Source: Halichondria panicea
Taxonomy: Eukaryota > Porifera > Demospongiae > Suberitida > Halichondriidae
Direction of reading: 5' to 3'
Length of the DNA stretch: 64,000 nucleotides
Assembly (NCBI RefSeq): GCF_963675165.1
Contig: NC_087384.1
Span: 3,060,501-3,124,500, forward strand
The stretch's first letter is position 1. The number at the start of each line of letters is the position of its first letter. This document shows positions 1 to 64,000 of this stretch, one piece after another. Below the pieces are notes generated by a model. It did no database searches and had not been told where the DNA came from. It worked only from the letters and a program-made list of their open reading frames with translations. The translations under genes were made by a program, and so were the position numbers.

Positions 1-3000
1 AAATTTTTCTATCGTAGAAGAGAAATGGTGTCGTCTTGGAGAGTAGACAGCCGAGGGAGAGGGGGTGAGTGCAGCGGAGGTCAAGGACAGAGAATAGTGG
101 CGACAGCTGATTGTTGAGGTGCTTTAATTGAAGGAATCTCATCCGAACGTCTTTTAGTGTTAGACCTACATGTACATGTGCATGTACGTACAAGTAGCAA
201 AGTACATGTTAACAAGCACAATTTAGAGAGACGAAAATTGAAATAACAATAACGTACCTTGTAGTGGAGATAGTTGGTGACTAGTCACATGAGCTTCTGA
301 CAGGCTGATGTCCCATGGCTCGATACTATCAGCAGTGGTTGCTAGGCTACGACACATCGAATCCACAAAGTGTACGATAGCATAGTCTTGTGCTTCTGTT
401 AGTTGGCACGACAACGTATCGAAAGGGAAGAAACCACACCTAAAACAAGAACATGCAGTATAGTGTGAAGGAACAACTACATGTACATGTACTATTAATT
501 TGTACAACATGCAGTTTACATGTACAAAATGTACACGTACAATTATTAAGTACCATGTGCACATCTTTACCTCTCAAAATGGAAGTCATATCCACAGGCC
601 AGAAGTCCTAGCCACACTGCTTTCACACCCTCACCCGTTACCAGTTTCACACGCTCACACACCCAGTTCACAAATTTGTCCTCTGAGAGCAACCCCTCTT
701 CATTACCATGGCTCTTCCACACTCGACGAACCAACTCGTCAGCCGTTTCGCCAGCCTCTGATGCACACCCATTCACAAAATGCTGTAAATTATTCGACAC
801 AGAAGAAATCGAAATCAAAGCGTCTGTTTCCCTCGCTTTGCTCGAAGCAAAGATTTCTGATAGCATTTGTTGTACTTGGTCACTCAATGAGTTTTCTTTG
901 ATAAGTTTCTCTCGCAGAAAGTTCACAAGGACCTCGTTGGCCAACTTGTCATCTCCACACTTTAGACCATCACTGATGGTGCAAACTTGTACAGAGCTGT
1001 CCTCTATCTTCAGTGCAGGGCAGGATAGAAGTGCAGTTGAAACCTGAGACACTTGAGTGGAGCAGCACACTTCCAACAAAGCACAACCTGCTACTACCTC
1101 TTTCACACCAACATCAATGGAATCTATATCGTCTTTGCTCTTTTCAATATTCTCCACTTCTGTCGATTTCGCTTGACTTTCTTCAGCTTCTGTTTCGTCT
1201 TTGTTACTGAAAACATCCTCACTGACTTCCTCAGTTGGGAGATAAAGTTGATCTCTATACAGCCCTCCATACATGCTGCATAACTTTTGAATTCCCTTCT
1301 GTACATTCTCCACATTTAGACGCTGATCGATACCTGTGACAATCACCAACCGAGAGGTGGGCTTTGACTTCCACTGACAAGAGAGGCTGGCTTCATGAGA
1401 CACAGGGCTGGAAGATGGCTCTAATACGACACTTCTTAAGAGAGACGCAGACGTGTGGACGCTAGACAACCAGTCTTCTTTTTTCTTTGAAGACGAATCG
1501 CTTTGGGAATCACGCTTTGACGACCTCCGAGAACGAGATTTTTTCGAGGGCTTCTTGGTCAACTCAGCAATAGATGGTGGTGCTGCTGATGAAGTTGAAT
1601 CAGTGGGTCTGGCTTCAGAAGAGGTGGACCTTGTTACACTGGGTGGAGACACAATAAGAGAAGTGGCGGGAGACATGGTAGGAAGTAGTTCTACACTATG
1701 AAAGTGCTCTTGATATTTTGCAGCAGAGAGTACAAACTCAAAAATGGCTTGGAAATATGTGGAGAATTTACCAGACCCACCGCTAGCTACACTACCAGCT
1801 GGAGGAAACACGGATGGCTTGTTTTTGCCTTGGAACTTGATTGTTTCATTTTCGAACACTTTTATCAGTTCTTGTCGGATACTTTGGAGGAATTCGCCAG
1901 GGAAACAATACATTTGAGGCTTTTTACTCTTAACATCACTGTTGAAAATATAACAAAGTGTCCACAGGATATCGGTCAATTGATGTAACAATAAAATCTT
2001 GAGCAGTTGAGGACAGCTGAGCCGAGCTACCACTTTACATAGACCCTCCAGACATACACACAGCGCCTTTCCACAATCCATAATATGGTTTGATCCCTTG
2101 TCCTTGTTGTATAGATTCACTGCATGTTTTGATAATATTTCCGAGAAGGCTAGAGCTAGTGGGACTCCGGCTGGTAGAGCGAGAATGTTCAGGGATTTGC
2201 CAGGTCGTGTGTTACAACCCCCTAGTTTAACGTGGATACGACTGAACGGAAGCATAAGAGAGGGGTATGTCGGGCCACAGTACTGGGTAGATGACAATTG
2301 AACCATTTCGTTCGGGTAGCGAGCAACTTCTTGCATTTGTTGGATGCCCCCCTTTCCTTGCCCACCCCTGTAGCAGAGGATGCGTGCCCACGGGTACTTG
2401 TAGGTTGAGCTGCAGGGGTAGAAGTAAATGCCATACAGAGTAAAATTAGCTTGTACGCTTTGCAAATTATTATTAGGCAAAAATACCATTCAACATGTAC
2501 GTACATGAGTGCACACAGAGGAGGAATGCCAGGGTCATTTTTTTAATGAAAGATTAGTCCTGGGTACTTGACCTTTGTTGCATATACATGTACAACTGTA
2601 CAACACCCTAGCCACAGAAGGCTAATTTTCTATATCATATCTTGTGGTTTCAAAGAAAAGGTCAAGGGTTGCAATGAAATCCTGGATCTCCTCCCTCAAG
2701 CTGGTTTGTCTGAGGCGCGACAGCTTAACTGATTTTTGTTGTAATTATAAAGAGGATTAGTAAAACCAGTAGGTTTTACATAGGATTGGCAGTGGGTTTG
2801 CCCGTGTTTAGCAATATTTAAATTATTTTGACTCATGTTCAAACTGTTCTATCTCTGCAGGGAAAGGCCACATCAAGGAACTGGCTAGACAGATAGTTTC
2901 TTTAGCCTTTTCTCTCTTTGTATCTCTCATTTCATAATCCATGAACATTTTAATGAATGAATATTGACATTTTAAAAATTGCACTATTTCTACGTTTCAC

Positions 3001-6000
3001 CGCTCTTTGTCTGACTGACTAAGTAAGTGAGTAAGTTTCTTGCCCAGCATTTGCTCCAAGTACAGCCATCTCCAGGACATTCTGCACAGGGTTTCCAAAA
3101 GACTACAACCTGGATTACAAAGCGCTTCTTCAGATTTGCGATTGCTTCCACGAGGCAGATGACCTCTCAGTATCTATTTCTCTTACCTAGACAATTCCGC
3201 CATCTTTAATGACTCAGCAATTGCGTTGTGGCCAATTAATAATAGATAGGCGTGGCTAAGAAACCGTGTGCCTAAAATCAGTGCAGTGCTTTTCCAGAGC
3301 CTGAGGTGTTGCTTTTCTTCACACTGTTCAGCTCTAGCTCCCTTTCTCTGACAGGCATGCATGCTATATGCACTGGCATATAGCATGCTCTTAAAATAAC
3401 TGATACTGATTCACAAATTCAACATATCAAGCAATATTACTCATTATTAGTCCAGAGATATTCGAGAAGATATCTGATTAGTCCTGTCTTCTCTTCTTGA
3501 ACGTCTGTACTGCCTCTTAACGCCACTTATGCATGTCATAATACGTAAATTTATACTTCTGTACTGAAAAAGAAAGGGAATCCGACTAGAAAAACATTTG
3601 AAATTTGAAAAATTGCTAGGATTGGCCAGGGGAACCACAAAAAAGCGTGGAAACAAGAAATCAGACGAGAGCATAACTCCAATCCATTACAACGTCATGA
3701 ACATGTACAATGCATAGTATATAGACTGCTATGTGTTCCAGATCCATCTACCAGCTTCCATCCACCACATCATTCCATGCAGGTCACCAGTATGGTCCGT
3801 GCATGTTACTACGCATGGATGGACTGTGTGTACCTGTGCTCATGTATTAGGAACATCAATTCAGTACAAATCATCATATTATAATTATGCCCGCACATTC
3901 CAAAATGGATGTATAATAGGGATTGCATGGTCATCACTCCACCAGTAAAAATTGCGTGGTATATTGGCTGGGAAAACATGGGAAAACTACCAGTATACAT
4001 GTGATTGACGTTGTAACGGATTGGAGTTATGCTCTCGTCTGATTTCTTGTTTCCACGCTTTTTTGTGGTTCCCCTGGCCAATCCTAGCAATTTTTCACAT
4101 TGCAAATGTTTTTCTAGTCGGATCAAACTAGTGGTGGTGCATAAACCCAAGGGCGCGAGGGTAAACTCAGTTTTAGGCACGTGGTGTTAATGACATTTTG
4201 ACACCATTCCTGCTCTGCAGTGTACATGTGGTGTACAATGTATATGTAGATTCAACAATAATAGTTTCAACAATAAGATACTACATGTACTGTACAATGT
4301 TTTCAGGTGAAAACGATTGCAAATCAGCCAGAAAATGTTATCACTTTTTACTATATAATTGTGATGACATAACACTCAAAGTTTGCAAACATTGTAGTAC
4401 GGTAACACAATACATTGTAACTTGCAATACAAGCCTACCTTGGAGGTCTTGAAGTGGCAGAGCCGTCATTCACACAAGATACGAGCATGAAGGCAGCATC
4501 AGGATAAGTGACATCAAAGGCCTCCTTGCTCTCCGTCACTTTGAGCTCTGAAGAGCTGAAACTCTGAGGGGCTCGCTGCAAGCAATCGCACAGGTCTTGA
4601 GAGAGCGCCACCAGGTCAGCTGACATCTGGTAGAATAGTGATGATAATCAGTACAGTATTAAAAATGTATTTTAAGCAGTTTGGTCCTTGAGGGAGAATA
4701 ATTAATTGTTATAGTATGTCGAAATGACAGTAATACATGTAACTATACAATGGACGACTCTACAGCTCTACAGTACGGTAAGTTTTTGTGTAGCTACGTT
4801 TGGCGGATTTTATCTAAGATACATGTAGCCAATTAAAACCGTTAAATTGAAGTTTTCCCGTAGACACAACGTCATTGCTGTAGTAGTCACGCCTGAAAAA
4901 CACCAAGTCGATTCAGCTCATTCGCCAATTTTTCAGTTAGGCCACCCAACTTAACTACATGCTTCACGGATGCACTTTTTGTGAAAATCTAAAAAAAACC
5001 CACAACCACCCACTCTAGTATAAAACTTATTTGTGACCACAACTTACCAGTCTAAAAACACCCACTCTCCCTAAAAATTGTATATACATGTATATATAAT
5101 TATACCGTATAGCGCGAAATTTTCGAGGGGCTTAATTTTCGCGGATTTCGTGGGTTAGAATTCTACACGAAAATAAGTCCACGAAAATTGTTAAATTACC
5201 TGCTATAACGTGCAAAGATTTAAGGCGTGGCTTCCGGTTAGCAGTCATTCCGCGAACATTGTGCAGCGAAATGGCTTTTAGAGGCCAATCCACAAAATAT
5301 AAGTGCCTCGAAAATTTCGCGCTATACGGTATATATACAGGCCTGGCTGGTAAATTGCTACTGAAAGTCCGTGAAACATGTTATTAAGTTGGCTTGGCCT
5401 TATATGGTACACTGTAGCATGTAGAACACTCTCACCTGTATGGCTTGCTGCAGCTCAGTGTGCATTCTGTCCACATCAGAGTAGAACGTGTGCATAGGTG
5501 ACAGTGCGAGTGTGTGGAGGGCAGCAGTGGGGGAGGGGGCAAGATCCGGACTAGTGGTCGTACTCAGTCCATCGGAGAGGGGCTCAGCAAAACACTCGGC
5601 ATTCACTAGGTACAGATGATTCACCACCTCCTCTCTAGAATCGTCTAGGACATGCTTCACTCTCAAGAGAGCCCTCCGACAATAGAGGCTGGCAAGGGAC
5701 CTCTCACACTGCAGGAGCTCCCTGTGGACTAGCATATTAGCAGCATCTGCACCCCTCAAGGCAGGGGACTTGCGGTAACCCGGAGGGGGGCGCTCCAAGT
5801 AGACCACTGGATACCAGAATCTTACTAAGGCTCCCTCGTTTTGTAGGTAGCACTCAATCTGAATGATCTCATTTGACTGTGTGAATGCAAGGTACACATG
5901 TTAATCGTTCCAGATGCTGTAAAGCTGTACATAACACTGCATTCGCAGGATGTTTTATATTCTTGTACTGTACATGTACACATTTCCCAATTAAGTGCAC

Positions 6001-7715
6001 ATTCCATTCTGTAATCCACAACCATCACACTGCTAGTTGACACCTCCAGTTAATCCCACACACCACTCACATGGTCAACATCTAACACAATCCCAGTGAG
6101 TCCCTGCGTCTTTTGCATGGCTCTGACCCCACACCGTAAACAAGGTAGTTCTTTCTGCACCACCACCGCCGAGCCCTTCCTGATTCGAGAGATTGTGAAC
6201 TTTCCAAGTTCAGCTTTCACGTCATCCATTGTGGGTAAACGCAGGTCCTTGGGTATCCCTCCATTTTCTTCGTACAGGAACTCGACTGTCTCTTGTGCAA
6301 TACTCTCCATGCCTGCGATAAAGAGATTAAAGGAACAGCATATATTATAATTATGTACATGTAGCAAGATAAAATCAGATATGTGCCTCATGTAAACTAC
6401 AGTACATGTACACATGTACTTTGTTTATCGTTTGCAATGGAGCTCTTTAAAGCATAACACAAAACAATAACCGAACCATTCTCTGATACAGTACACATGA
6501 GGATACAACTACGTGCTGTACATGCAATTTGTACCGTCATACATGTACATGCACCTAGTTGCAGTGCTCCCTTGATCTGCTCCAGGCCAGACTTTCTCTC
6601 CTGATCGTTCCTAAACCGCCTTTGAATGACGGGGAAGACCTTGGCCTCCCAGGCCTTCACTAGGAGGGCGTGAAGGTCCTCCTCTCCGGCAGTGCTTGGC
6701 CCCTCCTCCTCCTCAACATCCTCAGACTCGACCACACCCCCTCCTGGGCGAACCAATGGCCCACTCTCCAGCATGGTGTCAAACGAGGAAGTGGGCTGGT
6801 AGGCTTGAGATGCTTCATAGTCATAGCCTGGGAGGAACAACAATTAAACCTTGACTATACTCTAGCGACCATACTACCACTATACGTATACAGTGTATGA
6901 TGGTATGAATTATATACATGATGGTACATGTACACTGTACAACGTGCACAGGTGCAGTGCACATACATGTATTAATACTCCCTAAAAATGCCTTTATTTC
7001 ACTACAAGCATTGAACGCAAGTGTTGTTTGGAGTTAACCAACAGACTTTTGGCACTTACCCACAGTAGCAATGGGTGGTTTGAGTTTTCTTGTGGGAGGG
7101 CCGGTGTGTGACAGTTCGACAACACTTGCCCCACCAGCCACCTTTGTGACCTCCTCTCCCTCCTTCTCCCCCTCACTATCACTAACCCCCACAGAGAAAG
7201 GGAGAGCTCCAAAGTGAGCCAGCACAGTCTCAGCAGACTCACTGTCCTCCTGAATGTTGGCTGCCTCTCTATGGATGGAGCCTCCAGCGTAGAGGAAGGC
7301 ACGCTCTCCAAGGTTGGCCCTCATGCGAACGGCCTACACAATCAATACAGTACATATGCACATGCTTGCCGAACACGTATAGGACTAAATAGTACAAGTC
7401 TTCTCAACTCACAAATTTGTTTGCAGCTACTGTGTAGACATGGAACTACATACATGTATGCACTATATCGATGTCTTACTTTTTTCTGTACATGTAGGAA
7501 TGGAAACATGTTGGGTGGAGCATCGTTGAACTCTGTCCCCTGCCGCTCCCCGTTGAGTGTGAAGTAGACAGTACTGATTCCACCCTCCTCTCCCTGCACC
7601 CAACCACACCCCACAACATCACCAGTCTTGAGTGGGGAGTCCAGGCGAAATGTGTTCCACTCCATAGAATTGTCGCCAGTTACCTGACACGCTCGACCAG
7701 AGCTGTAACGTGATC

Positions 7716-7749
<34 letters not shown>

Positions 7750-10700
7750 GTATAGAACATTAAACTTATATGTATGTGTGTGACCAATACACAGCACAAA
7801 CAGAGCACAAAAAAGTTTTTTTATTCACACACAGCTGTATGCTTTATAACAGAAGGAAAATTATTGCTAACACACATCGTTTTACTCAGAGCAATCAACT
7901 GTCACCTTTCACCTTAATAGCTACATGTACATGTATCTCTCACCTTCTAATGAAGCAGGACCCAACTGGATACAGCCATTGCTCTCCTCCACCATCTCCA
8001 GGGCTCGGGGAGTATCCCATGGCAACATGTGCTGTATCAGCTGAGCTCTCGCCCAGATGTGCCACCTCCAGCTCCCAGTAGAACGATGGAGCCTGGAAAT
8101 GAGCACAACCATCAACCAAAGTTCAGGAAAACAAAGAAACAGTACAACCTCATACATTTTTGGTGGAAAAACACATTACTACTGACCTGTGATGGTATGG
8201 CCATGTTGGTGTAGATGACCACGCCCTTTGGTTGCCCGGTGGCGGGTGTATCCCCACTACTGAGGTTAGCGGGAGCATGAGGAGTGAATCCGGATGGACC
8301 CTGGTAAGTGACGCACATGAGGTTGTGCGTGAAGGAGCACGAGGTCACAGGAGGCCACACTCGAGTCACGTCCAGTTTGAACTGCTTGGGCTGCACATAC
8401 ATGTAGAGTGGTGTACATGTATAGAGTGTGTTGAGAACACGTTGTGAATGTCTAAACACAAGATTCAGCTGACAAACAGTAATTTGTTTACATGTACAAG
8501 TAAGCACGATTATATAATCCAGCACTGCATCGCCTAAGTTTTCTACATTGAAATCAAGTGCTAACGAGTATATATGTACAAGTATTCTATTAATACCTCA
8601 CTGGCCGAAATGAGGCTGGCGGCTTTAATGCAATGTGCACACTAATCAAATAATTTTCACCTCTCTCCTGACCCTCTCTACTCTGGGTGCTGCTGGTCTG
8701 CTGCAGTCCCTATACAGCATCCTCAGGCCATGACAGTGCTGCTCCACCAAAGACAACCTCACACCAGGACTGGAGCTTCGAGCTTGCTCAGACAGCTTCT
8801 CCAAACACATCTTGTTATTGTCGCTCTCGCCCAAAAACACCTGAGCAAATTTTGGGTCCTGGACATGATGAGATAGGGCTACACACGCACGAGTCCTTAT
8901 CTCTGCGAACAGACGACACAGACCAAGAGGGGAAGTGTTGGCATCAGCGTTAGTGCTGGCATGAGTTGGGGAGGGTGTGATGGTGTCTAAGAGGGACATA
9001 ATGGCTTTACAGAGTTCTTTTTGGAGTCCAAGTTGCTCCAGTGGTATCGTATCCTTGTGAGGCGGGAGAAGACGAGAGATAGGCACTTCTAGAGTCTTGT
9101 TAGCACCGAAGCACAACTCATCATCTCCAAATTGCACATTGGCCAACCCACGACGCTCGGATATGCTCTGGATAACTCCATTGGATCCTTCCAAACCCTC
9201 TCCGACCACTTGCACCTTCAATCCTGGTCTAATGCTTTCCTTGAATCCTCCCAAAGCAGCAAATGTCGCATTGGCTATGCACGCTGAAGAGAGTAGATCA
9301 CCAGGTGGTGATGGGGTACCACCTTTGGACACTGTATTGCTAACCGATTCTGTGTATGAGGCTATTTTTGGTGAGAGTAGTGGAACGGACACAAGCGACT
9401 GTAACATTGAGCTCTTGATGGCTTTGCCCCACACTTCAGCAGCACCTGGTTCAGTCAGTAGTCCATTCAATAAACCAATCACTTCAGAGGCCAAAGAGTA
9501 GGCAACGTGTCCACTAACAAATGGCCGAGTGGGATCCGTCTTGAGCAATTCGACGTTCTTCTTCCTAGCAGCTAACTCAGACTTGGCCTTTTTCTTATCG
9601 ACCCCAGAGCCCGCAACTTCCCCTGTTCCCACTGAGGGTGGCCCCACACTGACTGTGAATCCCATGTTGGCCCAGCGGAGGGAACGACGCACACAGGAAC
9701 GATATGAGTCTGTGAGGACCTCTGCGACCCCATTCTGTGTTAGGGCACGGTCCATTGCCATCACTTGCTGCATCCGATCACCTCCACTCAGTCTAGTGCA
9801 TGTGGGTGTATGATAACATATTATGCTTAATATATTATAATTATACTTTTACATGCCTGTACATACATGTATGTCTGCTAAAATATTGCAAGAGCATTAC
9901 ACAAAAAAGCTGTTGAGTTTATTCACCTGAATTGCCTGGGGTCCTGACTGATGAGGGGTTGCAGGATGTCTGCTGCATTCTCATTCTCCCTCTTGTAAAC
10001 ATAGACTGAGGCCTGTCCGCTCTCCTGCTCAAACTCATCCTCCTTGTGGGTTGGGCCTTGTGATAGGTGCTCCGCCTCCTCCAGTGACCCCGAGTCATCA
10101 GTCACTGCCTTGTTGGAAACCTAAGTCAGAAGACAAACCAATTGTAAGCTCAGCATCGTAGAATCACGCTACACAGATTCAAGTGTAAAGAATGCATGTA
10201 CATGGAAGTACATACATGTAACACCTAGCCTAGCATGGACATATATGTACATGTATGACTCATCAGAGAGCGAGCGTACAGCACAAAGAAAACAGTAGGC
10301 CTAAACCAGTACATCCGTTTTAAAACTGACTCTGCTGTAATTCATAATCCCAGTGTACATGTATGACCTAAAACTGCAACATTGTTAATCTCAAAATCTC
10401 GTCCCAGCCGTGCGATGTTCTTATTTTGGATGCATAATTGCATGAGCAGCCTCCGCGCATGTGCAAATGTGCAAGCTTCAAGTATTCACTGTTATTGCTG
10501 TGTATGTACAATAACGAGTATTATTGTCGAAGCTATATATAATTATATATAATTATACACATGTATCCATGTTGTAAATGCAGTATTTAGCAACCAGGTG
10601 AGCAGAAACGAAAACACTGACAGGCTACTAAATATGCGACTGGGGTAATAAACTACGAGACATAATTATTATGCTGAGTTTATGTCAGAAGTACATTTGT

Positions 10701-13700
10701 ACTGCATGTACACACATGCTTGTACACAGCAATACCTGTGATGAGTCTGGCACAATGTACTCTGCTAATTTTGAGAGAAAGAGCCCAACGATCTGCCCGG
10801 CCACACCAGATCCAGTCTTCCCCCCTTCTGAGGTCAGCTCTGTCGTGAGGAGATGAGGGGGTACCTCCACTTGTGAGCAGTCAGCCATACTCATTAGGGG
10901 CAAGGCAATTCGACACAGCTGTAACGCTATCAGTACCAGCTTGGGGGAAGGCCTGAAGGGAGCATGGGGTACACATGTATGTCATACTACATGTAGGAGT
11001 TTCTGAGTCTGCATACGTACTTACAGTAGAAAGCACACGCACATACATGTACGTGCATGTAAAACTATGTCATTAAAAAACCGTTCCCCTAGAAAATTAC
11101 AACAGTGAGCTCAACTCTCGTGGTTGACCCAATGAACAGCTACACATAATGTCAGGAGTGCTATTCATGCACTCCTGATAATGTAGAGCTACGTACATGT
11201 AATCTTCTGTAACATGTACATGTACAACTGTATTGACATCGTACATACAGCCTACAGTGGTGATACAGATGACTTGCCTCTGATCTGTGAGCAGGAGCAA
11301 TAGCTTTGAGACACAGGCTGGCTGTGAAAGGATGGCCCTGCCCATTTGACTCTTGGCTAGTCCCAATAGGAGGGAGAGGGCATCCTGTAAGCTCTCCGAG
11401 GCCCCACCCTCTGACACCACCAGCCGATCCATAGCACGGGAGAGATGGTTTGTGAGGAGATGAGATACCTGTTTGTACAATGCAGAGTGTAAAGTGCTGA
11501 AAAGCTGCATATTGAGGATAATATATGAACCCGGACATCATAGTGGTTCTAATTGTTTACTAAATACTTAGTAAAGACATAGAATTCGTAACTTTTACAC
11601 TACACACTGTACATGTGGAGATAAATTTTGAGACATCAATTACACTTGCATGTCGATATATAGACACATGCACAACTGACGATGTGGGTCTTACTTGCTG
11701 AGCCAGTCCTGAGGAGAGGGTGGTGTCTTGATTCTCCCAAGAGACGCATTGCTCTGCCAATACTTGAAACGAAGCCCAAGATAGAGAAGTCACACGATGA
11801 ATGGACTCGTCAGCTGCTCCACCTACATCTAATGGCTTGTTAGTGTCGACCAAACTACACAGATGATCGAGGAGTTTAACAAGCCCACTGCGCACCAGAC
11901 AATCCTCCTCCAGTCTGTATGTGCGTGTAGGAGGGGGTGGGGTTAACCTCACACACTACATGTGTATACATATATGTAGTATATATAAAAAGGAACAAGA
12001 CTACACTGTAAGTATGTACCTTAAGGATATTTATTACAGAATTATACGTACCTATTACAGGATGTATTATTGCTTGAAGTTTGGTGCAACAGTTGCATGT
12101 ACGAAATTTTAATACACACACGTACTTACAATCAATGCACAGTATGTGATGTGTGGTAATTAACCTAAATTGTACGTACACATGTACTAACCGAGTGAAG
12201 GGTACAATGCAGAGCATGGCAATGGTGTTAATGCAGGAGGCTGGCTGCTTGCTGGCTAACTCCACCACGGCTCGCATCACACTCCCAAACACCTCTCGCA
12301 CTCTCTCTCCCATCCCCCCACATGCAATGTCCTGTACGCCCGGCCCCTTCTGAAGCACCACTCCCACAGACGCCAGTAGCTGCTCAACGGCCAAACCAAC
12401 ATAGTCACTGCTCAGTAGTTGCTGCAAGTGGCCCAGGGCTCGAACACGACACACACCCCTGCGCCAGTGCTGACTGGCCGCTGAGAGGAAGCTATCACAT
12501 GAGGCCTGTAAGAGGGCGGTCAAATATTGCTCAAACTACATGTACATGTAGTATGCAGTATAATATTGCAGATGAACTTTTGGTATGTTATGACTCTGCT
12601 TACTGCTTCTTCAGGTTTGCTGCCTATGAACTGGAAAATTTGATCGAGCAAACTTGACTGGTCAGCTGAGATGGCCATGTCCAACAGCGCCAATTTGTTG
12701 GCAGACTTTGGCCCCCAACTTCTCTGTCTCCTGTCAGCATTAATTGTGCATGGTTAAGGCAGCATCAATCGTGTATCTATAGAGTATATTCCCTTTAATC
12801 TTATCATGAGAGCTCTACAATACAATGTACAAGTCATGTGCAATTTGGGAAATTTTTTATTTATGCAACATAACCCCCCTAAGAGCTTCACCTGATGCTC
12901 ACATCCACAGTGGAGGGAGGGGCTGATATAGATCGGGTATATGTGGATCCAGAAGAGAGAAGATCTTCTTTAGCCATGCCCCCCCCTTCCTTGACGGAAG
13001 CCGATCCTTCAGTGTGGGAAATTGTAATGTTAAGTAGTAGCTGTACTCTCTCTTGAATCCCTTTCACTAGGGTCCGGGTCTGTGTGGGTGAGTGGTTGTG
13101 ACTCTGTCCAGTTACATTGTACACACAACCATTGACAGTTGCACGTCGCATGTATATAAATTACATGTATGTTTTTAAAACACCCGACTTTAGGGCCGAA
13201 AGCTATCAGCTACGTTAACTAGGAACATCTTCTGGTGTCTACATCAGATTATAATTTTGCAGTACGAAACTGTCAGGTACACTGTACATGCATATACATG
13301 TACAGTACTATAAGCACAATGCTCTTACCACTGGCGTGTAGTCGAGTGGCTCACCACTCCCCGCCCGCCTCCTCTCCACATCCAACTCCAGCAGGTCTTG
13401 TAGCTGCTGGGCCGTCGACACCAGGTCACCGTGATTTGCCTCTATCTTTTTCAGAACACACAGCAACTCAAAGCTCTTCAGAGAGCTCTCGTTTTGCAGC
13501 AGAGAGAAAAAGAAAGCCTCTGATGTTGTGGCTTTATCGGAATGACACATATCTTCTACGTCATGCCACCAGTTTCCCTCTAACTCGGCCAGTGCCTGTA
13601 GTCTGCGCTCTAGACCATTAATCCGCGTGAAAATAGCCTCTAGTAGGGCTGTATGCGTGTCTAGACACGACTTTTGTCCGAGGATCTGCAGGGGGGATCC

Positions 13701-16700
13701 TAGACCATGCTGCTTCAGGCACACGGTGACAATAAGTTCCTCTAAAGTTTGTGGACATATGAGTTCTTGGTGGCTGGGTCTCAAAAGTGGGCGAGGCTTA
13801 ATGCCTGCTGTTCTTAATTTGTCAACCACAATTAGTGGTAATGGTTCGCGTGGAGATGGAGTGAAAAATGGAAATGCTTTTGAATCGAGTGGTAAGTTGT
13901 CGGGTGATCCTTGTTCAACTGGCCATTGGCATTTGTGTAACAGTGGATACTTAAGTAAATCTTTGCACTTGCGTTCGTCTTCATTGGGGTGAGGTCCGGA
14001 ATAGAGTCGTCCAATCAGAGAGCAGCACACGGAAATGAGAGAGAGATATAGGTCTGTGACAAAGGGTAGACCACTTGCAGTGTCGTCTGCCGACTCCTGG
14101 GGGCGTACTGTGCAGGCAAACCCCCACATAGCTTTGTCCGGAGTACTGTGCTCTCGACCACTCTTCATCTCAAACGTAAGTGTTACTGAGTAACCCTCAA
14201 TCTAAAACAAAAGGGGAAAATACAACTTAGTATGCCAGGACAACCATGGGTACATTGTAGGGCTACAAAATCTTTTGTAGCCCTACAATGTACTCCAGTA
14301 GATACTCCAGTAGAGACGCATATATGCCTGTCATTGACTGTCTTGACAGTCAATGACAGGCATATACATGTATGCGTCTCTACTGGAGTCTCTACATGTA
14401 CTGTACATGTACATTGTATAGCAACTTAGTGTAATGAAAATTAATGCCGGCATCCCATGTACACTATAAAAGATATATTTAATTACTAGGCCCTGTGCTT
14501 ACCTTGACAAGATCCTTTGGCCATCCTTTCCCGAGCACACTCCTGCTGCCAAAGCCATGAGTATTCCCCCCATACTCAGCCACTTTGGGACACGAAGGAG
14601 TGTCTCCAGCATACACTATAACCTTGTCATAGTCATACTGGGAGGAGGAGCGAGCATCAAACTTGAGGTAGAGGTTCTTTGCCCCAGGAAAGGTGACTGT
14701 TTCTTTGTACTTGTAGGTGTCGCGGACAGGGTGAATGGTCTCGATTGTGCGTCCTGTAGCCCAGGGGGAGGGAACACGAACCTCCAGTGACTCACTACCA
14801 TACAGCAAACCACATGACTGCATAGTATTGGGAGGGTGAGGATAACGTGCGGCATTGCACTCGTACATGTACATGTAGATACAATTATGTACGGGGTTGC
14901 ATATAACATATGTGATGTCCATTTACACTGACATTTTTCAAAACTACATGTACATGTACATGTAGCTATACAAGCATGCAGGTGAAATAAATTAATAGGC
15001 ATGTTACACGTACATTACATACCTGTGCAGTGAGTTGCGCCAGAGAGCTGAGTTGCCTTTGCAGAGCGTTAGCCATTTGTAGAGTGCATACTGAGGGATC
15101 ACTGATCACTACCAGTAGGGGCTGTAACACACAGCCCAGAGCTGAGCTTTTCAAGACCCGGTCAATGGCCGACAATCGAAACTGAATGTGGGTGCTTTGT
15201 TCCTCCTCTTCGGTGGTTGTTTCTGACGGGGACTCTTGAGCAGAGGGGAGAGTAGCAGCTAGTTTGATGAGCTCTTGTAGAGTGGCCTCACAGGAAGCGA
15301 ACAGACGCATGTCTTTACAGAGTCCTAATAATGCCTCCCGAGCAGCCTACAGCGATGAATGTAATGAATGTTGCAAGCTGCGTTGTGCTAATGCCACTCG
15401 CCATAAGTTTTGCTTTCGCTCAAAAAGTATTAGAGTGCATGTACATGTACATGTACACATATATATATAAATATATTATATAAAAGAAGTAATTTGAATG
15501 TTCAGGGTTTCATCTAGTGTCCTACATGTCCGACCTCCTCTGGATTTGTCTCTAAAATAACAATAGGTTGAAGGCTAGCAGTGTACATTCAAGCAGCTTT
15601 CGCAGCTCTTTTCTGACTCTTGCAGCTAACAAACAGCTCCTCCGGATTTGTCTCTAAAATAACAATAGGTTGAAGGCTAGCAGTGCACAGCTTTCGCAGC
15701 TCTTTTCTGACTCTTGTAGCAAACAAACAGCTAGCGCTTTAGTGCAAGACTAACTCATAAGTTGAATAGAAAGTTTGTGCAGCTATGAAAGATTCTAAAG
15801 AGATTGCAACAGCCTTCACTGTGAGTCAAACAAGCCATAACTCTAGAAAGAAGTTTTAGTTTGCAAATCCACGAATCAAATCCTAGAGAGCGTGGCTAGA
15901 AGCCTATAGAAGCTGTTAGTTTTCGTCGCATTGCAACTGTTGAGCAGTTACAGCTGGAACAGACACACAGACAGCTTTACTGTATCCCTCATGCGGCTAC
16001 GCCTCGAGGCAAAATGACTTAATATACATGTACATTACATGTACATATCATGTACACCGTCACGTACAATGTACACTGTCTACAGACATGTACATGTAGG
16101 TATACATGTAGGAACCTAATACCCTAATTTATCGGACAGCAAAAAATAATTATTTTGGAAATTGTCCGGAACAGATTTTTATACAGCATGCGAAGTGTCC
16201 GGAATAATTAGAACATGCAAGCAAGCAACTGCATGCGAGCTAGCTAAGTTTAATAGAACAGTGTGCGACTGAATAGTTGCACTAGCTATCTAAAACTAGC
16301 TACTTAACTGCAGCACTCTAAGTCTTGTCTTACTTGCCGTCTGTGATCGTGAATGGTGAATGTAACTCAAAATATTGTCCAGATATTTAGTAATATTAGT
16401 AATATTAAAGCACTGGAGTGTCCGTTGTATTAGAACAACGAAAATTGCCCAAAAGAGTGTCCAGGGTAATTAGAAGTGTCCGATAAATTAGAAGATATAC
16501 GGTACATATTTTAAGACCAACTTACAAGTGCAACACAGCTAGTTGTGAAGTGTGCACCAAGTTTACAACATACACGTTTACCACATTTAATTGTAACTTA
16601 CATCCAATTCGATTGTTAGCTCATCATCATCTTGTACGCTGTCTGACGCTTCACTTTCTTTCTTGTCAGTCTCTTGAAGCGCAAAGGTCACTCGTCGGAG

Positions 16701-19700
16701 ACTCAGGCTCATGAGCATGGAGGCACAGTGTAAACTGGGTGTCATCACCTAGTAGTTAGTACAGGGTCATAAAAATAACAAGAGTACTGAAGTGCTAACC
16801 CGCGACTGTTCTGTTGACATAATAGACATGCACCATGGACTAGGATATCACAGCAAAGAACCCTAGAGTCTTAAACTAAAAAATATGCTCAGCATGGAGG
16901 ATCAGCAAAGAAGCATTCCAAGACAACAAACCAAAATCACAATTCTAGCTTTCTACTTTAGTGATCCTTTTCCATTGTTCCTGGTATGGGACTGCAAATA
17001 AGTGTCTCGAATAAAGGCCGTGTGTAGCTACATGTAGCTACAATGTACATGTACTCGTGCAGCCAAGTGCAAGTGCAGCTTTTGCTCGATTCGACAACGA
17101 AGCTTTAATATTAAAATCTGCCACTTTCATGCTGAAAAACACAGTGCTATAATTATGGCATTCAGGTGAGCAAACTCAGAATACACAGACAAACGACAAA
17201 CCAACCGACTACTACACGTATAACCTGCTGGCCACAGCCCGGCCTTGGGTTAACAAGTCATAAAGCTACATGTACACCCAACAATGGACTTGGTGTTTGG
17301 CTACTAAAAATTACCAAAACACAAAAACCGGTAAAGAATGATTACAGTGTCATGCATGCTAGCTTCAGTTTATTATGTTTTTATTTCTTCTCAAGTCATG
17401 ATACATACATGTATGATTACACACCCTCACTTACAGGGCTGAGTGCAGCCAGAGTGGATAGCTGATCCTCTGGCAACTGGAAGCACTTTCTCAGCGGGTC
17501 AATGGAGTTAGTCAGCACCGACTCCCTCAGTAAGGGCATCACACTGAAGGTAACAAGTACACAGTGATTCAGAGAACTAGGTACATGTACATACATGTAA
17601 GGCGACCCAAGCTAGTAAGAACAACAGTACCTTCAATCCACATAATTATACGTAGTGGCGTTAAAAGTCAAGAGTGGAGGAGGAGGATAGAAGCCAAAAT
17701 ACTATACACATATACTACAGTACTGTAAATGTATGAGAATGATCAGGGCCTTACCTGATGTGTGCAGGGGAGGGTGTGAATGATGTCTGCATACTGGAGA
17801 CCAGGTTGGTGAGAAGCTCGTCCCTCAAGGTTACCAACTCAGGACTACGGGAGTCTGAAAGCACAGAGATACAATACACTAATCTACATGTATATAATTA
17901 TTATGATGATGACACTGCCTATTTCCTTCCACTAGCCAATGTGGCGAGTTTGGAAGGACAAAACACTAACTACATAATGTAAGAGAAGAGCTACAGAATA
18001 CACTGTAGCTGCGTCTTACATGTACCGTACTAACTGCTGGGTCAACAGCAGAGCATACATGTACATGTATTAACCAGTATTTGTGTAACACATCTGAAGG
18101 GTTATCGCCATGATCAATGAAATATAATGTGCGCCTAACTACCAAGTGAGTTCATTAAGAAGGCTAATAATGTGCATACACATACAAGCATCTTAACACT
18201 GGGTACATGACTCACCAGCTTCCAGGAGAGTGTTGATGAAGGTTGGGGATTCCGGGTCCGTCAGGAACAGAATTTCAGCATTTCGACTATGCAAAATGCA
18301 ATACATGTACCATACTTAAAAATCACTCTACAGGTATCATTCAGGTGTGTTGTTCGTGCCACATTACATAAGACTGAATTGTATATGAGGCAGCAAATCG
18401 GTACCTGATGATTCTGTGGACCTCGGTGAGCAGGGGAGCAGGACAGTCCTTGTTGAGCAGGAGAGCCCACACCAAACTCCTGAATAGATAAACAAAGATT
18501 GCTTTTTAGAAGCTCTGGACATGCTACACTTGTGTATACACTGTATGTTAGCTGGATACACGCTAAGGCTCACCAAACCCTTTCCTTGAGTGGAGACAGC
18601 TGCTCCTCAGTAAAGGATGGATTACTGATGAAAGCAGGGAGCACAGCCTGCACATGAGTGTACATGTGTATATATATTACATGCTCGTGACAACACAGTT
18701 ATGCACATGTACATGTAGTGAAAATAATACAGTAAGAATCATACGTACAGGTCATTATTAATTTTCCACCCTAAGAGATTATGTATGTAGTATCCTCACA
18801 GGACAATCATAGGACCCGCACCCACCTGTAGAGTGACAATGATGACTTGTACATTGCCCCAACTCTCCACCGCCACACTACTCCCCAGTAGGTCACAACA
18901 CTGACTCAGGAACGACAGAGGTAGTGAGTGCAGCACTAAGTTAGGAAACTCAAGCCCCGGAACTAGGCGGCAAGACTCCACCCCTATGTGTCTCAGTAGA
19001 AAGGAAATGGCCGAAGTTATGCAAAGTGTGTGGGAGTTGTCTTCATTTTGTTCCAGTTGTGGGTCACTGTTCCGTTCTAGTTTTCCCAGACGTTCGTCTA
19101 AGTGGTGGGATGAAACTTTGACCTTCCCAGCACAGTTCCACACGTCTATCCAATCATCGTTGGTTGTCCACACGCACAGGTTGCGGGGATCATAGCAAGC
19201 AGCTGTCATAAAAGAAGCATTATAATTATGTACAGTACATGACAAAGTATTTGTACACGCTAATGTCAAGCCTAGTCTATTTTAGTGTAGCAGATATATC
19301 TAGTTACATGTGCAATGTACATTGCATGTACACTATGCCCAGAATTGATGTACAAGTATAAGTGTAATAGCGAATAAAAATGGAAAGCAAGTTTAGGAGC
19401 TTATAATTATACATGTAGATTCCTTTTTACTTTCAGATGGACTGTGAGCAGGAAATCTTAACTGACAAATAATTTTTATTACATGCATTGTACATGTGTC
19501 TAACTATTATTTAGTACATGCATGTACTCACCCATATTTGCGAGGCCAGCCCCTCGAGTGAGGGCACAGTGTAACTGACTAGTAGACTGGAGATCGGCCT
19601 GAGAGACAAGCTTTCCTGTGTGCAGACTATAGCAGAAGTTGTAACAGAGAGCCTTTGATGAGTGACTCTGTGCTCCAAACAACCCAGCACGACCACTCCC

Positions 19701-22700
19701 ACTACTGGACGGGGCACAGAGGAGGACGAGGGAGGAGCCAGTTGTGTAGGCCGTACTCCGTCGAATGGTGTGGATAGAGAGACCCATACTCGTCAGAGGG
19801 GCTGGGAGGGTATAATATAAATGACACATGTACATGTAGTTAGATCATGTGGGTTATATACAAGTAGCCGTGGGCTCACAGAGGAGTCAGGACTCTGAAG
19901 TTTGACCCTAGCCTACAACGTACTATGAAGTTTAGACACTGAGTTATGATAAGCTTTCTTGTTACCATCACGAATTCATGCACTCCCAGTTCCATCAATA
20001 CATAGATTCACAATATCTATGACAGTTTCAACTCTGACATTGGCGTATTTTATATGTACATGTACATGTACATGTAGGCCTACATTGGTATGTACAGCTT
20101 TCACAGTAAACTTTTATATGAAGATGAATTACAGAATGTATACACTGATAGTCATACAGTCTCAAATTTGGGGGTGGGGGTGGGGGGTGCAATGGGTGCT
20201 CTAGCCAAGCAGAGTATCACCCTTTCATACAGTACAATCTCAAGCGCACTCACTGCTGTCATCTTTGGACTGGGCCACTAAGGAGGCGAGAGCAGACGCG
20301 TTGCCGGTAGCATGAGATGGGTTGTTTCTCAGTAGAGCCTTCATCACATCAGGATTCTTCTCAATGTCAGCTATTGTGCGAAAAATATACTTGCGCTCCC
20401 CATGAGGAACTAGTGTCGGCTGGTCATCACTGTCTGACTCTGGGTACTGGGGCGGGGGGAGGGGAGAGGTACATGTACTTAATAGGGCTTACACAGGAGA
20501 CTACTATTAAGACATTTCATCACGACACTGAAACACTAACACTGATGAACTACATGTACATGTGACAATGATGTGTACATGTACATTGTAACTAGCAGTC
20601 CACAATTGTCATTGAATACTAATGAATTGTTACTAGGACATGAACCCTTCCCCTCTTTTCAAGCACTCTAGACAGTCATGCACACACACATACACAATAA
20701 CATACCTCCATCTTGAGAGCCTGCACATAAACGGGGTGCTGCTTGAGCTTCTCTGAGCTGAGAGGGTGAGGGATGGTCTCAGTGGACTTGAGAGCGTACA
20801 ACCAGTAGACAAATGACCCATCAGAGAGGATCTGCACTGTGTGCAGCTGCTCCGACACACCCTCCACCATTTGCACACCTCCACACAACTGTTTGTGTGT
20901 GTGAGAAGAGTTATAAAAAGGGTACAAAGTCCTTCTACTCTCCATTGATCACACGAAATTAAGTTACTGTACAAAATGTACGTGCATCATAATTTACGAA
21001 CATGTACATGTACATTATGGTATCTGTGTAGCTGGTTATTTTTGGGAATTAAATAATTCTACCGCAATAGGTTCAACGTCAATATCTTGAGCTATAAAAA
21101 TATTTAAGGGCACCTCATACGAAGTTTGCACCAACAAAATTACCCGCTATACGGTATATAAATTATAAGTACTGTAAATACAGTTATTTCTTCACCATTC
21201 ATTCATAGTACGCACACATTACCTCTAATGTGTCAGTGTCCAGCCTAGTGCAGGTGATGATCTCCTCTCCCCCCTCCTCACGTAGCTGGAACAGTAGCAA
21301 CTGTCTTCCCACCAACAGGACCCACCCTGGAGCTATCTCCCGAGAGGCGTACACGTATCCTCGGATAGTGCCACGCTTTCCAGTGCCCATTTTGAGCAAG
21401 TGCTTTAGTGACGAGCTGGTCACATAAACAAATTGGCCGTTAAAGGCAATCGACCTGGATCCTGTGTGTGCGTGGGTGGAGGGTGGTATTGGGGAGAAAA
21501 GTATATACATTTATATAGGTACATATACATGTACTGAAATCAAAACGGCCAATTTTAGTTTGAGAGACAATTGTAGCACATGCATGCATGTACAACTGTA
21601 CATGTACATACAGATTGTTGTGAATGCAAGCTCAACTGTGGTTACAATTAATCTACGCGCATTGTGTGCACAATACCCATTGAAGACGACAATAGCTAAT
21701 CAAACTAACCTGATCCCTCTTTTTCAGTGCTTTGTACGAGACCATCATCATAGCTCCAACAGAGGAAATGGACATCAGCTGTAAGCGTGGATGACTCCTC
21801 CTGATTATCTCTTTCTTGAAGCAGTTTGTCCAGTATGCCTGCGAGAACAACAATATGGCAGTCACTATTTGTTGGCCGTAATCTAAGTTGACATTGCATA
21901 ACTTATAATAATTATATTTAATATACATTTGTACATGTACAAAATGGAAAGAAAACAGCACTACATAAATGCAACACACTCTCACACCATCAAGTTTCCT
22001 TTACAGTAAAGTAAGGGATTACTTTCACTCCACTACATGAAAGTGCAGACCTACACATAGATTCCATACTGTTTCAATGTAAACATGTGAACAACAGAGC
22101 AAAGAGTTACCTGGTACTAGAAGATTGAGCTCTGGGTAAGTGGTCTCCAGAGATTGAAGCATGTGCACAGTACGCAGCAGCAAGCTCCCGGTCCCACTGT
22201 GAAAGAATTATAATTATTAGCAAGCTTCCATAGTGCGAGCGTGAATAAAGATTGTTGAAGCACACATACACATGTATACACGTGTACTGTACAAGTATGC
22301 AGCAACTCACACAGCCACTCCGAGTGCCACAAGTGCTGATGCAGCATTCTGCACCAAAGAAGCATCCCCTGCCCCCTCTTGTGCTGAGGCCAGCCATGAT
22401 CTGAGCATGCTCTCCAGCCCACTGATGCATTCTTGAGGCTCTGAGCTGAGAGTAAGTGGCTCACACGCACGCAGTGACTCCAATAAGATGTGAGCAGTCT
22501 CCGATGACAACCCTGGGTCTACTACACTGAGGGACTTGAGCATTGGAAAGATAAGGATAAGGCTGATCCGAGATGCAAAGGAACCAGCCTGGGTATTGGA
22601 CGATTGAGAGATGGTGTTCATTTCACTGGCACTGGAGGCTCGCTTTGATTGGGACTCTTTCAATGCTCGCCATAAACCCTTTAGGGCACTTCGTCTGTAC

Positions 22701-22942
22701 TCTATTAAACTAGCATAAGCAGTGTTTTTCGTGCTACATTCTTTTTGTATTATTGTAGCTAACTCAGTTGGTGTTTTTCCATCAAGGACCGGTAATTCGT
22801 AGTCGTCTTCTCCTAATTCAGTAACTCCATTTGGAACTTCGACGAGATCAGCAACACAGACAAGACCATCATGAAGGAGTAACCTGTCCTCACTGACAGC
22901 TATCCACTGGAACAGGTCAGCTGTCTTTGCTGCTGAAGACAT
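1..22942 (-). CDS. HECTD4: HECTD4-like giant E3 ubiquitin ligase, N-terminal part (3' end beyond window)
   Basis: This is a very large multi-exon gene read leftwards and cut by the left edge. The start is the ATG at 22942 (MSSAAKTADLFQW); an in-frame ATG at 22957 is possible. I count about 36 exons joined by GT-AG introns. Main ones are about 22313-22942, 22105-22198, 21710-21840, 21222-21462, 20706-20890, 20254-20447, 19531-19802, 18826-19203, 13329-14202, 8660-9796, 568-2409, 256-440 and 1-163. Visible domains are a propeller-like N-terminal region (FVYVTSSSLKHLLKMGTGKR), a CUB-like beta-sandwich (14503-14820, VTFPGAKNLYLKFDARSSSQ) and a B30.2/SPRY domain split over exons at 7943-8094 and 7500-7703 (GCGWVQGEEGGI, VYFTLNGE, FPFLHVQK). 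The leftmost exon (FLQLKHLNNQL, PFLFYDRKI) resembles the region preceding the HECT module in giant HECT ligases. The HECT catalytic domain should lie beyond base 1 and is not seen. HECTD4 is preferred to HERC1 (no RCC1 repeats) and ZZEF1 (no EF-hand or ZZ domain seen). Assignment is from remembered family features. Confidence 0.72.
3580..4124. mobile_element. Fold-back element with inverted arms of about 115 bp
   Basis: The left arm at about 3580-3695 and right arm at about 4010-4124 are inverse copies over about 115 bp with few mismatches. Landmarks are TCCGACTAGAAAAACATTTG, GCTAGGATTGGCCAGGGGAA and AAGCGTGGAAACAAGAAATC in the left arm, and their complements in the right arm. The loop is about 315 bp with no transposase. 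It lies in a HECTD4-like intron (2410-4437), which otherwise shows only AT-rich sequence. Confidence 0.85.
5101..5334. mobile_element. MITE, TACCGTATAGCGCGAAATTTT family
   Basis: A compact 234-bp element with near-perfect terminal inverted repeats: TACCGTATAGCGCGAAATTT on the left and AAATTTCGCGCTATACGGTA on the right, TA at both ends. No coding capacity. Eroded ends of the same family appear near 21140, 31086 and 34850. It lies in a HECTD4-like intron. Confidence 0.85.
7719..7747. repeat. GT dinucleotide microsatellite
   Basis: About 14 GT units in the intron just upstream (in gene orientation) of the second SPRY exon of the HECTD4-like gene. Confidence 0.9.
14251..14292. repeat. Perfect 20-bp-stem hairpin
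   Basis: TACATTGTAGGGCTACAAAA pairs exactly with TTTTGTAGCCCTACAATGTA across a 2-base loop. It lies in a HECTD4-like intron, directly before a second large hairpin. Confidence 0.9.
14304..14389. repeat. Long hairpin, stem about 38 bp
   Basis: ACTCCAGTAGAGACGCATA with TATGCCTGTCATTGACTGTC forms an inverse copy with GACAGTCAATGACAGGCATA and TATGCGTCTCTACTGGAGT. The pairing is interrupted only by a small ACATG bulge on the right arm. The sequence could be a cruciform, a small MITE or a precursor-like RNA hairpin. The host intron is transcribed from the other strand. Confidence 0.85.
15354..16021 (+). repeat. Dispersed repeat (GCGGCTACGCCTCGAGGCA family), long copy with internal tandem duplication
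   Basis: It begins TGTTGCAAGCTGCGTTGTGC and ends ATGCGGCTACGCCTCGAGGC, as does the shorter copy at 40243-40472. Inside, a block of about 95 bp is duplicated in tandem (15536-15735: CTCTAAAATAACAATAGGTT, GAAGGCTAGCAGTG, CAGCTCTTTTCTGACTCTTG). No open frame of note. It lies in a HECTD4-like intron. Confidence 0.65.
16122..16506. mobile_element. MITE-like element with CTAATTTATCGGAC ends
   Basis: The left end TACCCTAATTTATCGGACA and right end TGTCCGATAAATTAGAAG are inverted. GTGTCCGGAATAATTAGAA-type sub-terminal repeats occur on both sides. The element is about 380 bp and has no coding capacity. It lies in a HECTD4-like intron. Confidence 0.6.
16781..17240 (+). repeat. GAATAAAGGCCG dispersed repeat copy
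   Basis: It contains GAAGTGCTAACCCGCGACTG, CACAATTCTAGCTTTCTACT, CTCGAATAAAGGCCGTGTGT, GCCACTTTCATGCTGAAAAA and the CAGACAAACGACAAACCAAC tail. It lies in a HECTD4-like intron, plus orientation, antisense to the host gene. Confidence 0.6.
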
Positions 22943-23243
22943 TATATCCACCCACAACTTAACTCAGGACAGGCTTCATTTTCTCAAACCTGGGTGTGCA
23001 TATTGTAACCATTACTGTCTGAGCAAGGTAAGGAGAATATATATACAGCTTACTTTCTTCAATGGGGAGTGCTCATAGACTTCTAAACGAGCTTGTCATC
23101 AATGGTAGATGATCACATGAAAGTCAGATGACCGCTAGACATAATTATAATAGCTGATGAAATTGACCTTTTAACCTTTAATATCTGGCAGTTGTTCTAG
23201 ACTAGACTCGACTCGACTCTACTCGAACTCGTACTCAATATAA
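22943..23243. promoter_or_regulatory. Shared promoter region, HECTD4-like / RNF5-like
   Basis: About 300 bp separate the start codons of two divergent genes, so this stretch must hold both 5' UTRs and core promoters. I see no TATA box in a convincing position. CACATG occurs near 23112. A short run of repeated ACTCG units lies at about 23204-23235, just upstream of the RNF5-like ATG. That it is bidirectional is inferred from geometry only. Confidence 0.5.
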
Positions 23244-25141
23244 ATGGCTAGTCCTTCAGCTAGTGACACACCTGACGACAAGGAGGGGCTGGGAGGAGAC
23301 TCTAGGTTTGAATGTAACATCTGCTTCGAGCAAGCCAGCGATGCTGTGGTCAGTATGTGTGGCCATCTGTTCTGGTAAGTCAACGGTACCGGTCTAGACT
23401 GGTCCACAAAGTTTTACTGTACTTTCAGGCATGCACAATAAACATACATCTGTCGTATGCACTGTAAATCATGTATATTCTTCATCCATGCACACACTAC
23501 CTGTACCCTCTTCATGCTGACCAATAAAGCTGGCCGTGTATCCATCGGGTAAGCTCATATACGCAGCGTTTTCATCACATGACCGTGACATCATATAATT
23601 ATTATGATCTATAAAAATAAGAATTACTAAGGGGTTAAGGTTAACCTAGCACTATCGATTAAAGCATTTGTTTTCTTCCTGTAGTGGATTGATTCTCGTC
23701 CGAACAATGCTACGTGCCCAGTGTGCAAGTCAGTAATAGACAGAGAGAAGGTGATCCCCCTCTATGGTAGGGGGGCTAAAGAACAGACTGATCCCCGAGA
23801 TAAAGTGCCCCCCAGACCCCAGGGGCAGAGGGAGGAACCACAACACCCACAACACCAGGTGAATCCTTGTGTGATGTGTGTATTAGGCCTTCAAATCTAG
23901 TACATTTCTTCCCGTAGGTTATGGGCGGCTGGGATGGTATTCAAGTGTCATTTGGAATAGGAGCCATCCCCTTCACCATGATGGGAGGGGTGTGTGTGTG
24001 TGTTTGTCGATGTTAAAGATTAGCTGATAAATAATTAGGTTACCACATTCTCATTCAATGTGCCTTTCTATTCATTACAGCCAATATTTCAAATGTTCAA
24101 CTTCGGAAACGATGTACGAAGACGTAAGTCACATAATGATACTGTAAAATAAATGTTTAACTTTTTTGTACGAAATTATGTACCGTATTTACTTGATTTA
24201 ACGCCCATCTCGTTTAAACGCCCATGGAAAAAGCTCTCTTTGTCAATAAACGCCCATGTGTATGGGCGTGGCACTGTGGGTGGAGCTGAAGTAGCGCGTG
24301 GAACCAGTTTCAAGCATGGCAGCATAGAATAATAGATATTACTATTATTTTATGATGGAAGAGACACGGAGGGAGAAATACCACTCCTACGACTTCAGAT
24401 TTAAGCTGAGAGCTGTGGCAGCAGCCAAGATTAGCGCAATAACTGCTGCTGTGCAAGAGTTTGAAGTAGACATAACAATAAACACCCGTTTTGAATAAGT
24501 GCCCATCTCGTTTAAACACCCCCTCTACAGATGTTTCTAGGAGATTAAAGGCGTTTAGTCAAGTAAATACATACATAATAATACCTACTATTTCATGTAC
24601 ATGTACATACAATATGTACGCAATTGTTATGGTAGCACTGATGTATATGGTAGCCTATGAGGGATTTGTGTATTGTAGCATCTTCTTGTTGTTTAATAGA
24701 GTCACAAGCCGTCACTGTTGCATGAGTCTCTACATGGAGTTTGACTATATAGTCTACTGGTTCGCCTTGCAAGAGTGGCAGCTTACGAGTCTATGTGTTG
24801 TCTCAGAGGAGATACGACAGGCGCGGTGCAGCTAAAGTAATTAGCCTCTGATTACTTTCAGCAAAACATACGACGTAGGCGGGCGTTTGAATATGCACAA
24901 CGTGCACGCTTGGCTAGCTAAGTAATATAGTTATACATGGGATATAATGGCTCGATCAGTATAGTGACGTATAGGCCGGCCCGAGGATAAAAAAGCACTA
25001 ACGTATACATGCATGCATGCACATTATTCAAATGCAGCTGGAAGGCAAGTGAATCCAATACAACAGGCGAATGAACAGAAACTGGCTAGGATCTTTCTAA
25101 TTGTAGCCATTTTGGTACTTATTCTTATCATGTTCTCATGA
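23244..25141 (+). CDS. RNF185: RNF5/RNF185-type membrane-anchored RING E3 ubiquitin ligase
   Basis: Six exons give 180 codons plus stop: 23244-23374, 23530-23548 (a 19-nt microexon), 23685-23858, 23918-23989, 24081-24123 and 25038-25141. All phases agree and all introns are GT-AG. The protein has a C3HC4 RING near its N-terminus ([20 protein letters not shown], then CWPCIHRW from the microexon, then CPVC). The family signature VIPLYGRG follows, then a Gly/Phe-rich linker and a C-terminal hydrophobic anchor ([15 protein letters not shown]). Length and domain order match vertebrate RNF5 (180 aa) and RNF185, which are ER/mitochondrial outer-membrane ligases in protein quality control. Whether this is RNF5 or RNF185 cannot be decided; one ancestral gene is likely. 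The last intron carries a transposon-like insertion. The gene is divergent from the HECTD4-like gene and convergent with ataxin-2. Confidence 0.93.
24178..24573 (+). mobile_element. Pogo-like DNA transposon remnant with terminal inverted repeats
   Basis: Imperfect terminal inverted repeats bound this insert in the last intron of the RNF5-like gene: left ACCGTATTTACTTGATTTAA, right end reading inward ATGTATTTACTTGACTAAA. Sub-terminal copies of CGCCCATCTCGTTTAAA also occur at both sides. Inside, an open frame at 24352-24498 encodes 48 residues with [17 protein letters not shown] and AAVQEFEVD. These are the hallmarks of the helix-turn-helix DNA-binding domain at the N-terminus of pogo/Tigger-type transposases. 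The catalytic DDE part is absent, so this is a non-autonomous deletion derivative. Confidence 0.6.
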
Positions 25142-25497
25142 TCATAAATTAAATTTTTGTGTGTCTGTCGATAGCAATCACAAAACTCATCATGCATAGT
25201 ATGTCAGTTAGATTGTGTGTGTAATGATTTTATTATAATTTATGTTCATGCACTTCATTATTATCTCTAGACCTGCATATGCGCTCTTTGTAATGCACTG
25301 ATCGACAGTTGTGTATTGCAGTACGTTATTTTTTATTCTGAACAATACAATTAAACTCAACCAAAATTTAATGTCTCCATTGTTATATAACACACACAGA
25401 ACATCATACAAACTGCACCACAGGCTGATGTCATAAATAATTCTCTCTAATGAATTGCACCTAGCACAAATTATGTGTCTGACTCCACGGAAACTGA
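25142..25497. other. Tail-to-tail spacer, RNF5-like / ataxin-2
   Basis: These 356 bp lie between two facing stop codons and presumably hold both 3' UTRs. The stretch is AT-rich. I see no further coding signal. Confidence 0.5.
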
Positions 25498-28400
25498 CTA
25501 CTTTCCAGGGGGGTGGGGTGGATAGACGATTCGACCAGGGGTGAACACTGCAGGGGAACAACATAAATTAGTGCTCCAAAAACTATGTATACAAGAATTT
25601 ACGCGTTTCAGGTAGAAATTGAGTTACATGCATGCATGCATTATAATTACTTTCCACATACATCCACGTACTAGGTTCGATACTTAAACTATATAAAGTG
25701 ACATGATAATAAAAGATCTATAGAAAGCAGAGGACTCAGGAGTGATGTACAATAAATGCAGTAGTACAATCATATTACTCATGTACCGTACTCTACCGAG
25801 ATGACGCCCACCCCCACTTTTGAGTGAAAGTTCCTGCATAGGCTAATTAGCCTCGAGAATACACCCACCAGGAAGTGATGTATTTGTCAGTGAGCAAGTT
25901 GTCAAGAAAAGGTTTAGCAGTTTATTGTGCATGTGTACGCTGGTTAGCTCTGAATATAGCTGGATATAATTATAGCTAAATTTAGCTAGATCCTATTTTC
26001 AAGTATAAGAGACAAGGACAATCTTCTCTGAATCTCTCTCTGACAGTGACAAAGAACAACCTTCTGATGCAGAATATTGACTCTTTTATACCTAGCTACA
26101 GTGCAACAACCAAAGAGAGTAGATTTTTTTTTTTGGTACACATTTTTTACATTTTGTGGCATATCTTTTAAAGTAAAAGTGATATGATCTATTTGAGTGC
26201 AGGTACTTAAAGTTCAACTATTGGCGCTTCCATTGGACCACCACCTGTTACATCACATGACATCATCAGTATAAAATGGCTGTCTGAAGATGTGTACTTC
26301 CGAAAATATGTTAGGAATAGAAGTAGCTTATTTTGTTGAGTTAAGATCTGAAATTTGTTGTGCATGTACCTGAGTATATTGCTCATCTTTTGAGCTTCAA
26401 CGGAAGTCTGGGCTACTAGTAAGTTCTGAGAAATACTGCATTTTGTTGTTTTTTGGTGGCAAATATGTTAGGAATACAACTTTCGATTTTATATTAGTTA
26501 AGGTCTGATTTTTGAGCAGCATGTACTACAATAGTGTACTTTTCATCTGTACTAACTTACAGGAGTTAGGCTAGCCTCTTCTTTGCTAGAGCGGCCCATC
26601 TTGTCAAAAACAGTGCTTTTTATGACTTTTGGGGTGATTTGCCTACGTATAAGGCTCAATTGCCACGCCCCTGTGACACAGAATGACCAATACCAACTGT
26701 GTATTTGCAAGTAGACATCGCATGACCTTTGGATGTAGCAAATAACAACAAGATGATTTGTGATGTCACAAATCAATGAATATCATTGCATACGTCAGCA
26801 AAAATAGCAAAACGAAGCAAAATCACCATTTTTGACAAGAAGGGCCGCTCTAGCAAAGAAGAGACTTGTCTAGCTCCTGTAAGTTAGTGCAAATGAATTT
26901 TACACTATTGTAGTACATCCTTCTCAAAAATCAGACCTTAACTAGCATAAAATCGAAAGTTGTATTCCTAACATATTTGCCACCAAAAAACAACAAAATG
27001 CAGTATTTCTCAGAACTTACTAGTAGCCCAGACTTCCGTTGAAGCTCAAAAGATGAGCAATATACTCAGGTACATACACAACAAATTTCAGATCTTAACT
27101 CAAACAAATAAGCTACTTCTATTCCTAACATATTTTCGGAGGTACACATCTTTAGACAGCCATTTCATAGTGATGATGCCATATGATGTAACAGGTGGTG
27201 GTCCAATGGAAGCGCCAATAGTTGAACTTTCAGTACCTGCACTCAAATAGATCATATCACCTTTACTTCAGAAGATATGCCACAAAATGTGAAAAATAAT
27301 AATATAAAAAAAAATCTACTCTCTTTGGTTGTTGCACTGTACTTTACACATGCATTACCATTGTTGTATGTTTATGTATTCATTGTATTTCAAGAGCTGG
27401 CAGGCCTCAGACACAGACAGAGAAGAATAGTTTCTTAATGAGTGGGCTTAATTTCGAGACTAACTACTGTTTTCGAAATTAAGCCCATCCCACCTGTAGC
27501 TGCTTTGTAGAATGCAATTAAGGTGGGCGTAATCTCGGTAGAGTACGGTATATGTACATGTTGTATGACTGAGTTGGCCAGCACAGCAAACTAACATAGT
27601 CTATAGAGCCTCTAGTAGAGACATTCTGAAACATAAATTTTGAGAACAGATTTAGTGGTGCAGCATTGGATCAAGTTTAGAGTTTTAGAAGTCAGCAAAG
27701 AAGCCTTCTAAAACAACAATCATATTAATTGCCTCGAATAAAGGCCGCAGGCAGCTACATGTAGCCAGCAGCCAAGGTGCAAGTTCAAGCTTCTTTAGTC
27801 CACAATTATGTTAAAATCTGCCCACTATTAAAACTAATAACTTGTTGTGTAAAGGCTATCCATGCTATAAACACAGTGTTATGATATCCAGGTGAGTAGA
27901 CTCAGAATACACAAACAGACAAACAAACCAACGGACTACTATACCCACCGGCCTCGGGTAATAACACAATAAAGATTTCTCAAAGGCAGTATTAGTGTAA
28001 GTGCCCTAAGTGCTCACCTTGTGGTTGAGTGAGGTTGACGGCACTGATCAGAGGCTGTTGCTGGACATTGGAGTGCAGTGGCATCGTCCCAGCTGACACT
28101 CCCATGGGTGTGGCACCTCCACCAGCTGGCACGCCCCCCTGTTGGGTGTATATCATCTGACCACCCTGGGGGCTGTAGATCACCTGTTGGTACGGCTACA
28201 AAAGAAAGAAACTTACATACAAATTGTACTTTATAGAGTGTAAACATAAAAGGATAGTAACTGTCAGTGGGAAGGCAGCTGGCATGAAACTATGGAGTGT
28301 GAGCTAGTGCATTCAATTGTGTTGCACTGCAAACATTACTTTATCTGCCCATGAGAAGGATGGTGTTAGGGAATAGGGATAGTATAATCGACAGACATGC

Positions 28401-31400
28401 AGCAACTACAAGCTACAGTAGTTGTAACGTAGTTGAACAGAGCCCCAACCCCACCAGTGCACACACACAGAGTTGGGAACTACTACAGTAAACTATAATA
28501 ATATCGGGTACTGTGAAAATGTTACAGTCCAAATTTGTGGGGATGGGGCTCTGTACAACTATCATTAATACCATACAAGAGAATCATACTACAGTCTTAC
28601 AATGCTTGCAATCAATTTCAACAACAACATGTAGAGCATCTGGCTCACCTGTCCTTGGTGTGCTCCTGCAGCCAGCCCTATCCCAGGTAGAACGGCTCCG
28701 CTCCCTGGGAGGAGGCCTCCACCTTGCCCCACCCCCGGTAACAAAGCTGCACCCTGTTGCATCTGACCCCCTGCTGTCAATAGGCCTGACTGCTGAGCCT
28801 GCAGTTGCTGCTGAAACAGCTGCTGGTGTTGAAGAGGGGTCAACATGATTGGATGAGTATTGGGAGCTCCAGACACACCTGTCGTCACAACCTGAGTATA
28901 ATAGGAACACAACATTACGCACTTCCACCAAAGAGTCTCTCTCTAGGAGATAATTATACATGTACTACATGTACAGTACGTGGATCTGTACAACACACAG
29001 AGGCAATTGCTGCAGTGTCATTCTGTTAGGTTGAAATAATAACTATACTTACAACTTTCTGTCATGCTGTAAGTACGGTACAGTGAACTTAATCTGTATA
29101 GAACGGACGCATAGTGATGAAGTACAGTACGTGGTACATTGTATCTCACCTGCTGTAAGTGCTGTGGAGCATAAGCATTGATCAGTCCCGGCTGTGCAGA
29201 GGGTAGTTGGTAAGGGGCGGGGAAGAGCACTGTGTGTGTGCAGGGAATAACCGACCAAGCAAGCGAATAAATAAATAAAATGACTTGTTACATGCACAGG
29301 CAGAGGAGGTACGACACGATCACATGACCAGCCAAAAGGACAATGAATCTCATTAACGTGTGCATGAATTCATTCAAGACTGTACAATATATATTTTGCA
29401 GTGCAAGAAATACATCTAAGATCAGGCTGGTTAGTTGGGCTTATGTTGAATGACGTGAAATAGCTTTTCGGTGAAGGAGGCTAGTAGTACATATACACAA
29501 CAGTTACATGTACCTTGATTCCCAGGGCCCAAGAAATGGGTTTGCCCGGGTCGGACCATCCCCCCCTGTGGGATCATGAACCCCCCTGGCTGAGGCACCA
29601 ACTGCAGTATGTACTCCGACGTAGGATAGAGACCCTGAGTGGGTGTGGTGGTCCTCTGCTGACGTTTGTACGGCCGATGTTGCCTGCTCGAGGGGTGATA
29701 GGTGGTGACAGTGTGACTCTGTGGACGTTGTGTGATGGGCGAGGAAAATATAGACTATTAGGTAGAGTATACTTCAGCTGTGTTTTTATGTAATGACTGG
29801 CACATCAGAATGGAGGGGATTGCCAGGGATCGGGTTGGTTGATGAAGGCCTTCTGCCTCTAATGACCATGCAACACAAAAAGTAGTGCACGCGATCGTGT
29901 CCAACCTTCTCTGATGTGCTATTGAATGCACTTTGTATGAGGATCATTATTAAGTACAAGTGCACGCATACCGTGGAAACTGGATTATTAGCGCATGCGC
30001 TCATGGGGTCAATAGCAGAGCTCTATACGCTTATATTCGAAAATGTGCCTGCCATTTTTTAGCCTTACCCAGTAACCGGATGTCTCTGTGACAGCTAGCG
30101 AGCTAGAAAGCGAGCAAAGCTAAGAAGCTTGAACTTGCACATTGGCAGCTAAACTACACTATGGACAGAGAAGTATGGCTCCTGGAGTAGGATTCAGCTA
30201 ACAGAGACAACAAACCAGTCACAATTCTAGCTTTCTATTGCAGTGACCCTTTTACGTTGTTCCTGGTACGGGATCATTTCAGTTGTAAATACGTAGTTTA
30301 CTTCGAGTAAAGGCCGTGTGTAGTTTAGCTGCCAACGTGTAAGTTCAAGCTTCTTAGCTTTGCTCGCTTTAACATCAAAACCTGTCACTAAAAACTAATA
30401 ACTTGTTGTGTGAAGGCTATCCATGCTGTAAACGCAGTGCTATAATTATGACATCCAGGTAAGCAGACAAACAAACCAGATGAATACTATACCCCTGGCC
30501 ACTCTCGCACGCCTCGGGTAATAATTATATCATTATTAAATGCAGCTCAAGTGTAAATACATGTATGTATATTATTATTAAAATCCCCATGGCATACGCA
30601 TAAGCTTGGGAATATACAATCATGCACATTTTGACAAAGTGAGAGAGCTTTAATTCACAACAATATTGAGTTTACCGGAGAAGCGGGTGTGGAGGAGGCA
30701 GCAGTGACCACTGGAGAGAAGCTTGCTCCCGGAGGTTTGAACTCTTGGGCATTTAGGTTGAACTTGAACGTCTTTGCATTGGGGTTCAGCTTAAACATTG
30801 TCCTGAGGAATTGAATCCCCCTTAAACTTACACTTTTACTAATAGATAAGCACACGCATGTACAAGGAACAGCTAGTACGTATCACACACAAATAATTAT
30901 CGCAAACACTAGCAGCTTTGTACAAGTACACTTCACAGGGAAACTGCTACGTCAATAACTTGGGACAGGATTTCTAGTATACATGTATGTACACGTATGA
31001 ACAGCATTAAGAAAAAGGGGGAAGGTGGAAAGCTGTGTGCCAGATCGAGGCACAACAACCATTGCTGCAGCCCTTTTTACAGTGTACCGTATAGCTGGTA
31101 ACTTCGGGGGGGCAAAATTAATTCGTGGTTGAACACTGGAGCACAAAATATTAATTTACCTACGAATGAAGTGACCTTTACCTACAGTGCAAGTAGCAAC
31201 CACGAAAATAAGATCCACAAACTGACTACATAACGAACATTGCCCCCCCCCCCCCCCCCCCCCTCGAAAATTACCCGCTATCTGCTTACTTATTGTCAGC
31301 AGGCTCATTGTCAGTGGTAGAATCCGGCTCAATACTACGAGGATCTTCAACAGATGATGAAACATCACAAATAGTTGAGGCGCCAATTGTGGTTTCAACA

Positions 31401-34400
31401 GTGTGACCAGTGGCTGGTATCTCACCAGATATCTGGAGGCAAAGTTATAGTACATTGTACACAGGTCACTAGCTTTATACTTGTCCACAAACTATTTAAC
31501 ATCTGAACATCACAAGGACAAACAACCATTGACAAGGTTTCATCCATACATGCTATGAAGAGGGAGAAAATTATGAAACAAAGGGGGGAGGGGCAATCTG
31601 TATATCCGTCTGCAATACACCTGGTGGGTCTGGTAGCATTCTCCCACTTACGACGGCATTGAGGATCCAAATTCCCCCCCCCCCCTAAATGACCAGTGTC
31701 CAATAACTGCTGAACTATCAGAGCATGATGTGAGGACATTAAGTAAACTGTTTGTGGTATGTACACGTAGAGTAAGAAGTACACAACATGTATAGTAGGC
31801 TCCAGCTTGCACACTCACCGGCTCAACTACAGCACACTCTTCCACTTTCACGAGTGACGTCTCCACAGTTACTGGCTCGGAGCTAACATTACTAGTGCTA
31901 TTATTAGTGTCTATTACAGTGGCACGGTGATTGTCTGGATCTTTAGCTGATTCAGCATTTGACACAATGTCGCCAGATTCATTATTAATTGTTGACTTGG
32001 AAACTGATGTGGACAGATCTGCAGAAATAGAGCTTGGGGATGGTTGATTGCATGCTACTGAGTCGGGTTGGTTGCTGTTTTCTGTCATACTAGGTGCATC
32101 CGAGTGTGGTCTTTGTGTGGAGGTGGTGGACTGGGTGGGAGTATGAAGCTGTGATGACGTCACGGGTGTCGGGGGTAAGGGAGGAGCTTCACTACCACGG
32201 ACCACAGCACTGAATCTAGAGAAATAAAATTGCACAATCGAAGAGCTGTACAGTAGTAGATAGGAAATTTTTACTGTGTTCATGCATACAGAAACTATGT
32301 GTGTAGGACATCTCTTATACTGTACAATTATGTGTACAATTTAAGGGTAACCTAAAATTTGCTGCTGGTATAAACGTTGCAACCAACATCCAAAATTTGC
32401 TGCTGGTATAAACGTTGCAACCAACATCATTGCCACTGGTGGATCTTTGAACAAGTAATGTGTAGACAGCACGATCGTGACCAGTGGTAGTGGTGTGACT
32501 GCATGCGTGCATCACTCACAGTTCTTCCTCTGTCCCAACATCATCATAGCCACGCTTATTCTTTCCCTCAATCTCATTGGCCAGTTGTTTTGCCCGAGCA
32601 GCGCGATGTGTGTATCCATCACTGTCTCTATTCAGCTCAGTCCTAAGACAAAGCAGCATGCAATGTGAAAAATTACATAAACTGTATGTACATGCACATG
32701 TACATTGTACGTGTACAATAAACAAGGAATGAATAAATGCATAAGCTGTTGTACATGTACAATTAGACATTGACATGTACAATTCATATGTACATGTGTA
32801 AGAGCTACAATGTATACTGCAAGACACTTTGACAGTATCTGACGTACGTGTATTGCGACAGGTCTTCGTCAAAGTTTGAAGTGACTTGAAATTTTTCCCT
32901 ATTGACTGAAAACATATCCTCTACAGACCACCCTTTGGAGTTCTGCACAATAATTAAAAACATGAACAGCATAGATGCCCCACACATGCTAAATAATTCT
33001 AGGAGGTCGATGTGCTTGAATCTATCTCAGATTAACAACATTTACACGTACCTTGTACCATGCACAAGGATTAAATTTGTACATAATTATATACATGTAG
33101 AGGAGTTCTTCTACAAGTGGGATTTGATCAACAGTAGAGTTTCCGATATTTGCCTAGGGTGCTGTTATTGTTACCTCCATCTCCAGAGAGTCTGGCGTAT
33201 CAGCAAAGTCTGTGAAGCGCTCAAATTCCCTACCGGAGGAGGAACCATTGCTCTTGCTGATCTCAGTGTCCGTCTTGAATATATCTGCCATGTTCATGTG
33301 ATTGTCATGTGTGATATGTTACGCGACAAACATGTATATAAACATTGGTACTATACATTGCTCGAATGAATGCGTTTATTTTTAATCTACAGTGCTAAAA
33401 ATAGAATACCACACAATAAGATTACGTGCAGGCACAAAAATTTGTACAAGAACGAAACGCCCACACGAGTTCTTCATTCACATTCCTTGACACCATTTAT
33501 AATTATGTGTAGTTCAAACTGAAACTCTAACCGCAAAGGCGGCAATTAATTATTGCAGTACTCTCTTAATTGTAAATGGGCAGGCATAAACACAACGTTT
33601 GGTTTAATACACAGATAGACACATGACTGACGCGAGCCCTTGCACATTATAAACTAAACATGACTGACTCACAGTACTTCACTCTAACAGTGGTACAAGA
33701 TATTAATGGTAAATGTTACTATTAAAGCTTTGAATATTTGAAACAGATTCACCTCCGGATAGAAAGGGCAGTTTAAGAAGCTACATGTACATAGATGCCC
33801 AGAATCGATTTGGTGATCGAGCCAGTGCTTTCACACATTATACCCATACCAAATACATTGCCTTACCCGCCCCACCCCTATACAGGGGTTGCTGTCATAC
33901 TACTGTACTTTCATATAATATATATAATATATATATATATTATAATGTATACGCACAATCATGATTATGTAAGGCGGTAGGTACAGCATCAGTACCAGAC
34001 AGATAGACACACCTGTACTCGAAGAGGAATTGGGCTCTATTTTGGCAGATATGTTGACCACAGAGTTGAATTTTAACTCTAGCACCTCCTTCACATTATC
34101 TCTAGAAAGAATCTGCCAAAAGTTAAAGTATAATGATTAACTTTCAGTACTCAAGTTCACTGAATACACATTGGAATCTGGGAAAACACTGTATACACAT
34201 GTACACAACTCCCTCCCTCTCCCTCATCACTACCTTGCTCTTGTCGTGAGCCACACTAAGAACTATGTCCATGTTGGGAGAGACAGCACGGAGGACACCT
34301 TCATACACCACTCCGGACGTGGTATTCACCTCCACCACACATCCCTACATGTTGATCACGTGAGGGTAATGTTACTGTATGTAAACTAATGCAATGGACA

Positions 34401-35535
34401 CACTAATAACAAATGGATACATGCCAGTAGCAGCAAACCAGACTAACAAGTGTACACTGCTGCAAAAGAGAGTACTGTTAATAACATTCAGGGTTTCATA
34501 CAGGATTTTTAGCTGGGAAGAGGGTTCAGGGGGGTCTGGGAATTATTCATTCCACAGAAAATTTATTATTATCTGAGGTGCAATTTGACTTTCAAACCAT
34601 GAAATTTTACCATACTTCTTTTAATGAGATTGTAGGCGTTTTTAAAGAGAAAAATCGTTATGACATCAAATTTTTCTAAGGGGGGGGGGGATTTTACCAG
34701 AGAGGAGATATCTCCCCTTTCCCCTCCCCTGTATGGCACCCTGCTGACCCACCAATAGCTTTGCATAATGATATGAAATAGGGAGTTTATCCAAGTTTTT
34801 TTAACTGCTCTGCCTTCGAAAAATGCAAAAAATTTACACATCACGAAAATTTCACGCTACCGGTATACGGTATACAATATCCAGTGCAGTTATATTACCT
34901 CTTAATTGAAACCAAATTGCAAAAAGGGGTCACTAATGAGTACACGGATGTAATGATATACATGCAACATCTAGGTGCAAAGCAATCAGGTTGCAATGTA
35001 AGTTGAAGAGTTCCTAACACCAATAAACGCAGGACATTAATTTTAGTGTCAGATATTATTTTGGAGCCAGCAAGGGAAATTAAAAATGATCACTAAAACC
35101 ACAATTGTATATTCAAAGAGCTCACAATGAGTGTGGTGACTGCATGAGCCACATGTGAGTTGGAGTACACACCCTCATGACCTGTGCCGTCACCCACGTG
35201 ACCAGGTGGGTGACCAGGGGTCGGCTGCTGATTACGAGGTGCATCTGTCCAGGGGTTTCCCCTGCAATTAGTGTGAGATATACCATAAATCATGCATTTA
35301 TGCTCTAACCGAACTACACAACTGCCCCTGCAATTAGTGTGAGATATACCATAAATCATGCATTTATGCTCTAACCGAACTACACAACTGACACGAACTG
35401 AACAGCTGATTCACATGATATATTTTATAGTGTATAGGTTATGTGGGAGAACAACTAGGTATGGGCTAGCTGCAAGAAACTGATGTCTCACCTGCCCTGG
35501 GGTTGCCTAGACTTTTTGTTGTGTCGTTGGCTCAT
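25498..35535 (-). CDS. ATXN2: Ataxin-2 (LSm, LsmAD and PAM2 domains; poly(A)-binding-protein partner)
   Basis: A multi-exon gene read leftwards. Exon 1 is 35492-35535 (MSQRHNKKSRQPQGR). Later exons are 35126-35261, about 34247-34344 (LSm: VVYEGVLRAVSPNMDIVLSV), 34010-34111, 33177-33287, 32847-32942 (WSVEDMFSVNREKFQV), 32520-32642 (RAARAKQLANEIEGK), 31819-32216, 31293-31434, 30676-30800 (PAM2), 29515-29725, 29147-29228, 28648-28892, 28017-28196 and 25498-25547. Order and motifs match ataxin-2: Sm-like fold, LsmAD, Ser/Thr/Pro-rich linker, PAM2 peptide for the PABP MLLE domain, then a Gln/Pro/Gly-rich tail (QGGQMIYTQQGG). There is no long polyglutamine tract, only short Q runs such as HQQLFQQQLQAQQ. 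Ataxin-2 is a cytoplasmic RNA-binding protein of stress granules and translation control. The tail exon after the 2.5-kb last intron adds VFTPGRIVYPPHPPGK and the stop; its phase fits. Some middle exon edges are approximate. Confidence 0.93.
25782..27552. mobile_element. 1.77-kb TIR element in last ataxin-2 intron, containing a giant hairpin
   Basis: The outer ends form an inverted repeat of about 32 bp with two mismatches: left TACCGTACTCTACCGAGATG followed by ACGCCCAC, right end reading inward TACCGTACTCTACCGAGATT followed by ACGCCCAC. Inside sits a second, much longer inverted repeat, listed separately. I see no transposase open frame. The shared TACCGTA start links it to other small elements in the window. 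It is probably a non-autonomous element, perhaps with a later fold-back insertion. Confidence 0.65.
26097..27345. repeat. Long inverted repeat (arms about 500 bp, loop about 210 bp)
   Basis: The left arm, about 26097-26615, reappears as its reverse complement at about 26824-27345. Landmarks pair throughout: CAACCAAAGAGAGTAGATTT with its complement at 27314-27334; GGCGCTTCCATTGGACCACC with GGTGGTCCAATGGAAGCGCC; and CTTTGCTAGAGCGGCCC with GGGCCGCTCTAGCAAAG. The arms look about 90-95% identical by eye. Transcribed within the ataxin-2 pre-mRNA, it would fold into a very long double-stranded hairpin. Confidence 0.85.
27640..27962 (+). repeat. Dispersed repeat copy (GAATAAAGGCCG family)
   Basis: This copy carries the shared blocks TCGAATAAAGGCCG, ACTAATAACTTGTTGTGT, GGCTATCCATGCTATAAAC and the closing CCTCGGGTAATAA. 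Other copies are at about 16781-17240, 30130-30525, 45250-45617 and 45705-46085. No open frame is visible. Confidence 0.6.
29970..30525 (+). repeat. Composite repeat: truncated TIR element joined to a GAATAAAGGCCG-family copy
   Basis: Bases 29970 to about 30125 match the left part of the element at 44328-44905 (ACTGGATTATTAGCGCATGC, AACCGGATGTCTCTGTGA) but lack its right end. From about 30130 the sequence becomes a copy of the GAATAAAGGCCG dispersed repeat, ending in CCTCGGGTAATAA near 30522. It lies in an ataxin-2 intron. Confidence 0.55.
31086..31285. mobile_element. Small TIR element (TACCGTATAGC family) with a long C tract
   Basis: The left end reads TACCGTATAGCTGGTAA, and the right end CGAAAATTACCCGCTAT is its imperfect inverse. 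A run of about 20 C lies at 31243-31263. It resembles the better preserved element at 5101-5333 and lies in an ataxin-2 intron. Confidence 0.45.
32341..32430. repeat. 41-bp tandem duplication
   Basis: The unit AAAATTTGCTGCTGGTATAA followed by ACGTTGCAACCAACATC is present twice in direct succession with almost no change, in an ataxin-2 intron. Confidence 0.8.
34486..34746. mobile_element. MITE-like element, GGGTxTCATACAGGATTTT family, copy 1
   Basis: The left end CAGGGTTTCATACAGGATTT is matched by the inverted right end CCCCTGTATGGCACCCTG. The second copy at 52149-52341 has the same termini and also ends in G/C tracts. No coding capacity is seen. Confidence 0.6.
35260..35391. repeat. 66-bp tandem duplication across the ataxin-2 exon 2 splice acceptor
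   Basis: The block starting CCCCTGCAATTAGTGTGAGA and ending CGAACTACACAACTG occurs twice back to back (about 35260-35325 and 35326-35391). Read on the minus strand, each copy carries the acceptor CTAATTGCAG followed by GGG. The functional copy is the one next to exon 2 (exon start at 35261). The other, about 66 bp upstream, is a potential alternative acceptor. Confidence 0.85.
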
Positions 35536-35819
35536 TCCTAGCATAGATAGAAGAGGGCAAACGAAGAACTTTCCAAAAAAGTGAGTGGATGGTGCACGTG
35601 ATTAGGGCACCAGAGGTTAAAGGTCAGAGGTGACAGTTTCGCGATGGGCTTTTCACAGAATTTTTAAATTTACCAGAAGTCTGGTTAGATTTTACATGAC
35701 TGTATGTTTATAGATTAGCTCAGTCCATTTCTGAGTTTTATCCCAAGCAGAGCACTCTTAAACCTAGTGATGAACCTTCCATGTTCGCAAAATAAACACA
35801 CACGAACAGACAAATAATT
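35536..35819. promoter_or_regulatory. Shared promoter region, ataxin-2 / SETDB2-like
   Basis: These 284 bp lie between divergent start codons. A CACGTG E-box is present near 35596, closer to the ataxin-2 start. The rest is AT-rich with no clear TATA box. Bidirectional use is inferred from spacing. Confidence 0.5.
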
Positions 35820-38800
35820 ATGTCCTACTCGCCCATTTATAAAAAGTCAAGGCCCCAGGATATGCACCTTATCAGTCAACTAAAGGACCCCATAAACTTC
35901 ATCAGTGCTCGTGATGAGAGTGCAAGGTATGTATGTTCATACTGGGTGCATGGAGCACTCTAGGTATTGATTATTGTGACCTCTGCTGTGCTGTATTTTG
36001 CGTACACCTCATCTTCCACACCTATAGCCCCGTTTACACCAGGCCTTTAATCCGAACCGTGTTCATGTAAACGGCCCTTATCCGGGTTCTAATTCGTATT
36101 TTATATCACTTCTGGAGGTGATTCAGATTGTGCCGGAAGCGGGTTTACTGTTTAGCTGTGAGTAAACACAAAGGGATAATTGTGACATGTTCGTGGGTGT
36201 TTCTAGAGTAAACCTGTAGCTTCCAGCCAATGTTTGTGCAAATGAAATTAGTGGTCATTTTACGATGCCCACTCCCCAGAAAAATCTTACCTGGATTCAA
36301 TCCGGGTCACCGTATTAGGTGTCGTGTAAACGGGGCTTATACAAGTATATCACCCCCACCCCTTATTTAATATACATTCATTCGAAATTATATTCAGAAT
36401 GCTGTCTGAAGTCAGCCCAGTCTTGGAGGAGATTAATGGTGATGCTTGTTGTACGAATGACACTCATTTGAGTTCCGTGTAGTAGCTTTATCGCAAGCTC
36501 TAAAATTACACACACTTACGTACATAATACTAAATGTACATTGCATGTATAGGTTGTGAGAGAATATTTCTTTTTATTCCTCTTTCATTGTTATTGCCTC
36601 TTCATGTAGGCACAATTTCAAAATTGAGAAAATCATTTAAGAATCAAGAGAAGGTGCTTGAAACCCTGTGTCAAAAATATAAATTGTAAGTATTATATAC
36701 ACACTCAATGTCTATATGTACATGTTACAGTAATAGTCATTGTACACGCGCGCGTACATGTACATGTACAATCTGTATCACTCCTTTTTTCAGGGGTTCT
36801 GAAAAACAGCCATCATTTGATGGTTCAGAATTGAAATTAGCAAATGATGTGGACATAAAAGATCTTCCTGAGCCAAATGTACAATCAGTGGAGATGTCAT
36901 ATGACGTACCATCATCAGTTAAAAAGAGTAGCGGTGTATCACATGATTGTAGCAAGGAGTGCTGGGTGTATGGGACTGAGTACAAGAGCTGGCAATTGTA
37001 CAGTCCTCTTGACATCCCACTGAAGCTTGGGTGGAAGAGGTACATGTACGTATATTAACAGTATATCAATTAAGGCTTCATGTAGGGAGGAGGCTTGCGA
37101 CCCTGGGAGTTGTCAATTTATTACAGAATTTTTTTACATATAGAACATGTAGTCTTTTGCAAAACTGTGTAGACTGCTTGGCCTAGACCCATGTTACAAC
37201 GTCATGTGTCACGTACTACTATTATAAAAGGCCTGTTAAATGTGGTAGGGAGTTTGTAATAATGTATGAAAGATTTAGTGATTTAGTACATGTATTATGT
37301 TGTACATAGCATATTCCTAATCCTCGAGTGTAGTGTATATAAGCAATAATGCTAGTTGAGTATCTTCTTGCGTGCAGGATTACCAGTAGTCTTCTATCTC
37401 CGGATGTCTACTATGTTGCTCCATGTGGCAAGGAAATGGTGAGCTCCACTCTCAATACTTTATAACATGGAATGTTAAACTTTTGCAGAGGTCTATAGAG
37501 GACATCAACATATTCTGTAAGTAAATACATTACATGTACGTACATGCATTGTACTAAAGAGGTTTCTCATGTACATGTATATATTTGGCACATTTACTGC
37601 ATTGGCCGAGTGATTGTTTATACAATGAACAGTGAGAAGTACAGGAGTTAGTTGTGTCAGCATCTCTCAGTTCACCTTTGATCTCAATTGTCAGCTGGAG
37701 ACCAAGGTGTTTGATCAAGCAGTAAGTTACCTCTCGAGGACTGTATAACGCCCATGGATGCATAATTTTACACAGTCATAATTATAAGTATTAATGTCGT
37801 GATATAAAAAGTAGCCACTTTTTTGCAGCTATGCGTTGATGACATTTCGGTTGGTAAAGAAAGAAGACCCATCTCAGTAAGTTGTTTCCCTTTTCGCGCG
37901 CATCACCACAATACATTATCAATTGAGCTACGTACATGTACATGTAATAAAAAGGTGGTGGGGCAAATGGGCCCTGAAGATAACTAGACTAGTTACGTAG
38001 TAGACCTAGCTGTTACACTGGGCTGTTCAGAATTTGTGGCCATGGGGGAACAAAGTAAACAGATGAAAAATATAGGGGGGTAAATGCTCCCCTCCACTCG
38101 CCCCCCTCTATGGCCCAGCCTTATACATGTACATGTTAATATAATTATATCAAGAGTTATAATTATAGTTTCTCATGCAGTGTGTGAACACAGTTAATGA
38201 AGACAGACCGGAGGAGTTCGAGTACACAGCCAGCCGTACCAGTCAATCTGATTTGAACCTTTGTACTGATCCTGAGTTGCGAGTGTGCTGCAGCTGTACT
38301 GATGGGTGCCGGAACCGTTCCAAGTGTGAGTGCTGGCAGCTTACGCTCCAGGAAGCAAAGATGATCCACAGTAAACAATCGGTGGGATATGTGAATCATC
38401 AACTAAGGAGGCATCAACACTCAGCGTGAGTGACAAGAGATTCACATCAGTATAGCGTGATTAATAAAAACTACAGATGTGTATTCTGTAATCAACTAAG
38501 AGTTCCACATTGGTGTACTACATGCATGTACATCAGTACATGTACGTATACGTAGCTTTGAAAGTTTTGGGAGGGTTGGATTCTACATACATAATATCTA
38601 TATACATACATGTACATGTACTAAATAATTATTTTGGGGTACATGTACATACATGTAAGCTACCGTATAAGTAACGAAATAACTATAGTACAATGTACGT
38701 GTACGTGTACATGTAGCTGCAAACGTACATGTACATGTATGTAGAATTCCCTTCTAATGAATTTCTTATTCACCGTACCTACAGAATTTATGAATGCAAC

Positions 38801-40380
38801 CCAAGCTGCCATTGTGACCTCCAGTACTGCGCCAACCGCGTGGTTCAACACGGTATACAGTTTCGGCTCCAGGTGTTCTGCTCCCCTGTAAAGCAGCTGG
38901 CGTGGGGATTGAGAACTTTGGATGACATCCCTCAGGGCTCGTTTGTGTGTACCTATATCGGGCATATTTACACGGAGAAGGAGTCCGACAAGGTGTGTCT
39001 TTTATGTGGGGAAGGACTGTTAAATAATGAGAGTTGCATTTTTTTGTCGTGTAAGCCATAATGCATGTATATAACTGTAGCTATATTTTGTGTCATTAAA
39101 GTTATTGTTCCCTATACTTATTTTGTATAACATGTACATGTAGCAAGCTCAACTCCATGGGGATGAATACTTTGCAGAGTTGGATTACATAGGTGAATCT
39201 TACTCTTCTACATGTACGTTCTGTCCTTTTATAACCTCCCTCCCCCCGTAGAGATAATGCAGCATCAACTAAACATAAACAATTGTACCACTCCGTCACC
39301 TTGTTCGACCCTCTCTAGTACCAATACCCCTCCACCACTGTTGTCACTTACGTCCTCTGCCTGCTCAGTCATTGACAATTGCTCACTCACCTCCAGTCCT
39401 CTGAGCTCTCTTATTGTTATATCCAGTGAACCTGACAGTTCGGATGACTCTGACATGAACTCGAGCCACTCTAAATCACCCCGTTCCCCAAGCTGTTACA
39501 TTACCTCTGTTACCTCACCACCTCTTGACAGTATATCTCTTGCTGTCACTGACACGCTTCCTAACTCTACTACACTTAGTATGCTCACAAACAAAGATAC
39601 AAGCCAAAATCTGATAGATTCCTCAAGCGTGCTGTCAAGTAAATCCTCAATTGCAGTATTACAACATCCGGATGTTTCTCAAGCAAGACTGCAGTCTCAT
39701 ACACTGGATAGCAGGTCGTCTTCTTCTCCCCCAGAAGAAGCAATGTGCTCCACTCCAAGCCCATTGCCGAGCCCGTTGCCGTTGCAGTGCAGAATGGATC
39801 GACTCGTGAGAAAAAACAATGGATGTTATATCATGGATGCAAAGAAGAAAGGGAATCTCGGCCGATTTATCAATGTAAGCTATAATTATAGTGATCATGA
39901 AGTATTGTGATACATGTAGATGATGGACATGATTGCACTTACAGAGTAGAGCCTCTATTATCCAGCATATTCAGTTATACGGTCTGCCTCTGGAACCAAT
40001 TAATTAAGGTGTCTGGATATTCAAGGTTCCACTGTACATGTAAAAGAGACCCAAATAATGTAGTGTATCCAAATGTGTATTATGTTATGATAGGTTCCAC
40101 TTTCCACAATACGTTTTGTTATTGTCCGCTACATCAGAATTTTACCTCCGACGAGGGCGAGGGCAAAGAACCGAGGCCAAGGATGGTTTACGTTGCCATA
40201 AATTTAAATGTAGTGGTTAGTAAGTGTTTATACCCACTGGAATGAACGAGTGTTGCAAGCGTGCGCTTGCTAATGCCTCTCGCCATGTTTTTGCTTTCAC
40301 TCAAAAGTATTAGAGTGTTATAGAAGAGGTAAATAATTTGCGATGTGCTTTGATTGTTTCACAAGAAAGGGGTGTCCACA

Positions 40381-40429
<49 letters not shown>

Positions 40430-41578
40430 CAGCTTTACCGTATCTCTCGTGCGGCTACGCCTCGAGGCATAAAAATTCTTGCTACCTAAGCTACCTCACC
40501 TTGGATACAACTAGCTAACAGTCGAACAAAAAGCTTGTGTGCATAGCTTGTAGCCAGTACTTAGCTTCTAGCTCCACGCACTACATTTAACTTGTCCATG
40601 TCCAAGCAGTGACCTCCACCCTTTCTCCAGCCTTCCTGGTGTTAAGCAAGCCCCTCCCATCTGTCCTGCCCTTGCCAACAAGTGTCTAGCGCTAGTATAA
40701 AATCAGTGCGCCCTCAAGGAAATCTGAGAGTTTAGGAGTTCATGGTAGAACTTTAAAACCCCACTCAGTTGCTATGATGCAGACCCCAAGTGGGGTATAT
40801 ATGTACATGTAGTGCATTAGTTGTTGTGTATATATCGTCTACATTGTCAAACGTCTTGTCTATACCGGTAGTACACAGTGCCCAATTCTCTAATCCTTGT
40901 TTTCGCATTATTTTGCACTTTTATATTGAATATGGATCTTCTCTGTGCTTTGTCTTGCCTCCTACAGCACAGCTGTTCTCCCAACCTCTTCGTGCAAAAT
41001 GTGTTCATCGACAGTCAAGATTCTCGCTTTCCTTGGGTTGCTCTGTTTGCCAGCCGGTAAGTGACACCCTGCACATTCCAATGATCCGTGGTGGCCAGCT
41101 GCTACAGGTATACATACATAATATACACCATGAGCTGTAAACAATAGCTCAGGTTACACAACGGCTAGCGTATCGTTTCTCAAAGACTATATCACATGGT
41201 ACATATCGGAATCTTCTACAGCTAGTCTTAAGTGTCAATATAATTTTGCATGCATTGTAGTGTGTGTTCAGATATCACCCAACCTTGTCAGGGGATTTTA
41301 ACTGGGTGGGGATCCCGACCCCTTCTCTGCTTGTATCAGCTAGTGAGAGCTAATTCTTACACGATTATCAATTAACAGGTTAATAATAATTACAAATCAT
41401 GTACGCGTACACACTCCAGCAAGTTATGTCCTCTTATCCCATGTACATACATGTATGTAGGCGTATCAAGGCTCTTGAGGAGCTGACATGGGACTATAGC
41501 TATGATGTGGGATCAGTGCCTGGGAGGAACATAGATTGTCTCTGTGGGTCTGCTGTGTGTAGAGGCAGACTATTGTGA
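35820..41578 (+). CDS. SETDB2: SETDB2-like histone H3K9 methyltransferase with split SET domain
   Basis: A multi-exon gene starting at 35820 ([14 protein letters not shown]). I can join exons in phase to the TGA at 41576-41578. Domains in order: a short N-terminus; an MBD-like region (SHDCSKECW to [19 protein letters not shown]) at about 36790-37520; a cysteine-rich pre-SET (38181-38425 and 38786-38990: [35 protein letters not shown]); first half of SET ([31 protein letters not shown]); a Ser/Thr/Pro-rich insert of about 180 residues in 39251-39874; second half of SET ([19 protein letters not shown], 40968-41055; ELTWDYSY); and the zinc-binding post-SET ending [13 protein letters not shown]. 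The catalytic motifs NHSCSPN and the WDY tyrosine are intact. No Tudor domain is visible before the MBD, which favours SETDB2 over SETDB1 architecture. The family silences chromatin by H3K9 methylation. Confidence 0.9.
39948..40040. mobile_element. Possible small Tigger/pogo-type palindromic insert
   Basis: The right end, read outward on the minus strand, is CAGTGGAACCTTGAATATCC, which resembles Tigger/pogo terminal repeats. The left end GAGCCTCTATTATCCAGC is an imperfect inverse. It is about 90 bp long and lies in a SETDB2-like intron. The call rests on terminal similarity only. Confidence 0.35.
40243..40472 (+). repeat. Dispersed repeat (GCGGCTACGCCTCGAGGCA family), short copy with CA microsatellite
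   Basis: Shared blocks with the longer copy at 15354-16021 are TGTTGCAAGC, CTAATGCC(A/T)CTCGCCAT, CTCAAA(A)AGTATTAGAGTG and the closing GTGCGGCTACGCCTCGAGGC. A CA microsatellite of about 50 bp occupies 40375-40427. It lies in a SETDB2-like intron. Confidence 0.6.
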
Positions 41579-42088
41579 CTGTTGATAGTTTAGTTGCCAA
41601 TTATTATTCATGTCCTAGCTCTAAAACTGATTTTTGCGATGTGATGTGATAGCTTATGTGAACTACTTACAATAATAATTATTATGTGTAGCTAAACAGT
41701 TATATTGGTGTAATAATAAAATTATTGATAATTCCGCTGTACTATGATGTGGCCCATACAGTACAGTATTATACGTACTCCTGAGCATATAATTATTGTA
41801 TCAATAATTATATATAATAATTATACAATAGCTTTATACGCCCTTGATTGATAGCACCTATATATCTTCCAATTAAGTTATATCTGCGTATATACGTTAC
41901 TATACATATATAATCTTATATTCCTATAATATATAGAAAAGTATTTTAATAATAATTATATTCCATAATTATAATTAATTTTTATTAATAATACTGAATG
42001 TATAATTATACACAGTTCAACAAAGGTTTTATAGTATACGAACAAATTGAGTTTGTGGCAGTACAGGGTGTAAAATTATAGTCCTTCT
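41579..42088. other. AT-rich tail-to-tail spacer
   Basis: These 510 bp lie between facing stop codons (SETDB2-like and the 86-aa gene). Very AT-rich sequence with TAATAATTATA-type palindromes is seen; no gene is visible. It probably carries both polyadenylation regions. Confidence 0.5.
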
Positions 42089-42559
42089 CTACTTGTTAGT
42101 AAGCCACTGAAGAGTTTTCTGCACAAGGAATACGGTGCACACACCCAGAGCCGTCTTGGCCTGTTCGGGACTCACTCGATCCTGGCATTGTGTACAATGC
42201 TTCTGACTGGCACGCCGGGCAAAGTAAGAGCTGTGTGGGAAGGGAGGGTAACAGTCATGGATCAAATAACTATCACGTACAGTTACACACGTAGAAAATG
42301 ATGTACATAATTATAATGTATGTGTTGATGAGGCAGTATAATTTTAATGAATGTGCTGTGTAAAATCAATGTACGTGTGCACAAAGCAGCTAGCGCTGAC
42401 TACTCCTGATCCACAAGTAATTATGAACACTAGATCTTACCTGGGGTATATGAATTTACTGAGGGTAATTTGGCTACCAGCTGAACTACTTGAGGTAGTT
42501 TGTTGTCGTGGTTGTACACCGGTTGTTCCTATAGTTGGACCTCCGTGCTTGTAACACAT
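42089..42559 (-). CDS. Unrecognised small protein, 86 aa
   Basis: Two exons join in phase: 42441-42559 (start MCYKHGGPTIGTTGV) and 42089-42230, giving 86 codons and a TAG. The intron has GTAAGA and CACACAG ends. The N-terminal half is low-complexity (Thr/Ser/Gln). The C-terminal half is compact: FARRASQKHCTQCQDRVSPE, then a hydrophobic helix-like stretch (ALGVCTVFLVQKTLQWL). A CxxC pair is present, but too few other Cys/His residues for a standard zinc finger. I do not recognise the family. It is supported by the clean splice, by the position as divergent partner of LLPH with 302 bp between starts, and by fitting the strict strand alternation. The protein could have more upstream exons. Confidence 0.6.
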
Positions 42560-42861
42560 CTTACTCAGGTGGACAGAGACTGTTCAAATTTGATAACTTT
42601 CTTATGTTGATATCTGTTAATGGAGGAAGAAGAGGCTCCTAACACTGTAGGCCGTCCTCAAGCTGTCCTCAAAACGTAAAGATGAAGTTTGTTGAAACTT
42701 GGCTTGTTTACTCAAGTATTACGAAATGTTTGGCACATGACTTTCGTTTAATTGGAAATGAAAATTTTTAAGATAATAATTATTAGTGAGTAGCCGGCCA
42801 CGTGTGTTTGGTTGGAAAAGAGAGATAATAATTGTCGTGTATCACAGAGACAAAAAATAAA
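42560..42861. promoter_or_regulatory. Shared promoter region, 86-aa gene / LLPH-like
   Basis: About 300 bp lie between divergent starts. A CACGTG E-box (GGCCACGTGTG) lies about 65 bp upstream of the LLPH-like ATG, similar to the E-box in the ataxin-2/SETDB2-like spacer. No TATA box is seen. Confidence 0.45.
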
Positions 42862-43167
42862 ATGGCTAAAAGTCTTAGATCTAAAAGAAGACAAAAGATC
42901 CTGGGTGTCAGAAGAAAGAAGGTTAGAGAGCGAGAGGTGAAGAAAATGTGGGAAAAGCATTTATTGAAACAGAATGGTGAGCGAATGCTACTAGAAGGAC
43001 TCGCTGAAGCGAACACTGGACCTAGCAATGAACAATCCGTTATGGAGGTGACAGCAGAAAAAATCAGCAATTCTGAAATAAAAAAGATTCAAGAGAAGTG
43101 GGGGACAAGACGAAGTATCAGTAAGAAGCTCAAGGCTAAACGAAAAAAAGGACATGCACAATGGTAG
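42862..43167 (+). CDS. LLPH: LLPH-like small basic nucleolar protein
   Basis: A single exon of 101 codons. The start at 42862 gives MAKSLRSKRRQKILGVRRKK, matching the highly conserved MAKSLRSK opening of LLPH (LAPS18-like) proteins. An in-frame ATG 30 nt upstream exists but would add residues before that conserved start. The protein is very Lys/Arg-rich, has an acidic middle (EVTAEKISNSE) and ends in a basic tail (KKLKAKRKKGHAQW) like family members. LLPH is a nucleolar pre-ribosome factor in vertebrates; the role here is by analogy. The lack of introns is notable among its intron-rich neighbours. Confidence 0.82.
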   Translation: MAKSLRSKRRQKILGVRRKKVREREVKKMWEKHLLKQNGERMLLEGLAEANTGPSNEQSVMEVTAEKISNSEIKKIQEKWGTRRSISKKLKAKRKKGHAQW

Positions 43168-43439
43168 TCTCCGGACCATAACTCTAATAACTGGTATTAA
43201 TTAACACAGTTTCTATTTAAGAATTGCTATTATTAATTTTTGTCACAAAATAAACATGTACCTTATAATGACATAATGCGTTGCAGATCTACTGCACTGT
43301 ATAATTTATGACTTAAACTGTAACAGACTCTCAAGCAAGTGTTCACCGTGCAACAGTGCAGTCGGCTCACAGTCTAAAACCGTAATTTTTAGACTATTGT
43401 TGGATGCATTGCTCTGCTATCACATATAATTATATAGAT

Positions 43440-43757
43440 ATTACAGCTGTGCCATATGGGATGACTCTAGGTACGTACGAGACGAGAGCAGTACTGTTTC
43501 TTGCTTTAATACATACAGCTGTACATGCCATTAGGGGGACGACTCTAGGAATCGAGAGCAGTACTGTTTCTTGCTTACTTACACCATAGATTGAAGAGTC
43601 TAACTCTTCAATCTATGCTTACACACAGCTGTACATGCCATTAGGGGACGACTCTAGGAATGGAGCGAGAGCAGTACTATTTCTTGCTTACATACAGCTG
43701 TACGTGCCATTAGGGGATGACTCTAGGAGTGGAGCGAGAGCAGTACTGTTTCTTGCA
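43440..43757 (+). repeat. Degenerate tandem repeat, about four units of 70-100 bp
   Basis: Units share CAGCTGTACATGCCATTAGG, GACGACTCTAGGAAT and GAGAGCAGTACTGTTTCTTG. Between the second and third units sits a perfect hairpin at about 43587-43616 (ATAGATTGAAGAG, loop, CTCTTCAATCTAT). The units are in the spacer, not in an intron. Confidence 0.75.
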
Positions 43758-43979
43758 ATTAAACTATGTTTGTTCCATGTAGGTACTACAACTCATGTAC
43801 GTTTATAGTTACGTGATCATAAAAGTAGACGATCATTTATAAGAAATCAGCAAAATTAGTGATATCATACATTTTAACATCAATAGTGATGAGAACACAA
43901 CCTAAAATACCCGTTGAACGATAACTGTGTGCAGATTTCATTTTCTGTTGTTGATGACAACATGATGGACAATTAAGAG

Positions 43980-44264
43980 ATGGTGAGTCCCAATGTTTAT
44001 GATTTTATGACGGTAATCTGGTGTGCTAAGAATCATGTACCAACTGAGCAGGTCAGACATCGTCAAATCGTGGGATTAATTGTTGGATTAGATAGAGAAT
44101 TTACAGGTACAGGAACATCAGTACATGTAGGGGTTTTGCATCCCTCCTATAGAAACAAAGAGAAGGCAACAATAAAAGAACTCTGGGAGTTTTTACATGC
44201 AGACATCAAGTTTGCTTTAAAGTTAAAGTACATGTACTGTACAGCAATGCATAAAAGAAAATGA
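43980..44264 (+). CDS. Uncertain orphan open frame, 94 aa
   Basis: An uninterrupted frame of 94 codons (MVSPNVYDFMTVIWCAKNHV to CTAMHKRK). I recognise no domain. The composition is plausible for protein, but the codon evidence is weak and the region is rich in repeats, so it may be a chance frame or a decayed element. If real, it would be the only break in the alternating strand pattern. Confidence 0.2.
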   Translation: MVSPNVYDFMTVIWCAKNHVPTEQVRHRQIVGLIVGLDREFTGTGTSVHVGVLHPSYRNKEKATIKELWEFLHADIKFALKLKYMYCTAMHKRK

Positions 44265-44327
44265 ATAATCACACAATGTCATAGACCACTATGTGAGAGG
44301 TGGGAGGCATTGATTGGCTTGTAACTA

Positions 44328-44906
44328 CCGTAGAAACTGGATTATTAGTGCATGCGCTTTTAGGGTCAATAGCAGAACTCTATATGCTTATATTCGAGAA
44401 TTTGCCTATAATGCAGTCATTTTGAGCCCCACCCAGCAACCGGATGTCTCTGTGATGAGAGCTGACTCGCAAGCTGGCTAGAAAGTGAGCAAGCAAGGCA
44501 AGCAGGCAACCCTAACTGGATCTATATCATACTATTATGTTACAGTTCATTTTACAGTTCATTTACATCATTTAAATTCATATTGACCAGGAACTTAGAA
44601 TAAAAGGATCTCATCCATGTCTCACATTCTCTCAGCATGATCAGACAAGGTAACAGCAAGCATGCCCAGAGAGTCCTTACAGATGGATATCACCAGCTAT
44701 ATACATGTAGCTATCATGCACTGTACAAGCTAACTAGCCCATAGAAAAACAAAATTAGCTGAATCAATTCTAAAATTCCACTAATAACCTTCGCATAATT
44801 GGAAAAGCGCTTCAATTTGAGTATAAAAAGCTTGCAGTTGAGCATGCGCTTAAAATAAAGATACGCTTATAATCGAGTAAGTGCTAATAATCCAGTTTCT
44901 ACGGTA
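44328..44906. mobile_element. TIR element, ACCGTAGAAACTGGATTATT family
   Basis: The left end ACCGTAGAAACTGGATTATT is mirrored by the right end AATAATCCAGTTTCTACGGT; sub-terminal parts (TGCATGCGCTTTTA, CATGCGCTTAAAA) are also inverted. The element is about 578 bp and has no transposase frame. It ends a few bases downstream of the apparent 4E-T stop codon. A truncated relative is at 29970-30125. Confidence 0.7.
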
Positions 44907-44911
44907 TTTCG

Positions 44912-47900
44912 TTAAATAGTACGAAGAGACTCACCATGTGGCATAACTGGCATGTTGTAATAACCTCTGTACATCATAGCAGGAGGTGCTGGATCGGATA
45001 CGGGTCTGAACGGGGGGCCACTCCTCATTTGACCAGGCATTTGACCCCCACCCATGGCGTACATCTGTGAGGGATGGTGTCGGGGAGAGGGGTGCTCAAC
45101 TTCGTTGTACACATTAGAGATTGGAGAGTGGGACATGGTGCTCTTCAAATTGAACTCTGTAGAGATCAATAACGAAAAAGTAACAATGGATATGTAGTGT
45201 GCAGTATGGAGGCGTTAAATTGTACATGTACCAAACATATAAATGTAACAACTAGAGCACTGAAGTGCACATGAATAGAACTAGAGCACTGAAGTGCTAA
45301 CCCTCGGCCGTTGACATGAATACTATAAATACCAGAGGAGTAAGGAAGCAACAACCTACAATTCTACTTTTAATACACACCGGTAAAGGATCACTCCAGC
45401 AGCAAATATTTATGTAGATCTACCCCGAATAAAGACCGCGTGTAGAGCTAGGCACCGTGTAAGTTTAAGCTTCTTAGCTTTTACTCGCTTTTATACGACA
45501 ACAAATCTTTAACATCGAAATCTACCGTAGACTCACATATTACAAACAGACACACAAACAAACAAACCAACCAACGGACTACTATACCCGTGGCCGCTCA
45601 CGCGCCTTGGGTAATAATTATAGTAGAAAAAGCATTGAAAAGGCTAAGTAGCAAGTAGCATGAGCAATGAAATTCTTAGAGGCATGCTGAAACTTAGAAC
45701 AGAGCTTTAGCATGGATGAGACATGTATGCAATGTGGACTAGGATCACAGCAAAGTCAGTCAGCGAAGAAGCCTAGAAATATGGCTCCTGGGTGGAAACA
45801 AAGAAGACAACCCTGATCATAATTCTAGCTTTCTACTTTAGTGACCCCTTTTTCCATTGTTCCTGGTAAAGGGTCACTTCAGCTGAAAATACACATCTTG
45901 AATACAGGCCGTGTGTAGTTACAGCTAACCATGCTGCCAACGTTGCAAGTTCAAGCTCCTTTCTTAGCTTTAACATCACAATTTGCCACATTCAACACTA
46001 ATAATTTGTTGTGTGAAGGCTGTCCATGCTGTGAACGCAGTGCCATGCATCCAGGTGAGTAGGCTCACATGTCACACCAGAGGAGGTACAACACACGTGC
46101 CTCGATTAGGCAATTAGCCTCTGGAATAACGTATAAAGATTTGCTTTATTGCAACGTCGTAGGCGTGGTTAATCTCTATAAGCGCATCCGGATAATAGGC
46201 GTATAGAGGCCTGCTCTTTTCCCTAAAGGGCGAATGGGCTTACTAACCAGATTATACGGTATGCCCGCGACATGGACTCGGGTAAAAAACCAACGGAACT
46301 ATACCCATGGCCGTCCACACCTCGGGTAATAAATAGCTCACCTTGTTCTGCTCTTGGATCTACTACTTTAAACGAGTTTGATTTGGCTACATCGGAGAGC
46401 TACATGTACAGAGAAAAGAAGACACTAAACAAGCACACACACGGAGGACCATAGTGATACAAACACACATACGCATGTAATTCCATAACTCACTGTTTGG
46501 TTTGGTTTGTTGTTGTGCATCTGTCTCATGACTGCCGTTGGAAGAAGGCTAATGTTGGGCTTGGGAGGAGGGGTCTCACGCATCTATGTAAGGAAAAAAG
46601 AAAGATACATGATAATACTTTACTTCTCAATACACAGACCACACCAGAGACCCAAAGAGATTTGGTTTGAAGAAAATGCTTTTTGGGAAGATCAACAGAC
46701 AGATATCATGTATCGAGTAAAGATCATCACAATTGCATAGCTACGGCATGCAATTCAAGCATGTTAAGCGCACCCTGTGTTGCATTCCTCTGTGCATACT
46801 GTTGCTATACATGGCCCTCTCCATTTGAGCTCTCTCCATTTGAGCTCTCTCCATCTGCTTCATCTGCTTCAACTCCATCAAACGTCGTCTCTCCATCTCA
46901 ACGGCCCAATTATTGGCAGTGGGGCGATTTACCCCACCCTGAGGTCGTATCCCAATGCTGGGTGGGGGCAGCATGTCCATCCTGTGTTCTCCTTCGTGAT
47001 ACATGTATTCCCTGTCCACCATGTGCATGGATCTCTGTGCTTCCATCGGTGGTCCCCCGGTCATTCGAGCACTAAGGCCTGGGAGCAGCTTTGCCTTTAT
47101 GTGTGGGTCTGCATATCCACTGGCCATGTGGGGAGGAGGTAGCTCTGAGGGTAGTGGATTTTGCCTGTCTCTGAGAATTTGTTCCTGATCCAGCTTCTCT
47201 AGCATTCTCTCTAAGTGTTCCACACGGCTGACTCGACTCGGATACTGAGGGGGAATCTCTGGAGGAGGTCGCTGGTAGTGAGAGTGTGACCCTGTGATTA
47301 CCTCTTCGTCAAAGTCCATTTCTTTCTCGAGAATGTTCCCAAATGTATCCTGTGGAGGCTTAACATTTTCAGGACGGAATGTAGTAGGGACTTCCGAGTT
47401 TGGTATGGAGGGGCTGGACTTAGGAACAATGTTTAATGAGCTTGTGTCAGGAGTGTTCGGAGACGATTTGACCTGGGAATATAGTGAACAGTGTATGTGA
47501 ATGCAAGTTGTCATGTGATCTTTTAATTGGATAACGGTTAGTCATGTCATGTAAGAAGTGCTGTATGGTGTTTTCTACAGGGTTTTGCAGAATCTTTGAA
47601 ATAGAGGGTGTAGAGCGTTCCTTATATGGATATGTAATGTTTACACATTGTGGTGTCATATACACATTGTGGTGAAATGCCAAGTCTGATTGGGAAGCAA
47701 AATTCAAAAACAAAATGGCTTTTTCTTGTGAAAAAAGCTGACCAAGGGGATATAAGGTGGAGAATAGTGCATCAGACAGAGCTGCTTGGACTGTCTTATC
47801 AAAGTGTTGCTGAGAATCTTCAAGTTGATCCATCAACTGTTTGGAATAGTGCATTGTTGACATGCTGACTAAGATCTACAACTTTATGGTTGACCACAGA

Positions 47901-50900
47901 TAACCTTATAAGGAACGCTCAACGCAAAACGCTTTTTTGTGGATATTGCAAAGATTCTGCAAAACCCTGTATTACATATAATTATGATAAGCAATGACTC
48001 AACCCTCCAATGAAATTGACAGTACATAATACATGTACACATGTACATGATGAAAATGGCAAAATAGGCTCACACATGTACAGTATACAGTGTACCAGAC
48101 TGCCGTTCACGTACCTTCTGCTGCCCTGCCTCAGAGCTCTCCTTATGTAGTGCACCAGAGAATTGGAGACCAGCCACTAGCTTGTTGAATGCACCTAGGT
48201 CTGCACTGCTTGGCTTATTGGGTGTAGGAAGGGTGGGTGTTGTCTGAATATTCTCTCGAGCGTGGATCTCATCCAGGGTGAGTGCATTGACAGGTCGATT
48301 ACTCACACCAAGAACTGAAAGAAATTGAACGCCTTTATTTAAATCTCACGATGTTTACATGTGCATGTACAATGTAGAGTCATGCCCCCCCCCCCCCCTC
48401 GTACACTCAGCAGCAAACAGTACAGCTTCATTTCCTGTACATTTGACTAGTACACTGTGCACATGTATGTGTGGTCTATATGGCTACTGCATAAACATGT
48501 AACTGTGACATGATCATCGCTAGACAGGGCATGCTTGGGCCCTACTCCTTGGCATCATGCACAAATGCTCTCTGTGGTGCCCTAACAAACCACACACTTC
48601 TCAAAGTGGTTTATCAAAAAAGGGAGACCACATGATATCCTTACACTAACGTGTCACAGGTGGACCAATGTCATGTATCTACTGTACGTGAGCCTAGGAT
48701 GAGTATATACATACCTAAAATTAGTTACTACAGTTAGAAAACGTTTAGATGACCTCACATTGCAAACTAAAAAGGGAGTGTACAGCAGCAGCAAGGGTTT
48801 GCAATACCTTAACCACAGAGGTATGTACATGTACTACATCATTCCCGCACATACTTGTTTCTGCTTTGTCTTTGCCAGGAGACAGTCTTTCTTCCCCCCC
48901 AATTTTGAGTACTTTCATGAGAGCATTGCCCATCTCAGCAGGGCTTTGAGTGGACCGCATCTCCTCTTCATCATCCAGGGCAGTACAAAAGCTCAGACCT
49001 GCAAGGGAACACATAATCAACAGATAAAATACTGGGAGTGGAAGAATGGCACTAACCTAAAACAAAACTATCTCGTACTGTACAGGGTTTTGCAAATCTT
49101 CGCAAAAAGTGTTGGGGGTTGAGTATTCCTAATAATTATGGAAAACCAGTGGTGCAAAGCGTTCCATAGGGAGCACTCAACCCTCAACTCTATTGCAAAC
49201 CCTGTAACTACACGTACCATGTGATTAACATACTTTTTTATGCAGTAAGTATACATACTACATACCTGTGCTAAAATCAAATCCATCCAACATAAAATTA
49301 TCCATCTCCAGTGCAGCTTTGAGCATGACTTCTTTCTTACTAGGTATATCCTTGACACTTTTAGCCTTGGATTCCTTACTAGCTGGCTCCAATTCACACT
49401 GCTCTTTGTCAACTTGATTCTCAGCATCCTCAATGTGTAGAGGGCTCTCAGAGTCTTCCTCTCTAGGTTGAGACTCACTCTCCTCAAGACCAAGACGAGC
49501 TATACAATCAAGAAATGCAATACATTATGTGTGAAAATGATAAAGGAGTGAATGAACCTGTACACAGGCATTAAAAAAAATCGAGCTTGCACATACATGT
49601 ACATGTACGTGTATAGAGAGGTCCTGCCCTAGGCATAAATTATAAGACAAACTGTTACAGAACAAGTGGGCAGATCTACTATCTAATAATAATGCAAGTC
49701 ACAGTACCTTCTCTCTCCCTCTCGTGTTCCTCTAGACCAGTGAGTTCCATGAGCTCAAACCTATCATTGGGACCAAACTCCATCCATTCTGGCTCCTCCT
49801 CCTCCCAAGTGTTCTGGTAGTGCTGTAGGGACACAAGTGAACATTCACTTGGGTACAGGGCTACATGTAGTGTCTAACAAATAACGTGTGTGAAAATTGC
49901 TGGCCTCTTTGTACATGTAACCACTAGAGCACTTCTAATCCCCGGCTGTTGACATGAATAAAATTAATAGATCTATAACCAAAAGAGTGATACAATAAAG
50001 AAGTAACAAACTTTTAATAGACACCGGTAAAGGATCACTTCAGCTGCAAATAATTACCGAATTTTCATGGGTAAAAAATTCATTCAACTAGGAAATTGTG
50101 ACTTTCGGGAGTAAAAATTTTGTTTGACTTCATTACCTGTACTGCATTGCATGCATTTCGGTAAGCCATGCCTATGTTTTCGTGGGAAAGAATTCAACTT
50201 GCCCACAAAAATAACGAAGATACGGTATGTAAACACAAACCATGTAGATAGAAAAGGACAGATTGGAAACAAAAATGTTTGCGTGAAACACTTCGCGTTA
50301 TAGGGCATGGCTAAAAGTAATCTGAGTGATCGCTAGTGGATAGAATACAACCACAGAACGATCAACCATGAAAACATTCGCAAGCGCGAAATATAAAGCC
50401 AAATGTTTCAACCGTTTACACAGAGGGGCCCCAGTCGATTCCAATCTCTGTCCTTTTCTATCTACACTTAAATAGCAATTCCAGCCCACTAAACAGGCAA
50501 GTGTTTACATTTTTTTTGGCCCACTCTGAGTCTTTGCTCTTCTCTCTCCAGTTTTTCTTGCTCCCACGTCCCAACTCTTGATCCCGAAGTGGAACATGGT
50601 CTATCACCTTGTGTTTCGGCTGTAAGAGAGGCCCTTGCTGAGATGAGCCTTGATTAGCCTTTGACGTTAGAGGGTAAGTATTCTCAAGTTCGAAGTGACC
50701 AGTGTTGTCCTTGGCTGAGGATGGAGTGTCTGGGACCTTGCCGTCATTCCACGAGCAGCCACCGTGGAAACTCTTTCTTTGTGGGCTAAGCGAAACTTTC
50801 GGAAGCTGTCTGGCATCTACATACATGTAGGACAAAAAAATATATACATATACATGACTGCATATAATTGTAAGTTGAGTGGAAAAAATTTTTTTCTTGC

Positions 50901-52901
50901 TACATAAGCACAATAATTTAACTCCCACGATATAATATTATTATCTTTTTGGCTAACACAATAGCCGACTTACCATGCTCTCTAATTAGAGAAAGAGCTG
51001 TGGGGTGCTTTCTCTTCACATCACCTTCAGACCTGCAAACACACAAACATTGTAGTTACATGTACAAAAAGTAGTCAACAATGAGTAAATGCCAGCCTCA
51101 CAACAGTGCCAGAAACATAATTTCGGATTGGTACATAGCAGAATACTTACTCGATACTTTGATTTGGCATAGAGCTTTGCTTGAGGAAAATTCTGGAAGG
51201 AGAAAGACAATTTTACATCAGTACTGTATACAAATTAATAATAGATATATACAATTATTATAGCATGCATGTTGTAATGCTCTTCCACTGACATGTCGAT
51301 GGATTCATCCAGGGAGGGGTGTTTCTGAAGACTGGGAGGGGACTTACTGAGAGACAACAACTCATCCTATGAGAAGGAATGTGGATACATGACATTGTAG
51401 CACAGTATCTAAGTATCAATCTGTGTAAAATGACTCTCTATTTCACTACAGGACTAAGTGGCTACAATACATAGGATACCGGAGTTGACAGACCATAAGA
51501 CAATCCCTACATTTGTTATCATTAATTTTCATGCAATCTATCACAAAAGTTTACACCGATCTTTCACGTGCGCCTACAATATATTGTAGAGTAAAAAACC
51601 ATTCACAATTTGTACATACTACTGTGAACATGTACTGCACAGCTGGAATATCCTCTAGACAAACTCACTCTTGTATATTGTATCCTGCTTGATTTTTCCT
51701 CCTGTGCGGAGTCAACAGGAGCATCCTCAGTTGCAGTCACCTTCTCCTGTTCCTCAGATTCACTCTCCCCAGCACCACCAGTTGACAGGTCCACTACTGA
51801 AGTATCAGTTGACTCTAGTTCATTATTTGGCTCGACTGAGGGTGGGGATTGACCAATACCACTGTCCTTCCTATCACTACGCTTAATGTCTCTAGACGTG
51901 GTCTTTGAAGGGGCTCCATTTTCTTTGGGTAGTTTCTTTGATTTTGGGTCTGTGCTGTCCAAATCATGGGATTGACCTTTCCGGTGATGTGACACACTTC
52001 CCTTGGCCTTTGTCGGTGCTGAATTGGTACGCAGAGGGAGCTTGGATGAGTCGGCACCTCTGCTGTGTTCTGAGCGACCAGTTTGGGGACGAAGTTTGTA
52101 GTCGGCAGGCTTCTCGTGTGACTGAAAGGAAGTAGATATACACTAATCAGGGTGTCATACAGGATTTTGAAGTAGAGGGGGGAAATGAGAAAAGTAACCA
52201 GAAAATGTTGCTAAAAAAAGGTCAACTATTATTTCAATACCCAACTAAGGACACTCAGTCATAATTGAAAGGGGGGGGGGGGGGGGGATTGGAGCTATGG
52301 GGGGGGATATCCCCCCTTTCCCCCCTGTATGACACCCTGCTAATGTAGTGTACCAGGTACCATTTATCGGGTTTAGAAAGACACGCAATGCATGAGCATG
52401 TAATTTGAATAGTTAAAAACGCAATCAAGATTGTACAGTGTCATTTGCATTCAGTTAACCTTGCATTTGAAACATGACATAATGTACACAGAAATTATAC
52501 CGTACATGACTGTCTTGGTTCAAGGTTCAGTGCTGCACTGTATGTATGAGATGATTGTACAAGCAGCTAATTGTCTTACTTTTTGTTGTCAACCAAGCGA
52601 CAATAATTATTCATTGCATTACATTCAATTACATCACACAAGCAATTCACCTTTTGTTGCAAATTCCGGATCCTCTTTTGAGCAGTTGAGCACAAATCAT
52701 CTTTTCCAGCGGCTGTCTGGGGGGAGCGACCATGATGGGTTTTATTGGAAGCTCCACGACGACCTGTATATGATTGGATAATATAATAGTTAAAACATCT
52801 GAATAATAATAGGTATTTGGGAACTTACTTTGATTTGACCTTTTATATTCAGAGCTGTTGCTGCTGCTTCCAGCACTGTCTCCTTGGGTTTGACTAGACA
52901 T
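44912..52901 (-). CDS. EIF4ENIF1: 4E-T, eIF4E transporter (EIF4ENIF1)
   Basis: A multi-exon gene read leftwards from 52901 (MSSQTQGDSAGSSSNSSEYK). Recognised exons are at about 52829-52901, 52652-52764, 51669-52123, 51310-51367, 51154-51196, 50973-51032, 50509-50816, 49708-49825, 49267-49500, 48860-48998, 48117-48314, 46780-47472, 46493-46583, 46340-46410 and 44912-45156. The eIF4E-binding motif YxxxxL appears as YTRDELLSL, formed across an exon junction (ends at 51669, resumes at 51367); it matches the vertebrate 4E-T peptide. Other family blocks are KVSLSPQRKSFHGGC, EEEEPEWMEFGP with IELTG-like ELMELTGL, and DLGAFNKLVAGLQFSGAL. The protein is long, low-complexity and largely disordered, as in the family. 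4E-T represses translation and builds P-bodies by linking eIF4E to decay factors. A strong GTGAGT donor sits just before the apparent stop, so one more 3' exon is possible. Confidence 0.87.
45250..46085 (+). repeat. Two adjacent copies of the GAATAAAGGCCG dispersed repeat
   Basis: One copy runs about 45250-45617 (GAGCACTGAAGTGCTAACCC, CACACCGGTAAAGGATCACT, ending CTTGGGTAATAA). The other runs about 45705-46085 (CAATTCTAGCTTTCTACTTT, GGCCGTGTGTAGTTACAGC). Both are in an intron of 4E-T and in the plus orientation. A related tail (CCTCGGGTAATAA) recurs near 46320-46332. Confidence 0.6.
47576..47972 (+). mobile_element. Tc1/mariner-like MITE with helix-turn-helix remnant
   Basis: Perfect terminal inverted repeats are TACAGGGTTTTGCAGAATC and GATTCTGCAAAACCCTGTA, beginning and ending in TA as expected for Tc1/mariner insertion. 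A plus-strand frame at 47650-47868 encodes GDIRWRIVHQTELLGLSYQS and VAENLQVDPSTVWN. These are typical of the homeodomain-like DNA-binding region of Tc1/IS630-type transposases. The catalytic domain is missing. It lies in a 4E-T intron. Confidence 0.75.
49079..49207. mobile_element. Short MITE of the TACAGGGTTTTGCA family
   Basis: About 128 bp with ends TACAGGGTTTTGCAAATC and TATTGCAAACCCTGTA. It shares its termini and the internal GCGTTCC block with the element at 47576-47972 but retains no transposase sequence. It lies in a neighbouring intron of 4E-T. Confidence 0.7.
49925..50055 (+). repeat. Partial GAATAAAGGCCG-family repeat (5' part only)
   Basis: It contains the 5' blocks CACTAGAGCACTTCTAA, GGCTGTTGACATGAATA and CACCGGTAAAGGATCACTTC, then departs from the family. 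It lies in a 4E-T intron. Confidence 0.5.
52149..52341. mobile_element. MITE-like element, GGGTxTCATACAGGATTTT family, copy 2
   Basis: The left end is CAGGGTGTCATACAGGATTT; the inverted right end is CCCCTGTATGACACCCTG. Its centre holds a run of about 20 G and GGGATATCCCCC. It lies in a 4E-T intron and matches copy 1 in ataxin-2. Confidence 0.7.
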
Positions 52902-53485
52902 CTTGTGGCTTGCTTTTATTCTATAAAGACACTAGATATGTTGCAGAAAACATGAAAATATTGGAAAATTAGGTTTGCAATTGAAGAGTAGGATTGTCTA
53001 CGGAGATGTAAAACTAAAAATGAGTGGTGCCACTTGATAGTCAGACACAGAGGATTCAGGAACGTTCCCCTTCGAGCTAACTCAGCTAGGATTCAAGCAG
53101 CAAAACTAGACTGGAGAATCTGACTCAGCTGGCATTTTTTGTTTCTTTGGGGTGGGGTATTAGAAATGGTCATGTGAAGCTCATGTGGAGTCACGAGACC
53201 AACCACGTTGCCATGATTATGTAAACACCCCCTCACAAGCACGGCACAAAAACGTTCGGTGAATGGGTGACCAACAAGACAGGGAGATTCCTCCCTTCTA
53301 ACGGCACCAAGCCTAACTTATACTCTTCTGCTTTCTAGTTTATTAATAGAGGCAGTAGTTTTTAACTTAGTTTGTGTAGTTCCTACGTTAGATATAACAC
53401 TATAAAGATGCAGTGCTAGGCGGCGTGTTGTTGTGGTTGTAGTGCTAGTGAGTGTAGGCCTACCCATCCCCTAGCGATCTGCCAC
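52902..53485. promoter_or_regulatory. Shared promoter region, 4E-T / Nemo-like kinase
   Basis: 584 bp lie between divergent starts. Repeated CATGTG words (GTCATGTGAAGCTCATGTGG) lie at about 53170-53190. Part of this stretch must be 5' UTR of one or both genes. Confidence 0.45.
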
Positions 53486-56400
53486 ATGATGGTGACTGTA
53501 CAGCACGCTGGAAGTATCACCTCGTATTGGCAACCTAACCATCTACTGCCTTATCACCCAGCCGGGTGTGGGCAATTGGTGCAGTGTTCATGGCATCCCA
53601 CCTCAGCTCTTTTGCCCCCAAGCAATCCTCCTATTTTTCACCTCCCATTGGTCGAGTCCCCCGTATCTCTCTCCCCTACCCCAGTGGCGTCTACAGTAGA
53701 ACCAGAACAGCCTATAGGATATGGATCTTTTGGAGTGGTCTGGTGAGTATGTGTTTTTGTTGCGCATGTAAACTGCACTGCATGCTGTATACATGTACAC
53801 GTATGTATTATAGTTTGCATTTTTCATTGACCACAATGAAACTGTGCTCAGTATGCGTTGTAATTTACGTGTATCTGTTGCTAAGCTACTTAATATTCAT
53901 GTCCAAGTGCTGACATGGAAAGTATTATGAAACGAACTATAATTAGAAGCATTCCTCTAAAAATAGAAGTCTGCCCGGTATTTTGTTTACACCTTCAATG
54001 TATGGTGGGAATACATGTTCTCACCATGAGACCTCATTCGAACATGCCTAAGTGTGCTTTGTGTGACTGAGTTTCACTGTATTCAAATCATGAGACCTCA
54101 TTTGAACATACCTAAGTGTGCTTTGTGTGACTAGTTTCACTGTATTCAAATCCAAGGTCACTCCATACATGTACATATTCACCATTCTAAGAGTTCACTC
54201 TCTTTCTTTAACTTTATTCATGTTGCTCTCATAATAGGCACTATGTTTCTCGTTGTTCCTAAACACAGGTCAGTGTTAAACCCACACTCTGGAGAGAGGA
54301 CTGCCATGAAGAAAATTCCAACTGTTTTTCATTCCCTCTTGTCTTGCATTCGAACTTTCAGAGAGATCAAGATAATGTGTGAGATAAAACATGAAAATGT
54401 AAGTATTTTCAGTGTAAACATGATGAATCACATCACACAGTAAAATACATCTGCTAAATATTGTCAACAGTACCCTAATAATTTAGCAGTTATTACTCCT
54501 TGCATTGCAGTTGTTGTCAGCAACCGACATGATTCAACCTCCCACCATGGATCAATTCAATGATATGTAAGAGAGTCATTCATTTGTTTACGACATCTGT
54601 GCCCACACTGTAAACACCCACTTCTGTGCAAAAGACATACTCCCCTACACAAGTTTGTGTGTTTTTGGTTAATAGTTTTGTTTTCCTTGCTACTGTTACT
54701 TGTTACTACTAACAATTAGTTTCAATTCCTTCAATAACTTGCACCCATTTGTGTGTTCTTTGCAATTTAGTGCCTGGAAGTGCATTGGCCACCAATTATT
54801 GATTCTCCTTTTGTTTTGTAGCTATGTGTTGAGCCAATTGATGGAATCTGACCTGCACCAGATCATAGTATCTCCTCAGAAGCTCACGGAAGATCACATA
54901 AAAGTGTTTATCTATCAGATCATAAGAGGTACTCAATGTAGTCAGTTTGTTTTACATGTAGGGAATGGTGTCATTGGCTTCATCAGCATTTATTTAGCAC
55001 CTGCTCCAAATCTATTGACAGAGTCTTGTTTATTGCATTTAGTTCCATGCACTTCTGATTTTCACAGGGCTCCAGTACTTGCATTCCGCTGGCATAATTC
55101 ATAGGTGAGTTTAAAGCCTAGTCATGATGATGTGGCAAGATATCATCGTGCTATTCCACTAGATAAATGCCTTCTTTTGTCACATTATAGTGCGAGAATT
55201 ATGTGGATACTTGTTGTATGTGGCTTCTAACCCTACATTGTATGTACATGTATGGGGGGGGGGGTGCATGTAAATTTAGCATTAGCACACAACTATCTGT
55301 TTATTTTTAAGCTTATTAGTTTTCAATTAGGAAAACAAACCCACTCTACACATACACACAGGGATATGAAACCTGGTAATCTTCTGGTCAACAGCAACTG
55401 TTTTCTTAAGATCTGTGACTTTGGATTTGCTCGAGCTATAGAGCCTAACCCGAACACTCCGATGACTCTGGAGGTCGTGACTCAATATTATCGTGCCCCT
55501 GAGTTACTGGCTGGATGCAAGCATTACGATACTGCCATTGATATCTGGTCTGTTGGCTGCATCTTTGCTGAGCTTCTGGGGAGGAAGATACTGTTTGAAG
55601 CCACCTCTCAAAGCAAACAAGTTAGTGCACCTTTCACTCTCAATTAGTACTCTTGCATATTATTATTATGTGTGGATGTGATTATCTAGCTTGATATGAT
55701 CACTGACCTGCTTGGAACGCCTTCCCTCGATGATGTGAAGCACATCACCTCTCGTAAGAGCATCAGGAACCTATTGTCTCGTCATAAGCCACCAGCCTCG
55801 CAACAACTCTATGCCCTGTCACCCAACGGTACCATCAGTCACGAGGCCGTTCATCTCTTGTCTCAGCTGCTGATTTTTAACCCTGTGAGTTCTGGCTTTA
55901 TCATTTTCAGGGCTGTTAGCCACCTTGTGGTTATCGTGTTAAGTACTATCATAACTGTAGGGCTTTATTGGGAGAACAGTGACCTTTTCTCGTAACTGAG
56001 TGGGTTCTCCCACTGAATTTAATGGTCATGAGTCTAACTATGAATAAAGTAGTTATGTAAGATTCACGGGTCGTAATCAAGGGCCTGCATTGTGCTTTAA
56101 CAATGCAATGAATACAATTAGACCACCCACTGTATATCTGCCCACTCAAAACTATTGTTCTTAAAGGCAATGTATGCATAACCCATAAATGATATCTGAA
56201 TTGCATGATGATAAGTACTCATCATCATGCCTTTCTTGTCTATTCACAGGAGAAACGTATCTCGTGTGTAGATGCCCTGTACCACCCATTCCTGGATGAT
56301 GGTCGCATTCGTTACCATACATTCTTGTGCACCTGTTGTACTACTGGGCCTGTTGGAGGAAGACAATTTGCACAAGTCCTGGAACCTAGTGCTCCAGACC

Positions 56401-56752
56401 TCTTCGACTTCTCGTACGAAAAAGATCTTGTCTCCATTCCCAAGGCTAAAGGTACATACACATATTATGCACCCCTACACGTCAGACGTGTAGGTTCTTG
56501 TTGTTTTCAATACTTAATTACTCTAATCATCAGGAATGGCAATGAAGCAGGAGTATTAATAACATACTTGTCATTGCACGTTGTCGCACTGAAGTATTTT
56601 TAGATAGCGCCGCAGTTAAGAATTAATAAAATTGCTTAATTCATACAGCTCTACTACACCGCTACATCTGCCAAACCCACTCCCACCTTCCTCCTTTATT
56701 TATCAACACCTGTTCAAAGCAGTACAAGCAATTTCAAAGGTTCGTGCATTGA
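53486..56752 (+). CDS. NLK: Nemo-like kinase (NLK), proline-directed MAPK-like Ser/Thr kinase
   Basis: Nine exons join in phase: 53486-53742, 54269-54398, 54511-54566, 54822-54928, 55068-55104, 55362-55620, 55690-55884, 56250-56451 and 56649-56752. The start at 53486 gives a His/Pro-containing leader before the kinase domain. Kinase landmarks are the Gly loop IGYGSFGVVW, catalytic lysine AMKK, glutamate helix FREIKIM, catalytic loop HRDMKPGNLLVNSN, metal-binding DFG (in CDFGFARA), APE (YYRAPELL) and DIWSVGCIFAELLGR. NLK-specific blocks LITDLLGTPSLDD-like and RIRYHTFLCTCC identify the family. NLK phosphorylates TCF/LEF and other transcription factors in Wnt, Notch and TGF-beta pathways. Odd points: the activation-loop TQE of vertebrate NLK reads TLE here, and DFGL reads DFGF. 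The short C-terminus ends KQFQRFVH. Confidence 0.96.
54020..54155. repeat. Tandem duplication of about 60 bp in NLK intron 1
   Basis: The unit CATGAGACCTCATT(C/T)GAACAT, CCTAAGTGTGCTTTGTGTGA, TTTCACTGTATTCAAATC is present twice in succession with a few differences. Confidence 0.8.
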
Positions 56753-58262
56753 CCAACACTATTCAACGAGTGCTTATTTCTTGTGCTATTGTTGGTGTTA
56801 TAGAGCTGATCAATTAAAGTCTATCTTACAGCTTGTCATGTGTATAACATGCACAGTAATATTAGTGCTGATCTTCAGCTTGCAAGAACAAAGTAATTGT
56901 AAAATAGCTGTTGTATTCACGAAGTGTTTCTGTTTTTAGTGCTGATCTTCAGCTTGCAAGAACATTTTGTATACTTTGTAATAGCTGTTGTATTCACGAA
57001 GTGTTTCTGTGTTCCACAGCTGTGCTCCAGGCGTTCCTCAAACTGGATAAATTCTCTTGTTCGAACAGTATTTCAAGCTGTTTATCTGTCTGTCGTATCA
57101 CTGCTAATGTGTGATATTATCAGATCTTAGGGTCAATTGTATCGTATTCACAACCTGTGTTTAGTGTCTTGCTTCGTGTGATTAGTCAAGTCCCCACCAC
57201 TATATTTAGTTTGTGATTCGGTGTTCTATTTATTTGCTCATCTGGGCAAACATGTACAGTTTGTTTTTGATGCACGAACATTTGTGATTCTTTCGTTAGC
57301 TGCTGCTGTTCCTTGTCAAAATGTTTACCAACCTCATTTGTGCACCCTGACTCGGTATGTGATTCATACTAAGCACTCATGTGTTTTGTAGTTACTGTAG
57401 CGTGATAGTTACTGTAGCGTGATAGTTACTGTAGCATGAGACTAAAAGAACAATAATGAACATATAGTACATTTGTAGTTTATTTTCATTCATACATTTT
57501 GGTGTGTTCATCATAGTGTTATGTTTGATGAAGAACATGTGAACATACTTAGTGTAATGTTTTGTTTAGTGAAGAACATGCGAACATGAATGTCTACATG
57601 AATGGGTGTAGAATCCCTCCGTAAACTATTATCTCAAGTCGATTAAGCTTGACAGATAATTATGATTCATATAGTACTTCATCTATTTAGACATGATTGT
57701 ATCTAACCTATAATTATAGCTTTAAAAACGAAACAACAATTATTCATGGGCATGCAATAACCAAAACTAATGCTTTTTAATTAACTTATAGGCTGTGGCT
57801 TCTTTCTGGTGGAATGACACACTAACCATATAAATCTTTTGCTTACAATTATAGGAGCAAGACCATGCACACGGATAAGCAACTTCTTGAATATCTCGTA
57901 TTTATTCACGGTACAGTATAATATAATTATACCGGGTATTAGCGAATTAGTATTAGTCCAGTGATTGATGAGCCATTCCTTGGGTACAGGAAAATGATTA
58001 ATCAGGAGTGCACTCCTGCATGTTAATATAATTATCTCAGGAGTGCACTCCTGTAAGTGTTAATATCTCTCCATCCTCTAGTGATTGTTGGTCAGACTTG
58101 GCCACAGGCAATGATTAATGCCAGGTGTGCACTTCTGTTAATATCTTCCAGTCTAGTCTAAGCTATTCCTTGGCCACAAGCAGGCAATGATTAATATCCC
58201 TCCGATTCCTCTTACTATAATAATGTTTATAATTGTTATGACTTGCAATTACTAATAATTAG
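56753..58262. other. Tail-to-tail spacer, NLK / STYXL1-like, with direct repeats
   Basis: About 1.5 kb without a recognised gene. It contains an imperfect direct duplication of about 75 bp at 56862-57011 (AGTGCTGATCTTCAGCTTGC, then GTTGTATTCACGAAGTGTTT), three copies of GTTACTGTAGCGTGATA at 57393-57440, and the palindrome CAGGAGTGCACTCCTG near 58000 and 58040. Part of the left end is probably NLK 3' UTR. Confidence 0.6.
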
Positions 58263-59789
58263 CTAGCTATAAAGTTTGTGAATATCAGTGATCAACTCTC
58301 CTAGCACCTGGGTCTCCCATTGTGATAGTTGCTCAAGGAAGCATGTCAGTGGTCGTATGTGGTGTCGACACTTCTGCACATGACAGAAAGCCTCCTATAA
58401 TGGAAGAGAAAAGATGATGCCTTAAAGAACAGAGAACCATGACTAGACTTGCATACACTTATTACGGCTGCTCAAATTTTGTTCCTTACAATACAAAACT
58501 AACTAAATACCTTTAGGGACCACTTTTGTCTTTTCATGAGATACGCAATGATTACAGTAGCTCCTCTACTGATCCCTAACTCACTGAACACCAACACACG
58601 GTCACTTTTCTTTCTCTGAGTTTCTGGAGCATAAAAAGAGACAAGGTATTGGATATTCATGTATCCTGTAGCTATCCTCATAGAACTTTTTTACGCATAT
58701 GCTAGCCTCGATCCCAGCTGTTACTCTTTTGCAAATTATCTCATGCAGCTATAATCAATCACAAAATCAATACAATTCCTCCTCACCCAGGAACTCATAA
58801 ATTTCCTCAAACTTTGAGAGAAGATCTTGATCAGGTTGGTCGTCCACATCGAGGTGAAGCTCAGTAACTCCCTCGGGAAAGGCAGGATACAATTTACTAC
58901 CCAAACTCAAATGTACATGGATCTTTAAATCATAATTCAGGGACGCATTGTACGCATGGTGTCTGTCACCAAGGTAGAGGAACAAAGGAAGGATTTCACT
59001 TGGGTAGCGGGGAAGTGATAGAAGCTCCTGTAAAATAATTAAGTAAATGTAGCTGAATCGTTTCCTGAAGCTTTGTATATAAAAGAGTAATCTGAGACAG
59101 AACATAGCCACATACACATAACAATTTTTGATGCTGATGCACGTAAAAGTGTTGGGTAAAATAATTATTTCGGCTTACTATGTCAGTGTACATGATCTTC
59201 TGCGTTCTCAGGAAGGGGTACTCAGCGGAGAATCTCTCATAGCCTCCTTTTAGTATCATCACAGTATATTTGGATCCACTGCATGCCAACACATTGGCCA
59301 AATGTACCGCTGGCGCTGTTGTATGATAAAACGAGGATTACAAAGTTCATCCATGCTGATTGTGGACTACAATGAACACAAAGTCATGGACTTACTATCT
59401 TCTACCACAGAAACTGTGTTGCTGTCATAAACGATACAGTTGAGGCACGAAGGAAGGTGCACACCAACCGGTACTCTGTAATGTCCTTTGGTATCCCTCT
59501 TGGAAGCTTTCGAGATCACTACATGTGCTTCATTGTAATCTGCCACATCACGAGCATCTGTAACAAAATTACAGCTAAGTTCAGTTTTTGTAGAGTCAGT
59601 GCGCGCACTTACCAAACAAAGTAAGATATGTTTGAGATAAAACTGCAGGATTTTTTGTGCACTGTATAATTAAAAACAATAAATCTAGTAGGTATAGAAT
59701 GGTGTAACTTTCTAGTCTACCTGTGTGAGGATGTTGTAGAGCTGAGTTGGCTCACATAAAGCAATTCCTGCAGAGCTGGAGCTCATCAT
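58263..59789 (-). CDS. STYXL1: STYXL1 (MK-STYX) pseudophosphatase: rhodanese-like plus dead dual-specificity phosphatase domain
   Basis: Seven exons join in phase: 59721-59789, 59613-59661, 59396-59557, about 59181-59316, about 58791-59030, 58513-58630 and 58263-58398. The start is the upstream ATG of a MM pair, and ALCEPTQLYNILTQ follows as in vertebrate STYXL1. The N-terminal rhodanese-like half has LFDARDVADYNEAHVV and ILKGGYERFSAEYPFLRTQK, the latter nearly identical to the human protein. The C-terminal half is a dual-specificity phosphatase fold (ILPLFLYLGD, LKIHVHLSLG) with the signature loop VFSELGISRGATVIIAYLM. Active enzymes have HCxxGxxR here; this protein has Phe-Ser, so it lacks the catalytic cysteine, as in human MK-STYX. 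It is expected to act as a binding scaffold rather than an enzyme. It is divergent from mitochondrial MDH, 193 bp away. Confidence 0.94.
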
Positions 59790-59982
59790 GCATATCGCAT
59801 CACGCAGCACTTGGAGTTGATTCAGTTTCCATAACAACTAGATTCTATACGGACCATGTGATTTTCATGTGAGCAAAAAACCCTGACCTCTTAAATTAAT
59901 TCCAGTCAAAAATTATCCAGCAGGGCAGCAGCACTCCATTTCAGTGCTACAGACTTACTTGCTTCTCATTTCAGTTCACAAA
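59790..59982. promoter_or_regulatory. Shared promoter region, STYXL1-like / mitochondrial MDH
   Basis: Only 193 bp separate the start codons, the tightest head-to-head pair here. CATGTG words (ACCATGTGATTTTCATGTGA) are present, similar to the 4E-T/NLK spacer. Vertebrate STYXL1 protein is reported to be mitochondrial, so co-expression with MDH2 is conceivable. Confidence 0.55.
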
Positions 59983-61495
59983 ATGATGTCCCGATTGGCT
60001 GTGTGTGTGGCAACAAGAGGTGCAAGACAATTCTCGACATCTGTTCAAGTAAGAGAACGAAATCATATATTATTATTATTATTGATTTTTCCCCCTCAAG
60101 AACTCGTCTAAGGTTGCTGTACTTGGTGCAGCTGGTGGCATCGGCCAGCCTTTGGCCTTACTGTTGAAGAATAGTCCACTAGTGTCACAGCTTTCCCTCT
60201 ACGACATTGTGGGTACTCCTGGAGTGGCAGCTGATCTGAGCCACATAGAGACCAAGGGCCAAGTGACAGGACATGTGGGAGATGAGCAACTGGATGATGC
60301 TTTGAAAGGCTGCGATGTCGTCGTTATTCCTGCTGGTGTGCCCAGAAAGCCAGGTAGGTATATGGAGGGAAGATTAATTAATTAATATCAGCTGTAAAAT
60401 ATCTCAGGAATGACTCGTGATGATCTTTTCAACACTAATGCATCGATTGTCAAGAATTTGGCAAGGGCGTGCTCAAGGTTTGATGTGCTTGTCTTGCTAG
60501 TGTGTGTAACTTGTGTTCTAACACAGAAACTGCCCTGAGGCTATGCTACTGATCATCACCAACCCAGTCAATTCCACTGTCCCTATCGCATCAGAGGTCT
60601 ACAAGAAAGCTGGATGTTACAACCCCAACAGGTTGCTATCTTTAATCAGTTACTGGAACGTATGACTAGGTTAATTATCTTTTTGTGTCAATGGCTACAC
60701 AAGGCTACAGCTTGTTCTTATTGTTCCGCAAATTATATTTCCATACAGAATCTTTGGAGTGACCACCCTTGACGTAGTGAGATCTAATACATTTGTGTCA
60801 GAAGCCAAAGGCCTCAATGTGGCTGAGACTAATGTCCCGGTTATTGGAGGTCATTCAGGAGTCACAATCCTCCCTTTACTCTCTCAGACTACACCTAATG
60901 TTAGCTTCACTAACGAGGAGCTGGAAAAATTAACGGACAGGATTCAAAATGCTGGTACTGAGGTCGTCAATGCCAAGGCTGGGGCCGTGAGTTATTAATC
61001 GATTGTGTTCAAGGACCCTTTGACTACGCGTATGTTGTGTGTGTATAGGGCTCTGCGACACTCTCAATGGCCTATGCAGGTGCAAAGTTTACTATCAGAG
61101 TGAGTACAGTATGTGTTTGTCTCATCGTGTATGTTCTAATGTATGTGCATTATGATTATGCTCTGTCTGTACAGCTGTTAGAGGCAATGGGTGGAAAAAG
61201 TGGTGTTGTGGAGTGTGCCTTTGTCCAGTCTGACCTAACTGAGGCCAATTACTTTGCCACACCCCTACTCCTGGGCAAAGGAGGGGTAGAGAAGAACCTC
61301 GGTATGGGAACACTCTCTGCCTTCGAGCAAGAGAAGATGAAAGAGGTGGGTGCATAGTGTTCAAGTGGATGCTTCTTCTGTCCCACAAATTAAGATGATT
61401 ACCTGGATGCCTTAATTCTAAAAAAATTATGTTCTTTCCTACAGGTGATTCCAGAATTGCTAACAAACATCAAAAAAGGAGAAGAATTTGCCTGA
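59983..61495 (+). CDS. MDH2: Malate dehydrogenase, mitochondrial
   Basis: Eight exons join in phase: 59983-60048, 60101-60353, 60408-60477, 60527-60631, 60749-60986, 61049-61099, 61175-61345 and 61445-61495. Exon 1 encodes a mitochondrial presequence ([20 protein letters not shown]: basic, hydroxylated, no acidic residue). The NAD-binding loop is [11 protein letters not shown]. The substrate arginine loop is [15 protein letters not shown], followed by [10 protein letters not shown] and the catalytic histidine in [29 protein letters not shown] and [11 protein letters not shown] follow. It ends in [15 protein letters not shown], slightly shorter than the vertebrate C-terminus. The enzyme interconverts malate and oxaloacetate with NAD in the TCA cycle and the malate-aspartate shuttle. 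No abnormality is seen. Confidence 0.97.
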
Positions 61496-62011
61496 AACAC
61501 TGTGTATATCAGAATAGGAAAAAATTTTAGTCAAGAATCTCTGTTAGTAGTGAAAATTATAATGTGATAATGATTGCACATTTAGATGAATAATTAATTG
61601 TCGTACTTGAAATTTGATTGAAATCTGGCCCAACCCCACTATATATAATTAGCAATTGTGTCAGAGGAGGTCCGACATGCGTGCACGAATCACTACAAGT
61701 TCAGTGCATTTGTGCATGCATGTTGGACCTCATCTGCAATCGTGCTATATAATCTTAAGACTATCTAGCCCCTCCCTAGTCTCAGCCCACTGACATTTAC
61801 TTCGTAGTATATAATAATTATTATGTTGTGTAAACATTCAAATCTCATGGCAAATATAATTGCATCATTATTATTCATGTACGCAATCTAACTTGTAACA
61901 CACAATCAAATCACACAACGTAACACTAAAATAACTCACTGCACACAACAATCGCAATGTAGAGTGAATAAATTTACAATAATGTTTGAGTTAATTAAAA
62001 TCACTAAAGAG
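61496..62011. other. Tail-to-tail spacer, MDH2 / UBE2L3-like
   Basis: These 516 bp hold an imperfect palindrome around 61660-61745 (GTCAGAGGAGGTCCGACATG and CATGTTGGACCTCATCTG) and AT-rich sequence. No gene is visible. Confidence 0.5.
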
Positions 62012-63854
62012 TTAGGGCCTTTTCTCTGCATGCTTCAGAGTATGATCTTGAGCTTTCTTGCAGAAGGCAGCCTTATCTCTAGTGTACTCTTCAGCTAGGT
62101 CCCCCCTCAGTGGATGCTCGGGCTCGGGGTCATGAACCAGTGCGACTAGCGCCTGAATGACTGTGTGTAGATAGATAGAAAAGTGATCGTGTATTACGTT
62201 GCCCTTTAGCCTCCTTCACAAGGCCTAATTATTAGGCCTGCTACTGACTGCTTGCGCATGCGCAAAATTATTGGATAATATTCCCGTAATGTTTTCCATT
62301 AAACTGAATTTTTACCCGAATTATATCCTGAATAACATAATTACTATATAGACGAAGAATACTCTTCATATTAAAAGTCAGACACAGAGCTATATAGCTA
62401 GCTAGCTAGAGACAGAGCTGTATTGGTTACAGCAGCAATTTCTTTCTGATAGAGTCGACTTTCACCAAGGTTAGTGTCAGATGGGCGTGGCCTATCCATA
62501 TAGGCTATTGTCAGCCTTCCCCTCCGTTTAGAGGAATGTTATCCACACTGTTGCAGGCTGTGAGTCTTTTGTTAACATAGTAGGCTAAGGGTAGCTATTA
62601 GAATGCTATCACACGGGCTAGAAACCTTCTTCTATCCACTTTCTTCAATCCACTTCCGTTCGTTGTGACGTCATTGTTTTACTGAGCATTATACGATGAT
62701 ATCCGGAGTCCCCAGTTTCTGGGGATTATGTGGCGCATGCGCAAACAGTCGATACCAGGCCCTCTCTTCGAGGAAGAGCGGCCTGGGATCGAGGCTAGTT
62801 GCCCTTATGAATGTACACGAAAGTCTGTCTGCTTAGTGTGGGGATATCTATTCAACAGGTGAGTGTGACAGCAAACCTTTATCTGTCTTTGTGGCAGGCT
62901 TCCAGTTCTCAGGACTAATGATGGGCAAACACACTTGGCCCTTCTCATCGACGTTGGGATGGTATATTTGGGTCTTGAATGTGATCTGTAGGATAATGAG
63001 AGACTGATAATTATTACTCAATCATGTGTGGCATTTCTGTGTTTGTGTAACAGTACATACATACTGTTAATTACAGGTATACACACACAATGCCGTACAC
63101 AATGCTATTGCACCCCATCGTGTGCTCACACACATACGGTCAGTCACCTTGGGTGGCTTAAATGGATACTCGGCTGGAAAAATGATCTCTATCTTGAATG
63201 CTCCCTTGTTGAATGGAGGGTTGTCCTAAGGGAGGAAAAAGACAATCCAAAATCAGCAACGCATCCATATTAACTGCCCCAACTTGGACGCACTCTGATA
63301 GTTTATGATAAGTACTATCCACGGCCTTGTGTGTAATCTATTAAAAGTGTTACATGGCACTCTCTTCTCAGAGGATTGACCTACTGTACACAAGGGGAAA
63401 TAGCTGTCGAGTGTACACACATATCCTGTCGGTAACATCAACAGAAAACAAGCCCAAGCCACACCTTTTCTATACAAATACCTGCTTTCCATACGAGGAG
63501 AGAAACTTTTATGCTTATCGAGAATAGGATGATTACAAAAGGGCCAAACCAACCACACAGCTTATGAGATTCTTGTACACTTTTTATTGACTCACAGGAA
63601 CAATCAATCCCTTCCAATTGAGTATATTGGAGTCATCCACCTCGATATTCTTAAACACTTGCTGTGAACTCTTCCGGATATCATCCAGTTCCTGAACACA
63701 CAAAACCAAAATAATGAATTCACAGCTTCAAGAGCACAAAACAACTACCTACAAATACTGTGTAATAGTGTACATATTAGAGAACATTTTGGCGGTCCTT
63801 TTTTACACTCAAAGTAGATTTACATACCTTTCCCAGTCTTCTTGTGGCAGCCAT
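62012..63854 (-). CDS. UBE2L3: UBE2L3/UbcH7-type ubiquitin-conjugating enzyme E2
   Basis: Five exons: 63828-63854 (MAATRRLGK), 63596-63691, 63148-63225, about 62872-62981 and about 62012-62161. The protein of about 153 aa matches UbcH7 along its whole length: [42 protein letters not shown], then [18 protein letters not shown] with the HPN motif and catalytic cysteine, [11 protein letters not shown], and [20 protein letters not shown]. The residues said to make UbcH7 react with cysteine (HECT and RBR ligases) rather than lysine are kept: Pro two places after the active Cys and His in EPEHPL. A partner of HECT-type ligases such as the HECTD4-like product is therefore plausible, but this is inference. 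The 62162-62870 intron has MITE-like and AT-rich sequence and no gene. Confidence 0.96.
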
Positions 63855-64000
63855 GCTGTTCTTCCCCTTTCGCCTTCTTGATGAGATCGCTGACTAAGCC
63901 AGCCTTACTGTGCATGCGCAAGATCAATCATGCATTATGTAACCACCGGAGGTCAATTGCATGTGTAGACGACCCTTGACCTCACAAAACGAGGCGTGTC

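Follow-up and report, generated by a model that had tools for sequence, protein, structure and literature searches.

The window, by which we mean the whole 64 kb stretch of DNA that was analysed, is of animal type (42% GC with intron-rich genes) and has a gene density of 11 genes in its 64 kb. The genes were reconstructed by combining family matches with coding signal and splice sites, and their coordinates are collected in Table 1 together with the five spacers that lie between divergent starts. The strand order - + - + - + - + - + - that the original prediction had read from the 11 gene models was reproduced, with gene 5 and gene 1 as its weak members, and so were the ATG-to-ATG spacers of the five head-to-head pairs (301, 284, 302, 584 and 193 bases). 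By peptide, 35 exons were placed in 7 of the 11 genes; the 5′ border is AG or ATG in 27 of the 35 and the 3′ border is GT or a stop in 30, those without such a border being peptides whose ends were placed only approximately. Gene 1, ataxin-2, the SETDB-like gene and the 4E-T-like gene come from a home-made splice model, the gene ends of which are unreliable and which also predicts false genes opposite real exons; nothing beyond the genes named here was taken from it.

Table 1. Gene models and divergent spacers of the window, in order of position.
Feature	Position	Strand	Length	Basis or remark
Gene 1, giant protein	1..22942	-		36-exon splice model, free of stops, starting at ATG 22942
Divergent spacer 1	22943..23243		301 bp	start ATGs 22942(-)/23244(+)
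Gene 2, RING-finger protein, RNF185/RNF5-like	23244..25141	+		at least 6 exons, in-frame splicing
Gene 3, ataxin-2 (ATXN2)	27992..35535, 3′ end approximate	-		domains, ATG 35535, splice model
Divergent spacer 2	35536..35819		284 bp	start ATGs 35535(-)/35820(+); CACGTG at 35595
Gene 4, SETDB-like histone H3K9 methyltransferase, split SET domain	35820..41579	+		Pfam, PDB
Gene 5, two-exon ORF	42089..42559	-	86 aa	GT-AG junction, exon 2 codon score
Divergent spacer 3	42560..42861		302 bp	start ATGs 42559(-)/42862(+); CACGTG at 42799; conditional on gene 5
Gene 6, LLPH-like, single-exon basic protein	42862..43167	+	101 aa	Pfam, codon score
Gene 7, 4E-T/EIF4ENIF1-like	44915..52901, 3′ end uncertain	-		coding islands, splice model, ATG 52901
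Divergent spacer 4	52902..53485		584 bp	start ATGs 52901(-)/53486(+)
Gene 8, NLK-like protein kinase	53486..56752	+		8 exons placed; Pkinase E 6.5e-28
Gene 9, STYXL1 (pseudophosphatase)	58263..59789	-		6 exons placed; stop at 58263
Divergent spacer 5	59790..59982		193 bp	STYXL1/MDH2; start ATGs 59789(-)/59983(+)
Gene 10, MDH2 (mitochondrial malate dehydrogenase)	59983..61495	+		8 exons placed
Gene 11, UBE2L3 (E2 ubiquitin-conjugating enzyme)	62012..63854	-		5 exons

For UBE2L3 we found the UQ_con domain (E 7e-45) and a PDB match to UBE2L3 at E 1e-77 as opposed to 4e-49 for UBE2L6, and a search with it of bacterial and archaeal genome contigs gave no match. MDH2 contains both Ldh_1_N (E 1.1e-25) and Ldh_1_C (E 6e-24) of Pfam, and the best PDB matches of its N-terminal 106 aa are malate dehydrogenases, the second of them named mitochondrial (E 2.2e-40). 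The two best PDB sequence matches of STYXL1 are both serine/threonine/tyrosine interacting-like 1 (E 7e-19 and 3e-16); its start consists of two adjacent ATGs, the outer at 59789 and the inner at 59786. Ataxin-2 has SM-ATX (E 2.2e-9) and PAM2 (E 2.8e-5) on the same strand in Pfam. In gene 4, Pre-SET (E 7.5e-5) and SET (E 0.0015) both lie under the Pfam cut-off, and the C-terminal SET piece matches chains of SUVH6, SUV39H2 and EHMT1, with no SETDB chain among the PDB matches listed. Gene 2 has a 19-nt micro-exon at 23530-23548, with which RING families are matched at E values down to 9e-11 and without which, after one residue was inserted by hand, the value is 2e-8. One kinase exon of gene 8 gave 0 matches against PDB at a strict E of 1e-30. 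Four exon ORFs of gene 7 were without a match in Pfam, and one of its exons was without a match in viral contigs. The LLPH match of gene 6 is weak (E 0.055, 14.5 bits against a Pfam cut-off of 25.7) and PDB gave no match, but its codon score exceeds all 275 null runs, these being non-coding stop-free runs chosen for low coding posterior, a choice that flatters a score of 0 of 275. The names RNF185/RNF5, SETDB, 4E-T/EIF4ENIF1, NLK and LLPH are putative, and gene 1 may be of HECTD4 type; the strands of these six genes are independent of the names. Two further gene candidates were rejected. One, on the plus strand at 17749-17871, is read as the shadow of the minus-strand exon 17755-17854 of gene 1. 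The other would be a nested gene of 47 aa at 24355-24495, which has no Pfam match yet a codon score above 275 of the same 275 null runs, and is therefore read, by eye only, as a transposase-like remnant. The last intron of gene 2 holds a TE-like remnant.

The alternation of the 11 gene models largely holds. It may still be partly an artefact of annotation: gene 5 could be false, gene 1 could consist of two genes in tandem, or the spacers could hold small non-coding genes. We regard this as possible though rather unlikely, and since it is compatible with the chance explanation given below, the confidences in the two do not sum to one. Gene 5 is the weakest member of the series and carries 2 of the 10 alternations. 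Neither Pfam nor PDB gave a relative for it, and coding signal is lacking in exon 1, where 67 of the 275 null runs equal or beat the codon score; against its being false, exon 2 scores above all 275 of these runs and the intron borders are consensus. If gene 5 is removed, the SETDB-like and LLPH-like genes become same-strand neighbours, and alternation then holds at 8 of 9 junctions (P = 0.02). For gene 1 the evidence is also divided. Its product has at least 3561 aa inside the window in a single stop-free model and is open at the left edge. Of the 10 exons scanned against Pfam, we obtained only matches under the cut-off, namely SPRY (E 0.0013, a SPRY-like stretch at 7345-7713) and MAP65_ASE1 (E 0.049), and one large exon had no match in PDB. 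When forced to be a single gene it scores 1006.6 in the splice model, compared with 1008.5 (+1.9) when stops are allowed, and of 17 forced splits 14 score lower and 3 score higher by 0.3-1.9. The model is thus without clear preference for one gene over two, and gene 1 may be either.

Introns (31.3 kb) hold 117 sites of the palindrome TACATGTA, whereas the stretches between genes (8.75 kb) hold 4, and the palindrome is spread through gene 1 with 71 sites. This association with introns across gene 1 may be a weak hint of a single unit, the argument being partly circular because 71 of these 117 come from gene 1 itself. The palindrome was absent from the matches listed in a literature search for it. 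Triple-palindrome matches of its type on 1 contig of a viral collection and 15 contigs titled as bacterial MAGs were taken as unrelated, judged by palindrome counts and GC only and, for the viral-collection contig, also by ORFs.

We also looked for genes hidden in the ten spacers. The original prediction had named a real gene at 43980-44264 as a threat to the alternation. That candidate was dismissed, as the ORF 43980-44261 has no Pfam match and no coding signal: its mean codon score is -0.242, and 119 of the 275 null runs score as high. The coding scan gave five coding islands in the ten spacers, each 30-60 nt long, and none above 60 nt. In these spacers ARAGORN, run with the bacterial code, found no tRNA, and a search of Rfam at gathering scores found no family. 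Of the 35 placed exons the coding scan recovers 20, at least one in each of the 7 genes, and it once called the wrong strand. A gene of very small size, or one for a non-coding RNA outside Rfam, could therefore have escaped notice, which speaks for the annotation artefact.

By the usual geometric definition, a bidirectional promoter lies between opposite-strand neighbours with start sites less than 1 kb apart. All 5 pairs have this geometry (193-584 bp between ATGs, one pair hinging on gene 5), start sites being taken to fall between the paired ATGs unless the transcripts overlap. At 509-2849 bp, the convergent spacers are longer than these divergent ones (5 against 5, exact two-sided P = 0.03, or P = 0.057 without gene 5), where ATG-to-ATG distances are compared with stop-to-stop distances and the spacer ends are approximate. 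The convergent spacer at the STYXL1 3′ end is 1510 bp (1540 was used in the test, with the same ranks), one of 1733 bp is independent of gene 5, and one is swollen by a fold-back element with arms at 26125-26631 and 26808-27314 that are 92% complementary. Random strands alone would not produce such a difference in length; however, 3′ UTRs are generally longer than 5′ UTRs, which could account for it.

The composition of the spacers adds little to their geometry. A rise in CpG and elements of the GC-box, NRF1, ETS, YY1 and E-box types are typical of bidirectional promoters, though no strict part of their definition. As exact strings, GCGCATGCGC, CCGGAAG, ATGGCGG and GGGCGG (NRF1, ETS, YY1 and GC-box) occur 0 times in the five divergent spacers. 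The CpG observed/expected ratio is 0.40-0.76 in divergent spacers, 0.42-0.84 in convergent spacers and 0.49 in the window, with no consistent rise. CACGTG, which has 8 sites in the whole window, is present in 2 of 5 divergent and 0 of 5 convergent spacers; 0.21 sites are expected in the divergent ones, giving P = 0.019 uncorrected and 0.28 after correction for 15 strings. We take these letters to be those of the plant-type G-box. Spacer geometry fits bidirectional promoters, with sequence contributing just CACGTG as a weak hint, and the short divergent spacers together with CACGTG in 2 of 5 may be read as weak hints of shared promoters. CACGTG is of interest because the plant-type G-box is tied to bidirectional promoters in the available text of PMC4773876, where it is four times commoner in those of Amphimedon queenslandica.

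How surprising the run is depends on how it was chosen. The original prediction had put the chance of ten successive alternations at about one in a thousand; 2^-10 (1/1024) is right for a run fixed beforehand and not for one found by searching. For genes of random strand, the expected number of runs with 10 alternations or more is 9.8 in 20,000, 14.6 in 30,000 and 19.6 in 40,122 genes, and the longest alternating run in 20,000 random-strand genes has a median of 13. As a yardstick from a species other than that of the window, whose own strand rate may differ, the accessible part of PMC4773876 gives for Amphimedon 18,054 of 40,122 genes (45%) head-to-head, as we understood its wording; at this rate 3.7-7.5 such runs are expected. 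The 45% does not exceed the 50% of random strands, even though the authors of PMC4773876, as far as its available text goes, call bidirectional promoters unusually abundant in this sponge. The same text counts 11,379 head-to-head genes within 1 kb (28% of genes), and 11,379 of 18,054 gives a rough chance of 0.10 that 5 of 5 spacers fall under 1 kb. For other organisms, the accessible part of PMC5177918 has gene-orientation counts for a dinoflagellate only and none for animals. In the sponge Ephydatia, intergenic distances are larger than in Amphimedon according to the text available for PMC7385117, in which strand statistics were not found.

We therefore weighed two readings of the run. In the first, which we consider probable, the window is ordinary gene-dense animal DNA with near-random strands and close divergent neighbours, in which the 11-gene alternation arose by chance. 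Counted for it are the number of such runs expected by chance, the figures for head-to-head genes in Amphimedon, the adjacency of STYXL1 and MDH2 in human and mouse, and the four strings and the consistent CpG rise that were looked for and not found in the five spacers; counted against it are the shorter divergent spacers (unless 3′ UTRs explain them), the CACGTG excess and a yardstick taken from another species. In the second, which appears improbable, divergent pairs are the unit genome-wide and most genes stand head-to-head with a shared promoter, which would make perfect alternation automatic. All 5 divergent spacers being under 600 bp and overall shorter than the convergent ones, CACGTG in 2 of 5, and the bidirectional promoters reported as common in Amphimedon (in the portions available of PMC4773876 and PMC5429095) agree with the pair as unit. 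Yet the run is a single one chosen after the fact, from which the claim does not follow, the head-to-head share in Amphimedon is not above random in the PMC4773876 text at hand, and, by exact strings and CpG, the spacers gave no signature besides CACGTG. The earlier statement that nearly every promoter here is bidirectional, with pairs as the unit of organisation, is supported in part, by the geometry and length of the divergent spacers, by CACGTG and by the adjacency of STYXL1 and MDH2 discussed below, and does not follow as a rule of the genome: the observation was correct and careful, and its interpretation overreaching. On the chance reading, the close divergent pairs would probably still share open promoter regions firing in both directions, as proposed for other compact animal genomes.

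As far as PMC4773876 could be compared, the window is like Amphimedon in density (11 genes in 64 kb against a median of 9 in 50 kb), in divergent starts under 1 kb with small spacers and in CACGTG in 2 of 5 of these, and unlike it in that GC-boxes are the commonest element there, whereas the five spacers here have none, and in that our pairs are known from sequence alone. The divergently paired genes (DPGs) of insects and vertebrates, in the part available of PMC2670823, are similar in having start sites less than 1 kb apart, but ours are judged by geometry and not by co-expression; STYXL1 and MDH2 are absent from the main text of PMC2670823. With the conserved ancestral microsyntenic pairs of PMC5429095, as described in its accessible text, STYXL1-MDH2 shares that the two are neighbours in both the animal of the window and vertebrates, a likeness in the kind of adjacency. 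The other four divergent pairs give no firm sign of special organisation.

STYXL1 and MDH2 are head-to-head in the window, and we presume the same for human, with STYXL1 on the minus and MDH2 on the plus strand. The two genes are consecutive in two gene lists for human 7q11.23 (available parts of PMC9036355 and PMC7442816), and in mouse Tmem120a, Styxl1 and Mdh2 are named together beside Por in the text at hand of PMC7877755, which also describes synchronous pre-mRNA rhythms over the whole Por locus in mouse liver. The same two orthologues are thus adjacent in the window, human and mouse, and of the five pairs this one alone has outside support. Our literature search found no paper joining STYXL1, MDH2 and the word bidirectional; MDH2 is absent from the main texts of PMC8907265 and PMC10761714, the latter of which, in its available part, implicates the pseudophosphatase STYXL1 in sperm tubulin folding. 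It is very improbable that the genome consists of divergent pairs far beyond the usual rate, with shared promoters the rule and a head-to-head STYXL1-MDH2 promoter retained from before the divergence of this lineage from the vertebrates.

A striking strand pattern in one window thus needs a genome-wide yardstick, as a genome is expected to contain several runs of ten alternations. What the window offers beyond that is STYXL1-MDH2, where a pseudophosphatase gene and the gene of a Krebs-cycle enzyme flank a candidate for an ancient bidirectional promoter; to judge from the conservation of the neighbours, it is probably an old pair kept together by a shared promoter.

The palindrome TACATGTA was found 123 times, where an order-3 Markov model leads one to expect 13.5 copies. 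On dividing the sites by compartment, we found 117 in introns (31.3 kb), 4 in intergenic sequence (8.75 kb) and 2 in coding sequence (P ~1e-8, or 2e-5 when counted by clusters). It may be noted that 83 of the 102 clusters consist of one site only.

Features located in the analysis, with their positions in the window
Feature	Position	Location	Properties
TACATGTA sites	1-55250	chiefly introns of gene 1 (giant-protein gene) and the SETDB-like gene	
Second inverted repeat	3580-4123	within intron of gene 1	arms 133 nt, complementarity 94%
Micro-exon, 19 nt	23530-23548	RNF185-like gene	GT-AG borders, reading frame preserved
ORF, 47 aa	24355-24495	RNF185-like intron	codon use coding-like
Fold-back element	26125-27314	spacer between RNF185-like gene and ataxin-2	inverted arms 507 nt, complementarity 92%, gap 176 nt
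Dispersed repeat, 82 nt	29969-30050; 44326-44407	ataxin-2 intron; close to 4E-T-like 3′ end	copies 89% identical

In the RNF185-like gene, the RING finger is made complete by the micro-exon, and the ORF found in an intron of the same gene is possibly a transposase remnant. The 86-aa protein of gene 5 (42089-42559) carries a CxxC motif; a comparison with Pfam and PDB sequences returned no relatives for it.

The palindrome is unevenly spread along the window. Gene 1 and the SETDB-like gene have ~6 sites per kb of intron, and no copy was found in the introns of STYXL1, MDH2, UBE2L3 and gene 5. It is also absent from the final 8.75 kb, and therefore the distribution of TACATGTA may reflect a regional effect.
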